From Lethocerus indicus (lineage: Eukaryota; Arthropoda; Insecta; Hemiptera; Belostomatidae), in contig JACDQD010000011.1 of the NCBI GenBank assembly GCA_019843655.1, forward strand, positions 7,668,604 to 7,732,603: a DNA stretch of 64,000 nt. The letters are read 5' to 3'. The notes below the pieces were generated by a model. The model did not search any database. It had not been told where the DNA came from and saw nothing but the letters and a program-made list of their open reading frames with translations. The stretch's first letter is position 1. The number at the start of each line of letters is the position of its first letter. This document shows, in pieces, positions 1 to 64,000 of this stretch. Both the position numbers and the translations under genes were made by a program.

Positions 1-1644
1 AGAGTCGTCGGTTTTTGGCAGCGGGCTAATCCGCTGTACTAATATGGATGGCCGGGGACAGGGTTTGGTTAGGGGTGGCGGCCACCCTCTGCAAACAACT
101 TTAAAAGCGTACCCTCATTATAGGAGGAATTTATTTTCCGCTCCGGGGTGGCAGAGAGGTGTCGGAATCTGTGGGAGCTGCCGCGGGCCCGGTGGGATAA
201 TGCCCCATTCCGACTTCATTAAACCAGAAAACGGTCTCCCCCTCCCTCCAGGGTCCAATGTTCCTCGCCTATCAAAACACCCCCCGTTGTACCATACGAC
301 CCCCTCGCTACTCTCAACGCCGGTTCAGTCTACCGTACTTATTAAACCGCTATTACCTGCTTATAGTCGGCCCCTCACGTTTTTTGAGGTCCTCCCCCCC
401 TTCCAGGCTCCGGGACCAATTCATTACAATCTATCCGTAAGCGAGAGGGGGAGAACGCGAGAAACGATACACAACTGTATTATACTACTGAGTCCCCTAC
501 TAAAACGGGCATCGAAGATTTACAAAGCCACATTTTTTTAACAATTATATCCAGTGACAGAGCGATGAGCTGACGCTGGTTGGTTCTGTCTGGTGGATTT
601 TCGGGAACACGATGCGAGGAGATCTGTGATGGGACAGTTTTGACTGGAAGGATTTATATCGGGAAGCTGTTAATTAATGAACGAACGGGACCTTCAAATC
701 GGAATTGATCGTTAACAATTTTACTAGATTGTAATGATTGTATTTTGTAGAAATTTGGTGGACAGCTCCGAAGCCTTCTATCTCGGGAGAAGCGAGGGAC
801 TAATAACAATCCAGCAATTGTGGCTACGACCATAAAGGTTGATTGTACTATAAGTAAAAAAGAAAAAAATAGTAATCGCGTTAGAGAGGTCCGCGAAGGT
901 ACGCAATATCATCGTTACAATCTTATCGTTTCTCCATTTCTCGAAATTGCGCCACGGCCTTATTCGACCTCGTCCGATTATTTTGCTAAGTCAAGAATTC
1001 CGGTAATACAGCCACGACCAATATTTTTATTATTCGAAATACAGGGTCCATCTTGTTCAAAATTGATGATTCGGTGTAGTTATAAGTATGCTCCATCGAC
1101 AAGGGGAATGTACTACACTACCGATGGAATGCTGCTAACAATGACGAGAAGCGAACATTATGTTCCTTATTGTCCTTTGGAAGAATACATTAAACAATAC
1201 TGCTTATGCTCGATTTCGGAGTTGAGTTGATTTGATGAATTGTGAGATGTTTCGAATCGTCGACGCCACGAATGTTTACACCCGGAAATGTGTCGGCTTG
1301 ACTGTTAGAACGGCCCCGGGGTTCCGGTCGGGGGAACACGTCCCTTGGGGGATTTTAAAATTTACACCGACGTCGAGGAAATTCAAGAACAACAACAGAA
1401 ATAGGCAGGCTCAGCCAACTGTCCGTGGGCGAGGAATGGCCGGGGCAGAGTCATGGCAGGTGCCGGCCGCTAATTGGTATGCCGCGACCGGCGTTAATAC
1501 GCCGTAACACTGGTTTCTGTCCACCACGAATGACTTGCTGATTACCCGTCTGCGATTTCCGCGGGAACTACACTCGTATAAACATTCAAAATAGGTACAC
1601 CGGTCGTAAATGCAGACACCATAAGGGGTATCGAATCAATAAAC
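1..1644. other. Non-coding stretch, no gene recognised
   Basis: Mixed-composition DNA. The open frames here (up to 165 codons) show no domain, no strong codon bias and no splice context that I recognise. The 5' 450 bases are C-rich, the rest more AT-rich. I see no known repeat family until the piggyBac-like element that follows. Confidence 0.45.
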
Positions 1645-1648
1645 TTAA

Positions 1649-1870
1649 CCCTCTGTGGGCCGATTTTTTATTTTAAATCCAAAAAAATTGGGGGAACGAA
1701 AAATCAGCAATTATAAACATATATATGCAAATGAAAAAAAAATTTACCGTTTAAACAATTTTATTGCAGGATTAAGATTTATGCGCCATCTCACTAAAAA
1801 AGCTATAATTATTTGGAAAAATCTCGATAAATTTAAATGTGACCTGAAAGCTACGCGGGCCCATAGACGG
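1649..1870 (+). mobile_element. piggyBac-like MITE, copy 1
   Basis: A 222-bp non-autonomous element between two TTAA tetranucleotides (1645-1648 and 1871-1874). Left end CCCTCTGTGGGCC; right end GGCCCATAGACGG, its imperfect inverse. TTAA target duplication with inverted repeats starting CCC is the hallmark of the piggyBac superfamily. The interior is AT-rich and does not encode a transposase; the 94-codon frame that covers it is not recognisable. A second copy lies inverted at 8801-9029 and shares interior sequence (for example the block around GAACGAAAAATCAGCAATTA), which confirms that this is a family and not a chance palindrome. Confidence 0.75.
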
Positions 1871-1874
1871 TTAA

Positions 1875-3769
1875 TGACTGTATATAATAATTTGAAATTC
1901 AGAAGTGGAACTCAGGAGCAGGACTCACGATTGGGATAATTTTGTACTTGTTAACTTAACTTAATTTAGCCAGACGATATTATTCTTCATAATGAAATTT
2001 ATATTGGGTTTTAACGTTGAAAGCGGAAAAGTGACCCTAGAGATACTAACTGAACTACAAAACGACAACAAAAAAATTAAAAGTTTCAGGATATTGAACA
2101 GATAATGCCGACCCGTTGAAATACACGAGAAATATAATCCAAACCTGAGGTCGCTGTGGATTTATTTTGTAAAAAAAACAAAATGTACTAGGCGTACAGA
2201 TATAAAAAAATGTTCGATCCACATTTTCTGAGTCAGGGTCTATACTAACCCCTAAGGAGTCTATAAGGACCAATTAGCGTCCGAGAAGGGAGAAGGGACT
2301 ACTGAATTCGAATCTTTTCTACGCAATTGTCTAGTGTTTCAAATTAGCCGACGGAGATAAGCTTTCGCCGTGAAAGGCTTTCGATTCTGATTCGAGTTAC
2401 ACGGTCGGAAATAGTAGCAAACTATTCAAGATTCTATTTGACCCTAATTTTATAGTAACAATATGGCGAACTCTCCTCATTGGGTATTTTACTTCTTATT
2501 CCTATGGGATAAATATGTTGGAAAATAATGTAATCGAAAAGGGTAATTTTGACACTAATTACCGAATTGTGAGCATCAATGAAACTCTGGGATTAAGTAC
2601 TGCAATGTTTAGGCACAGTGTAGCATTTTGGCCACAGTTTCGCCCGTCTATCAAACTGCCTAGGATAGCGTATTTCTACACAAACCAAAAAATATTTTCT
2701 CAGTCTGTTTATAAGCCCATCGAGATTCTGCGGAGCATTGTGCGGGCGAGAAGAGGATAGCGGTGGGGCCCTCTTTTCCGAGAGTATTCCATTGCAGTTT
2801 TGTCAAACGGCAACAATACTAATCGCCACCTTTTCCAGAAATTCGAGATCTCCTTTCCTCCCGCCCTCAGATAGCATCTCGACGAGGGGCCCCGCTCCAG
2901 GTGTTCGCCCAAAGGAGAGCCCCACCTTTGGGTTACACAGTACAGGGAGGGAGGCGACCCAAGGGCGGTGTATCGGGACCTAGGCCTTCATCAATCTGCC
3001 TCCCGCTGCTCTTTCACGCCTCCTCTATCGGTACTTTACACCATTAAACGGGCCACCCCAACACCTCCCCTCCTCCTTCTCCTCCTCCTCCTCGTCCACA
3101 ATACGGTACGGGGACCGCAAACAAACTCTTGCTCGGATAAACACGCTTTATCCCAGTTCAGGGGGCGGGCCTTGAAAAACCTATAAAGACTCGCCTTCTT
3201 ATACGTTTTTTTCTCCCCCCGAAACACCCCACATTTCTTTCACACATTTCAGAATCGCCAGTCCAGAAGGACTTGTTTTGTCAGATTGCTTTAATCCGAA
3301 TGTTTCCCTCTTGCGACCCCGAATCGCGCTATCGAATCGACTAATTCAGTTTCGAACAACCCCAGGGTAGAGTAACGGGATTGCTACTACGGGATGGCGA
3401 GTGACCGAAATCGGAGAGCGGAAGAAAGTCCCATGCCCTAAAATTTCCCTATCCCATAATAACTTCCTATTTCTGATACCTGTCTGAGGATACGCGACGG
3501 ATTGGAATATAGGGAGATTGCAGATAGGATGCTTCTACTATGGCAGGAACCGCGTATAATCCGAACATATATGTCATTCAACATTCAAATAAATACTGTT
3601 TTTTAGTCCACGAATTGCATTTTTAATTTAAGAAATTTAACCGTGACGAGCGAAATTTATTAAACTTTAGCCCATCGAAGGAGTTTCCGATTTCCATTTT
3701 TGTTAAATTTCGAAGGGTTAGCAGAATTTTTATCAAGTCCCTAAAAAAATGTATAAAAAAATTGCTTAC
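1875..3769. other. Non-coding stretch
   Basis: AT-rich sequence with a GC-richer patch near 2730-3200 that contains a TCC/CTC-rich run around 3075-3095. No RNA gene or convincing coding region is visible. Confidence 0.4.
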
Positions 3770-3816
3770 CTGGTAGAAGACAGGATCTGGTGGCAACTTC
3801 TTGCGGTGCAGAAGGC
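3770..3816 (-). CDS. Candidate 47-nt micro-exon (minus strand)
   Basis: Read on the minus strand, an acceptor-like CCTGCAG precedes this segment and TACCAG followed by GTAAGC, close to the consensus donor, ends it. The phase that keeps CAG as the last codon reads LLHRKKLPPDPVFYQ, with a plausible residue mix. All three phases are open, as expected for so short a piece, so the frame is not proven. I do not recognise the protein. Similar donor-ended segments lie on the same strand at 35.3 kb and 60.7 kb, which would fit one minus-strand gene with very long introns, but nothing shows that they join. It could be a chance splice-site pair. Confidence 0.28.
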
Positions 3817-3829
3817 CTGCAGGCGTTTA

Positions 3830-5145
3830 TGATTAAGACTGACCATAATAGGATACTCTTCCTTATCGCATGGTGGATGAAACATCCTCAAGTCTCTACG
3901 GGACCTATAGAAGAGTAATAATAAGAATTATTAAAAAATTAAAATTATTGTGTTTCATTTCATTATAATTAGGTGTTACCGGTCAAAAGACTATATGAAT
4001 ATTACGAAAATTGAAGAATTCAAAAAAATTGATGGTACATTTCTTATTTCTCTGTGAAATGGGCATCTATTTATTTGCCCCATAAAAGGAAATAACGACA
4101 TTCCTTTCCTGCCTGTTTTTATCTCCCATCGGGCTGAACTATCCCCTTCCAGCCACGAAATCCCCTTAAACGGTACTTTACACCTTTAAGGCTTGCGGTC
4201 TATACCATTTTTTTTTGTTTAGAGTATACCTTTTTTTAGGCTTACCTCATTTTTTTTGTAGTGCGTGTTTCGGATCGCAGGGAGATCTGTTTGGCTTCCC
4301 CAGCCCGCAATCCCAAAGTTCATTTCTTCTTTTCCGCAATTTTGAACTTTCGTATCCAATTGTCTGCGAAAAAGTCCTTCATAAATCAGTAATCGTTATC
4401 GTCAAATCTTATAACTGAGATCGAATATTAATAGCATCGATAATTTATTACAATAATAATATTGTTAATGGGTAAATTAGTTGTAAAAAAATTGGTGTAA
4501 TCAGATTTGTTATACATACTGAGCCTACAAAACTCTAATCCCAACTATGGATATGTATATACTACGTATATTTAATTTACTACTAAATAGATATTAAGCT
4601 AGCGAGGGGACAGAATATATATATTATTAAATTATTTCCTCAACAAAATACAACATTTTTCTGGCTTGATCGTTTTTCCAGTATTTACTTGGTCGGTTAT
4701 AATCTCTGCTAGTATTTACCTGTCATCTTTTTTTCTACTTCATTTACTAATCATTCTCAGGTTACCGGAGCATCGTATTACCGGGCTACCTGTAGCCTGT
4801 TGACCCAAACCCAAAACCAGTAGTAGTAGCCTCACGGGTTTTTTCAACCCCCACAACATATTAGTTTTAATGAGATGGTTCCACCGATTTCTTATTTATA
4901 AATATCAGCAGGTTGAAATACAAAATGAAATTCCTTCATTCAAAAACACTCTGCTATAATATGTTCTTTGGAAACGTGTACGGTCCATTAGATACATTAA
5001 GACGTGTTACCCACATCTTCTTAGTTTTGATGTCGTTATCCCTCGTCAAAAATGTATAAAAAGGTTCCTTCGTCATTGGTTAACACATAAATAATTGGAC
5101 GATATTCGATGAACTACATCGAGTAGATGATGCAGAATTAAAAAA
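3830..5145. other. Non-coding AT-rich stretch
   Basis: Strongly AT-rich with many short A/T runs. No domain, RNA gene or recognised repeat until the hairpin-tail element at 5151. Confidence 0.4.
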
Positions 5146-5150
5146 AAAAC

Positions 5151-5289
5151 GCAATGAGGATGCCCGCTACTGAAGATGGCGAGCAGCCAAAACCGGTCTA
5201 GCAAAGACCAAACCAGCAAAAGGAGACAGAAACACAACAAATCTACGGTATTCCAACCCCTCGCAGACCACAAAACAGGTATGTTAAAC
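5151..5289 (+). mobile_element. Hairpin-tail element, single-arm copy
   Basis: Only the 3' arm and tail are present. It begins inside the arm at GAGGATGCC, has CGCTACTGAAGATGGCGAGCA, GGTCTAGCAAAGACC and GGAGACAGAAACACAAC, then the complete tail with TCGCAGACCACAAAACAGG and TATGTTAAAC. The 5' arm is missing, so this copy cannot fold into the long hairpin. No flanking direct repeat was found. The end CAGGTATGT is also a good 5' splice-site match. Confidence 0.8.
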
Positions 5290-5998
5290 GAAGAACTTTT
5301 TATTTCATAAAATTATAATAATAACGTGGGAGAAAAAAAATATGCGAAAAGATGGGAGCGATTTATACATTAATCGGGTCTTATTTTCGGGAAATTATCG
5401 CGGCTGGTTGAATACAACTCAATTACAAGGCGGTTTATAATATTATGAAACTCGGGGAGGTATTCCTTTTCTATAAATTTCGTTGAATTTTTCGAAATTG
5501 TGGGCCAAATTGCAGCCCCCCGGGTCGGTAGCCCGGCGTGACAATTAACCTAAATACATCCGCCATAAATCCGGGCGGGACGTCCCCCGGAAACTCGGGA
5601 CGGATTGCAGGGGCCCCGTTTTTGAATATTACAAACAAAACAAAACGCTAGAGCGGAGATTTAAGAGGCAACTCAACCTGTCGTGGGATTCGAATTCGCC
5701 TACACGGAAAAAATGTGTGCACCGATCGGCCATTAACTACAATAAATTTCCGCCTGGAAACTTCAAGAATAAGTTTATAGGAAGAAGCATCTACCTGTTA
5801 TGTCTACGGCCATTATATTATCAGTAAAATAATGATTTGATTCAGTTTTCAGTCAATGAGGATTGGTTGTATTCCTTAATATAAACAACAGTATTTTTGC
5901 AATACGCCATCAGTTTCGGACCTCTGTAACATCGTTATTATCGCATTTTTAGTAATAAAAACTCCTTTAAAAAAAATAAAAGACAGAAGAAAATAAAA

Positions 5999-6010
5999 GC
6001 GGTCAGATTT
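5999..6010 (+). repeat. 12-bp target duplication (left)
   Basis: GCGGTCAGATTT occurs directly before the element at 6011 and again, identical, directly after it at 6290-6301. It is host sequence and not part of other copies, so it fits a target-site duplication. Confidence 0.75.
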
Positions 6011-6289
6011 TGTAGATTTGTGTTTCTGTCTCCTCTCGCCGGTTTGGTCTTTTGCTAGACCGGTTTAGGCTGCTTGAGTAGCGGTGTTAGTCACTATTGG
6101 CACTTTGGATGTTTTTCGGGCATCCTCACTGCACTGTCACTCTGTCACCTGTACTGACAACGCCGCTACTGAAGATGGCGAACGGCCGAAACCGGTCTGG
6201 CGAAAGACCAGACCGGCGAGAGGAGACAGAAACAGAGGAAATCTACGGTATTCCAACCCCTCGAAGACCACAAAACAGGTACGTTGAAC
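6011..6289 (+). mobile_element. Hairpin-tail element, complete copy with 12-bp TSD
   Basis: A 279-bp copy. The 5' arm runs from TGTAGATTTGTGTTTCTGTC through GCTAGACCGGTTTAGGC to the loop near CACTGCACTGTCACTCTGTC. The 3' arm returns through CGCTACTGAAGATGGCGAACG, CCGAAACCGGTCTGGCGAAAG and GGAGACAGAAACAG. It is followed by the non-palindromic tail ending GGTACGTTGAAC. The two flanks are identical 12-bp direct repeats. No coding capacity: the frames across it are products of the palindrome. This copy defines both termini of the family. Confidence 0.88.
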
Positions 6290-6301
6290 GCGGTCAGATT
6301 T
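6290..6301 (+). repeat. 12-bp target duplication (right)
   Basis: GCGGTCAGATTT, an exact match to 5999-6010, immediately follows the element tail. Confidence 0.75.
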
Positions 6302-8796
6302 CTTTCCTATGCATGCTATGACGACGGAAAATCTCAAGCCGAATCTTACTGATATATATCAATAAGCTGTGATTTCAATTCGGATAATTTCTTATTGTAA
6401 TTTATATTTTCACATGCGGTAAAAACATTGCTGATGGCGAAACTGGGAACGGGGGTTGCGGGTCAAATAATTCAGAATGTGAAAGAGCTTGTGGCGAAAC
6501 GTCCAACTGGGACGGAAGGAGGAGGCAATCTTGGTGATGATTTTACAATACCCTTTCCGTCGGTTTTTAGAAAGGTGGCCTCCGAAAGTTCCCACCTCGA
6601 AGGACCGCTCTCATTGGACGAACGGAGATAACAGAAAAAGGTACAAAATGGCAGAGCCAATTAAATTATTCTCCGCTGGGATTCGATACGGCCAGAACTC
6701 GAACAATTACGGACAATGAGATATCTTTAAATTCAAAATCTCGTCGATTTTATTCCCGTTACGGTTTCGGATATTTCGCTCTTGAATACAAAATGGCGGA
6801 AGGGTTTTTACAACATCCGCTGTTTTCGACACGGCTTCCATTTTTATCTGATGAATCGCGCCGATAACCGGCCGAATAACGCCCTCTGACTCAATCTCGG
6901 AACAGATCCCAGAGATTGCCTGGGAATATTTTCAACGAACAAACTGCAATAATGCACCTAATGGGCCGTCGTTTACGCTTATAAAATTCCATTATATGAA
7001 AAGAATACGTAAGAAAGAATATCCCGAGTAATTAAAAGGGATTAACTCCTGAAGCCGATCATTCGGATATCAGACATTTACTCGGACTGTAACACCCGTG
7101 AGAAATATTCTCCGTCTTCCGAAATAACTAATCCTTCCGACGTTTAAAATTAAAAGCACTGAAAAACAATAAAAAATAACGCTAATAGCCCAACTACAAT
7201 CAGTGTTGTAGTGAATAAAAATTCTGAATCAAATAATTACTGCTGTGCATTTCTATTCCACCGTGCTACATGCCAGAGATCTATGATCAGTTCTCATATC
7301 TGTTCTTGAGGTCAGAATCTTTGAGCTTTTCGTCGCAGTAAGTTGTACTTTTCATTAGAAGTACCTAGCCATTTCGGTCCGACAGGAACAGCTCCTAATA
7401 GTACTATCAGTCCCTGTGCATTAACTTTAGATAGGCAAACATAAAAAAAATTCGTATGTCGAATAAATTTTAAATATAAAATATCTATATTATATATTTT
7501 CTAAAAGAATGTAGTTATCATTTATCTACTGTTATATGGGTATATTACTATGTTCGTTGACCCTTACCACCACCTTATACGTAATATATGGTATATCATC
7601 TGTTTAGCGTTTTATATTTTTGGAAGTGCACAAATCGCGATTAATTTGTATCAATAATATCCATCTGGTTAATCTCTTAAGTCTCAGTTTATCACTGTCC
7701 ACAGTGACGTAGTATATGAATAATAAAAACCGTAATTACTTTGTTCAGTCATTGAACTAACTCTGCGTACATTTCTTAGCGAATCTCGTTTCGAATTTCT
7801 TCGATCAAAATTTCCAAAAATGTCTTAATAAAGCCCGCCTCGGATGAATCTGGATGAGGCGGCAGTGGGTCCACTCACCGGACCCGACAACAAATCAACT
7901 CCAGCTGCGAAAATCGGGCTCGCCCCACCTGTCAAATGAGGCAATATATTACTTCTGCCGTAATTATACCAATCTCGGAGTTTGTGTTTAGAAATGCGCC
8001 TTTTGCTTTATACTTTGCTTTTTTCGATGCTCTTATTTCTTCTCTTTTTTTTTTGTCCAAAGCGGTTATTATTTTTAATTTCGCGCCGCAATAAGCTCCG
8101 CGGTCGGCCGCCTCCGGCCCGAATTCAAATCTCTTCTCGGAGTCGCCCACCAATTAGAAGTTTGGCCGTTGTTATTTTCGTCATTTAAGTCGGAGCCGCT
8201 GAGATGAGCAACCAACATTGGAAATTGACGCAGCCGAGGAATTACCCGATAATTATCTATCACCGGGGCGAACAGAACTGTTCGAACCTGTTCTAAAATC
8301 GTTAGAAAGCAATCGTACAATCGGAACGGGGAGTTCAAGAAAGTAATTTTGAAATCGAATAATAAACGCCGTAAATTCGATCGCGACTTTACCCGGGCGG
8401 AATACTACCGACGATTGCGAGAACCCGAAACCCGAATCTATCACTGTCGAGTGAAGGCAAAAGTGATTCGAAAACAAGTATTTTTTTAATAAAATTATTC
8501 TATTGCCACAACTCTGAAAATAACTGAGGAGAAACCCCTTGATTTTCCCCAGTTTTTAAAATTCTTTTATTTTATCTTAGTGTAGATGCCGGGTTTGAAT
8601 CGTAGCATTAGGACGGTATGCAATTCCGGTGTGGGATTTGTATTGTAAGGTCACTGACAAACGAGACATCAAAATCTGTATTAAGGTAGAGTTTGGAGGC
8701 TTAGTGGAGTACGTCCCATATCATCCCATAATCCCTTCACTCTGGTTTGTCAACGCGCGAATGTGTCCCAGCGAAATTTGTTTTTATTTAAATAAC
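6302..8796. other. Non-coding stretch
   Basis: Mixed composition. Around 6440-6710 several overlapping open frames occur without a recognisable domain. 7930-8190 holds a T-rich tract on the plus strand. No RNA gene or repeat was recognised. Confidence 0.4.
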
Positions 8797-8800
8797 TCAA

Positions 8801-9029
8801 CCCTCTATGGGCCCGTGTACCGTTCAGATCACATTTCAATTTATCGAGATTTTACCAAATAATTATAGCTTTTTTCGTGAGATGGCGGATAAATCTTAAT
8901 CCTATAACCTTGTCAAGACAACCAATATCAATATCAATTTTTTTTCATTCGCATATATAGGTTTATAATTGCTGATTTTTCGTTCCCCCCATTTTCTGGA
9001 TGTAAAATAAAAATTCGGCCCATAGAGGG
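8801..9029 (-). mobile_element. piggyBac-like MITE, copy 2 (inverted)
   Basis: A 229-bp element. Left end CCCTCTATGGGCC preceded by TCAA (a one-base change from TTAA, 8797-8800); right end GGCCCATAGAGGG followed by TTAA (9030-9033). The internal block TAATTGCTGATTTTTCGTTC is the reverse complement of sequence in copy 1, so the two are in opposite orientations. No transposase is encoded. This is a typical deletion-derived piggyBac passenger. Confidence 0.78.
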
Positions 9030-9033
9030 TTAA

Positions 9034-10586
9034 ATAATATTTTTCTAACCATTAACGACTGAACATTATACTCGATCCGCGTTGAGTCTTTCAGAAGTTA
9101 TGTGTACATATCGCACCGTTCTTTAGTTTTATAAAATAATAAAACACTCGGATTCATTTCGTAAACAGGTTAAATAAATAGGAACGCTAATAAATATATA
9201 AATTGATCAGATAGTCTTGAGGGCCCAGTAATTAGCCCAATCGGTCAACCTGTTCCCTACCGCGTGGTGTCCGCCTAATTTCAATTCAGAAGAAAACTGT
9301 CGAGGAATTAAAATTTCTATGTGCCGTGGGGGCCCGATTTTTAAGACTTCGTTAGGAATGATTAATAGATTCTTTCCCCTTTATCAGAAATAAAATAATT
9401 GACGGTCGCTAACCGTTTAATTATTTATGTAAGACAATCTTATTAATTAGACGCCGCTCCGATTAAGCCGTAAAGAGCAATTAAAATTAGTCCGGCCTTC
9501 ACTTGTGCCGCCCTAGTAGAACCGACCGCCAAACACCGGATAGATAAAAATACTGGAAAAAATATGTTTTTTTCATGAATTTGAAAATAAATTCTTTTTT
9601 CCCTCCACCCCTCTCTAGGCCTCGCCGTAATTACAAAGTTTACAACACCGGGGCCAAACATCTGTCGGCGTCGGCTCTAATTAGAGGACGAGCGGGCTCG
9701 TTAGTTGAGTCAAAATGTAACTTTGTCCGTCCGCCAGTGCGTGAATATTAACGAGCAAGGTGGACAATCCAGTCCATTATTGGTGGGGCGGTGATAACAA
9801 GAGAAACGATGTTAAAAACTCGAATTAGCTACATCAATTTGTTTTTCGCTTATACTGTTCTGATCCAAACAAAGTTTATTATTATTAAATAGGAAGACGC
9901 TTTTTATACAAGGATGACCTATTGATGTATTGTACGGTGTCTAAGAATTACACAGTCATGTTAGTTTAAGTTTCTTGCTATCGCCAATAGCATTATTTTT
10001 GGCGTCAAATAATATTTTATCCGAATAATAAAAATGTTTAATTAAGCGGAATAAATAGTTGTTTAACATTCAACTAAAACGAAACGTCCGAACCTTTGGA
10101 TTAACCCTAGAATATTCAGAAGACACTATACGCTGTGTTACCACCAATCAGTTGTCCAAAATAATTATCATGGAATAATCAAGTTTTCAATGTGTCGGAG
10201 GAGACACAATCTAGAAGAAATCGTTCAATAAAGAAAAAAAAATACATTCTACGGAGCTCCAAGCAGATTTCCATCAGTGGGAATCAGTAAATTAATTCCT
10301 CCTAATTGTTTTCAGTTAATAAAAATAATTCAATTCAATTCTAATCCGCCGCCACCATCAGTTTGTTTTATCGAAACGCATATTTCAGTAGTGGACGTCC
10401 CCCGGGTGATGTAATTAAGACAGATGAACCTTACGAACAGATAATATTCAAATGTGACGAAATTAGAATACCCTGAGAAACAACATGTGTCATACCTGGA
10501 GTTGTGTAATTCGAGAGTATCCAAATGTTTATTTCTATATTTATCAGTAGGTGATATATAAGTATAAAAGTTTCCTAATTCATATT
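9034..10586. other. Non-coding stretch
   Basis: AT-rich with no coding or RNA signal. A single piggyBac-like terminus, TTAACCCTAGAATATTC, begins at 10102, but no partner end was found. Confidence 0.4.
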
Positions 10587-10598
10587 ATAAACTACAAA
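10587..10598 (+). repeat. 12-bp target duplication (left)
   Basis: ATAAACTACAAA lies directly before the element at 10599 and is repeated exactly at 10811-10822, directly after it. Confidence 0.7.
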
Positions 10599-10810
10599 AC
10601 TGCGTTTTGTGATCTGCGAGGGGTTGGAATAACGTAAATTATTTCGTATGTGTCTGTCTCCTCTCTCGCCGGTTTGGACAGTGCAGTGAGTATGCCCAAA
10701 AAACATATTAAGTGCCAAAGTGACACCGCTACTGATGATGGCGAGCGGCCGAAACCGGTCTAGCAAAACACCAAACCGGCGGGAGGAGACAGAAACACAA
10801 CGAATCTACG
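10599..10810 (-). mobile_element. Hairpin-tail element, minus orientation with TSD
   Basis: The tail is at the left (ACTGCGTTTTGTGATCTGCG, GAGGGGTTGGAATAACG) and the arm end at the right (CACAACGAATCTACG), so the copy is inserted in reverse. The interior loop region is deleted: the first arm jumps at CGCCGGTTTGG to CAGTGCAGTGAG of the second. Exact 12-bp direct repeats flank it. The left flank itself resembles tail sequence slightly, so a base or two of the boundary is uncertain. Confidence 0.85.
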
Positions 10811-10822
10811 ATAAACTACAAA
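10811..10822 (+). repeat. 12-bp target duplication (right)
   Basis: Exact second copy of ATAAACTACAAA after the element. Confidence 0.7.
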
Positions 10823-10950
10823 CTTTATGTTGTAGTAGTTCTATCCCTACCACTAAAAACAAATATAAACAGACAGATATTCAGACGATTCTGAGGTAAA
10901 TAAAACAAGCTTCCTGAGGCAAAATATTATACAAACGCGTAATATTTATT

Positions 10951-10954
<4 letters not shown>

Positions 10955-11004
<50 letters not shown>
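10955..11004. repeat. (TA)25 microsatellite
   Basis: An uninterrupted run of about 25 TA units. Self-complementary, so able to extrude as a cruciform; expected to vary in length between individuals. Confidence 0.97.
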
Positions 11005-11006
<2 letters not shown>

Positions 11007-11600
11007 CTTAAAATTTTCCAGATTGATTCATTAGTTACGCTCGAACAGTAAACGATAACTATGCTCCTTTACCGCTTTCAGAGTATTCGGACTACCGCTT
11101 TTCAAAAACTCTTCCCCCAAATACAGTGGCAATGTTCCTCAATGGGCAGGCGGACAGGAAGCGGCGGACAATGTTTAGAGACAGGAATTTCACCGGCGGT
11201 CGACCTGTAATAATCCCCCGTCCCCGGACCGAGTGAAAGGTCCCCGTGTACTTTGGATTTGAGGGAGGTCCGAGGGCATCTCCGATGGCCTATTAGAGTT
11301 GGAACCGAGGAAAGGAAAACAGACTCGGCCCGGATAATCCCCCCGGTAATGAGACCGCCATGACCACCGCCGCTCATTCATCCTCCCCCGATGTGCCTCA
11401 ATGGGCACCAGCGCCTTCAATGGCCGTCCGACGGGAAAACCAGGCATACGCCTGCGGAAAATATGAAATTCGCAATGAAATAACAATTCGCCCGACTATA
11501 TAGCACCTAAACAAACCTAGGTAATACATTTTGATATTTAAGATTAAGTATATTATGAGCAGAATAAAAAAGGGGGGGGCATTAGGAGGAAATTCAACTT
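11005..11600. other. Non-coding, GC-richer segment
   Basis: Overlapping minus-strand frames of 90-98 codons at 11102-11694 have no recognisable domain. The repeated phrase CTCAATGGGCA at 11137 and 11397 suggests a small local duplication. Confidence 0.35.
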
Positions 11601-11601
11601 T

Positions 11602-11750
11602 AGATTTCGTGTGTTTCTGTCTCCCCCCCGTTGGTTTGGTCTTTTGCTGAACCGGTTTTGGCTGCTCGCCATCTTCAGTAGCGGCGGCAGTCACTTTGGA
11701 TGTTTTTTGGGCATCCCCACTACACTGTCACTGTCACTTGTACTGACAGT
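11602..11750 (+). mobile_element. Hairpin-tail element, 5' arm only
   Basis: Begins TAGATTTCGTGTGTTTCTGT and runs through GGTTTGGTCTTTTGCTGAACC, GCTCGCCATCTTCAGTAGCGG and GATGTTTTTTGGGCATCC to CACTGTCACTTGTACTGACA, the expected loop edge. The complementary arm with the tail appears 228 bp downstream (11979-12141) in the expected orientation, so both pieces may be one element opened by an insertion or an unusually long loop. Confidence 0.75.
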
Positions 11751-11978
11751 GTATTGAATTTTGTACTGACTTGCTGCGCGAATTTTTAAAAGTGAACACT
11801 TTACAAGTAATTCTCGTGAAACAATCTTAAATTGTTCGGGGAATCAAAATTTATTTGAATATCAGCAAAGTTTCTGTACTGGAACAACGTTGAAACGAGT
11901 GTCAATACAGTGGACAATAGAAATAGGGGGACCAGAAATTCTTTAAACTAAGATTTGGTGTTGACTTGAGGATTGATA
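11751..11978. other. Segment between the two arms of a split hairpin-tail element
   Basis: About 228 bp of sequence not seen in other copies of the family lies where the loop should be. It could be a later insertion, an ancestral longer interior, or host DNA between two independent half-copies. No inverted ends or coding capacity are visible. Confidence 0.4.
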
Positions 11979-12141
11979 GTAAGGATGCCCAAAAAATATC
12001 CAATGTGACTAACACCGCTACTGAAGAAGGCGAGCAGCCGAAACCGGTCTAGCAAAAGACCAAACCAGCGAGAGGAGACAGAAACACACGAAATCTAGGT
12101 GTTCCAACCCCTCATTTCCCACCACTAAACATGTATTCTAA
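11979..12141 (+). mobile_element. Hairpin-tail element, 3' arm and decayed tail
   Basis: Starts AAGGATGCCC, continues CGCTACTGAAGAAGGCGAGCA, CCGAAACCGGTCTAGC, AAAGACCAAACCAGCGAGAGG and GACAGAAACACACGAAATC. The tail is diverged (TGTTCCAACCCCTC, then ACATGTATTCTAAA). It pairs with the arm at 11602-11750. Confidence 0.72.
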
Positions 12142-15100
12142 AAAAATGTAGATATCCATTATTAATTAAAGGAATTATTCAGTGCCCGGTAAGATATTAC
12201 CGTAAATAATAATAATTCATTATCGCAATACTATTAAGTTGCTATTATGAAATTAGCAAGTTGATACGTACTGAGAATTCTGGCGTTTCGAAATTATTTC
12301 ATTCGACCTATCAGTTAAAACCGGTCAAAGGAATGCCACGCGAAGATGTTCTTAGCCTGGTTTCCTGAAGACGGACTGGGAATACAGTCAGAAGATTAGA
12401 AGTATCAGGAGTCAGTCTAATCCTCTTAGCGGTAATTGGCCGTGGAGAATAAAAAAAAAGAAGGAAATAATACGACCGCGAGGAGACCTATTTATCGGGG
12501 CCCCACTAATCTCCTTTGATGGGGTATCGTCTTCGCCGGTAAGACGGAAATCCATGAAGGTTGGGGGGGGAGGGTTTCGGTTTGCAAATTAAGTGACCGC
12601 GTTCCGGCCGAAGGCGCCCGAGGCGTATATCTGGACATCTTAAGAAGTTATTTCCCGTTCCGGAAATCCGATAATTGGTCGTACTTGGGAGAGACGATCC
12701 CTAGGGGTAGGTGGGGGGGGGGGAGAAAAAATGAGAGCGAGCGCCCAAACTAGGCCTGAAAAACACTCATTAAAGCCATAGTCGGCTAATTAGGCCCCGA
12801 GAAAGACTAATTCTTACTCTGCCCGTCCCACCGGTCGTGGATTAGCGCTCCGAGTGGAAACTTTTATCTTATTCAACTGGAGAAAATAGTCATAATTATA
12901 CAATCATTTCCTATAATTAAACTATGGATGGATGGATAGTCTAACTACCGCTAGCAAAGAGATTCATCTTGGCCGGATACCACATCGAAATTTCCAAATA
13001 CCAAACGCCGAACTGAAACAATCTTTAAACTATTTCGGAGAAGATGTATACACAGAGGAGTGAAACCGACCGTGTTTAGAATTTAGAATTTTGTCGGTCT
13101 ATACTCTCTTACAAACTCTGTGTTATCGGACAAATATTGTATATCAAGAAGGCAGAGAACGATTTCTTGATTTCACGCTTAAACTACATTTAAAAAAATC
13201 GTACCATAAAAACAACCGGGTCCAAGTGAACCGGACTCCCCGATGGTTTCAAATATGCCATAAAAGGATTATTGTGCAGCACGATATAAAGATTTCAATT
13301 GCGAACTAGTTGTGCCTGAGGGGATCGACGCAGCTCTAAGTAAAGTGAACATTGAAACAGTAAAATATTTCGTTGTTGGAAAAAGGAGAGATAGAGAGAG
13401 AGAGAGAGGGCAAGAAAGTTCTCCCCGCCGGAAGCGCGGCATCTACGAAGAGCATCACTTAAAATTTTATCTGCGGCTTCATAATATTCGTTTTTGCTTG
13501 GGGGGGGTTTTACGATTCATAAATCAAACACGGTCCACGCCGAGTGCCGACTGAATATTCAATTCTCCGACCGAGCGATAAATCATTTAAGCGTTCCATA
13601 GCCGCGTTTGGAGAGCGACCACCGGACTTTTGTTTGAATCTCGGTCCGCTTTAAAAAAATCCTGAGACAAGTTATCGAAACTCATATATATAAATTTTGA
13701 AACTAAATGAGATAATTGCATTTTTTATACGGCTCGAGTGCTACCTCCTATAAAACTGTTAACACAGAGTGCCACCGGGACAGTAATAATAGTGACAGTG
13801 ATGAAATTATATTCCATCGGCAACCAACTTGCATTAAAGCGCAGTGTGTCGCTTACGGAACCCTAATGGCGTATAATAAATAAGCAATTGTTTCTAACTA
13901 ATACCCGTTACTTGCGTCTCAGTTTTACATTGTGGTACAATCAAATATTTCTTTGACATTAATTTTTCCGAATATTTATGCCCAATTCATGCTTATTTCT
14001 GGAAAAAATGAGAGACTACCGCTTTCGTTTGGATTTGAATTGAATTACATGCGGTTCGGAATACAAACACCGGGGTTGTGTGATTCTAATATCAAATCGA
14101 CTTTTTACTCCAGACTAAAGCGGAGACGGTAAATTGGATGAGTGATGTCACTGGCCACGTTCATCCTCCATGTCGGCCGGGCATTTCCTCCTCCCCGAAG
14201 ACCATTTACCCAGACACTTCTTCGGGCGCTTTTTCTTTCTTTTCTTTTTTTTTTAAGTACCACAGATGACAGTACAGTCGGTTTGAGGCTGTTGGAAATT
14301 CAATAACATTATACTGAAGAGGTAAAAAACAAGATGGCCCGGGCGCCGGCGGAGGACAGAACGTCCCCGTCATTGTTCCGATCACTAAGAAGCGAACCTT
14401 CCAAGTCCAGTCCCCCCTACAGCGCTGTCATTTTCTTCAATACTCCCCTCCTCCGGTCTTTTTAAAATTTTTTCCAGCTACAAACAGCGTCAACTCTCGC
14501 CTCGACCAGTCGATTACCGGATGAGGGGCCTCTCCATTGTATTGTCGGGCACCCGGGACACAGCGTCATCGGCGAAACGAGTCACCGCTATTATCGAGAG
14601 ACCGGCGTTATTTTTACCTAATATCCTGTCGAGCGTAGTATGCGCCCCCCCCCCTGGACCCTGGCTATATCCTTCCTTTCAACGCTGGGATCGGACGTTC
14701 ATATATTCCGTCGATGAGTTTTCTGGATTCGGACCGACTTTCCAGTATACGACTGCGGGAGCTCTCAACCACTTCGTGAACGGCCCACTCGAGAGTCGAA
14801 TATCCTTTCGTAGTGACTCGAATAACTTCCGGACATTTTATTTTTCCCGATAGTTGAGTTCAATGATGTCGCCTTAGTGTTAAATAGAAATGTTCGATCC
14901 AAAAGAAATACAAAATATACTACCTACTGCCTACTTCGGACACAATGGATAACTCTTACTAAATATCTTTACGAAAAAACATTGAACGTAAATTATTAAA
15001 TAACAAAAGGATTTCATCACCCGTTTCCAGTGATCCGTTACAATAATTTCCCAGCAAATACCGTAATTAAAATTATTTCGCAATGCCGAATTTATTAGTA

Positions 15101-15837
15101 TATCAAGTACGATATTCGAAACACTCGCGACCCCCTAACAGGAAATAAAAGATATGAGTGGGCCAGGTTGGTAGAAGTAAACATTATTGTACCGTCTTTA
15201 GATCTCGACTTTAGAGGCTCAGGGATTCCACTGTAGGTAATAAGCTCTGTTTATTTAAAAACATAATTTTCATTCCAACCGTCCAAACATATATATTATA
15301 TGGCTTCTTCATGTTGGGTATCGTGTCTGCTATTAGATAGTCTCTGAAGAGTATCTGTTATGGCGGGGCTATCGAGCCCCCGCTCAGTGTCAATACATGT
15401 CGACGCCCGGCAAAGGAATGTGACCCGCGATCTGTCGGGGCGTCGGTAAAGCAGCGGGGCCGTCGGAAAGGAGGCGGGGGAGGGACGCCAAGGTGGGAAG
15501 TATTTATTGCAAAACAGGTGTGCACCACCCGGACCTAATTAGAAGGAGAGGAGCCGAGAGGGGTGGGGTGGAGGGTGGGGGGTAACGTGATTAGGGTTGG
15601 CGGGAGGACGGCGGCGAGGGACCCCGCGTCCCGGGCTCCCGTATTGATCCCGGGGGATGAGCCGGGCCAATGGCTCCCCTCGACACCGAGACGGCCCCAC
15701 CCACCATACATAGCGGCCACCACCCCCGGCCCGGCATCCCTCCATCCCTACTCTCTCCTACCCAGAGGGGGGAAAAACGAAGCCAGATTTAACCCCCCGC
15801 CCCCGCCCCACACCCCCACCACATCGCCAAGCCGCGG
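12142..15837. other. Non-coding stretch with GC-rich patches
   Basis: Alternating AT-rich DNA and GC-rich patches (12480-12850, 14320-14800, 15360-15830). Poly-G/C runs occur at 12713-12722 and 14647-14654. The phrase TAATTAGGCCCCG at 12787 recurs in similar form near 23090. No hairpin-tail element was found between 12.15 and 21.63 kb. Confidence 0.4.
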
Positions 15838-15921
15838 CTAAGCCCGCGGTGTACTTATCGAACCCGGGCAATCTCCACCCGCCGACTGAAACCTGACCCG
15901 GACCGCATTGGTAGAACGATC
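15838..15921 (+). repeat. 84-bp direct duplication, copy 1
   Basis: Shares CTAAGCCCGCGGTGTACTTA, TCGAACCCGGGCAA and AACCTGACCCGGACCGCA, then TGGTAGAACGATCC, with 16075-16157. The middle of the unit differs. No coding frame is conserved in an obvious way. Confidence 0.85.
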
Positions 15922-16074
15922 CCGAGGGAATAAGAAAATCCACCCAAATTCGAAATAATTCACTTTTGAAAGACAATGACGTCAGAAATTAATGGCGGAA
16001 TTATGTGATCACGGTTAAAAAAAATAATTTAAATAAAAATAATATGAAGCAAGATTTAGCCACCGAGTTTGCCA

Positions 16075-16157
16075 CTAAGCCCGCGGTGTACTTATCGAAC
16101 CCGGGCAATTTCATAGCCAATCGAAACCTGACCCGGACCGCAATGGTAGAACGATCC
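16075..16157 (+). repeat. 84-bp direct duplication, copy 2
   Basis: Second copy of the unit at 15838-15921, about 237 bp downstream. Similarity resumes faintly beyond it (GGGAACAAGAAAATAC near 16186 against GGGAATAAGAAAATCC near 15925), so the duplicated segment was probably longer. Confidence 0.85.
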
Positions 16158-16239
16158 TACAAAATGGCAACTTATATTTGGAAGGGAACAAGAAAATACA
16201 CGCGTACAAATTAATTATCGGGAAATTTATAAGCACGAA

Positions 16240-16298
16240 GAAATGGGGACGGCCTTCTCTGAAAATAATAAATTCGCTTGGATACCGTCACGCCTTGA
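16240..16298 (+). repeat. Dispersed block shared with 17.96 kb, copy 1
   Basis: GGGACGGCC(T)TCTCTGAAAATAATAA here matches 17963-17987, and GTCACGCCTTGA near 16287 matches 18076-18087. In the other copy the two matches are separated by about 75 more bases. Confidence 0.65.
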
Positions 16299-16477
16299 AT
16301 GACCCGGGTGGAGGGATTGATATTTTTTAAAAATATTTTTCGGCGCCGCCTCTTCGTGGTTGCTGAGTTCCTGGGAAAAAAAGACCCTCAAGTTTCGCTT
16401 ACAATTCAGAAAAGTCCCTTTCTCGCATTAACCAGAGGCCGCCCAAAGCCCAGGATGAAAGGGCCCGGGGAAATGCA

Positions 16478-16516
16478 ATCTCCCTCTCTCTCCCTCTCTC
16501 TCTCTCTTTCTCTTTT
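16478..16516. repeat. CT-rich microsatellite
   Basis: Imperfect (TCTC)n pyrimidine run ending in TCTTTCTCTTTT. Confidence 0.9.
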
Positions 16517-16519
16517 ACC

Positions 16520-17956
16520 GGTGGGGAAATAATTACGGCGGTTCGACTCAAACATTTCCCAAGCGGCAAAGAGAAAAACCTCCTCTCAGAAAGGGGGGAG
16601 AGGCCTCATTTTTCCCGACGAAGCGAAATAACGAATCCAAATTGCGATTCAAAACCCCGTTGTGAAGGGGAGGGGAGGAATAATTTCAATTCCGATATCG
16701 GTTTGCCCCCGACTGGTTCGACTTCGGAACAACTTTGTTTTGAACGACCGTAAAAGAATTGGGAAAAATATACCACGGTACAATGGAGCCAACCAGGTAA
16801 TGGAGACTTCGATACTGGAAATCAAATAACTATCACTGGACAGTAATGAAATGAAGATTTAATATAATAATTAGAGATCTATACCTGGTATTGAAAGTAT
16901 ATGCACAGAGACAATAAAGATATTAAAATTATGACAAAATGTTATATCAAACCTACATATTAAAATTGGGAAATTGAAACTTTTTCTTTTGAAATTATAT
17001 GTGCTGATAGAATTCTTAACCCCCTGGATCATTCCAGGCGAATAATACGGTGGATGTTTTAAACTTAAATATTTTCTACTTCTCGGAGATCTTCTAACCA
17101 AAAATGAAGAGGAATTGTCGAACACGAACGTTGTATATATCAGAAGTGCTCTCGAGATTATTATCCCGGAAGATAAATGCGGCCCTCGGAGGATGGATTC
17201 GAAGTGGAGGCGGTCGCTATGGCGACGGGGGAACATCTGCAGGGAAATGAGCCCCCCGGAGAGAGGAGACGAGGATGGAACGAGGAGAGGGACGGGACAG
17301 AAACATCTCGCCCGTCAATAACCCTCCCCCTACCCCAAGAAGAAAAACCCTCCGGTCGCAATTTCCTAAATCAATCCAGCATTATTTCTGTTCAATCCCA
17401 CCGCCTCGGTCGGTTCTCGCTTCGCCGGGTTTCCGGATCTCCCGGCGAAACTTTCGCAGATAGAGAGGGAGAGAGAGGGAGGGGACGAGGGTTTAAGGAG
17501 AAAGGGATAGGCGGTATGTCGGGAGAAGACGGAGGAAAGACGGAAAGAGAAACGGCGCAGCGGGGTTGGCTACTTATCGGAAGACCCCTCAGCCAGGATT
17601 TGATTTGATCGCGGCGCCTCTGAAGTTTGCCCCCCCCCACACCCTCATCCCCCCTCATCCCACCAGGCAGGCCTTTCTCCTCGACGGGATTCAACAAGTA
17701 TAAAAGGCGACCCCCGCCAGCCATCTTCCCCGAGGAAAAAGAGATTTATCCCGTCTCTCAACCCACCCCCTTTCTCATCTCGCGGTCTCTCCCCGAGACC
17801 GTTTCTCCCGGAGGAATAAATGCCCGACAAAATAAGTACCGGGAGAGAACCGCCCCCCCTCCTCAATCCCCTATTTCCGGAACCGGAGCCGACAATTCCG
17901 ACCTAATTCGCGAAAGTCGAGAAGCCATTTTCCTCGGCAATACAGTATTCATTCCG
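16520..17956. other. Non-coding, purine/pyrimidine-skewed GC-rich block
   Basis: 17170-17960 is GC-rich and strongly strand-skewed: purine-rich 17210-17300 and 17460-17560, then C/T-rich 17625-17860. Several overlapping frames of 60-143 codons span it in both directions, which is what low-complexity skew produces. None shows a domain. A 5' untranslated or promoter-type CpG region is possible but not shown. Confidence 0.35.
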
Positions 17957-18087
17957 GAAATAGGGACGGCCCTCTCTGAAAATAATAACTTCTGAATTAC
18001 TCCGCGCGGATGGTTTGGTTTTCGAAAAAAAAATTATCGAGTATAATGTTCGAGTCGTTAATTCTTCGGGCACAGTCACGCCTTGAC
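17957..18087 (+). repeat. Dispersed block, copy 2
   Basis: Counterpart of 16240-16298. GGGACGGCCCTCTCTGAAAATAATAA and CAGTCACGCCTTGAC flank about 75 bp absent from the first copy. Confidence 0.6.
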
Positions 18088-18089
18088 AG

Positions 18090-19980
18090 ATCTTCGCGCA
18101 AGGATCTTCACAAGTGGTAAACAGTTTCTTCGACAATAAGACGGAGCGCGGCTATTACCGGGCAGTTGTTTCCGTTCCCAGCCCAATTGTCCATTTCGGG
18201 GGCGAGAACAACGCCGCAAAAGAAAAGAAAAAGGTGGAAAAACAAGAGGAAAAACAAAGCGGAAACGCGACGTTCGGTTACAGAGCGGGCAGATTGGGCC
18301 ATTGTCTTCGTGGGGTTGTCACAGTCTGCAAGCTTGACGCTTTCCCGGACGGCTTTATTACAGGTCCCGAGCGTGACACACAAAATATTGTACAACTCGG
18401 TTGCCCAACACAGCCGACAAGTGGGCAAACACACCCTAACGAGGAAGTAATTACGCTCGAGCAGGCAAACACCGGTACCAATTGTAAAAAGGTGCTAACG
18501 AAAATTCATTTTTAGCTCATTTTTTTTGTTATGTCACATCGAAAATGTGTCTTTTCTTCTTATATACCGAAAGATATTCATTTAAAGTTTGGTTAAGAAC
18601 TTCTGAGTAATTTACGATGTTCACATTAATTCTTATCGGTACCTATACGGTTTATATGTAAGGCCTCACATATGTACGTATCCCGTTGGAAAGCCGAAAA
18701 AATTACATACGCCAGCGGAGTTTTCTTAATAACGGGCCGACGCCTCATTTAACCGCCGTTAGTCGTTTCCACTTTCCACCCGTAAATTGTACGCTTTGAA
18801 AATATATTCTAGATTGACGAAAGATTAATCTAAACAATTAGAGGCCATACGCCGGTCTTTCGTGGGTTGGGAATTCGTTCATTCCATGTCGCGTTTTCAT
18901 TTCACGACGGTAGGTTTTGCATAGGTTAGAACTAGCATAGGTTTTCTTCCTCCTTGGAGAGAAAATAAAATACAAAAAATGCTTCGAATTTGATATCATT
19001 CAGTTCACAAAAAATATCACTTTAAATGTAACGAATATTTTGAAATATTAAATCGGTTATAATTATTTTCAAATTAATTTTCTCATTCGACAAATAAGTT
19101 TTTACAAACTGTTAGAAGGAGAATAATAAACTATTGGGATCTAAACATTTTATTTAGACTATTTTTTTCGGTCAAACCGACAAATATCGACAAAATCCAA
19201 ACCTTACAGTCGAAAGTATTAAGGGCAATAACCGATGCACCCTACTATGTCTCCAACCTCACCCAACACACAGATCTTAAAGTCCCGTTTCTCCGAGACC
19301 TTGCCAAAGATACAACAAATTTCACCCACGACTCACCCATCACCCTAATCCACTAGGCCAAACCCGCCATCCCAACGTCCCAAGAAAATTACAATGTTGC
19401 TTATTGTATTTTTTACATTTATAAAAGAGAATTATATTTAGTGACAGTGCATCCGCGAATTTAGAGACGGAAGTGGGCGCGCGGGCCATGATGATATTCC
19501 AAATCTAATATTTCTGTATCACCGGAGAGTGACAGAGTTGCGGGAGGGATAACAATAGTGAGAGGGAGGAGGAGAGGGTCGCGGGGCGGAAACTGTTATT
19601 TCCGCGTCAATTAGGCGTCCAGAGGGGGTTGGCCGGCCGGCATTAGTCGGTCACAGCTGACCACCGCCGTCGTGACCGGCAACAAACGGAGCCGAGCTCA
19701 CGAACCGAATCAAATCCGCGTCGGCACTCCGTAACACCGGGGGATTAGCCGGGTAGGGACGTCTTCATTTCACGAAAACACGATTGAAAAACAGTTTGCG
19801 ACTCCTACCGGCGGCGGAAAGGCGGACCCGGGTGGGAGTATTAGTTTCTAGCCATCTAAAAACCCTTTTCGGAACCATGATCCCATTTGCCATTCATTTC
19901 TAATACTTCTGTGAGAATGATGAGAACTTAAAGAAATATATTAATGAAAACTGATTAAATAAAAATTTCCGTTTTGCCCA
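18090..19980. other. Non-coding stretch
   Basis: 18114-18515 is open for 133 codons on the plus strand and 108 on the minus strand, without a domain; the KEKKKVEKQEEKQ part comes from a poly-purine run. The remainder is AT-rich, with a GC-rich patch at 19460-19830. Confidence 0.35.
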
Positions 19981-20110
19981 GCTGAATATTTCGGCTAATA
20001 ATTGTAACGTAATTAATGTTCCATAAAACAATATTACGCGATCGCACCGGAGGTTATCCGAAAGAAACCTTCACTTATTTACTTATGTTACGTAAATTAC
20101 ATTAAATTGC
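19981..20110 (+). repeat. Inverted repeat pair, left copy
   Basis: Begins CTGAATATTTCGGCTAATAA. It contains GTAACGTAATTAATGTTCC, ATAAAACAATATT and AACCTTCACTTA, and ends near TACGTAAATTACATTAAAT. The reverse complement of 21341-21505 matches most of this with a few indels. Partial copies are at 52862 and 57871. The family is not one I recognise; no terminal motif identifies its class. Confidence 0.75.
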
Positions 20111-21340
20111 AGAATGAATGTGTTGCGTGAAGGGAGATGTGTTGGAAGTCCTAAAGCAAGGTAGATCGTAGACTATTTCATAAACAGTAAACATTTCTAA
20201 GATCAATCGACAATTAACAGTTAACATTGCCAGTTCGTTAGAGGAATAATATTATAAATGCGACGTTATATCATGCACACGCATCTTCCAAAACGGTATA
20301 TATAATTTTTCTTATATGATTCCACGCTTAGTTTTCCTAGACTAGTAGTGATGAATAAATAAATCAATGGACAGTAGATTAAAATATGAAAAACAGCGCA
20401 TGTAAGTGCTGAAACTGACAGTGATGATGAAAACGGTCTGTTCTCAAATACTAGAAGATGATTCCCACTACCGATATTGTTTTTAAGTATTTATTAATAA
20501 ATATTAAAAAAATATGACAGTACAGGTATGTCAGGCATCATTCGTGACTACCCCACTAAATTACTGAGGTAATGGAACTGATAATGGCGAGGAGCAAATA
20601 GTTTTGGTACTAACTCAACCGAAATCCATCAAACTTAAGAGGGGTACCCGTATACCGGGTACTGACGTGGATTTTAAGAGTGATTTTCGGTAATATACCA
20701 CTTCTTATAACAAAGCGACAGATTGTCCTGAGGCATTTCATCCTAAACGAAGGCGTATTCTGAGTTTTTCCGATATTTCAACCGTCCAGGGAATATTGAA
20801 ATAGGGCCGGTAAGGGGGTCAGATAAGTGGAGACTCCTCTCCTTTAGGAGAAGGCCGGCTAATCCAACAGGGTAATGGTCCCTGGAGCTTTGTTATGCGG
20901 GGCCTCCTCCTCCTTCTCCTCCTCCTCATCCCTCTCGGGTTACCTCACTCACTCTCCTCCCTCCCTCTCTCCCTCTAATCGGCCCATTAGTCTCGACCCC
21001 CTACTTCACTATTAAACTACACCCCCCGCCGCGCACAATACACCTTGTTGTGGCGCTCAATTAATGCGCTCCAAAATCAATTATTTGTAACTCTAGCCGG
21101 GCAGCTTTTAAAAACCCACCCCGAGACTCTGTAAATGGCCGACATGTACCCCCCGGCCCCAGTTCATTCGAACAATGAATGAATAACCTCCTTTGTCAGG
21201 ATAAAATACAAATTGGTAATTTTCATAGCCAATTGTTATTTAATTTTCAGTTTCATTGAGGAGATACTGACAGTGGCTCACCGGAATCGAATACAATTTC
21301 ACCATTAAATATATTTTACCACATAAGGAGATGCATTCAA
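20111..21340. other. Segment between the inverted copies
   Basis: About 1.2 kb. A GC-rich part at 20800-21150 includes the CCTCCTCCTCCTTCTCC-type pyrimidine tract (20900-20980). No transposase-like frame is present, so the flanking copies are more probably two independent insertions than the ends of one element. Confidence 0.4.
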
Positions 21341-21505
21341 GAATTTAATGCAGTTTACGTAACATAAAACAAGTACTAACATAAAAAAGTGAAGGTTTAC
21401 GCGACCAGAACTTGAATTATGATCTACTTCCGGTGGAATCGTGCAATATTGTTTTATGGAACGTTAATTACGTTACATTAAACAATTATTAGCCGAAATA
21501 TTCAG
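21341..21505 (-). repeat. Inverted repeat pair, right copy
   Basis: Reverse-oriented partner of 19981-20110. It has an additional internal part, GACCAGAACTTGAATTATGA then CTTCCGGTGGAATCG, which is the part shared with the partial copies at 52.9 and 57.9 kb. It ends CCGAAATATTCAG. Confidence 0.75.
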
Positions 21506-21635
21506 ACTCAGACCAAAGAAGAGAGGATATTCATTGTAAATTATATTATTAATCATTAATCCTAACGTTACTAAGCCCATTGTGCGGGTTCCGGGGATTA
21601 TTATTATAGTTGAAAAAATAGAAATAAAGGTAAAA

Positions 21636-21889
21636 TTAGATTTCGTGTGTTTCTGTCTCCTCTCGCCGGGTTGGTCTTTTACCAGATCGGTTTCGGCCGC
21701 TCGACGATCTTCAGTAGCGGTGTTAGTCACTTCGGCACTTCGGATGTCTTTTGTGGGCATGCTCACTGCACTGTCACTGTCACCTGTCACTGTGGTGTTT
21801 GTCCGTTGACAAATCGGCGAGAGGAGACAGGAACACACGAAATCTACGCTATTGCAACCCCTCGCAGATCACGGAAAAATTCTGTTACA
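21636..21889 (+). mobile_element. Hairpin-tail element, loop-deleted copy
   Basis: 5' arm TAGATTTCGTGTGTTTCTGT through GCCGCTCGACGATCTTCAGTA to CACTGTCACTGTCACCTGTC. Most of the 3' arm is missing: the sequence re-enters at CGGCGAGAGGAGACAGGAAC and runs to CACGAAATCTACGC. The tail is present but diverged (CTCGCAGATCACGG, then ATTCTGTTAC). AAAGGT on both sides is a possible short remnant of a target duplication. The 113-codon frame over it is palindrome-derived. Confidence 0.82.
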
Positions 21890-23753
21890 AAGGTTTGTAA
21901 CAGTATTCGCAATTACAATAGGAGGTTCTGTTGCTCGAAGAGTATAAAAAAGCGAACGTCTATCGGATACAAAAGGCTTTTGTCATAATCCTTTATAATT
22001 AACCGATGGGCCTGTAGTGTGGGGGCGTCGGGCTACAATGGAGTGGAACGTCCCAACGTCAACACCGAGCCCTAATTCTAGGCCGTGTTTTTACAACCCG
22101 CATCTGTCATCCGGTCCGCCTACTCCTTGGCCCCCCGAAGTTTCGGTTCTGTGTGCGGGCCCCAGCGTCACCGTAAACAGTTTACAAACGGAGAGACATC
22201 TCAAAATGAAGGGCAGCTTCGGGACGGGGCCACAGATGTGGTGGGGGCCTCCATTACACGGCTTTCAATTCATCGCACACGGCCAAACGGACGGCCACGA
22301 GTTTATTTAAGGGGCGAACCTAACGCTTTTATCGCCCTTTTTAATAATATTGGCCGGCCACTTATCGGGCGCTATAATAGCCTGTATTACCCCCGCCCTG
22401 AAGAGGTTGGGAACCGGTTACTAGGGAAGGGGTGTTGAGAAACTGGTTTTTATTCGCGTGAAAACATTTAATGCGACACAATGGACGATATTTAATAATA
22501 TAATAATTTCAAGTTTTTTGTTATCAAACTATACAAATAGAAAGTTAATTTATAAATTTCTGGATATTTTAATACTTTAATTTTGTGAGAGTGATGTATT
22601 CTCGCTTGCACTCCGAGTCGGACCCTCATGACGGAACCGGTAAGAATTTCATAACATCCCTTCTACTGGAACTCGCTGCAAGGGGGTCTACACTCAGTAT
22701 AACTGAGGCGAAAAAATATCGCCTAATAAATAAAGTATAACCGAGTTTTCCAAAGGCCGGAGTCTGGTTAGCGGTAATGCGCCGTCAAAATCGAATAGAA
22801 GATGAAGAGCGGAATAACGCCTAATCGGCGGGAAGGAATCCCTCGGCGGATTAGTCTAATTTTCATATTAGACGGGGGTTGTTCGGGGGTAGGTGGGGTG
22901 GGGGGGGGTGTGTGTTAGGATCTAAAGAAAATATTGTCGGACGCCAGTCAAATAGACGGCTAATACGGGGTCTGTTAGAGAGTATGTAAACGAGAATTAG
23001 CGGGCTGGCGGCGTTAAAGTAGATTGTGGAGCGCGGTGAAGGGGACGGTGGTGGTGGTTAGATGGGGCGCCTAATCACGGTGTTTGCTTTAAATTAGGCC
23101 CCGCCGGCATTGTCATGTGTCATTAGCCACGTGGTCGGGCTCTCACACACCTCGGCCTCCAACTTAACCAAATTCGGTGTTATCAGAGTCAACAGGGACC
23201 GGGTGTTTGCGGCGCCCGGGGCCTCCGCGTGTTGACAGAGCGGGCCGCCCTTAGCTCGTCCGCCGGCGACCCACCTGATATTTGCAATACACATCGGGTG
23301 GACGCGTCAGGGATTTAAATCCAAATATTGTTCCCGGCCCTTGTCGCCGGCGGACAAATCCCGCAGACGGGCTGTGCTTACAATCGGACCCAGTTTGGAT
23401 TTGGAACCGGTGGGGCGGGGGCGGCGGGATGAGGGTGAAAAAATTCCCGAAGTCCGTTCCGCGGATTGTCTCTGGGCCGGGCCCAACGTCAACAACATGT
23501 CGACTGACTGGGGGGAAACAATAACGAGGCGCCCGCGTTCCGACCTCTTCAGCCAGCCGGCGAGTGGAATTAGCGGGCTTACCTGCGCCCCACCGAGTGC
23601 TCCGCGGCGAATCAAAATAAACGATAGAACGCGAGGGAAGGATTACTTCGCCGAGTGGAAATGACTCATTTCATTTCCAAAATATTACCTCTTGGAAAAA
23701 TAAATTTAAGCCTACGACACTACGAAACTTACTTCTAATAAAACCTGACTAAA
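21890..23753. other. Non-coding GC-rich block
   Basis: 22020-22430 and 22740-23650 are GC-rich. Open frames of 97-117 codons are present in several frames without a domain. TTAAATTAGGCCCCG occurs at 23088-23102. G-runs at 22897-22908 (GTGGGGTGGGGGGGG) could form a quadruplex. Confidence 0.4.
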
Positions 23754-23767
23754 GTCTATGAAAATTA
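23754..23767 (+). repeat. Target duplication (left), 14 bp
   Basis: GTCTATGAAAATTA precedes the element at 23768; GTCTATGAAAAATTA (one extra A) follows it at 23938-23952. Confidence 0.7.
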
Positions 23768-23937
23768 GTTCAGAATACCCGTCTTGCGGTCTGCGAGGGG
23801 TGCATGATTGACAGTGCAGTGAGGGTGCCCAAAAAACATCCCGAGTGACTAACACCGCTACTGAAGATGGCGAGCGGCCGAAACCGGTCTAGCAAAACCA
23901 AACCAGCGAGAGAAGACAGAAACACACGCAATCTACG
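23768..23937 (-). mobile_element. Hairpin-tail element, minus orientation with TSD
   Basis: The left end GTTCAGAATACCCGTCTTGC is the reverse complement of the family tail end, followed by GGTCTGCGAGGGG. The first arm is almost completely deleted: after GTGCATGATTG the sequence continues in the second arm (ACAGTGCAGTGAGGG, CGCTACTGAAGATGGCGAGC, CCGAAACCGGTCTAGC). It ends CACACGCAATCTACG. The direct repeat on both sides fixes both termini. Confidence 0.87.
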
Positions 23938-23952
23938 GTCTATGAAAAATTA
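23938..23952 (+). repeat. Target duplication (right)
   Basis: GTCTATGAAAAATTA, one inserted A relative to 23754-23767. Confidence 0.7.
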
Positions 23953-24084
23953 TTTCGAAATCAATGCACTGAAACCATTTAAATTTTTTCTTTTGCTGTT
24001 TTTTTTTGTAATTTGTTTCTTTTCTTTTTTTCCATGTGATGTAACCGGTGCGGACAAGAGGCGCAGTATCCAACATGCCGGCGG

Positions 24085-24190
24085 AGTGACTCACAACCCT
24101 ACTGACAGAAACAGGTACTGAAGATGGCAGAAATTTGTCTGGCAACAGTAACTATGGTATTCCAAACCCTAGCAGACTACATAATGAATA
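24085..24190 (+). mobile_element. Degenerate hairpin-tail element
   Basis: Scattered family words in the right order: GGAGTGACTCACAACCCTACT, TACTGAAGATGGCAG, GTCTGGCAACAGTAACTATG, GGTATTCCAAACCC, TAGCAGACTACATAATG. More diverged than other copies, so probably an older insertion. Confidence 0.6.
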
Positions 24191-24860
24191 TATCGTTACG
24201 TCTGTAACATCAGTTTAGAATTGGGTAACGCCTCGCGTGCTCACAATTGTGGAAGAAACGCACGAAATTTGAAGTTTTTACTTTTATTTGTAATTTTTAT
24301 TTTTCCACACGACAAGATTAATGACTCGGATAAGGGCGGACGTCGCTGAACTAATTACGAAGTGATGGATGTACAAACGCTGTCAATAATAGCGCGCACG
24401 GTCAAAAGAAAATGGAATAAAAAAAATAAAGGAAAAGAAAAAGGACAACTCCCGAGACGGACTTTACTACCGCCCCTTTCATTGTGAACGGCGGACGATT
24501 TAATCGGGGAGGCTGGAGGCCGCCTTCAGAATGGACCGCTTCATTACACTATTGTGTATCGCAGGCCGAGAGAACCACAGACGATAAACAACCTCTGAAT
24601 GCTTCGCCGCGTCCGACCCGAGAGAACTAGGGACGGTCCCGCATTGGGACCGCCTAACGGAAAGATTCAATCGAGAATTCTGGCGCCACTAATATTTCAC
24701 ACTACTTCAGATGTTGCTAAATAATACTTGAGAAAAAATTAGTTAATAATAAATTCGAAATAACTCGTCCACTAACGTATTATATAGACAATGTAGAGGG
24801 GCGCCTAGTTTTTGTTTGTCTAGAAGCAGACACTGTTACACAGTCCAAGAGGATAATACA
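24191..24860. other. Non-coding stretch
   Basis: AT-rich then mixed DNA. No feature recognised. Confidence 0.4.
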
Positions 24861-24862
24861 GT

Positions 24863-24935
24863 TTACTGTATCGTCTTTCTTCGCTCGTCTCTTTGATGCT
24901 ACGCTAGACCAGTTTCAGCTACACAGTAGCAGAAT
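24863..24935 (+). mobile_element. Possible very degenerate hairpin-tail 5' arm
   Basis: CTGTATCGTCTTTCTTCGCTC, then ACGCTAGACCAGTTTCAGCT and CAGTAGCAG follow the order of the family's CTGTCTCCTCTCGCTGG, GCTAGACCGGTTTCGGC, CAGTAGCGG. No tail or second arm is seen. Could be chance similarity. Confidence 0.35.
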
Positions 24936-24939
24936 TTCG

Positions 24940-27217
24940 TCAATAAGGCGTACAGGGTCTGGGGAGATGTCCACATGGCCACAACATCGCCGTTAATAAC
25001 AAACCGGTGATGATATTTCCTAAATGCGATATTATTAAACTTTTGTCGGGGAAATGTGTTGGGAATCTTCCATGGGTTTCGATATCAATCTCTTGTGAAG
25101 CACAGGATGCTTCATCGGAACGAACAAGGCTTTGGATACTATCGACTTTCGGACCGCCGTATAGGCTTTCTCCCGATTGCAAATTTGCTACCGACAACGG
25201 AGTCCGACATGTTGAAACATGTTCAGCGATGGGAAGGGGTTGGTTGCGGGGGTGGTCATCTGGTATTCAGAGCACAGGTCTAGCCAATTGCAGACCACCA
25301 CGTACTGTTTGTCTTTTGCCTCGGGCCCTCCGACCAAACAATTCGATTCTTAACGCTAGGGAATTCAACGTCCCCCGCTTTTATTACAGACCGGGGTCTA
25401 TCCGGTTCCTGCTGCCTGACCGAAGAACAACGCAATTTTGAAAAAACATTAAAATGATTTTTTTTTACAAAATCATTAAAATCATTCGTAGAAATAAAGG
25501 AATTACTGCAATACGCGTATGGATATGCGACCTCTACACGAATAGTGTAAGGTATAGTGTTTTATTGTTGCTATAACCCTTGTTGCTATAATACCTGCAC
25601 TTTAGTCAAAGTATACGAAAAGTGTTATTCCTGCCTGATAAAATATTCCAACGTTCCGTCATCAAATCGAATCGGGTTCTCGAACTTTGAGTAATAACAA
25701 CAGTGAAAAGAAAAATTAACTGTACCAGGATGACGACGGCCGCTTTCGAATAACGAACCAATGGCCGATCCTATTATAGCCCAATTCCGTCTGTATTCCC
25801 CTTCACGAAGGTGGAACGCAGTCTCGAGACAGGGAGGAGAGAGAGAGAGAGAGAGAGAATTATCGGTCTCGAATTTCGCTAATAAGCCCCCGCCTGGACG
25901 AAGTAGAAACTGTCGTTTCATCTCCTCGCTCCTCGGTTAGGTGCTTCAGGCTCCCTAAATGGATCCGGAGCCCTCGTAGTAACCCTACCGTAAATAGCGG
26001 ATGCCGAATCATCGGCTATCTCGGATTCTATTATAATCGCGGGGCCGCACTCGGCGCAACCCGCTTTTTATTTATGCGTTCAATAAAACCCTATTGTTCC
26101 AAAATTGGATTGGAAAATTCGATCGTATACTACTTTGGCCAGGATTTTGGGGCTACAACTGCGGGGGGCAGACAATTTTCCATTCAAAAACAACCAGAGA
26201 GACATTTTCTTCAATATATGATCACAATATAAATCAAATGTTTTTTGGGGACGAAGTTCCCAACGTCGTCGCAAGATATCCAATGGACTAGAAGGCCTCT
26301 CCGATATCCATTCAAGTACTAGGTATTTTTTCAAACGGTAAAAACATCGATAAACACATATTAGAACAAATGTTTGGGAACAGAAATTTCGTGTTAATAA
26401 ATGCGCAATTTAAATTAATTCCTGGCAGCATTGTTCCAAATTTGTTATAACTATAAGCGGTTTGGTGGTGCAAAAGATGTAAAATCTAAATACCTATTAA
26501 TATTTTATAATTTAATGCCGCATTTCTATCAAATTAGGAATCGCGTATTGAAATAACGATGCAACGGGAGATTTTTCCCACGTCATTAAGACTAATTGTG
26601 ATTGATGAGATTATAATCTTCTGCTATTCAGTATTGTATATTCTTCCAAGGGGCACACACACACACATCGGGGCCGGAATGGCGCCCGTGTTCCCGTTTT
26701 CGGTCCCGTTTCTCCCGGTCCTTTTCGTCGTACGCGATGGTTGAAATTAAAATAGAATTTTAATCTAATACGGCCGGCACCTGATACGACACTGGGCTTA
26801 TAACGGACCTTATGTGGGGCAGATTATTTGACGCCGGGCCCGGGAATTAAACACTTCCGGCGCACCTATGTACATTGTGCCCGTATGTAATTTCTGTAAT
26901 TTTTTTTTGTCGTGGTTTCCAAAGGATAGGAAATAACGGAATTCCCATTTACGGGGCAAGTGGGATACGCCGGATGTCCCGTACGGCCGACGTACGAGAC
27001 CTGCGGTCGATCGGGATGTTTCCGAATTAAATTCATCGGGCATTACCGCTATCAGTTCAGTAATCGTACGTTTACAGCACAACTTGTAAGGAACAAACTT
27101 CGATATATACGAAAAGATACTACAAGTAGGCAACTGAAATACATTGACTACAACGATCTGTCAGTATGTCCATGAACATTCAAGGACCGCAAAGCGATGA
27201 GCATAAGTGTTGATGAT
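24940..27217. other. Non-coding stretch
   Basis: The 144-codon frame at 25007-25441 and its minus-strand shadow have no recognisable domain. A (GA)n microsatellite lies at 25827-25859 and a short CACACACACACA at 26656-26667. The remainder is AT-rich. Confidence 0.4.
25827..25859. repeat. GA-rich microsatellite
   Basis: GGAGGAGAGAGAGAGAGAGA and onward, nearly pure (GA)n. Confidence 0.92.
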
Positions 27218-27230
27218 CAACAAATGTGTT
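27218..27230 (+). repeat. Target duplication (left), 13 bp
   Basis: CAACAAATGTGTT; the right copy CAACAAATATGTT is at 27523-27535 (12 of 13 identical). Confidence 0.72.
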
Positions 27231-27522
27231 TAAAATGCCTGTTTTGTGGTCTGCGCGGGGTTGGAATACCGTAGATTTCGTGTGTCTGTCTCCTCTCGCT
27301 GGTTCGGTCTTTTGCTAGACCGGTTTCGACCCCTCGCCATCAAAGTCACTTTGGTACTTTGGATGCACAGTACAAGAGACAGTGACCCAGTGCAGTGGGG
27401 ATGCCCAAAAAACACCCGACGTCCCGAAAGTGACTAACACTGCTACTGAAGATGGCGAGCATCCGAAACCGGTCTAGTAAAAGACCAGACCAGCGAGAGG
27501 AGACAGAAACACACGAAATCTA
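27231..27522 (-). mobile_element. Hairpin-tail element, minus orientation, near full length with TSD
   Basis: The tail lies at the left (TAAAATGCCTGTTTTGTGG, GCGGGGTTGGAATACCG). Then come arm one (TAGATTTCGTGTGTCTGTC, GCTAGACCGGTTTCGACC), loop words (GATGCACAGTACAAGAGAC, CAGTGCAGTGGGGATGCCC), and arm two (CTACTGAAGATGGCGAGC, CCGAAACCGGTCTAG, GGAGACAGAAACACACG) ending AAATCTA. Arm one lacks part of the CTTCAGTAGCGG segment, so pairing is incomplete. At 292 bp it is among the longest copies. Confidence 0.88.
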
Positions 27523-27535
27523 CAACAAATATGTT
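27523..27535 (+). repeat. Target duplication (right)
   Basis: CAACAAATATGTT, one mismatch to 27218-27230. Confidence 0.72.
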
Positions 27536-29575
27536 CTTACGTTATTTCAACTATCTGAGAGTCCCAGAGGGTTTGGATATAATAATTGTGTTTCCTATTC
27601 TCCGATTGAGACCAGAATCTGGACCTATAGGTTGGATATGCAGTGTACGATGTGTTAAACAGTACAGTAATGTTACTGTCTCTGTATCCATAGATTATTC
27701 GAATTTTGGCCGAGAAGTCTTGACGGTAAGGTAGGACTGGAGACAACAATCCTCTATGATCGGAGAGGTCGTGGAAGGGTGTGTTTGCCGAGAGTCGGTG
27801 GCCGGTGTCCATTGACGCGGTTAACCGGGCGAGCGCTCCCGGGCCCCCGGCGGGAGGTAAATTTAATTGGGGATGACGACCACCGGGGAGGAATACGGGA
27901 GCGAGCCCCCCCCCCCTGCTGCACGGCCCTGTTTGTATTCAGCCCCAGAGACAGAGCACGTTAATTCCGGCAGGGAGCGCTCTCTCGCTCGATTTGCGTT
28001 TTTATCGCGGCCCCGTGCGGGGGCGGGACGATTGGTTATGTCAACAGAGGGGTGGGCGGGGAGTGTAATTGGGGGGGAGGGGGAGCCGGCCGCGGTTTAG
28101 CATGGCAAATGAGCCACCCACAATCAACACCGGGGCCCCGGCCACTGAATCCCTAATGTTAGCGCCCCCCAACCCCGCCAACACAACTCGTTCTCTCTCT
28201 CTCCCTCCCCATCCCTCCCGCTCGCTCTTCCTCCTCTCTCCGTCTCGCTCTCACAACGTCCGCTAAATGGACAACAACCCTCGCCCGCCCCCCCCCGCCG
28301 CCCCCGCGTCCCTCTAATCTGTTTAACTAATGGACCCACCTACAGTCCGAACAACTTGATTGATACAGTATGCTAAACTGAGCCGCTCGGCCGCGATTAT
28401 TTAATGCACCGCCGATTCGTCCATTACGATTGGGCCCGCAGGGCCGGTTTAACCAATATAAATACCCCCGCCGGCCACGTAATCCGGCGATCCGCCCTAA
28501 TGCGCTTCAACCGCAATACGTGTACGCGATACGAATACACGAACGTATCCTGCGGCCGGCGGAAATGAAAACAGTGATACTAGTTGAAAACATTTGGGGA
28601 TATAACAGGAGTGTTATCGTCATGTTGGAACTTCCCTTGGTTCCCTCCGCCGTAGGATGGCCCTCCGCCTCTACGTGATTCGAGAGAGGAAGCTGACGGC
28701 GACGAGCCAGTCTCGCAAATGCCGACCAGAATAGAGAATCAAATGAAAAAATGTAAAAGGATTGAAGACGACTACATGAAAAATGGGCGTACGACAATAC
28801 GAGTGGAACGTGAGCACCTTGTACTTGGAAATAGGACCAAGATCGCTAGTTACTCGCCTGCAGGCGGTGATCAGTTGGAGTTCACCTGAGGAATCACGTC
28901 CTAAGGGACAGCCCTATATACCAGTAAATTCCTCGGAAGGGTCTTTCCCAACGACCCACCATTTTTAAGTTAACCGATTAACTCGATATTTCATTCAATA
29001 AATTTTGCGTCAATAAAAGTGCATTAAAACGGATTACTACTAAGAAATATCGCTGGAAAATTTCCTGCATTCAAGCACTCATCATTGGATACGATCCTTT
29101 CAAATAAATTGCGCATATCAATCAAAATCGTTGCGCGAATTTCAATCAAAATTCCACAATTAATACCGCAGCTCTTTTCCTCATTTCCCGGTCACGATCC
29201 GCGCCGCTTTTTTTCCGCAACGGCCGCCGACAGACAATTATCAATTTACATGAAAAGGGTGACGTCATATGTTGCATAATATGACAAACGAGCGACACTC
29301 GCCCCCGCCGGTTATGATTTGCGCTTTGCAATATTAGTCCCATTGTCGGATAGGCCTTGATACTATTTATGTTGTGGTTGGTGCGGGCTTATGAAACCGA
29401 ACCGGCGGCTCAAAACCGGCCCATCAAACAGGCACAATGGCCGACGATTGCGGCTTGATCAATATAAACAGGTTTGTTTCTGGCCCTACTATCGGTGGAC
29501 GCCGCTAATACGATTTCCAATTAGCCGACCGGACCCGGCGGCGGACTGAACGCGGCTTTGGCCATTAGTTTTGTT
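27536..29575. other. Non-coding, strongly GC-rich block then mixed DNA
   Basis: 27780-28560 is rich in C-runs (27907-27917, 28286-28306) and in CTCTC tracts (28190-28250). No repeat family and no domain-bearing frame. The TAAT-plus-GC words typical of the GC-rich blocks are frequent (TTAATGCACCGCC near 28400; GGCCATTAGTT at 29560). Confidence 0.4.
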
Positions 29576-29587
29576 TCAACGCAAACG

Positions 29588-29613
29588 ATATATATATATA
29601 TATATATATATAT
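29588..29613. repeat. (AT)n microsatellite
   Basis: 13 AT/TA units without interruption; the repeated Tyr-Ile codons in both strand frames come from it. Confidence 0.95.
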
Positions 29614-29707
29614 TGCCGGCAGTACATAACATAATCGTCAACACGTTCAGATTTTCAACACTATGTATTCTCGTTGTTAATTCGTCTATTGATGTGGTTA
29701 TTGCAAA

Positions 29708-29830
29708 AGTTAGTAGACGATTTGAAACGAAATCAAATACGACACTTTCGCGAAAAATGCCGTTGGATTTACCAATCTCATCAATGGTAATCCGTGGATT
29801 ACTATCGGCTAAAACACTTTTTAAGTGAAG
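29708..29830 (-). pseudogene. Mariner-like transposase helix-turn-helix remnant
   Basis: On the minus strand an open frame reads VLADSNPRITIDEIGKSNGI, followed by ESVVFDFVSNRLL. This resembles the second helix-turn-helix of the mariner transposase DNA-binding region, where a basic-ITxxEIxxxxGI motif precedes a recognition helix. The frame continues without the expected linker and catalytic domain and runs into the AT microsatellite, so it is a fragment at best. The match is short and from memory of the family pattern. Confidence 0.42.
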
Positions 29831-29859
29831 TAAAAGAGTGTTCCAGCTCCGATACACAC

Positions 29860-31011
29860 TCCTTTTTCAAACTCATACAACACAAAATGAAAGTTTAATT
29901 TGTCATTTTCCATTTTGAATATTAACCCGACACGCAATTAACAGTTATATACACGAAATTAACAGTGTTTAAATTAAAAAAAAACTATAAGGAAATGCCT
30001 GGGAATTAAATGTAATTACGAACTTCTTTTGAAGGTTTTTTTTATGCCCCCAGGTTTTGTTTCAAAATACACTGTCGGAAGGTGTATTTTCATACTTCAG
30101 AATCATTAAAAAGGTACTATCTAATTATTTCAAGAAACCCGATCAATTGTATATTCTTTATAAATCCGCACTCGATATAAAGATCCGTTCGGTAGTTTTC
30201 AAGTTGAGGTAATTTCCAGAACAATCCCAGACACGCAGTTGTAACAAGTAACAAGAAGCGCCCGTACCGATAATTAGATGATGGCGAGAGGGGGGGCGTG
30301 GGGGTAAAAGGGTGACTACACAAATGCCATTAGGTAAGAACAAGAAAAAAGGAATAAGTAACTAACACTTGGACAAACCGGGACAAGACATTAACGGGCC
30401 ATTAACATTGTAAATGAATGTAAATGAAGGCCGGGGGCTTCCACCGTCTAATTTCAATAGGAGAGGCCCCCCCCGACACCGCTCTCCACTACTACTACTA
30501 CTACTGACTGTCCCGTTCCCCTCAACAGGAACAAGAAGTCGCCTTATGTAAAACACAGGGGGAATAGATTATATTAACGCCGCCCTACTAAAGACTGCCG
30601 CATTTAACAGTAACAGTCGGTGGATTACAAATCTGTAATATAAGGGGTGGCAAGTTAATAATTCTGTATGTTCACGCAAAATGAACAAAAAATCGTAGTA
30701 AAAAATAGTGTTTCCTAATAAAAAAATAGTATTTCTGAGATCATCACTTATGCGTTTCGATTTCTACCGTCGTCGGTGGTATTCAATTGTGCACTAGAGT
30801 GAGGTAATTGCGCGGTGTTACATACCAATAGACGAGGTCGTATTTGCGAACAGTTTTGGGACTAAGTTTAAAGGAGATAAATACTATATTATATTATAAA
30901 GAGATAAAATAACTAAGTAACTATCAAATTTGCATTCCCGAGACGATATTTTAGTCGTACCTTCGACAAAAGATAGGGATATCCAATAGTTCCAACGAAG
31001 AATTGAGAAAC
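29860..31011. other. Non-coding stretch
   Basis: AT-rich, with a GC-rich patch at 30380-30540 containing (CTA)n at 30489-30506. No feature recognised. Confidence 0.4.
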
Positions 31012-31020
31012 AAAAATCTA

Positions 31021-31060
31021 CGGTATTCCTACCCCTCGCAGACCACAAAAATGGTATTCT
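31021..31060 (+). mobile_element. Tail-only hairpin-tail fragment
   Basis: Forty bases carrying just the tail: CGGTATTCCTACCCCTCGCA, GACCACAAAAATGG, TATTCT. AAAAATCTA stands immediately on both sides (31012-31020 and 31061-31069). The left one also resembles the family's AAATCTAC arm end, so this is either a tail-only insertion with a 9-bp duplication or a fragment whose flank mimics it. Confidence 0.72.
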
Positions 31061-31069
31061 AAAAATCTA

Positions 31070-31782
31070 AGCTTTCCAGGACCTTTTTCCTGCTGTTATT
31101 TATCTTAATTTAAATATCAAAGCTGCAAGTTTTATGCTGTTAAGTGTTTCTAAATTACGATTCTGTAGAGTTTATATTGTGACAGTCTAAGTCGGGGGAA
31201 TGAATTGAATGAAGTCCGGTAGCGGTGGCTCCCGCGGCGGTGATTTAGCCGGGAGTTGAAAATAAAAAAGAAAAAAAAACGAAATATAAACTAAAGGACG
31301 GTGACCGGTAGCCGGTGGAGACGACGGGAGAGAGAGAGAGGGAGATATTGAGGTATTGAGGATTGAGAAGTCGCATTGAGCGGTGTGACTTGCACAACGC
31401 TACCTAAACTGTTGGGCCTTAGGGCCAAGCCATTGTGCGGGCCCGTCGCCTCATTAATCACCACGACCACTTCAATACCCCTTTAATAGACTTATCGGTA
31501 TGGGCAAGGGGGGCCCTAACCAAAACCAAGGACTCGAGAGTGGATTGACTCGTCGATCGACGGTAACAGCAGTCGGAGCTATCCGGAGAACCTCTCGCCC
31601 CGATAAAGAATGTCAGAAATTCATTTTTCACCCGTATCCACGAACAGGAACCTTATACGGCCGGAGATGTTTAGTGCCCGATCGATCGATATTTATAGAG
31701 TCTCCTGCGAATGACAAGTGGACCCCTTGACAATTGTTCGGGCCCCACGCCAGAGACTTGTTTCGGTCGGTACGATTCCGTC
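31070..31782. other. Non-coding stretch
   Basis: Mixed DNA with GAGAGAGAGAG at 31331-31341 and the tandem GAGGTATT/GAGGATT near 31350. No gene recognised. Confidence 0.35.
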
Positions 31783-33035
31783 AATAATAATAGGGGATAA
31801 GAAGAACCCCCAAACGATGCATTGCCCCAAGTTTACATAAATATATAAAACAATATTTGATATTCGGAGCAACGTCCTAGTTCGTGACGACGAACACTGG
31901 CGTTGTGCCCGTTCAAAATGTCGAGAATTCTGAGTTGAAATCTGAAGTATGAGGGAATATAAAATTCTTAAATTAGGGTGATATTATTATAATCATGTAC
32001 GCACCAACGAAAACTACTGCTTCCAATGGATTAATTGTTTTACTGGAACATCAAAGACAACACTCGTAGCGGGAGTTGTAGCTTCGGTCCTCGGGTTTTT
32101 ATTGTTAATTTTCCCGATTACCATATCAATATTGTAAAACAATTCAAGTAGCCTCTATCATAATAATTAAGTATATAAATGCATGAACCAGTATGTGTAT
32201 ACCGTTTTTCTCGATGTCATATTTGTATCCATAGAAAAATAAAGTTATTCATATCTTTGTATCGTAGCGGGAGAATTGTTCATCGTATGTTTCAATGTTA
32301 GCATATTGACATTGGAGCGCTTCGATGGATTTTTGTTGCATTTATCCTCAATCATCGCCGAAACGAGTACAGGTACGAACGCAAAACATCGCCAAAATTG
32401 ATGTCTAACTGTGCCTACTTATTTCCAATGACGGACAGTGATGACGATTGGAATTCAGAAGACAATTACGCCGAAACCCGGATATCACAGACAACAGAGT
32501 CAATATTGCTGGCATTGGAACTACTGGACTTCCCCCGACACGCTTACCCGGCAATCAATCTGAAAGTCGACGCTTCACGTATTACAATGCGATTTCACAA
32601 TAACTCACTATCACAGGTGTCGAGCCGAAGGCCGGCCGACAGACGGGCCCCCCGGACAAACAGATCAATTAAAGCCGCCCCGTCCACAGATACTGGCAAG
32701 TACCCAAAATAGAATCATAATCGGAAGGAAAACAGGAAGAAAAAAGTTTTTTGAGGATCTCACGTCGATTGGACTTATTGCCTCGGCGTTAAGTATTTTT
32801 AGCATACAGATTCCGTGTAGGAGAATACAAAGTTGTGTATTTTTCGACTTGAGGAGGACAGGATTTTTTTGTACGGACAGTGACAAATGAAAGTTTGACT
32901 GCCGCATCTCACGATTGGAGTGAGTTTTAGTGCGGTACTTTGGACTAATCTTGGACAGAAAACTTGAATACTCGATACTTAGAATATCACTGACTATTAA
33001 ATTAATTATTTACGACTGTATTGTGCATATACGAG
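31783..33035 (+). mobile_element. Decayed LINE-derived element, tandem copy A
   Basis: Shares several blocks with 33053-33724 in the same order. These are ATAATAGGGGATAAG with CCCCCAAACGATGCATT, then CGTGACGACGAACACTGGCG, then GTATGTTTCAATGTTAG, then CATACAGATTCCGTGTAGGA to the end. Near the 3' end the plus strand reads VRYFGLILDRKL, then LTIKLIIYDCIV. That is the pattern around the RT thumb region of Jockey-like LINEs (V-R-Y-L-G-L-x-L-D-R, then L-x-x-K-L-x-I-Y) with the intervening residues deleted and a stop just upstream. Copy A has about 450 bp (32310-32785) that copy B lacks. Confidence 0.68.
32401..32712 (+). CDS. Hypothetical 103-residue frame inside copy A
   Basis: ATG to stop within the block absent from copy B. 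Acidic N-terminal part (MTDSDDDWNSEDNYAE), later an Arg/Pro-rich part (SSRRPADRRAPRTNRS). No domain recognised. It may be part of the ancestral element, an insertion in it, or a non-coding frame. The acidic start superficially resembles N-termini of some transposases, but that is too weak to name a family. Confidence 0.22.
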   Translation: MSNCAYLFPMTDSDDDWNSEDNYAETRISQTTESILLALELLDFPRHAYPAINLKVDASRITMRFHNNSLSQVSSRRPADRRAPRTNRSIKAAPSTDTGKYPK

Positions 33036-33052
33036 TATCTATCTACAACAAC

Positions 33053-33724
33053 TATAATAATAGGGGATAAGAAAAACCCCCAAACGATGCATTCCCCTAA
33101 ACCTTACACATAAATGAATAACGCATAAATATATACAACAATATTTGATACTCGCAGCAACGTCCTACGTCCGTGACGACGAACACTGGCGTTGTGCCAG
33201 TTCAAAATGTTGACAATTCTGAGTTGAAATTTAAATTGGGGTGATATTATTAAGGCCTTCACAAATATTTAGGGTGAAAACCATGTACCAACGAAAACTG
33301 CTGTTTCTAATCGCACACGGACAATCGCGGCAGAATTTTTCCTCGTATGTATCAATGTTAGATTATTGAAATTGACTACTGTACAATTACAGGATTACAG
33401 GCGTAAAATAAAGCGATACTACTGTGTAGTATAGCTGGAAGGAGAGTGGCGCAGAAGAGATTCTTAGCATACAGATTTTGTGTAGGAGAGCACAAAGTTG
33501 TCTATTTTTCGACTTGAGGAGGAGGACAGGATTTTTTTGCACGGACAGTGACAAATGAAAGTTTGACTGCCGCATCTCACGATTGGAGTGAGTTTTAGTG
33601 CGGTACTTTGGACTAAGCTTGGACAGAATCCACGACTTGAATATCTGCTTAGAATACTCGATACAAATATCACTGACCATTAAATTGATTATTTACGACT
33701 GTATTTTGTATGTACACGGTATCC
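33053..33724 (+). mobile_element. Decayed LINE-derived element, tandem copy B (shorter)
   Basis: Second head-to-tail copy, starting about 18 bp after copy A ends. The RT-like 3' part reads VRYFGLSLDR at 33598, then after an unrelated stretch LTIKLIIYDCIL. It retains about 23 bp between these motifs that copy A has lost, and it lacks the 450-bp block of copy A. Both copies are non-functional. Confidence 0.68.
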
Positions 33725-34332
33725 AACAAGCCCTATACAAAAACTGCACCGAAATCCTGGTACTAAATTAAAAACAATGTAATTGTTTCAGAGAGGCACA
33801 ATGTACACGGTCCCCGAGGAACAAGGGTTAGTACCTCTCAGTCCTCCCGCAGTTTACGTCTGGGGTTACACTCCCTTCGGGGCCTTTGTAATCCTGCCCT
33901 TTAAAAACCCGGGCCATACGAGAGGCTGCTACGGTTTTAATTTGTAACAGGAACAGAGAGGCCCGACCGGCGGCGGCGGCCACCGCTGTCCAGACAGACG
34001 GTCCCGAGGATATAATGGGCCGAGCCCCGCTAATGGCGCCAATGGGAGCAACGTTTAATCTGTTAATGGGCCCCGAAAGGGAGCGGTATCGAGGCCCCCG
34101 GCCTCCATCCTTGTAATAGCCCCTTACTTACCCCGCTTTACCCGATCCGTAATCTGTAATTACTCTCGCTGTTTAATTTTGCACCGATCCGCCGAATCCT
34201 TAGAGTTTCAGTTTATGGGGTCGGGCCCAGCGGTGTTCGGTTACAGAAGAATTCTCCGACGAATCGGAGTAGACGCATAACTGTAAATATCCGATTACTG
34301 TACCGCAGTTCTTGCGAACGTACATCCCCTAA
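33725..34332. other. Non-coding, GC-rich
   Basis: GC-rich 33810-34110 with GGCGGCGGCGGCC at 33970-33982, GCTAATGGCGCC near 34029 and TTAATGGGCCCCG at 34063-34075. No coding signal or repeat recognised. Confidence 0.4.
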
Positions 34333-34707
34333 TCTTTCGTAATATTAAGCAATTATGAGTCAAAAAGTATTTCGAATGAAATTCGATCCCTGCAAAAACA
34401 CCTCTCCCTCATAGAAAGCTGGTCCAGGAAATGGAGGATTAAGTTCAATTGTCAAAAAAGTCTTCGTGTTACTTTTACTCTGAGAAGAGCAACTTGTCCT
34501 CCCGTTTTCCTGAACCGGTCCCAACTTCCTATTGAAAATCAAGTGCGGTACCTGGGACTGCTCTTAGACAGAAGATTGACACGGAACCCACATACAAGAC
34601 TGAAACGTACAAGGAGTTCACTGAGTGAGTGTAAAACTAGAGCAGTGTCACTAGATACAATCTTAAAAAATTCTAGCTGTGACTATACAATAAATAAAAA
34701 TAAATGA
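34333..34707 (+). pseudogene. Jockey-clade LINE reverse transcriptase fragment
   Basis: A 124-codon frame, open from a stop at 34330 to TGA at 34705. From about residue 20 it follows the C-terminal part of the Jockey-like RT domain: LQKHLSLIESWSRKWRIKFN, then a Lys-Ser pair (KS) and VTFT, then PPVFLNRSQLPI, then VRYLGLLLDRRLT and a following His (PHTRLKR). These are the residues that normally come just after the catalytic YxDD motif and through the thumb. YxDD, the N-terminal RT half and the endonuclease are not present upstream, and the remaining C-terminal part (ILKPxxxYG) is not clear downstream. It is a dead fragment. It is better preserved than the 32-33.7 kb copies and not necessarily the same family. 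Confidence 0.88.
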
Positions 34708-35338
34708 AATTCGAAATTTGTTTTCTCGATCTTCTGCCTCCTGGCCAAAGACAAGACTAACGTGAGGAGGTCCAAGTGAAAAGAACTGGTGATGAGAAAA
34801 CTAAGATATTTAAAATGTTTAAAAGTATGTGATGGGACAGGAAAATAAGGCACTCCAGACACCCGGCTGAATCCAGAAACCGGTTAATTCCAAACAAGCC
34901 AATATACCAAAATTAAATACAAACTATATACACATGCGGTCCCCCACTTCACAGAAGTAGGAGTCGATATAAACGGAGGCTCCGGTTACTAATAAAGTCG
35001 GTGAACGGCACGAGGCGACTAATGACCGAAACTGATCTCATAATAGACAATGGGGGGAGCGAGGGGAGAGCGAGGTGTTGAATACCAGTATCAGGCCCTC
35101 ACTAGCGCTCCAAATACCCGTCTGTAATTACCCGCGTATTTAATTCCAGACCGATTACCGCCCCCCAGTAGTGACACGGCATAGGGTTACTTTTATGCTT
35201 AATTGTCGCCGAAAGAAAGGTGTGGACCGAATCGATAAATCCGTGGACTCTATTCCCCTTCTACCGCATAAGCCTGTGTGCACTAAAAGTAGTACGGTTT
35301 ATTGTATTTAAATAATAGTGAAGTACTTACATGTGCCG
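34708..35338. other. Non-coding stretch
   Basis: Could include a decayed continuation of the LINE fragment just after 34707, but no frame is recognisable. GC-richer part 34970-35180. Ends at a minus-strand donor-like site. Confidence 0.35.
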
Positions 35339-35387
35339 GTTCCCGGTGCAGCATGCAGCGGGCAGAAACAGCATAATGATAACTTAT
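35339..35387 (-). CDS. Candidate short exon ending in a GTAAGT donor (minus strand)
   Basis: On the minus strand the sequence ends CGGCACAT followed by GTAAGT, the ideal donor hexamer. One phase reads VSARCMLHREPAH. Another starts at an ATG and reads MLFLPAACCTGNRHM, so this could be a first coding exon. No convincing acceptor lies upstream. The reading frame is not decided. Listed because it is the same kind of site, on the same strand, as those at 3.8 and 60.7 kb. Confidence 0.18.
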
Positions 35388-35389
35388 GC

Positions 35390-36319
35390 AGTAGCTTCTC
35401 AGTCCGATGAAAGACAGTCAAACAGTTGGCCAATACCTATCCAACGGTACATTCTGCTGGAAAAAAAACAGAAAATATTAGTTACTATAAAGTAGTATAT
35501 CATTTCTGACAGTATTTCATGATATACAAATAAGGTGAATTTATATTCCTAACATTCATACCATGGTGAAATAGACCAATCTCAAATGTACCATTGATGC
35601 CATTATTTATCAAATTACTATGAATCGTAAGCTATTAGTATAAGATCACGAGTTTTAAATGATAGGGAAAAAATACTGTGATAGAGAAATACGTTTTGTG
35701 CACCAGTACTTTTCCAAGTTGTGTATGTGTGTGTGTAAGCGGCTCATTTTCGTGAAAAAAAACTAACTATTATCCGAAACCTTATTCAGTACCGATATCG
35801 GTTGAGGTGACGGTGATTGTTCAAGAAGCCGTGATGGGTTCGGTCGGAGCAAAAACCGGGCCGCCCTTTGAGAGAGAAACCGCCCTCGCGTAACGCGATG
35901 CCTCGGTGGCCTCACAAGTAGTTCTCCAAGTGCTCCACTCAAAAGAAAAAGTTCGGGGGTTTCGTACCTTTTCAACAACAACAGTTCGACCTCAACTATA
36001 CACACCCCGGGGACAAAAACTGTGGTTATCTTTGTTCGCCACTCTAAGATCGTAGTTGCTTTAATAATAACAATCCCTAGCTAGGCGATAGAATATATGA
36101 TAAAATCTTGGTTGGATATTTATTAGAAAATATGCTACAACGAAGGGGACATTAAGAAATTAAGTTTTTTTTGTAATGATTTGTTTTGGGTTGAATTTGT
36201 GAAAGTTTCGCTCTCAATACTGCCCTGCGACCGATAATGTGTAAGAAGTAGTAGTACTGCAGAATTTTCACTGAAATTCGTATCAAATTATATCGAGTCC
36301 AATACCTAAGTCCGTATAA
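35390..36319. other. Non-coding stretch
   Basis: AT-rich with a short GTGTGTGTGT at 35726-35735. The 80-codon minus-strand frame at 35763-36005 has no recognised domain. Confidence 0.4.
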
Positions 36320-36332
36320 TATAAACATATGG
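36320..36332 (+). repeat. Target duplication (left), 13 bp
   Basis: TATAAACATATGG; right copy TATAAACATACGG at 36541-36553 (one mismatch). Confidence 0.72.
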
Positions 36333-36540
36333 TAGATTTCGTGTGTTTCTGTCTCCTCTCGCTGGTCTGGTTTTTTCAGATGGTCTGCTCGCCATCTTCA
36401 GCAGCTGTGTAGTCACTTTTGGTCTTTGTTTGTTTGTCTGTACATATAGCAAAAGACCAAACCAGTGAGAGGAAACAGAATGAACACACGAAATCTACGG
36501 TATTCCGATCCCAGCAGACCACAAACCAGGTATTTTAAAC
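36333..36540 (+). mobile_element. Hairpin-tail element with 13-bp TSD
   Basis: 5' arm TAGATTTCGTGTGTTTCTGT, then GCTCGCCATCTTCAGCAGC and TAGTCACTTTTGG, then an aberrant loop with TTTGTTTGTTTG. The 3' arm re-enters at GCAAAAGACCAAACCAG and runs to ACACGAAATCTACGG. The tail has TATTCCGATCCC, CAGCAGACCACAAACCAGG, TATTTTAAAC. The direct repeats abut both ends exactly, in the plus orientation. Confidence 0.88.
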
Positions 36541-36553
36541 TATAAACATACGG
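36541..36553 (+). repeat. Target duplication (right)
   Basis: TATAAACATACGG, one mismatch to 36320-36332. Confidence 0.72.
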
Positions 36554-36833
36554 TGTACAATCCCGTTTCATTTCTAATGAATACTCTGAATGGAATAATT
36601 TCATTCACTGGTAGACTTATGGATTTGGACTCCGATCATAATCCTGTTGATCGAAATACAAACTCGTTGAATTTGAGCGACGGGTAGCGGGGAAACAGGG
36701 CCGATGAATAAGGCGTAAAAAGTAAGACGGTAGAAGTTTCACGCGTTGAAATCACCGAGCGGTGGGTCCGGGAGCAGGGCCGTTAAAATAGTCCATGACG
36801 AACCCGAGCGGCTGGGGCCCTAATGGCCGTGCG

Positions 36834-36835
<2 letters not shown>

Positions 36836-36892
<57 letters not shown>
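36836..36892. repeat. (GA)28 microsatellite
   Basis: Pure GA run of 57 bases inside a GC-rich block; a homopurine mirror repeat able to form triplex DNA. Confidence 0.97.
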
Positions 36893-36898
<6 letters not shown>

Positions 36899-37082
36899 GG
36901 GCAGGTTATAAAGAAAAATCGAAAGGATGACGAAGGGTGCGAATAATGAAGATTGTCGGGGCGGCAGAAGGCCCGGGGTAGAGTATCAGGTAATGCCGGC
37001 CGAGTGTCGAGTTGATTGATGCCCCACGGATATATTGGAAGGAATCTTAATTAACCAGGTGCTCTATGGGGTTATTAGCGTC

Positions 37083-37321
37083 AACACAAACAGGGCCCCG
37101 GCCGTGGAGTAATTAACACATTTGTCGGTGCCCGCCGATTGAGCGATTACCCCTCCATTGTCGGCGCGCCCAGAGCCCCTTACCTCCTACCGGGCTATTA
37201 TACCGAGTTCCCACACGTGGACTCCCAGCGCGCCCGCCGACGCAACCCCCGAGACACCTTCACCCCGCCACCGGTGTCCCATTCGCCACCAAGTTCAACG
37301 TCCTCTACACAGATTTCCTAA
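37083..37321 (+). other. GC-rich open segment, coding status unclear
   Basis: Open on the plus strand from a stop near 37076 to TAA at 37319, without an ATG. From 37142 the third codon positions are strongly G/C and the translation is SDYPSIVGAPRAPYLLPGYY, ending in a Ser/Pro/Thr-rich part. That could be an internal exon of a regulatory protein, or only a GC-rich frame. No clear acceptor bounds it, and the opposite strand has a donor-like CAG-type site in the same place (GTAAGG at 37179-37184), so evidence conflicts. Confidence 0.2.
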
Positions 37322-37324
37322 CAG

Positions 37325-39683
37325 GCGGGAAAAATTTTAAATTTCAATCATATAAATAAAATCCTCAATACCTGTCAACAGGCAGACGAGGGTCCAAAAC
37401 GCCGTCTCCACTCTAGACCGGTTACAATTTCACTGCATCACTGCAGTAAGTGAAAAATATACTACGATCAAATAACACAATAGCTTTATTACACTTAAAT
37501 AAGGCCTCAAATTTTTACTACGCCTATTTTGCCGAGTCCCTGTGTTTCAGTAGTAATGCAGCTACACCTAGCTTGTAGGCTGCCGACAAAGCACGAATAA
37601 TAGTGGGAACAACTCGGTAGCAACAGGAATAGATCCTAAAATTTAATCATTAGTACTTAGCTTGAGAAGTTGGTCCGATAATTTGGAGTGACTCAAAATC
37701 GTTTTAACAAAGTACTTTGTAATAGATTTCTACGGATAATTCAACTAAGCGTATAAAATATTGTTAATAAATTACCACAATTTTTCCCCGGTCTACATGG
37801 AAGTCCCACCATATGCGGATTTCATAATAATGTTATTCAATCTCGCGTTTCCATACGAATGGTAAGATGTTGCCTCCCAAGGGGGGGCCATCTGTCGTTT
37901 ACTGTAAAAGCTCGCGTTCCATGGGCCCGGGGGCGGTGAACATGAAGGGGTTGGCCCGATAGCGGCCATTATTACACAAATTTTTTTTCCGTCATCCTCT
38001 CTCTCTTACTCTCTCTCTCTTTCCCTCTGTGTTTTGTTCTTTTCGTATTCCGGATTGTAACTGAAATGAATTGTAAGGTGTTAGATAAGGGCGGGAGGGG
38101 GCGCAGTGCCCTCGGAGATAGACGATAGACGACATCTGATAAACGCGGAAAAGGGGTGGAAGAAAAAAAGTAGCGGGAGCTCTCCTTAATTTAGAGCTGG
38201 TTCTCACGTGAGCAATAAAAGAAACTCGAGGGGGCCCTGTGTATTCGGTAGCCGATAAACCGGCAATTCTACGAGGGAGAATTTTAAAAAATATATTTTG
38301 TAACTCTACAAAACGGGTATTTCATGTTTGTTTCACTCCCTGAAATTATCCCAACTTCACATCTGTATTGTGTTTTCGCACAGAAAATCGCGGTATACCA
38401 AATGATTGATCTAAGCATGTTTCAGCTTACTGAACATCTCGACCTTATTAGTTCTGTCCTACCACCAAACGTTTTGAACAATTTTGATAGTTGTAAAGTC
38501 ATTTCTTAATTGAAGAAGTGTGGTGACCGAAGGTGGAACTTGATACAAATATGGGGATAATAAGACAAGAAGGTGGACGAAATTGGCGAATACTACGATT
38601 ATCAAAAAATAATTCTGTAAAAAATAAACGAAATGTGTAGAATCGATAGTTGCCGCGGAAAAGGACCATTCGAATGCCTCTCTACCAGTAAAACGAGTTC
38701 TCGTTCTACAAAAAAGTTCAAATTAGAAGAACAGTTGAACAGTCTTGCCGGTACAATGAAGCTCTGCCTACTTGTTGCTTTATAAATGATTGATAACTTC
38801 AATGAAAACCTTTGTCCGCTAATAGCTTTCGACTGAAACACTCCACTACCAATTCACCCGAGGGTTCCGTACCGGGGGTTTCCCACAAAACCCAATTGCG
38901 GTGGGCGTTTTTTTGAATGGGATATCTCGAAGAAAGACCAAACTGAAATTGAGGCACTCGGGGGATTGACAGCCGGATAACTATAATTAGTTCAAATCTG
39001 TACAGCGGAGCGGGCAATATTGAAAAGGGGTATCCGAGCTCGGCTTGAAGCCCGGACTCAGGAATACCGGGAGAACCAGTTTGAATGAGATCGGTGAACA
39101 AAAAACATTGGGCCTCCCGAAGACGATGAGTTGCCCGACTCGCATTGTAAAGGTTGTTACTGGGCCCGGGAGGAGTTTCTTCGATCGCGACTACATCCTC
39201 GGTATAAGGGCTCCTCGGGAGGTATCGTTTCGGACCTCGGTCGGAACGTAATTAGAACTGGCAACGTCAATCCTACCTACCAACTTTCGATTCATACCCT
39301 CGAGTGGTTTACACACTGGGTTGAGCGGCACAGTGTGTTTTGAATATAGCCCTGTCAGCCCGACGGTTCAACCTCTATAGCCCAAACTCGATCACACTCT
39401 TCAATACGAATACCGATATACAGCCCGTACTATCGATACGGTACAATCTTAAAAAATAAAACTAAAAAAATATTTAATGTTCGCCTTGTTGTTTGGAAGT
39501 CCCCGAGGACGTCAATACATATTTATAGCGAAAAGCCGAAACAACTCGAGCGAAAATATTAAATCTCATTATAATGGGCGAACATTGTTTTTCATCCTAT
39601 ATTCTTTGAGACTATGCCTATTGTCGACATTTAGATGAATGTAATTGGGGAAATAAGTGTGGTAACATTAACCCATGGATTAT
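37325..39683. other. Non-coding stretch
   Basis: AT-rich with a CT microsatellite at 37997-38034 and a GC-richer part at 37870-37960. Frames of 60-100 codons at 38324-39343 show no recognised domain. Confidence 0.4.
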
Positions 39684-39694
39684 ATAAGTTTATA
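39684..39694 (+). repeat. Target duplication (left), 11 bp
   Basis: ATAAGTTTATA, identical to 39746-39756. Confidence 0.72.
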
Positions 39695-39745
39695 GTTAAG
39701 AATACCTATATTGTGGTCTGCGGAAACACACGAAATCTACGGTGC
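39695..39745 (-). mobile_element. 51-bp minimal hairpin-tail copy with perfect TSD
   Basis: Minus orientation. The left half is the tail end in reverse complement (GTTAAGAATACCTATATTGT, GGTCTGCG); the right half is the arm terminus (GAAACACACGAAATCTACGG). The palindromic body and half of the tail are gone, yet both termini and exact 11-bp direct repeats are intact. It is short enough to be missed by standard repeat masking. Confidence 0.83.
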
Positions 39746-39756
39746 ATAAGTTTATA
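39746..39756 (+). repeat. Target duplication (right)
   Basis: ATAAGTTTATA, exact copy of 39684-39694. Confidence 0.72.
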
Positions 39757-40548
39757 TTGAGTTGCTGCATCGGCGGCCTCGCGTTAGGACATTACAAAAC
39801 GACGGGAAATTGATGGAAGCCAAATTTCCAAGGAATATGTCTGAAGGTAATAATGAGAGGCCGAGACGTTGAGGGTGTTGGTGGGGGGCGGGGGCGTCCG
39901 CTTTCTAATTCGTATGGAACAATGGCGACCTAAGCGGGGAGAAGTGGAGGGAGAGGCGGGAGTCCAAATTGGCCACGTCGGCTCTAACGACGAGCGTGAC
40001 TCCGGTAGCAGTCAATAATACGTCGTTAGTGGATGAGTCGGTGGAAAACCGGCCATTGTCCAGGCCGGCGGGAGGGTGAGGGGGGCTGGCGGAGGGACCG
40101 AGGAAACTGATTGATGCGTATTATGGGCAGCGTTATGAGCGCGTTATTTAGCCCTCGTGACCCGCTCCTTTCCGACCATCAACAACTCAATTCAAACCTC
40201 CCCGCGGCCCATCATACGCCTACTCTCGCCCGGGGCCCGCTCTTTCCCATCATCGCCCGGATGGAGATCACTCCATCTTTTACGCAGTTTCGGACCCCTG
40301 GAGAAAAAACGTCGGAGAAACGCATTTCAAATTGTTCCCCTGAACTATCGACTCAATAACCGAAATTTCACCATTTGAATGTTCTTGATCCTGTTCTCTC
40401 ATCCTATGAAAACTCCTTCAAGAAGAAGCCCTTTCCCCAATCATTCATCTGTTCTTACGTTTTAATTCAAATCTACCAGATTTACCCAGAATATTTTCTG
40501 TATTCTATAAAGTAGTAGTACACATAGTATGGGACAAATCCAGAGAAA
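39757..40548. other. Non-coding, GC-rich to 40260
   Basis: 39760-40260 is GC-rich with G-runs near 39880-39895 and 40070-40090. No domain-bearing frame or repeat was recognised. Confidence 0.4.
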
Positions 40549-40549
40549 T

Positions 40550-40810
40550 TTTCAACAATTCTGGCCTCATTTGGGGAACACTGTAGACGGTGTATTTAAA
40601 AATTTTAAATCGAAATTTCGGGACGTCCATGTTTTTAAATAGCACCTCCTTAAAGGGTATATTTATATGCAATATATATAGTATATGATATTTAAACCAA
40701 AAATCGATGACGATGGAGTCCAAAAAAACATGGACGTCCCGAAATTTCGATTTAAAATTTTTAAATACACCGTCTACAGTGGTCCCCAAATGAGGCCAGA
40801 ATTGTTGAAA
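40550..40810. repeat. Long near-perfect inverted repeat (87-bp arms)
   Basis: Arms at 40550-40636 and about 40723-40810 are reverse complements with, by eye, one mismatch (GGGGAACACTG against GGGGACCACTG). Each arm carries CAACAATTCTGGCCTCATTT, GTAGACGGTGTATTTAAAAA and CGGGACGTCCATG-type sequence. The loop is about 86 bases. No target duplication is evident and no other copy occurs in the window. Possible readings are a foldback/MITE element or a hairpin RNA gene of the type that yields endogenous siRNA or a long miRNA precursor. The 94-codon minus frame over it is a consequence of the palindrome. Confidence 0.93.
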
Positions 40811-42645
40811 TATCAGTTTTCAAGACTTGCTCATTAACATTGTACAGTTTTCAGACACGGCCTTTCTGCAAACGCTCCGGCAGTTTATAACCAATTTGAC
40901 CTTTAATCGAAGAATGATGAAACTGTGGCGGCTATTGTTCGGGAAATGTTCGGGGAGTTGTGGGAGTGGTGGGGGCGCTCATTTAGCTCCTTGACCGCCC
41001 ACCAACAGCTCAACGGACAATCAACAACTACTCAATCCCTCCTCACTTCCAGAAAAGCACAGTATCATTCGGGCTTTCCCCCATTTGCCGGCTGTAAAAG
41101 TTCGAGTTCGCTGATTCGGCTTTCTCCAATATTTCAGAGACGGGTGATGATTTCATTCCTAGTTTTTCTTTGTTTCCCGACAGCATGCCTTTTGAGCGAG
41201 CGAAGCAATCTCCCCGCTACTTAAGATATATGCGTATGTACGTATCTTAGTAGATTTATTTTAAGGATATATATTAAAATTAAAACTATAACCAGAAAAA
41301 AGGCCTATTTATTTATGCACATTTAATAGTAAATGGGCTCTCGAATAATTTTTCTAATACAATTCAGACAAAACCAAAGAAACACCCGAAATATCTAGGG
41401 ATCGATACTCCGTGATGAATGGATCGGTTACGATAATGTCGGGTGCTGGCCAGACATCTGCCCCCCGGGGATTATTGGGGGCGGTACAGAAACAGTGTAG
41501 CGAGAGAGAGAGAGATAGAGAAAGGGAGCCGGCAACAACACTCGGATAGAATACCTGTGAGGTCTTCATTGTAAGCTAATAGAGAGCCCGAAGGAAGCGA
41601 ATGGACCTACCCGCTTGATTTATGAGGTCCCGACCCCCACCCGGCGAAGGTTTGTCATTTGCATCGATCCTCACAGCCGACAGCGCACACGAACGACCAC
41701 ACACGTTACTTCCATGTAAATGAGAAATGCGATAAACCCGCTAGGAATAGTGGGAAGAAGTTCGAGCGAGGGACGGAAATATATTGCTGTGATCTGTTAT
41801 GCGCGTTTCTGTGATTTTGGTATTCTTCTGTTTCGCTCTGTTCGGCCTACAATATAACCTACAATAACAATTTTTTCCCGACTGAATATAATGCGGCGGA
41901 AGTTATGATTACAGTCGACAGGGTGACGCTTGCGGAGACGAGACCACCTATTGTCAGCGGAACATAATCATCCTGTAACGTTGGGGATAAAAATAAAATG
42001 TTTCAGGTTTTTGGACTTGTGTCTGGCCATTTTTTGGCCACGCGTAAAGTTTTTTACGCGAGACGAAGGAATGTTTCGACGTAAAAGTCGTAAATCGTAA
42101 GTGCCGGATCGAAAATTGTCTTCGATTGTATAGAGATATCGAAACGAGGCCTTCGTCGAATTGTCAATCATCGGCTGTAAATCATTCCGGCTCAATGTTC
42201 GACACCATATTTCGGGGATATAACTGCTATTTTTGTCATGTTACCTCGTCCACTCACTTACACTCCATCTGTTACCAGTGATACTTTAATTGGTTTTGAA
42301 TTTCTCTAAAGTCATTTTTCGTAACATACGGGTATGCGGCGGTAATTATAAATCGAGTTGCGGCGGAATACGGGAGCCGGCTTTGGCGGCGGCGGCGGCG
42401 GCTAGGGGCAAACCGCGTTCAAAAACGTCCGCGACTCATAAGGCAGTATGAGTCTTATAATAGGGTTTACGGCGCCAATTAAGGTAACGCCCTTACACAA
42501 TACCGGTGCTCCCCGGGGTCTTTATGAAGATACAAATTACAGCGGCGTGTGCTGAAGCGGGGGGGGGGCTCATTAGCGGCCTTAGCCCAAAGCCGGGCTA
42601 ATTTCTCAAAGCGCCACCGTGAATGGAGGACCTCCGCAGTGAGAG

Positions 42646-42694
<49 letters not shown>

Positions 42695-45242
42695 CTCCTC
42701 CGCTTGGACACCTACAGTAATGACCGCAGCACGCGTCCGCGTTGGGGCCGCCCCGCAACCTTTAATTAATTAATAAAACGCTTGGCCATATCATTGTTGC
42801 GGCCCCTTTATGTTCAAACCCGTCTGTTGTGGCCGGCCACCACAAGTCAAGAATAACAACGCCTTCCTTTGTCGGTAACAAACACTTCTTTTTAACTTCG
42901 CGGCTGAACGTCAATATATACGGCTGGTCTTAAATACACGTGCACTAGATCGCCGTTGACTTTGAACGAATAGTATTCGGGAATATTCAGGTATAGAATA
43001 TATTGTTTGCAATGATGTTTCAGGTACTAGTAACAAATAAAGAATAACGGAGGAAAAACACCCTGTCTATCGACCTTTCTTTAAATTTTTATTTATCGGT
43101 TGGCCAGTTCCTTTTCTGAATGATATATCGGGAGTAAGTAGGGTTTGCACTAGGATGTTGGAACGCTGGAATCCAGCGTGCAGGTTCTGTGAGCCGAAAC
43201 CGCCGGCGAACTACCGGAGTATGATTTTAGGGCCGGACCGCAGACTGAAGCCCGAGTGATTTGACAGGCAGCTCTCCGGCTGTTTATTGCCGCGCTTCCA
43301 GGGGCTGGAATTCGGCCTCTTTGAAATGTCGCCTCCGCCAATAATCATATTTGTTTCATTACGTACTTTAGCGACGGGAGTCGATTTTACGACCGAACGA
43401 ACCCTCATTATCTAGTGGCGTGTTGGGCGGCTTGAAACGGTTTTTACGCTTACATTGTAGGGCCCTCCCGGGTGTTATCCAGTAGAGCTCGCTCAGATGA
43501 TTTCGAACACAGGAAAAAATGCCATTGTATTACGCGATCCTACAGGAAGTCAGTTAATTTCCGAAGCAAATATTAGGGCCGGAGAAACCTATTTATTTTT
43601 GTATGCGCCCGCCGTGCGGTAGCTCTAGTGCGCACTACATTGTGTGACCCCTTGTATTGTGGACCGAGGGTTGGAATGGATCGGGAAATGAGAGCGTCGG
43701 TTGGGGTGTCGCCGTGAAAGAGCCGTTTAACCGGGCCTATCTGGCCTAGACAATGGCGTAGAGCACAAAGTAGGAAGAGCTGAATATTACCCACTTGTGG
43801 GCCCAACCGGACACTCTAAACAGCCCAGTCACCGCGCACAATGATCGGCCTCCCGGTAACAAACCGCCCCGGGTCGCCCCCCACCTCCATTGATGAACCC
43901 ATTACAATATGTGGGACCCAGCTCCCGTTTTGGATCTCCGCCTCCCCAGTCGGGCCCGGAGATGTCTGAAAAGTTGATCAACAGCTTTGATTGAGATACG
44001 CTACAAAATAAATAAAAACGAAGGACTAAACCTGCACGCTGGCCTCTATATGCGGCTCACAGAAATGCGAGGTTTAATTGGTCGAGGTAGGACTGGCTGT
44101 GCAACAAAGTGGCAAAAAGCCACCGCCCCCCGCCCCGCCGCCACATCACCCCCAAACGGGGGAGAATTCAATTTCTCGACTGTCCAATAAACAATTGTCG
44201 GGCCGTAAAAGCCGTGGCGGTGTTTACGACGCCGGACGGCAATTAAGTGAGCCCCGCGAGCGGACCCTAATTGCGGGCCGACCCCCCGGCCCAAACCCCA
44301 CACGTCACGGGCACGTCGCCGCAGCTCCAATCTTGCCAGCCCCAGGACCACTACCCCCTTGTGACTGCTTCACTATTGTCCAGTGGGCCCAAACAGCACT
44401 CGGTAATGATATAGAAACGCAGAAGGAGGAGTGGCCATTTATTCTTCAAATCTTAAGTATAGTATAAATATAGTATTACGCCAGTAGTGGGCATGGCGTG
44501 AGGTCAAAGAGAAACCGGATTCCCCCTGTTTTACATATATCATAAACAGCGCTATGGTATGTAGCTATCGGATATTCGAATAGTGCTAAGCGTCACTACC
44601 ATTGTAAACTGCCGGTAAATGCATCACTACCTGCTGAGTATTTATATGGTGCATAATACTATGAAGACAATTCCAAAACTGTGATCGATGGCATCAGTAG
44701 TAGTAAACGAAGCAGGGAGAAATGCGTCAATAAATAAGAAATGATAATATATAAAAGCCATCGCGTCAAAGGCGTTATGCGATACGACGAAGAGTGTTCG
44801 GCGACTCGACAGAATTTACGGAAGAGAGAATACATTTCCTCGAGCAGCCGGGACAGAACGTAAATTTCCGGCCGTAAGGGCGGGCGGAGGGGAGGGGGAC
44901 GGGAGTCACTTTTGTCGGAAATGAAAAGCAGGAGTCGGCCCCGTTAACTTTGTTAAAGCCGGCACCTCCTCGACGTCGCCCTCGGCCAACAAACCCAATT
45001 TAGAAAACGGAAGAAGATTCCAATCGATGAAATACATTTTTTTTCCATCCTTAAGAAGAATCCTCGGCGACAATTTATCCACATTAAGCTTATATAGTAT
45101 TGGGGGGAGTCGATGTTTAACCGAACGTTTCTCCGGACAGATTTCTTTTACTCATATCTGCCATTTATTATACTCAGGCGATGGGACTCTACAGTATTAC
45201 GCTGTATCCAACCTTAATTTTGTTATAGCTCGTTCAAGTTCA
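40811..45242. other. Non-coding, largely GC-rich blocks
   Basis: 42360-42780 and 43140-44380 are GC-rich. They contain GGCGGCGGCGGCGGCGG at 42384-42400, a GA microsatellite at 42650-42692 and many TAAT/CCCC words. Two small adjacent hairpins lie at 42024-42060. Open frames of up to 129 codons lack a domain. No transposable element was recognised, apart from a very weak hairpin-tail-like phrase at 41372-41396. Confidence 0.4.
42650..42692. repeat. (GA)n microsatellite
   Basis: About 21 GA units with almost no interruption, within a GC-rich block. Confidence 0.96.
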
Positions 45243-45417
45243 GTACAAGTGACAGTGACAGTGCAGTGAGGATGCCAAAAGTGGCTGACACCGCTATAGA
45301 AGATGGCGAGCAGCCGAAACCGGTCTAGCAAAAGACCAAACCAGCGAGAGGAGGCAGAAACACAACAAATCTACGGTATTCCAGCCCCTCGCAGAGCACA
45401 AAACAGGTATGTTAAAC
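45243..45417 (+). mobile_element. Hairpin-tail element, single-arm copy
   Basis: Starts at the loop edge (GTACAAGTGACAGTGACAGT, GCAGTGAGGATGCC) and carries the whole 3' arm (GAAGATGGCGAGCAGCCG, CCGGTCTAGCAAAAGACC, GAGAGGAGGCAGAAACAC) and full tail (GGTATTCCAGCCCC, TCGCAGAGCACAAAACAGG, TATGTTAAAC). Together with 5151-5289 it shows that a one-armed form exists. No direct repeat flank was seen. Confidence 0.82.
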
Positions 45418-45905
45418 TAATTTGCATTAGTTTAGAACACCATGTACAGCTACAGTGCTGGTACGATTTCGAATTTCTTCCCCGTCCGCCCCCCTCAAAT
45501 AATAGCTGCGTTTTCCAGAATACCGTTCGCGCGGTCTTCAACTCCGTACGACGATTTATTTTTCATTAAACAATGATGAATCGTCCGTCGACGATCAAAC
45601 TCATCGGATAACCGGCTTGCCGAGAGGCGGACAGCTGTCGACCAGACTTAAAGCGCAGTTCGAGGTGGCGATTGGCCGCTACCGGGAGCGCGAGACTTCG
45701 CACGCGCCTGACAGCTTCGCTATAGCCAATTATAGTCGTTTCCAGGAAATTTTCCAGTCTCCGGAAATCCACGAAAGACGTCCGTTATTGTTAGGCCCGG
45801 GGACGAACGCCATTTTTGGATAATTACGTCTAGCTGACGCTCTAGGCGTTCATCCTAATGTCCGCCGCTATTCCCCAACGTCCGAAATAAAATTATTCCG
45901 AGTGA

Positions 45906-46177
45906 TTTTCGTCGTCGTTAACGGTCCGCCGATTTGTTCTCAGTTTGGGACTAAAGTTTCGCACCGGTTTTGAACTCTGCAGTGTAATTTTTTCTTTAAT
46001 TTTGTTTCCCTTCAGAAACTTCTGCTACTGGAAGAAACGAGTTTTAATAATTATTTGATTTATCTGGAAATGCGGTCACCCACCTTTTGAACTAATTTCA
46101 CTGGTCTAAATACCTGGGAGTAAGTCAGCGAATAGAAACAGAAATCTCCTATATGTTGGCTTAAATTAAACTGTTTC
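45906..46177 (+). repeat. Dispersed repeat pair, copy 1
   Basis: Shares GCCGATTTGTTCTCAG, GGGACTAAAGTTTCGCACC, TTTATCTGGAAATGCGGTCA, CCCACCTTTTGAACTAATTT and CAGAAAT(C)TCCT...GTTGGCTTAAATTA with 47960-48205, same orientation, about 2 kb apart. Copy 2 also has GAGAAGCC(A)GAACCTAGGA, found here separately at 46284-46303. No class-specific termini or coding frame recognised. Confidence 0.82.
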
Positions 46178-46313
46178 ATTGATACCGGTATATGTCGTCT
46201 AGCGCGTTAATAATCATCGACCTGTCATATCACTCTTACGATCCAATCACAGATTAAACATTGATTAGGACATTTACTGAAGGCGAGAAGCCCGAAACCT
46301 AGGACTAAATTCA

Positions 46314-46680
46314 GTTATTTTAAAATAGCTGTTTTGAGGTCTGCGAGGGGTTGGGATACCGTAGATTTCGTGTGTTTCTGTCTCCTCTCGGCGGTTCGAT
46401 CTTTTGCTAGACCGGTTTCGGCTGTGCTCGGCATCTTCAGTAGCGGTGTTAGTTACTTTTGGCACTTTGGATGTTTTTCGGGCATCCTCACTGCGCTGTC
46501 ACTCTGTCACTTGTACTGCGGTGGTTGGTCAAGACACGTTAAGGCCTTAAGGTCGACGTTAAGGACAACCACCACAATAGTACAAGTGACAGTGACAGTG
46601 CAGTGAGGATGCCAAAAGTCGCTGACACCGCTACTGAAGATGGCGAGCGGCCGAACAACCGGTCTAGCAAAAGACCAAAC
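46314..46680 (-). mobile_element. Hairpin-tail element, longest interior
   Basis: The tail lies at the left (GTTATTTTAAAATAGCTG, GGTCTGCGAGGGGTTGGG). It then has a full arm one (TAGATTTCGTGTGTTTCTGT ... CTTCAGTAGCGGTGTTAGTT ... CACTCTGTCACTTGTACTG), a central 61-bp loop and a nearly full arm two. It is cut at GCAAAAGACCAAAC before the expected CACGAAATCTAC end. The loop (46517-46577) extends the stem with GGTGGTTG/CAACCACC and holds AAGGCCTTAA, so it probably shows the ancestral centre of the palindrome. No TSD was found, consistent with loss of the right end. Confidence 0.86.
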
Positions 46681-47086
46681 ACGATATTTCCATATGCCAT
46701 ATTGTCCAATATTGTCTGTTATTATTAAGGTATAATAATACCCGTCCCGACGGACGAGTGGGGCGTATACGCAGCTTCCTTTAAGAGCTCCAGCGGCATA
46801 GTCCCGCCTGCATAGTCACAGGATATCCTCGCTTTGCAAAGGAGAACCGGTCACTATTCTACGCTATCCATCGCCAGACCGAACACATATGCCAACAGGC
46901 GAGTCACTTACACGCTATTGTAGTTCTAACCATTTCTATTGCTTCTGAACTAATTTCCCATCTCCCCTACATCTTACCGATTAAAGGCCTATCGCGCGGT
47001 ATTAAATCATGCGATAATTCACATTTCAACTACTGCATATTGCGCAGAAGCTAATAATATGTGTTTGTGTTGGTTTTACCGAACAG
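46681..47086. other. Non-coding stretch upstream of candidate exon
   Basis: AT-rich to mixed DNA; would be intron 3' end if the following exon is real. The last 35 bases before 47087 (TGTGTTTGTGTTGGTTTTAC then CGAACAG) give a moderate acceptor. Confidence 0.35.
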
Positions 47087-47207
47087 AGAAAACTGGAACG
47101 CTGTGGGCATGGCGTTCAAACTGGACCCGACCAACAACGAGCAGGCGGACGTCATGGGATATTTTCAAAATGGACCGGGGTCTCCTTTATATAGATATAA
47201 TAATTGA
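47087..47207 (+). CDS. Candidate terminal exon, unknown protein
   Basis: After an acceptor-like GAACAG, a frame in phase 2 reads ENWNAVGMAFKLDPTNNEQA, then DVMGYFQNGPG, and stops at TGA (47205). Over the first 24 codons nearly every third base is G or C, although the flanks are AT-rich, which is a coding-type signal. I do not recognise the family. The minus strand of the same interval also has an ATG-led GC3-rich frame (MTSACSLLVGSSLNAMPTAF), because the two frames share wobble positions, so strand is not certain. No good donor lies inside, so a last exon is the simplest plus-strand model. Confidence 0.35.
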
Positions 47208-47402
47208 AATATTTGTGTGCACACGAAATCTACAGTAAATCAGTTATCTTAAATGCTCTCGTTTATACTCGATTTTCATCAATGCCGGTAATAATTATGC
47301 TCTGTTTCAGGGTGTTGTACGGGTGGATAGATCTGTTTGTGGATGTTAGGATAGATGGGCTAACAAGGCGAGACGTTGCGGCCCAACAAATCACCGGGTG
47401 TC

Positions 47403-47404
<2 letters not shown>

Positions 47405-47486
<82 letters not shown>

Positions 47487-47491
47487 CTCTC
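47405..47491. repeat. (TC)n microsatellite, 87 bp
   Basis: CT run interrupted twice by CGCTCT (near 47445 and 47483). The 181-codon plus-strand frame here is produced by this repeat (Ser-Leu codons) and is not a gene. Confidence 0.97.
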
Positions 47492-47959
47492 ACCTCTGGG
47501 GCGGCCCACTCGACTCAAGTCGCCTCTAGTGGGGCCCGCCGCCGGTTCCCCCGACTAATTTATGGCTCTATTACCTCTCGGGGCGTAATGACGACCGCCT
47601 CCTCCCGCCGCCCGATGATTAGAAAAACCCGGCAGGCCTCACATCATCGCCGGGGCAATCCTCAATCACTCCTCCCCGCCTTCAATGGTATAGCGGGGGA
47701 GGAGGAGGAGGTCTCCCTCATCAGACCTCCGTCCTCCTTCACTAAGTGATTTGTTTCTCCAATCACTTTTTCGCCCCGCACGTACCGCCGCCACGTCCTA
47801 TTCCATTTATAACCTCCCCGCGGTAGGTTCACCTCTACTCCCCCCCTCCCGTCCGCGTGTCGGATGTCTTGCTTATCAATACGCGCTGTCAAATTAAAAT
47901 CGTACAATTTTTTTTAAACCGAATAATCATCGCTCCAGCTTATTACTGTGCCTTCAGTA
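47492..47959. other. Non-coding GC-rich block
   Basis: C-rich on the plus strand with GGAGGAGGAGGAGG at 47697-47710. No recognised feature. Confidence 0.4.
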
Positions 47960-48205
47960 ACATTCGTCGGTAACGCCGATTTGTTCTCAGCTTGGGACTA
48001 AAGTTTCGCACCCGTTTTGAACTGTTTCCCGTCAAAAACTAGAGGAAACAAGCTTTAATAATTATACTATTTATCTGGAAATGCGGTCACCCACCTTTTG
48101 AACTAATTTCCCTGGTCTTGGGACCGAGAAGCCAGAACCTAGGAGTAAATCAGCGAATATAAACAGAAATCCCCCTAGAAGTTGGCTTAAATTATACTGC
48201 TTCGT
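47960..48205 (+). repeat. Dispersed repeat pair, copy 2
   Basis: Same order of shared blocks as 45906-46177, with a shorter middle (TTTCCCGTCAAAAACTAGAGG) and an inserted GGGACCGAGAAGCCAGAACC. Confidence 0.82.
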
Positions 48206-49408
48206 TTAGGTTTTACGTCTAGTTCTAACATTTGTTAGGATACAAACGACGGGAGAAAATAAAGTTACCTTAAATTAACTACAGGATGACTTCCTAATAA
48301 ATTTGTTACCCTTCCAATATCTGCCTCAACATAATTTTCCTAACTTGAAAAATTTATATATGAACATAGGAGCTAGAAAAGTAGTTTAATTTCTATTAAT
48401 TATTAAAAATAATATTTAAAAAATCAAATAAATAAAACGATTAATACGAAGAACTACCCGGTACTTATAATTGTGCGTTGTAAGAAACTTAGGGAAGTGC
48501 CTTTGTTGGGCCTTTTAAGGGTCATGACTAGGGGATATGTTAATTCGAGAATCGGTAATTAATCCTGAATTTTAATGTGCGAACAAGCGGGCAGAAGAGC
48601 ACCGGCTGAGAAACCTTCTCAAACTGGTTTTCGAGCCGCGCCACGGTCCATTAACAGAGCGGCGGGCCGCCGGAGAGAGAGAGACTACCGGCATTAAATT
48701 AGCGGGACGAAGAGTACGATTAATTTTCATGTTGACCTGTAAGTTTTATGCGTTTTCATAAGACGAGAGTCATTGCAGAGGTTTTACTGAAAGTTCTAAT
48801 AGTCCTAGCGTTTTAACTGATTGCGGATTTCGTTTAATATTCAATAAAATTGTTTTTTATGGAACGGTGGTAATATTTGTGGAAACCGTCTGCTTGATAG
48901 GATTTCGATCGGGTTTCGACATAACATGCTCGAGTAGCGAGGGGGAAATACGAAGAAAAGAATGCTATTGTGGAATGTTTGAATCCAGAAATTGATGTTG
49001 GATTGGTGGAACGGACACCGGTACAGGAGGCCCAGCACTCTGTGGCCCATACAGGCGACAATCGGAACGGCGGGTTCGGAAAATGAATTTTCCGAAGTGC
49101 CACCGGGAGCGAGCCACTTGTTGAGGTGCGAGGGTGGGAGGAGGGGACGCCACAATAACGCCAATTTGTGGCCGGGCGCCGGGGACACGAGTGGCCACAC
49201 ACACGGGCACAAGCCAGTACCCTCGTTGACCTCCTCTCACTTCCACATGACTCCCCCTCGTGCCCCATTCAAGGGTCAAATCGAACCCGGGAATCTGAGG
49301 GCTTTCTTGGACGACGGCCGGGGACCGCAGACATCAAATGTGACTGCTGCAGGCTCAACCGCCTCCTTTACATCCAGATCTGCAGATCTGTTCTCCTTTA
49401 CACAATCT
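48206..49408. other. Non-coding; GC-rich from 48590
   Basis: 48834-49516 has long overlapping open frames on both strands (up to 174 codons), including three minus frames covering the same bases. Such mutual openness without a domain argues for composition rather than coding. No splice model fits clearly. Confidence 0.3.
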
Positions 49409-49510
49409 GCAGATCCGCTGTGTCCAAACAAGTGGATTAAGGTTTTCCCTAAGCGACGAGGATTCTCATGTTTGGAGCAAGAAGATTCGCGCGGCGGATT
49501 AGTGAGCTCA
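49409..49510 (+). repeat. Block with similarity to 59.29 kb, copy 1
   Basis: GATCCGCTGTGTCC then ACAAGTGGATTAAGG here; GATCCGCTATCTCC then ACAAGTGGATTAAGG at 59293. Both continue with GAGGAAGATTCG/GCAAGAAGATTCG-type sequence. Both translate in frame to DPL-C/S-P-N/Y-KWIKV. An ancient shared repeat or a diverged paralogous segment; family unknown. Confidence 0.5.
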
Positions 49511-49519
49511 CGATAAAAT

Positions 49520-51010
49520 GGAGCAAATCAGTTAAAAATTTAAGATACCAGGTAGAATTAGAAAACTTTCATTATACATCCAGACCGGGGGGTACTAAGA
49601 AAAAAATATTCTTAACTTTATTATGTCTGTGGGGATCAAGAATGTAAATAAATAAGCATCATCTTATATGAAATTCTAATTTCCATGAAGATATATATAT
49701 AACTGATCGAAAAATACAGTATTGGAGTTTTTGGCCCATTTAAATTTAAAATGAGTTCAAGCAATTTATCGTCAAACCGTGTCCGCCGTTTTCTTGGAAA
49801 AATGTCAGAAACACGTTGAAAAAAATCAGTTGAAAAGTGCATCGAATATATTTAAATCGGTGGGCGGTCGATTCTGTATTCGCCCCCTAGAATCACGATT
49901 TTTCCCAATTTCTTAGAATATGCAGATTGAGTACGCGATCGGCAGTATCGGATCGGAAACAGTGGCCCGGATCTGTAATAAATATTGAAGTCCGAGCAAG
50001 AATAAGAACGGATCGTTTGGAAGGCAGATGGGAATCAATCGATATTTATAGAGATCTAGAATTAATGTTTAACAATTAACGAATAAAATGTTCTGTTTAT
50101 CGTTGAAACGTCTAATGCTGTCGTATGAGTACAAAACAAGATGCTGGAGAGGACAGGGAATATATAACTGACGACTCCATTGTTATACTTCAACTAAATT
50201 GAGCCGATTTTCATAGGTAAAAATATATATATAGCGGCTGGATAGAAAGGTCGGAGACTTTGTCGAAAGGTGTCATGCTTTCGATATTTATTCTCGGCGC
50301 TATATTTATTGCTCGGTTACGGGCCGCAAATAACAGGCCGCCGGTAATAAAAAGCCTGTCGATAAATCGGCTGTGGCCCATATTCAATTAGAACATCATA
50401 AAGTATATTTCTCTTGCGCCGACAGCGGCCGTTTGTTTTCTTTCTTTACGCTTTCTCTTCGAATGAGCGCGCTCCCCGGTGCTTCCACTATCTCGTCCCC
50501 GCTGGGTAAGTTGCGATTTCCCGCTGTCCGGATAAGAAGCGGGGGAGGGGGGGCGACGATAGCGATCTGACGTTGGGCGGAGGATCGGAGGATGTCGCCC
50601 AGGGCATTGGCCCCGGGGCCTAGGCCCGGGCCGCTACCTATATAGTAATTAATCGCGGCACCGCTCAACTGATTTATGGAAGGGAGCCCATTACAACAGC
50701 ATCGCTATCCCGGGCACACCGGCTATTAGGAAATTCCAGCCGGGAAGGTGTACCACGGCCGGAGGAGATTTTTAATGCCAGACGGACACACGAAGGGCGG
50801 ACTTCATACAGAGTAAATATACGCCAGAAAGAAGTCAGTTTTTTTTTTTACTTCATTCTCTCTAATGTGCGCGTTCGACACGTCCTAATACTGGTTCTTT
50901 AATTCTGAACTAATCGATTTCTCTCCATCCCAGCGAATCTTCGCTAGGGACACTTCTCCAGAAGCGACCATGGGCTCTAGGTTCCCTACTGGAGAAAGCT
51001 CAATCCTATA
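49520..51010. other. Non-coding stretch
   Basis: AT-rich to 50260, then GC-rich 50260-50800. A plausible plus-strand acceptor (CGCCGACAG at 50417-50425) and donor (CTGGGTAAGT at 50500-50509) bracket an open segment, but its translation is not convincing. Poly-G 50539-50549. Confidence 0.35.
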
Positions 51011-51012
51011 AC

Positions 51013-51046
51013 GTAGAATTGTTGTGTTTCTATCTCCTCTCGATGC
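51013..51046 (+). mobile_element. Possible hairpin-tail 5' end fragment
   Basis: GTAGAATTGTTGTGTTTCTA then TCTCCTCTCGATGCC resembles the family's 5' arm start with several changes; nothing of the rest follows. Confidence 0.4.
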
Positions 51047-52858
51047 CAATTTTTTTACCTAATGAATCACCAGAAAGAAGGCGGTCATATATTAATAAAT
51101 GAGGTTGATAATAACTTTGGTCCGATGCAACTACATTGCTACTACCAGTACGAACGATGGTAACGTCAATATTCGATCACGACACAGGAAAGAACTGAGT
51201 TACTACTGAGATTTCGTGAAATGAACTTGCGGATAAAATTAGAAAATTCGTTGATTATAACAGTTTCTTATTCCTCCCTTAATTAAACCTAATTTTGAAA
51301 CACGTACAGATAGGATTTAATTTGAAATCTAGACTCGGAAAGGCGAAGCTGTAATTCTAAAGAGTAATAGATTCAAAAACAGAAATGTAACACAGTAGAC
51401 GTAAGCTCGAGGCTGTTATAATTGTTGAAGTTACCCATATTATTATTCAGTTGTAATTATCGAACGACCAGGGTGGCCTTTAACTGTTAAGTTGGGAAAT
51501 GTTTGTAAGCGTGTTTAAGCCGAGGCGGCGGCGGTTGTTCAGAATCACATGTCCGATGTTCGACGCCGGAGAGTTCCCAACGGTTGTGTGTTCTCAGGAT
51601 TGTTCAACATTTGCGAAACTGGTCTGGGATGTATATAGGAGTCGTGCCCGACTTATTAAGGGGGATATCTTCAAATCGACTTCCCCCCTACACGGATTGA
51701 TTTATGTGAAGGATGGATATCTTAAACGTTCCTCGGCTGTTTATGATTAAGGGGAGAATTAAATTTTAAGACTACGATCTTAAACTTTTCATCGTCCGTA
51801 ATAGTTTTCGACCCATATTGAAATGTATTTTTTGAAAAAAAAAATGATTTAAAATGTTTATGATTTTTGGGCGCATAGCATACTATTATTATACTATTTA
51901 TACTATTTTCTGTCTCCTGATTCTTATTCGGTCCTAATCTAGCTTCAACCAAATATACTACCAGCAAGAAAACTACATTCACACGAGCAATAATACAAAT
52001 ATTCGAAGCCACATAAATAAATGTAAAATGATTTATGTATGATGACGTTACTCATATATGATACCATTACGACAGCACCACCAAAAATCTACAGTAGACA
52101 AAGGCAAAAACCAGACCTACTTAAAAATAAAAATAATCACAAGTTTATACACAAAAGGAAGAAAAATTGTTTCGAACATAAAACTTATAGGTCTATTAGT
52201 TTCTATCCGAGCGGCAAGTGCGAAGACGGTTGTCGTTTGCATAATTAATAGTCCACAATTTTTTTCAACCCGGGCCATAATATTTGTATGGTAAATGCGA
52301 AACATATTTCAGGGCTAATGGAGGAAATTCGAAATAAAATTTCATCCGATTGTGAAAAGATATATGCGCAATAAGATAGTGTTGTGTCAGGGGCGGATTC
52401 ACGAAATTTATTGTATGGCCGGCTTCGTGGGCCATTAACGTTTCCTTGAGAGACCGTCCTCTCTCTCTCTCTCTCGTTCCCATCTCCCGTTTTCCGGGGC
52501 CCGCAGTAACCCACCGGCCCACTAAATGCGTTTATTATACCGCCGAATGATTCATACACGATAATTATAAATTCACAATATACGCGAGATAAAGGGGCAG
52601 GCTTCGCGCTGGCCTCTCACTCGGCCCCGGTGTGAGTGTGTTATTGGCCCTGTATGCTCTGTGTGTGTGTGTGTGTATGTTTGTGATTTAGTAGGCAGTG
52701 GGTCCACAGTAGACGACCGAGAACGTATAATTACAGGCTTGGAGATCGGAGGCGTGCCGGACGCCCCCACCACGTCCAGCTTAGCTTCTCTTCCAACTAG
52801 AACTTTTTACCGGCTATTATTATTTTTACAACGGAGAATTTAATTCGTACAAAGTTGT
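51047..52858. other. Non-coding stretch
   Basis: AT-rich; frames of 62-104 codons without domains. CT microsatellite at 52458-52476 and GTGTGTGTGTGTGT at 52661-52674. TGGGCCATTAACG at 52429-52440. Confidence 0.4.
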
Positions 52859-52861
52859 GTT

Positions 52862-52921
52862 CCGCGACCAGAACTTCAGTTATCACCGGTGGGATCGCTT
52901 AATACCTCGTGAAGAACCTGA
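52862..52921 (-). repeat. Partial copy of the 20-21 kb inverted-repeat family
   Basis: CGCGACCAGAACTTCAGTTA then CACCGGTGGGATCGC, TTAATACC. Same order as 21399-21450 and 57871-57921. The continuing plus-strand frame reads WDRLIPREEPDD, but the third copy does not preserve it, so it is not evidence of coding. Confidence 0.65.
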
Positions 52922-53052
52922 TGATGCTCCAGGGTTACGGGGAAAACGACGAAAACCTATCAACTGGCGAGGGCTTGGGTGGTTTCCAAACACAGGAAAA
53001 ATCCCAGACTATTCAGAGTTTTTCCCATGTGCTATTATTAAAGTACTATCGT

Positions 53053-53224
53053 GGATTTCGCGTGCCCCCAAAACATCCAATGTGCCAAATGTGACTAACA
53101 CCGCTACTTAAGATGGCGAGCACAGCCGAAACCGGTCCAGCAAAAGACCAAACCAGCGAAAGGAGACACACACGAAATCTACGGTATTCCAACTCCTCGC
53201 AATACCACAAAAAAGGTATTCTAA
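53053..53224 (+). mobile_element. Hairpin-tail element, first arm deleted
   Basis: A few bases of the 5' terminus (GGATTTCGCGTG) join directly to the second arm at CCCAAAACATCCAATGTGCC. The arm then runs through CGCTACTTAAGATGGCGAGC and CCGAAACCGGTCCAGC to CACACGAAATCTACGG. The tail has TATTCCAACTCCTCGC, ACCACAAAAAAGG, TATTCTAA. GTACTATCG before and GTATTATACG after are a possible decayed duplication. Confidence 0.82.
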
Positions 53225-54443
53225 TGTATTATACGGATAATATACCGAACATTAGGGGACCCTAATACAGACATTTCCATGAAGTTTATAGTACCATCAA
53301 TGAGGTTCTTGTTGTGGAAGGACTCGCTTCGATTAAATGAATCTTCTCTACAAGGAATCGGCTCTCATCAGTAGGCTCAGTTGTTAGGTTACGAGATTGG
53401 ATGTTAGTCCCTTCGTTCGCTCATACATATATAGACAGATTATATAATAGGTCAGCGGGCAATAAATAACGTCGCGGCCAAGATAGAATAAGTTCGTGCG
53501 CGAAATATTATTGGGGCAATCGTGAACAGCGTTTTTGGCGCCCGGGGGGCAATTACTATGAGTTCATAAGGCAGAGGGGGAAGCGCGGGTTGTATTTTTC
53601 GTAATTTTTATTTTCCCCGTGTCGAAACTCGCGAAAACTGGAGTGGCGACCCGAAGCGCGAAGTCCGGAGAGCGAGAATTTGGTTTGGCTTATGGAAAAA
53701 AATCGATTTATGCGAGTCAGGTTTTTTTTCCCGACTTCGGGCGAACCAACCCCAACTCCGGAGTATAGGAGGACCACCGTTTTAATCCGGCCTCCGCAGG
53801 TTCGGCGGATTTATAGCGTTCGGAAATATGAAAGACCGCCGCCGCCGCCTCCGGTTATAAATCAATAGATAAGATCCGAGAGAGCGGACCGGTTCACAGT
53901 TAGGAACTAATTATTCCCGCTGACACCGGGGCCCAGCGTAACATGGAAGGCGGGGGGTTAAAAAAATTGGCGGGGTCGTATCGATTTTCGATTCCTATAC
54001 GGGAGGGAAATATTTAAACTTTAAGAAGAATTCAGGGCGTTCGGGCTATATCTCAGAGACCGTCTGTTGAGGAAACTGTGTCGGTCAAGAGCTTTGAACT
54101 TTTCGTGGAGCGGGACGGGGATAATTTGTTGGGTGACTGTCGCTTTTATGGACGGGGCCAGAAGCGGGTGTTCAGCTATTGAAACTATAGCCCTTCTGAA
54201 TTATCACAGCAAGCACGAAAAACGGTGAAGTAGTCCATTCGCTGATAAATGAGCAAACGTCTCCGTTATACAATAAATTATTTCTCTTATTATATAAATC
54301 TCATAAAGTCCAGAACCTCGCGAGAAATTATTTTGTTATACTAAACGTAATTTTTTTTAAGCCCCCCCCCCAAAAAAAAAATGTATTCATATACGAGTAT
54401 ACTAAATTTTATTTGTTAATAACAACCTGTATAAAAGGTGATA
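53225..54443. other. Non-coding; GC-rich 53450-54180
   Basis: Contains CCGCCGCCGCCGCC at 53837-53850 and long homopolymers at 54362-54379 (C then A). No coding signal recognised. Confidence 0.4.
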
Positions 54444-54451
54444 AAATTTAG

Positions 54452-54646
54452 AATGCCTGTTTTGTGGTCTGCGACGGGTTGGAATACCGTATATTTCGTG
54501 TGTTTCTGTCTCCTCTAGCTGGTTTGCCAATCTTCAATAGCGGTTTTAGCCGGATGCCCAAAAAACATCCAACAGTGCCAAAGTGGCGAGCAGCCGAAAC
54601 CCGTCTAGCAAAAGACCAAACCAGCGAGAGGAGACAGAAACACACG
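54452..54646 (-). mobile_element. Hairpin-tail element, loop-deleted, minus orientation
   Basis: Tail at left (AATGCCTGTTTTGTGG, GCGACGGGTTGGAATACCG). Arm one is short (TATTTCGTGTGTTTCTGT, CTGGTTTGCCAATC, TTCAATAGCGG). The loop side retains GATGCCCAAAAAACATCC; arm two runs from GGCGAGCAGCCG to CACACG. AAATTTAG stands on both sides (54444-54451 and 54647-54654), but the right one overlaps the expected arm end AAATCTAC, so an 8-bp duplication is only probable. Confidence 0.84.
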
Positions 54647-54655
54647 AAATTTAGG

Positions 54656-55677
54656 AAAAAAGTAATAATATTTCTTTTTCATTTTGACGGTGACAATAAT
54701 TCGTTCAAATAATTTGAGTGTATCGTCGGTTTTCCCAAAATTGGAAACACGAAACCGATCTTTTTCTTTTACTGAGCCAACGTCGGGGACTCTGAAGCTC
54801 TATGGAGTAGTCCTAGGAAGTCCCGATTGAAGTCCCTCTAAAAATGTACTTAGTCCAGACAAAAAGGGGCAATCTGCAGGAAGAACAGAGGGTCCGGACA
54901 GACGGCGGCTGCATATTTGATGAGCCATTTCTGCCGGCAAATATTTGCGTAGCTGCCCGGAGTCCGGTGCACGGCTCGTCTAACCGGCTTTAATAATTGA
55001 TAAAGCCCGCCAACCTCCTCCACTAGTACAATCCGCCATTTCCTCGGTTTCTAATAAAATTATCGACTCAAGTATCGCCCTCGAAATGTTCCTTTGAAAG
55101 ACAATGGCTTTAAGATCACTTCAGAGTGTCCTGAATAGGTCCGACGAGACGTTGCAGATCGATGTCCCTTTTTTCTCTCATTCAGTGTGAACAAATCCTT
55201 TCCCTTGATATAATTCTATTTACTTGTAGTTGTTACAATTAAAATACTAGTTATATTTAATAGAATTATGGATGCATTAATTGTAAACTCTTTTCAATTG
55301 ATCGAAGTTATCAAGAACACTCTGGTTTGGATTTAAAAGTCTGGAGACGTAAAGAAATTCCTTGACAAGGATAAAACATAAATATACACGAAATAAAACA
55401 TGTTGAACCTTTAAAACCAATGTCATATCTTATTCAATTAATAACTAACGAAAAAATCAAATTCAATTGAATTAATGTAAGTAATAAATACTCGGTTGGC
55501 CCCGTTTCTAATATCCATCATCTGTATATTTTCAGTAATTGCAATCTCCTAGCAACGAGACACCTCTATTCAGTATTAAGTAAACAGAAGAAAATAATGG
55601 TTCGAGCATAAAAAAAAGCCTATATCGCTCGGTTTAAGAGGGGAATATTACAAGTGTAGTCTCTCATTAGAAATACA
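54656..55677. other. Non-coding stretch
   Basis: AT-rich DNA, GC-richer at 54880-55070. Nothing recognised. Confidence 0.4.
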
Positions 55678-55889
55678 GTGTTTGTTCAAACGTTAACGCC
55701 CGCCTGTGGTAGCCTCCGCAGACACTGGCAGGTCCGCAATTACCGATTAACGCCCATCGTTTCGGTGAATTATCTGCTCTGTTGGAGATTCAGGATGTAC
55801 AATCGATTTATGCTCGCACCGCCGTTCGAAAATGTACTGGGCCCCGTACGAAAACCAATTCGGGAACCCTCGAGAACATTTTATCTATT
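55678..55889 (+). other. Open segment ending at a consensus splice donor
   Basis: A 70-codon open stretch on the plus strand ends CTATTGAG followed by GTGAGT, a near-ideal donor. The translation (for example RRHWQVRNYRLTPIVSVNYL) shows no domain, and no clear acceptor or ATG sets its start. Could be an exon of unknown kind, or chance. Confidence 0.18.
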
Positions 55890-57118
55890 GAGGTGAGTGA
55901 AATTTTCGATATTTAATACGAACTCATAAACGAATCGCGATAAAGGTATTAGCTAAAATAATGCTCTCAGTTTCAGTTCTATTTTGGTGTCAGGCTATAG
56001 AATCAATAAATAAGTAAAAAATGGACATAAACCTAATGACATAATGTTTAAAATGGCTATCACATATAGATCGCATTAATTTAATAAACCCGAACATATC
56101 TCCGCTGAGGATTTTACTTTTAAATTTACATATTTGCGGATCGAGAGCTTAGATAAGTAAGAACAGGGTTTTACATTTTCCGCTTTAAGCTTTGTCATAA
56201 TGGTATATTTTAAATACAATCAGAAACAATCCAAGTCACAATCAAGTTTATTCTTACAACCTTCGGAGTCGCTGATTAAACTTCTTTAAAAAATATTCAT
56301 TCCGAAAATTGAATTGAAGGACTAACCTCCCACGCCGCCTTTACAGGGGGGTTTGCTCCATTTGTAAATTTTAATATTTATTTTCGGCTCAGATTAAGTC
56401 CTTTCTTTATTCTTAAAATTCCTCTCGTAGGTGTCATTTAGGTACAAATTTGACGAGCCAAGAAACACATTAACAGATTAGGGGTACTTTTCGAAGAGAA
56501 ATTGAATAATTAATAGCACATTTATAGGTGGCAATATTTAGAAAAGTTGGCTCTCTTCTGCAAGTTTATACAACATTGATGGGCCCGAATTTTAATAATT
56601 AAAGCGGTAATTCTTCTTATCGTTGCCCCTCGCGCGAATTCCGAGGGCGTTAATAATCGAGAGCGATTTGTTTGAGTCTAAAAATTGAGGGTGTTTACCC
56701 AGCGAGGTTGTCGGCCCGGGGTTTGCGGACGGGCTGGGGCGGACTGGAAGCTTACCTGGAGGACGGGTTCAATTATTTAATGAAGATTAATAACCGGCGT
56801 AGTTAGACTGTCACGAGCCGCTGGCATGAGTTATGCGTTCACCTGGCCAACCTCCCTAAGCTCCTTCCCCCTCCTCCCTCCCTCCACCCTTCAGCTCCAC
56901 CATACGACAACCCTTTATCCAGGCTTGCCGCACCCGCTCTCAGATTACCCAAATTTATATTTCATACAGAGTCCGCGATTATTTGAGCACGTTATAAAAA
57001 TAGGACCGAAAATAATAAAAATAATGACAGTACGGCAGTAATAACAGTAGATGGGCGCATAACTGGCCAACTGAGCTATTTAAGCAACGAGTTAAAAATA
57101 AATAAATTAGAGATCGAG
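55890..57118. other. Non-coding stretch
   Basis: AT-rich. A minus-strand donor-like CCTCCAG followed by GTAAGC at 56751-56763 is preceded by stops in all frames, so it is unlikely to end a coding exon. Confidence 0.4.
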
Positions 57119-57382
57119 ACCCGCTTTGTGGTCTGCGAGGGGTTGGCATACCGTAGATTTCGTGTGTTCCTCTCTTCTCGCTAGTTCGATCATTTGCTAG
57201 ACCGGTTTCGGCCGCTCGCCATCTCCAGTAGCGTTGTTGTTAGTCAGTGCAGTGAGGATGCCCGAAAAACATCCACAGTGCCGAAGTGACTAACACCGCT
57301 ACTGAAGATGGCGAGCAGCCGACCAAGCGGTCTAGCAAAAGACCGAACCAGCGAGAGGAGACAGAAAACATACGAAATCTAC
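57119..57382 (-). mobile_element. Hairpin-tail element, minus orientation
   Basis: Tail at left (ACCCGCTTTGTGGTCTGCG, AGGGGTTGGCATACCG), arm one TAGATTTCGTGTGTTCC to GCCATCTCCAGTAGCG, arm two from CAGTGCAGTGAGGATGCCC through CGCTACTGAAGATGGCGAGC to CATACGAAATCTACA. The outermost tail bases are diverged and no flanking duplication was found. Confidence 0.86.
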
Positions 57383-57870
57383 ATGACACAAATAATTTTT
57401 TTAAATACCACTACCGCCTAGCAGAAAAATTGCGAATCGAATAACCCGTTCACGCTCACGACAGTGTTGTTTAAAATAAGTTAGTTCGACCAAGATAGGG
57501 CTAACCCGGCGAAGGGTGGTAAAAGGGAGGCTGTAGGGGGATACGAGATAATGACCGGGTTCTGACTTTAGCCGGCCAAAGAAACCGTGGTATTTTTGGT
57601 GCAGGGGCCGAACGGTACACCTGAACGGTAACGGAATGGAACCCCGCCATAGTCCAATTGTGCGCCCGGCTCGGTGATTAACACTTGTTTTTTGCCCACA
57701 CCTTTAATATTCAATAACCGAGAGGGAACACTCTAATTGTAATCAGCAATTGGAGCGTAATTAAATATGAATATGAGATCGGGGGTTTTTCACTGTAAAG
57801 TTTTTCTTCCGCCGGCTGTGTACGAGGATTAATCGTAAGGTTTAACCATAAACTTGTCAGTTGTATTATA
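57383..57870. other. Non-coding stretch
   Basis: Mixed composition; nothing recognised. Confidence 0.4.
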
Positions 57871-57921
57871 CCAGATTGGACTTGAATTATCACTAACTTC
57901 CGGTGGGATCGCGTAGTACCC
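57871..57921 (-). repeat. Partial copy of the 20-21 kb inverted-repeat family
   Basis: CCAGATTGGACTTGAATTAT, CACTAACTTCCGGTGGGATC, GCGTAGTACC. Matches the internal part of 21341-21505. Confidence 0.65.
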
Positions 57922-59291
57922 AGGGATGAACTTCGGTCAGCAGGGTTTTTTTTCTACTTTTAGAAACCACCTGAGCGAGATCTATTTGGAAGGGTCCCAC
58001 ATTCAGGGGTCCTCCTGTCTGCATCCGGGATAGGACCGTGAAACGTCGTTAGCAGACAACACCCGAGAGGGCCCCAGAAGGAAAGGTCAAAAACCCTTAC
58101 CGTGGAAAAAATACCGAAATTGCGGGAGGTCGACCCCCACTAAACGAGGTTCTTCCAAAACGATTACGTGTTCCTGCCGTTAGTTCATTACTATTATAAA
58201 TTTTTAATGCAACCACTATTTGCCAAAGCAAATGTAAAGCGTAATTTTTTCCTGAAGAATTGTGGTGGCCGAGAACTAGAGTTAACATTGATTACACCGG
58301 AATTAAAACGCGGAAAATTAGGCTTTAGGTGTCCGGTATTTTGGGGGCTAACCAGTAGTCCTGTAGTGGGGGGGGGGCGCGGTCACTTACATTCTCTCGC
58401 TTCTATTCTTTTTTTTTCCCCACCCGTTCAATATTCAATAAGAATAAGCGAGGCCGTGGGGTGCCCCACCCCTTGGCCCTGGGGCGCCTCTCGCCCGCCG
58501 CAACGCCGCTTTCCACCCCGAACAGTGATTTATAAACTATAATTAAACACTTGATACCCCGCCGACAATTACCTTTATACTTCACGGGGCGTTTTTACAA
58601 TGAAATATATACCGAGAATTTAACCCGATATTTAAGGCTTAACTATGATTTATGGCCTACCGATGTCGAAATAACACAGTGAACACACTCTCTCTCTTTC
58701 TCTCTCTCTCTCTTTTGGAGTTGCGCTCTATTGACTCAGGGTAATTACAAACACCGAAACGGGCCGAAGCCGAGGTCCCCGAGGATTGTTTCGCAACGGA
58801 GAACCCACCTTCGAAATTTAAAGGACTCCCGTGAACTCTCAGATTAATAACACCTCGAAAGTTCACCGATATACCGATATACAACCTCCGATGTAAATGA
58901 CTTAACGGAAAAACAGAAATTTTAATCAACAAATCAACGGTAGTTATACAGTCGATGTCATCAAATTTGACCGGGGCGACGTAGGTAATCACGATATTTG
59001 ATGTCACGCTCCATAATAGCGTGAGGGGGTTGGGAGGGGAGGAGGGTGAGAGGGGCATTCGTTAACTCTGGGCCGCGCCCAGACGTCTCGGTGCAACGTG
59101 GTTGCGTTACGCGAGCGCTCGTGAAATTCGGGTCATTGCACAGGGGAGGGGTCATTGAGCAACGCGCCTCGCCAAGGCGACAGGAGTAAACTCAATAAAT
59201 CTTCTACCGTAGCCTGGAACCGGTGGTTTGATTCGGGGACTGTACTTAAGAAAAGCGCTCGAGACAATTCGCGGGGAAGTAATTCTTTTAG
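57922..59291. other. Non-coding stretch
   Basis: Includes G8 at 58370-58377, the CT microsatellite 58687-58716 and a GC-rich part 58440-58520. Frames of up to 133 codons lack domains. Confidence 0.4.
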
Positions 59292-59400
59292 CGATCCGCT
59301 ATCTCCGTACAAGTGGATTAAGGTCTACCGTCGGTAGACACCGCGAATACCTCCGGTGATATTACGCTTTGCTCGGAAACGAGGAAGATTCGTGGGGAGA
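59292..59400 (+). repeat. Block with similarity to 49.41 kb, copy 2
   Basis: GCGATCCGCTATCTCC, TACAAGTGGATTAAGG, then, after a diverged stretch, ACGAGGAAGATTCGTGG. Encodes SDPLSPYKWIKVYRR before a stop, against SADPLCPNKWIKVF at 49406. Confidence 0.5.
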
Positions 59401-60713
59401 GTAATAAGCTAAATTAGTTGTAGCTAATCGGACGGAATATAACTTACACTATTTCGTCATTAACGTACGTCAGACAAGAGTAAGAGTTTGAGTTACCCGG
59501 AGAGAAGTACACACGACTTGTATACTACAAAGCAAGGTGGCCTAATTCTTCGTTTTATGAGGTACGTTTATGAGCATACAAAAAAGGCAACTCTATACTT
59601 AAAAATGCGAAAGAGTATACCAATACTGGGTCTCTTGGCAAATAAAAAAATATTTTTAATTTGGCAATAATGCATAATTTCGAAATGACAATTTTCTGGG
59701 ATAAATTAGACAGTATTGCAGCGGGATACGTTCGTAAGTTACCGTTACTCGATCTTGAAGATAGGCCGCGGAGCCGGGAGGCATATCCCACGTAGAAGGG
59801 GGGAAGAAAACGGAGGAGAAGAAGAAGGAGAAAAATAAAAGTAAAAAAAGGAGCGGAATATAATTTACATTGTTTCGTCGTTAGCGGCAGATAGCCCGTG
59901 GTAGATATTGCGGCATGTGTGCGCCATTAACTAATACGCGGGGAGCGTTTATAATAACAGTGTAAATGGGCAGGTGAGACTCGGCCTCTCGGTGAGCTAT
60001 GACCGGGCCCCGGCCGTTCTCCGTTTCTCCGCGGCCAGAGATGAAATCTACACTCCCGGCTTCTTTTCTTTTCTTTCCTTTTTCTTTTCTTTGGTTTTTT
60101 TCTCTCTTTCTGTTGCCCCGTTTCTCGATATGTTATAGAGGAAGGCGACTTTTCTTTACTGTTCGAGGCGGGGCTCCCGTGCTGCCGGCTCCTAAATAAC
60201 GCCGCTACCTCCAGAGACCACCGTAAGGGCCCCCCCGACCGACTATCTCGGTATCGCGATAAAAAGCTCCGCCCGCGGAAACTTTTCTCTTAATAATATC
60301 TTCGGCTTTCGGCCCGCGCCTCACCACCGTGTAATTATTCTAATTCGGCCGGCGAGATATTTAATACGCGCCGACACCTCTCTGGACCGATCCCATCTCG
60401 CGAGGCGGGGGAGAAACAAAAAAACGGATCCTGACACCTGATAAAAACTGCCGGGTGCTGAATATTAGCATTTGGCGCGATGCAGGGAGCACCCCCGAGC
60501 CCAGATGTATTATCTCTTCTAATAGCCCTACAGCGAATACTACAGGTATCATACGGACAGTAGCTACCCTGGTATGGGGTCGGGAAAGGTACTCAAATAT
60601 TCTCAGATCAAAAATGCCATGGCGATTTTTAAGTTTAAGATTTTTAACTAAAGCGAAGCAATGAAAAAAATTCAGAAACAATCCACCACAATAGATATTG
60701 AAAGGACACTTAC
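59401..60713. other. Non-coding stretch
   Basis: Poly-purine 59799-59853 and a T/C-rich tract 60057-60115 (TTTTCTTTTCTTTCCTTTTT type) that could form triplex. GC-rich 60000-60500. No coding evidence. Confidence 0.4.
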
Positions 60714-60751
60714 CTTCACGTCCTTGGCCACTCGAACAGAATCAGGATCCA
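60714..60751 (-). CDS. Candidate 38-nt micro-exon (minus strand)
   Basis: On the minus strand the segment ends GACGTGAAG followed by GTAAGT, a near-ideal donor. With the acceptor ACTGAG it reads, in phase, DPDSVRVAKDVK. A stronger-looking acceptor, GGGATTCCAG, lies further out (exon 60714-60778), but in that case the phase with no early stop reads SRPDRWWTEWILILFEWPRT and stops 5 bases before the donor. The first model looks more protein-like. Protein not recognised. Same strand as the sites at 35.3 and 3.8 kb. Confidence 0.28.
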
Positions 60752-60779
60752 CTCAGTCCACCATCTATCGGGTCGACTC

Positions 60780-61990
60780 TGGAATCCCAATATGTCCACG
60801 GCAAAAACCTAGACAATAAAAAATAAACAGGTTAACAAATCTGTCATCGCTCATCGGATTTTTATCGAGGTATTGGATTCTGTCTGCAGTTGCAACCGCC
60901 CCTATAACCCTATCGGTGGGGGAGAAATGTATAAGCGGGATCGATAATATTAATCTTAATCCGCTGCACCGAAATCCTCTTAAGGTCCGAGCGTGATGTA
61001 TACCTCCCTGACGGATTGTATTACTCCCAACTGGGCGAATTGTTTTATTTATCACAGCAGTATTACAGATTATTTTGTGTTTTTAAATTACAACATCCGT
61101 TTGTAATTCACTACGTAAAATACAATCCGTGTATATATAGTGAAATAATAATATTTATCTGCTGATATGTTATGAATTATATAGGATTAGAATTTTCACT
61201 GAAACTAAGCAATAGTAGTCGATTACTTTAAGTCATCGACTAAACCGATCCCAAAACATTGAGTACATTATTTAGCTCCCTTAACGTGTCTATTATTTCC
61301 GTACACAACCTAGGTTTTACATATTGTCGATAGAAGCGGTCGGTTTTCTACCGTAGAGGCGACCCAATTAGACTGGACTTAATAGTCACCCGAGATGTCC
61401 TTTTTCGGGCCCCGAGTCGAACATTTTACCAAACGCTAATTGACAGAGGAAGGGAGGCCCGGCCGATCGCGCGGGGGCGGGGAGGTTCGGCCCTGTTATT
61501 TATTTATACGCCCTCTGTTATCTTTATTTACATTGATTAGAACCCCAACGGCCCAATTTTCAAGCCCGCTTTTCCCCGGTAACGATATAAACGGAGTAAT
61601 TTTATTTGTCCCGGTCACTGCAGCTCACAACAACTGCGGAAACAAATCTTTATTTGTGACCAGCTCCGACAGCCAAGCCCCCTTTTAATCCGGCAAATTG
61701 CTATTTTCCCAACCTATTTGTAACATCCGTTCGGACCACTTTAAACACTTGTTTTCCGCCGGGACGGGTTTAATTATTTACATTACCCTATACACATTTT
61801 TGTCACCATATAACGTTTGTCAAAGAGGAATAATTACTGATTCAACTGCTGAAAGTAACTAAATAGTCGCGGGGTAAACACAAGGTATACGATACATGAA
61901 AGGAATGCATAAGTAATAACAAACGTTGTTTATAAGTGAGCGAATATTTCCGAATATATCATTGACTGTTGGAACAACCTCGGTTGGTAG
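60780..61990. other. Non-coding stretch
   Basis: AT-rich, with a GC-rich part 61400-61500. Nothing recognised. Confidence 0.4.
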
Positions 61991-61999
61991 GGGTTGAAA

Positions 62000-62218
62000 A
62001 TGGAACAACCCTTAGCTCAGGTGGTTTCAAAAACACAGAAAAGTAACCGAGGTTCTCGATATTTAATTGTAACGAATGTATTAGATGTACCCAAAAGTAA
62101 TCAACAAATTGATAAGATGTATTTTGGTCTTGAGGAGACCTTCAAGAGGGGAATCGAAAATTTGCCGGAAAAGTGGCAGAGAGTTGTCGATAATATTGGT
62201 GAATATATAGTAGATTAA
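62000..62218 (+). pseudogene. Mariner-like transposase C-terminal fragment
   Basis: The last third of this 73-codon frame reads LEETFKRGIENLPEKWQRVV, then DNIGEYIVD and stop. This matches the conserved end of mariner transposases (a Phe/Tyr-rich helix, G-I-x-x-L-P-x-x-W-x-x-x-x-x-x-x-G-x-Y-x-x-D). The residues before it do not match the catalytic DD34D core, so only the 3' end of the gene remains. TTTTTTTTTAGC and the phrase TTTGGGTAACCCTAATA at 62279-62295 downstream are of the kind found at mariner 3' ends, but no terminal inverted repeat is paired. Confidence 0.68.
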
Positions 62219-62299
62219 TAATTAAAGTTTTTTTTTTAGCAAAATAAAATGAATTCCAAAGTCGAAATGTTGATTACTTTGGGTAACCCTAATAGATGC

Positions 62300-64000
62300 A
62301 TTGTGACCCGTGTTCAGTAATAAGAATAGTGTAATATTTGTGCCAAAATTCGTATGTGACGATATCATATCTCCTTCAAAATTCAATGGTTAATATACTT
62401 CGATAAATACTGTTTACTCTTTCAAATTGTGGGCTTTTATTATCGAGTTGATATTTCCAGCGGGCGTTTCTCAACGACCCGGAACAATAATAGAACGAAC
62501 GCTTCCCGTTCATATAAATTTTCCGCCAACCGATACAATGAAGAGTGTAGGAAATCCTTTGGGCACACAGGAACAGTGCGGCATTGGCCACGTCTAACCC
62601 TATCGCGGGAAGTAATAATTCGGAACGATAGCCGGCGGTCAATCTGAGAGGGAGAGAGAGAGAGAGAGAGGGATGGGAGACTCAGAATCGATACAAAAGC
62701 GATATTGAGGCGAGTTTTGGGTACTGGAGGGAGGGAGGGAGGGATGGAGGGACTGGTGAATGCAATAAGGAGGGAGAGTTGAGAAATCCTTGTCAATCAT
62801 AGCCGGATTAGCGGGGACAACAAATATTTGTAAGGTGCCCCGAGGAGACGGAACCCTTCCGCCCAGGGGGCCCAGGGACCAGTCCGTTCTGGTCTGCTAA
62901 TTAAATTTCGGCGTTTGTGATTCGTCGCACGCCGCCTTCTACAGACCGAAGATACATATCTGGAACTAATAAACTGTATTTAGTGTCAAACTCGGTGCGG
63001 GCCGTAGAGCAAACAGGCGGGGACAGACGTGCTCCAGATGTAGATTGCCAAATACCAAAGTACCAACTTGAAAAGAAGGAAACGAAGCTTCTATAGAACA
63101 CGAGGAGTGATAATTGACTTATAAAGTCCATGACTCCAACACTATCTATTCTAATACATTAAAACTGTCTCTCCTATGTACGATTTCACTTCAATAAGAA
63201 TTGTAATTGAAATGAAGACAAATTGATACCGAAACGTTCCGGATATCGGAGAATCCAGGAACGTTTTGGAAGTAATGAATGGAACCACTAATATAGGTTC
63301 ATATTCGCCAAACTGAAAGGTACATTATCAATTTACAGCGTTTATAAATACAATTACGAAATGTGTATTTTTTTTATATCGCTTTTATTCGCTGTGGATT
63401 GGATGGAACCCAAGATATCGCGAACCTGCTGCTGGCTGTAGATAGATATGTCGTCAAAATGAACATTAGGACAAAGTTGACGGTGTAAGTTGTATTTACT
63501 TTTATGTAAAACATCCTGAACATTGAGCTATATCCCGTTTTTGAGTCCCCGACTTAGTGTTGAAACAGCATAAAACCGTTCATTTTTTTAAGGGGTAGTC
63601 GGACGTCAGCGATTATCCGAGGTGTAACCCCCCGGCGAGGCTTTCCCCTTTCGTTTATCATAAAATAATAAACCCTCGGCTCGCGGTAGGGGTTGGGGAA
63701 TACTGATGTTGTTGGGGGGCGGATGTGCAAAAACCTTCTTCCTTAATCCTCTTACACCCAGTTTTCTCACCCAGATATTTATTAATACCGCGAGGGTGGT
63801 GGCAGCCCTTTCTCCCCCTTCTCGGCGGAGAAGGCCCTGGCCAAGACGTTATGAATATTAATCCGCTCCTCAAAAATACATCTTTAATAATCCTTCCGCC
63901 AGCCCCGACTCCTCCCGAAGAGGACCACGAGGACAGAGGCGGTGGTAAAACAATTTAAACCCCTATATTTGCATAATGAGGGGGTTTCTTCCTTTTTTCA
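62300..64000. other. Non-coding stretch to window end
   Basis: Contains a GA microsatellite (62646-62673) and GGAGGGAGGGAGGGAGGGATGG at 62727-62748. The rest is mixed DNA with a GC-rich patch at 62840-62890. No gene recognised. Confidence 0.4.

Follow-up and report, generated by a model that had tools for sequence, protein, structure and literature searches.

Short hairpin-plus-tail repeats of Lethocerus indicus as probable footprints of a Penelope-like element

We found that a hairpin-plus-tail repeat family, recognized in a 64,000-nucleotide stretch of the Lethocerus indicus genome (the window), almost certainly belongs to a Penelope-like element (PLE). The family probably consists of short insertions ("footprints") left by the PLE as it copied about the first 200 bases of its own mRNA into both sides of a DNA cut. 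The arms of the hairpin are the end of the PLE pseudo-LTR (pLTR), and the tail lies inside the reading frame of the PLE, within its first 38 codons. The element type is already known, and the mechanistic evidence here is unusually clear. In the passages of PMC11167929 and PMC3846280 drawn on here, the insertion route of PLEs and the reason for their inverted pLTRs and one-sided tail are stated to be unresolved. The ends and internal joints of the footprints bear on insertion by this poorly understood kind of mobile element.

RESULTS

The repeated family is real, as the preliminary description of the window had proposed. The pattern GTAGATTTCGTGTG gave 27 matches in the window at up to 3 mismatches (shuffle mean, 4.98), CAGACCACAAAACAGG gave 12 (shuffle mean, 0.31), and GGTATTCCAACCCC gave 14 at up to 2 mismatches (shuffle mean, 0.60); none of 100 shuffles equaled the count in any of the three cases, and the alignment of the copies fits the description. 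We counted 17 copies or fragments in the 64 kb, where about 18 had been claimed. A lone 14-base match at 47220 lies beyond these 17.

The architecture is illustrated by e06 (6012 to 6289, + strand), in which an inverted arm from 0 to -154, a joint near 6155, and a direct arm from -93 to 0 are followed by a tail to +43. The tail (6247 to 6289, +) equals codons 25 to 38 of the PLE reading frame, between the two putative reverse transcription (RT) start sites, and the copy is flanked by target duplications at 5999 to 6010 (GCGGTCAGATTT) and 6290 to 6301. The other two-ended copies are e10 (10604 to 10809, -), e12 (11600 to 12142, +; with a 232-bp middle stretch), e21 (21636 to 21887, +), e23 (23768 to 23936, -; its tailed side being tail sequence only, +9 to +43), e27 (27228 to 27523, -), e36 (36332 to 36540, +), e39 (39695 to 39740, -; an 18-nt inverted arm fused straight to the tail), e53 (53051 to 53224, +; an inverted arm of 14 nt, a direct arm of 122 nt, and the tail), e54 (54447 to 54654, -), and e57 (57119 to 57382, -). 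Besides, e46 (46319 to 46680, -) is a long two-armed copy whose inverted arm lacks the outer part. One arm with a tail is found in e05 (5164 to 5289, +), e31 (30992 to 31063, +), and e45 (45241 to 45417, +), the arm of the last beginning at the predicted transcription start CAGTACAAG. The remainder are a divergent tail-like fragment (24152 to 24184, +), with a ACTGAAGATGGC stretch ahead of it at 24111, and a 38-bp fragment with one tail-less end (51008 to 51045).

The family extends across the whole genome (427 Mb), in which we obtained at least 11,338 tail matches at up to 3 mismatches, a count that may include some loci twice, since some contigs look like duplicates, and none with the reversed-pattern control. 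The window is denser in copies, with 17 in 64 kb versus 3 in eight other 10-kb stretches, both being small numbers. A strand bias on C1 (about 1.3 to 10.5 Mb), where only + places stood among the matches listed, was unsupported: L007 has an exact tail on the - strand that the genome scan had not listed, and the non-central tailed copies at the loci in that region were 11 on the + and 9 on the - strand. Exact-pattern scans of a viral collection and of a bacterial and archaeal collection gave no match in either.

The link to a PLE was obtained by searching the genome with a generic motif of 84 aa for the PLE thumb/GIY-YIG region, which gave 150 matches at E values up to 10 (best, 1.9e-12). The pLTR sequence of the family was present at 18 of the 20 PLE RT/endonuclease loci returned, among which L077/L078 and L084/L085 look like duplicate contigs, and at 17 of these 18 (17 of all 20) it lay just downstream of the endonuclease match on the same strand. 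Peptides at the PLE loci are such as MASSRNRSSKRPNQREETETSRTYS(IPTPRRPQNRYIK). At L072, a decayed RT-endonuclease frame with homologues among insect proteins has its stop after 1989 and is followed by the pLTR at 2048 to 2231. The frame matches P0001 of Ranatra chinensis (42% over 491 aa; E = 6e-107) and can be aligned for about 500 aa to P0028, a protein that passes both Pfam RVT_1 and GIY-YIG; the combination of RT and GIY-YIG endonuclease in one frame that marks a PLE is thus seen through P0028. L072 itself scored below the RVT_1 cut-off and had no Pfam GIY-YIG match, and a search of the genome with Pfam GIY-YIG (PF01541) found none, so that the identity of the enzyme rests on homologues. 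Upstream on the same contig, L089 (2233 to 2407) carries a leader that begins near -130, followed by the ATG and by the tail to about +42, and a PLE N-terminal domain lies about 0.4 kb beyond this leader; a search with an N-terminal peptide gave no candidates. This is one decayed, near-complete PLE copy in the order leader, tail, RT, endonuclease, and pLTR, and the one locus at which the pLTR, as in other PLEs, stands on both sides of the frame (L089 2233 to 2407 and L072 2048 to 2231). The preliminary description had suggested a LINE RT, and this has to be replaced by the RT of a PLE. The search for a LINE 3' UTR with the same tail would miss the source, because PLE reverse transcription starts inside the 5' part of the reading frame.

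Constant arms of about 100 bp, as first described, were not found: arm lengths span none to at least 179 nt and are mostly unequal within a copy, and e23 and e39 have no direct arm. Instead, copy ends fall at two fixed positions, near 0 and near +43. Arm 3' ends fell into two clusters, at -1 to +6 (60 of 194) and +40 to +43 (101 of 194), and arm 5' ends peaked at -156 to -152 (22 of 189), frequencies that are biased because the loci were chosen by exact tail. These fixed ends correspond to the pair of internal RT start sites, and to the tail, measured for an anole PLE, which agrees with the earlier proposal that the tail is where reverse transcription starts. Exactly one tailed end was seen in 10 of 10 copies in the window (omitting e46, with one end unclassified, and e53, whose left arm is under the threshold), in 1 of 1 in the other stretches, and in 9 of the 11 non-central copies at the loci. 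Tails stand at both ends in five copies, whereas two pairs that are non-central (L054 and L067) were scored and kept as tail-less, the sequence by eye continuing into arm or tail; one tail is therefore a strong tendency and no rule. The one-sided tail of about 43 bp is thus upheld for most two-ended copies. With tailed and tail-less ends both present, these 43 nt (codons 25 to 38) are an optional extension of the pLTR into the reading frame, a feature that in PLEs measures 30 to 40 bp.

Arm lengths within a copy are uncorrelated. This bears on a snap-back or self-priming route, the model for rotifer Penelope (PMC3846280, in the part used here), by which a single cDNA folds and copies itself. 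Such a route yields head-to-head inverted repeats, and some arms are indeed nearly equal (difference of at most 6 nt in 2 of 39 copies, and in e46 too), but equal arms are no commoner than in shuffles (mean, 3.8 copies; the observed number was equaled or exceeded in 4,548 of 5,000), the arms differ by a median of 56 nt, and an end of the second side at a fixed RT start site would be unexpected. We regard self-priming as very improbable.

The joints between arms differ between unlinked loci among the copies compared, and carry short overlaps or a few extra bases. Identical joints were confined to copies within L005, to copies within L067, and to the pair L001 and L002, whose flanks are shared; the e10 joint (10660 to 10694), the one joint tested genome-wide, occurs once in 427 Mb, versus 9,790 occurrences of an arm 35-mer. 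Besides, arms of the same copy are more alike than arms across copies (0.902 versus 0.876; 0 of 20,000 permutations, 45 copies). Together these results make it improbable that one or a few SINE-like master hairpins were transcribed whole and reinserted by a PLE (or LINE) enzyme with the tail asymmetry inherited. The one-tail architecture is very regular, as a master would require, and the arm end points of L014 and e06 agree within 1 nt, but the junction letters differ even between these two, and near-equal end points occur in only 4 of 741 copy pairs, one of them being neighboring copies in L005. A SINE has a Pol III promoter of tRNA, 5S, or 7SL origin and is mobilized by a LINE; in the window, ARAGORN detected no tRNA gene and Rfam no family at the gathering score, and the tail lies in the PLE frame. 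Promoter, start codon, and tail all belong to the PLE, which speaks against the independent SINE-like retroposon proposed earlier. Unrelated arm lengths, differing joints, and the single occurrence of the e10 joint imply that the copies are probably neither amplified hairpins (SINE or MITE) nor snap-back products.

Long palindromes are unstable. The insertions might accordingly have been longer, equal-armed PLE palindromes (two cDNAs, or tandem plus inverted pLTRs) whose centers were later lost by palindrome-provoked deletion. The short overlaps at joints and the existence of longer copies with spacers (L025, L037, and e12) fit this account, whereas random deletion would not give the peak of arm 5' ends (22 of 189) at the predicted transcription start, -154; we consider it unlikely, though less so than the two alternatives above.

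Target duplications were evaluated against mismatched flank pairs. For 5 of the 11 two-ended window copies (6.0, 10.6, 23.8, 36.3, and 39.7 kb), the duplication outscored all 110 mismatched pairs. The preliminary description had listed six; its sixth, at 27.2 kb, is weak, with 7 exact bases that 7 of 110 mismatched pairs match, and e54 and e57, absent from that list, score as well as it does. In e12, e21, and e53, the duplication was not above the background of mismatched pairs. For the window set as a whole, 0 of 100,000 permutations reached the observed score. Over 56 two-ended copies, a set that drops pairs with an end short of -6 or with flanks running off the locus (e.g., L005 2840), 27 had a scored duplication, versus 2.7% of cross pairs, and in about half the duplication was undetectable. 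The lengths were 7 to 12 bp (mode, 9 to 10) and mostly 8 to 11 bp, so that the 11 to 15 bp given previously was somewhat long. Inverted pLTRs with such variable duplications are characteristic of PLEs. Duplications longer than in most DNA transposons, with no A-tail, also bear out the earlier view of retroposition. The chance that the family is a non-autonomous DNA transposon (a MITE, a foldback or MULE-like element, or a Helentron with asymmetric inverted repeats) appears negligible: inverted arms and high copy number would suit one, but the duplications and joints vary, most often 43 further nt are present at one of the ends, and an RT/endonuclease element has the same sequence as its pLTR and as the start of its reading frame. 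The new type of DNA element suggested previously is set aside on the same evidence.

The pLTR contains a predicted Pol II-type promoter, in which the CAGT initiator at -154 is preceded by a TATA box at a distance of about 30 nt; TATAWA is present in 17 of the 23 arms long enough to show it and missing in six. The ATG of the PLE reading frame, at -72, is overlapped by a candidate hammerhead motif, which in e06 reads GCTA-CTGAAGA..GAAACCGGTC-TGGC (6165 to 6201, +; a descriptor match containing the ATG). The descriptor matched 4 times in the window versus 0 in 6.4 Mb of random sequence, and 42 times in 36 of 89 loci. An Rfam search of the window returned no hammerhead and no family at the gathering score; in the candidate model U10.1 is unpaired, and the folding is unremarkable (z = -1.42). 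The ATG lies 115 nt from the distal RT start and 23 nt from the predicted ribozyme cut. PLE hammerheads have reportedly been described by Cervera and de la Pena. Presumably the promoter is used, and the ribozyme may be active.

DISCUSSION

Our results suggest that the footprints probably arose when each target strand primed one cDNA and the two cDNAs were joined midway. The target would be cut on both strands, 8 to 11 bp apart, and each strand would prime a cDNA, with RNA of the same kind as template for both; in most cases, one would begin at the distal and the other at the proximal start. Each cDNA would reach the RNA 5' end or halt early, and the two would be joined by short overlaps or a few extra bases, giving an inverted repeat, a single tail, and a target duplication. 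A transcript starting at -154 would offer only about 160 to 200 nt of template, so that most insertions would hold the leader alone, whereas a full-length copy would require transcription to read through tandem units. Central deletion in older, longer palindromes could also yield unequal arms, which counts against the two-cDNA model. The RNA had been suggested to be a ready-made long hairpin; because arm lengths are uncorrelated, joints differ between unlinked loci, and the tested joint is unique, the hairpin seems rather to arise at insertion, through the joining of two cDNAs.

We further propose, with confidence only somewhat above even, that PLE insertion is a coordinated two-strand, two-site reaction, in which two RT molecules act at the two nicks on the same kind of RNA, one proceeding from +43 and the other from 0, with the leader cDNAs joined end to end. 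As the start sites lie only about 160 to 200 nt from the mRNA 5' end, a tailed leader palindrome would then be the normal product and a full-length copy the exception. If true, this would account together for the existence of the pLTR, for its inverted copies, and for the tail on one side only, and the self-priming model would be superseded.

With more than 11,000 tail matches, the genome offers naturally formed reaction products in large number, whose ends, joints, and duplications can be read. The copies examined fit the pair of RT start sites that in vitro work identified in the lizard PLE and argue against self-priming. Besides, short families filed as unknown hairpins or MITEs in repeat libraries can be PLE leader footprints. 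In the literature searched, no paper linked PLEs with twin priming.

Metazoan retrozymes, as portrayed in the portion of PMC7229834 used here, are likewise small non-autonomous repeats with type I hammerhead motifs and are thought to be moved by PLEs. Retrozymes, however, are tandem monomers with circular RNA and canonical hammerheads, whereas the present copies consist of arms paired in inverse orientation and have a minimal motif of the PLE type. The Penelope families of Adineta vaga, according to the relevant part of PMC3846280, resemble this family in having the first codons, a TATA box, and an initiator in the pLTR, an optional 31-bp tail on one inverted pLTR, an inverted pLTR shorter by 37 bp, and duplications of 8, 9, and 10 bp. 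Those described are full or near-full elements at low copy number, whereas the copies examined here are mostly leader alone, and their inverted repeats were ascribed to self-priming, against which the arm lengths here argue.

Poseidon_Ac (PAc), the PLE of Anolis carolinensis, as covered in the main text of PMC11167929, has two adjacent internal RT start sites with the tail between them, as here, and its start codon likewise lies inside a hammerhead motif, the motif here being a candidate with an imperfect match. The distance from ATG to RT start is 111 to 118 nt in PAc versus 115 nt here, and that from ATG to ribozyme cut is 26 versus 23; both have an AC-rich start region and AT-rich targets (PMC11167929). 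In vitro, both target strands were cut and extended by PAc (PMC11167929). In the main text of that paper the word "inverted" appears a single time, with reference to an inverted dT end block, so that neither inverted copies nor the joining of two cDNAs is discussed there (PMC11167929), whereas in L. indicus many genomic footprints show the joint.

Copies in the window and in the genome

The three motifs named in the preliminary description were far more frequent in the window than expected by chance, and alignment yielded 17 copies or fragments. In the two-ended copies, the inverted arm starts GTAGATTTCGTGTG or near it, the direct arm terminates CACGAAATCTAC (no direct arm was found in e23 and e39, the copies at 23.8 and 39.7 kb), and a 43-nt tail lies on the direct-arm side only. 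When ≤3 mismatches were allowed, the 427-Mb genome gave 11,338 matches to a 33-nt core of the tail (about 27 per Mb, and 0 for the control), a count that includes some contigs resembling duplicates of others, such as C4 and C144. By an identical BLAST criterion, the window holds 17 copies in 64 kb, compared with 3 in eight other 10-kb stretches; on these small numbers, it is a local hotspot, several-fold denser than elsewhere.

Three further features were seen in the window. A divergent relative at positions 24111 to 24184 (ACTGAAGATGGC followed by the tail-like GGTATTCCAAACCCTAGCAGAC) is possibly another subfamily of Penelope-like elements (PLEs). Two 87-bp arms, 99% complementary and separated by 87 nt, lie at 40550 to 40810; this hairpin had no BLAST match to the PLE footprint family, that is, to these short leader insertions, and perhaps belongs to another hairpin or MITE family. 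Besides, a 124-residue open frame at 34333 to 34707 resembles by eye the end of a LINE reverse transcriptase (RT), and Pfam at an E value of 0.001 gave no match to it.

Arms and tail belong to a PLE

The direct arm contains an ATG, read toward the tail and 72 nt ahead of it, and arm plus tail are free of stops, translating as MASGRNRSSKRPNQREETETHEIYGIPTPRRPQNRYFK. A generic PLE protein motif gave 150 matches in the genome at an E value of ≤10 (best, 1.9e-12). Arm sequence was found in 18 of 20 retrieved PLE loci (two pairs among the 18 resemble duplicate contigs) and was missing from L069 and L070; in 17 of the 18, it lies immediately downstream of the endonuclease match on the same strand. 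Peptides from the PLE loci, e.g., MASSRNRSSKRPNQREETETSRTYSIPTPRRPQNRYIK, end at a stop after residue 25 or 26 when tail-less or after residue 38 when tailed. An RT-endonuclease region at locus L072 is decayed upstream of position 853 and has a stop after 1989; the pseudo-LTR (pLTR), whose end the arms represent, lies at 2048. Homologues of this region include the Ranatra chinensis protein P0001 (42%) and P0028, the latter passing Pfam RVT_1 and GIY-YIG. Upstream on the same contig, L089 (2233 to 2407) shows the ATG, the tail, and leader sequence reaching back to about -130; some 0.4 kb beyond, at L072 9 to 343, comes a PLE N-terminal domain with broken frames. This arrangement and the peptides place the tail within a PLE reading frame that pLTR sequence flanks on both sides. 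Pfam GIY-YIG did not directly detect this PLE enzyme in the genome or in L072, which counts against the PLE identity.

Counted from the arm/tail boundary, the leader comprises a TATA box near -186, CAGT at -154, the ATG at -72, a proximal end at 0, and a distal end at +43. TATAWA was present in 17 of 23 arms of sufficient length, mostly 28 to 36 nt upstream of CAGTAC where the spacing was readable outside long TA runs. The 3' ends of the arms fell at -1 to +6 in 60 of 194 cases and at +40 to +43 in 101, tailed ends being overrepresented since loci were chosen by exact tail; the reference stops at +43. The 5' ends were scattered across the leader with a peak at -156 to -152 (22/189), and 15 more lay at the reference edge. 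Judging by recurrent matches, the region ahead of the TATA box in the longer copies L024, L035, and L038 contains repeated units of about 70 bp.

The leader also contains a hammerhead-like motif (GCUA-CUGAAGA-UGGCGAGCGGCC-GAAACCGGUC-UAGC) that fits a loose descriptor; this descriptor matched 4 times in the window, 42 times in 36 of 89 loci, and 0 times in 6.4 Mb of random sequence. Rfam gave this motif no score, the base after A9 is unpaired in the model, and the folding is unremarkable; thus, we term it a candidate only.

An mRNA starting at -154 and reverse transcribed from 0 or +43 would offer the leader alone for copying, and full-length copies would therefore require transcripts reading through tandem units. 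The excess of tail over endonuclease matches (11,338 versus 150, both incomplete and obtained by differing criteria) fits this putative scheme. On contig C1 (10485217 to 10508931), one strand has endonuclease matches at intervals of about 1.7 kb, in what seems to be a tandem array of PLE units.

Probable insertion by two cDNAs

Twenty of the 22 two-ended copies not themselves chosen by exact tail were one-tailed (10/10 in the window, 1/1 in other stretches, and 9/11 among neighbouring copies in loci). The two exceptions, in L054 and L067, were tail-less by script and by eye continue into arm or tail sequence. Independent choice on each side would yield at most half one-tailed copies, so the 20 of 22 make a coordinated choice of site on the two sides likely. 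When tail-selected copies were included, 49 of the 56 pairs had one tail, 5 had two, and 2 had none; a single tail per copy is therefore not without exception. Tails at both ends were seen in L007 (1193 to 1543) and likewise in L003, L041, L044, and L056.

Target duplications, seen as abutting flank repeats of 7 to 12 bp (mode, 9 to 10), occurred in 27 of the 56 copies versus 2.7% of mismatched pairs. In 39 copies with close joints, where the two arms meet, overlaps or inserts were mostly short and arm lengths were unrelated (|x-y| of ≤6 in 2/39; shuffled mean, 3.8). Of 741 copy pairs, 4 had near-equal end points: two adjacent copies in L005 make up one of them, and each of the remaining three differs in its joint letters; identical joints were limited to neighbours inside L005, neighbours inside L067, and the L001/L002 pair with common flanks. 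The joint of e10 (10.6 kb), the one checked genome-wide, occurred once, compared with 9,790 occurrences of an arm stretch of equal length. Arms were more similar within copies than between them (0.902 versus 0.876; 0 of 20,000 permutations, 45 copies). Amplification of an existing hairpin, or snap-back, as the source of the copies fits less well with the unrelated arm lengths, the differing joints, the unique e10 joint, and the within-copy similarity. Together with the duplications, these facts fit better with two cDNAs templated by RNA of one kind and linked in mid-copy. The simplest source would be one cDNA primed from each target strand, because the protein of Poseidon_Ac, a PLE of Anolis carolinensis, is described as cutting and extending both target strands in vitro (PMC11167929).

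Comparison with known elements

In the literature searched, we found no PLE family reported as mainly leader footprints and no joint-level test of two-cDNA insertion; the interest of the present family is that the insertion mechanism becomes testable. Penelope elements of rotifers are reported to have inverted pLTRs, duplications of 8 to 10 bp, and optionally a tail on one side, and self-priming was proposed for them (PMC3846280); inverted pLTRs and 3' extensions also appear in a curation guide (PMC8969392). Metazoan retrozymes are described as tandem (PMC7229834), whereas the copies here are inverted. In the account of Poseidon_Ac (PMC11167929), the frame begins inside a hammerhead that cuts 26 nt past the ATG, RT starts 111 to 118 nt into the frame at an AC-rich stretch, and the tail is the stretch separating two RT starts. 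The leader described here matches this anatomy, with a frame start in a candidate hammerhead, a putative cut 23 nt past the ATG, a predicted AC-rich RT start 115 nt into the frame, and a tail between the predicted starts.
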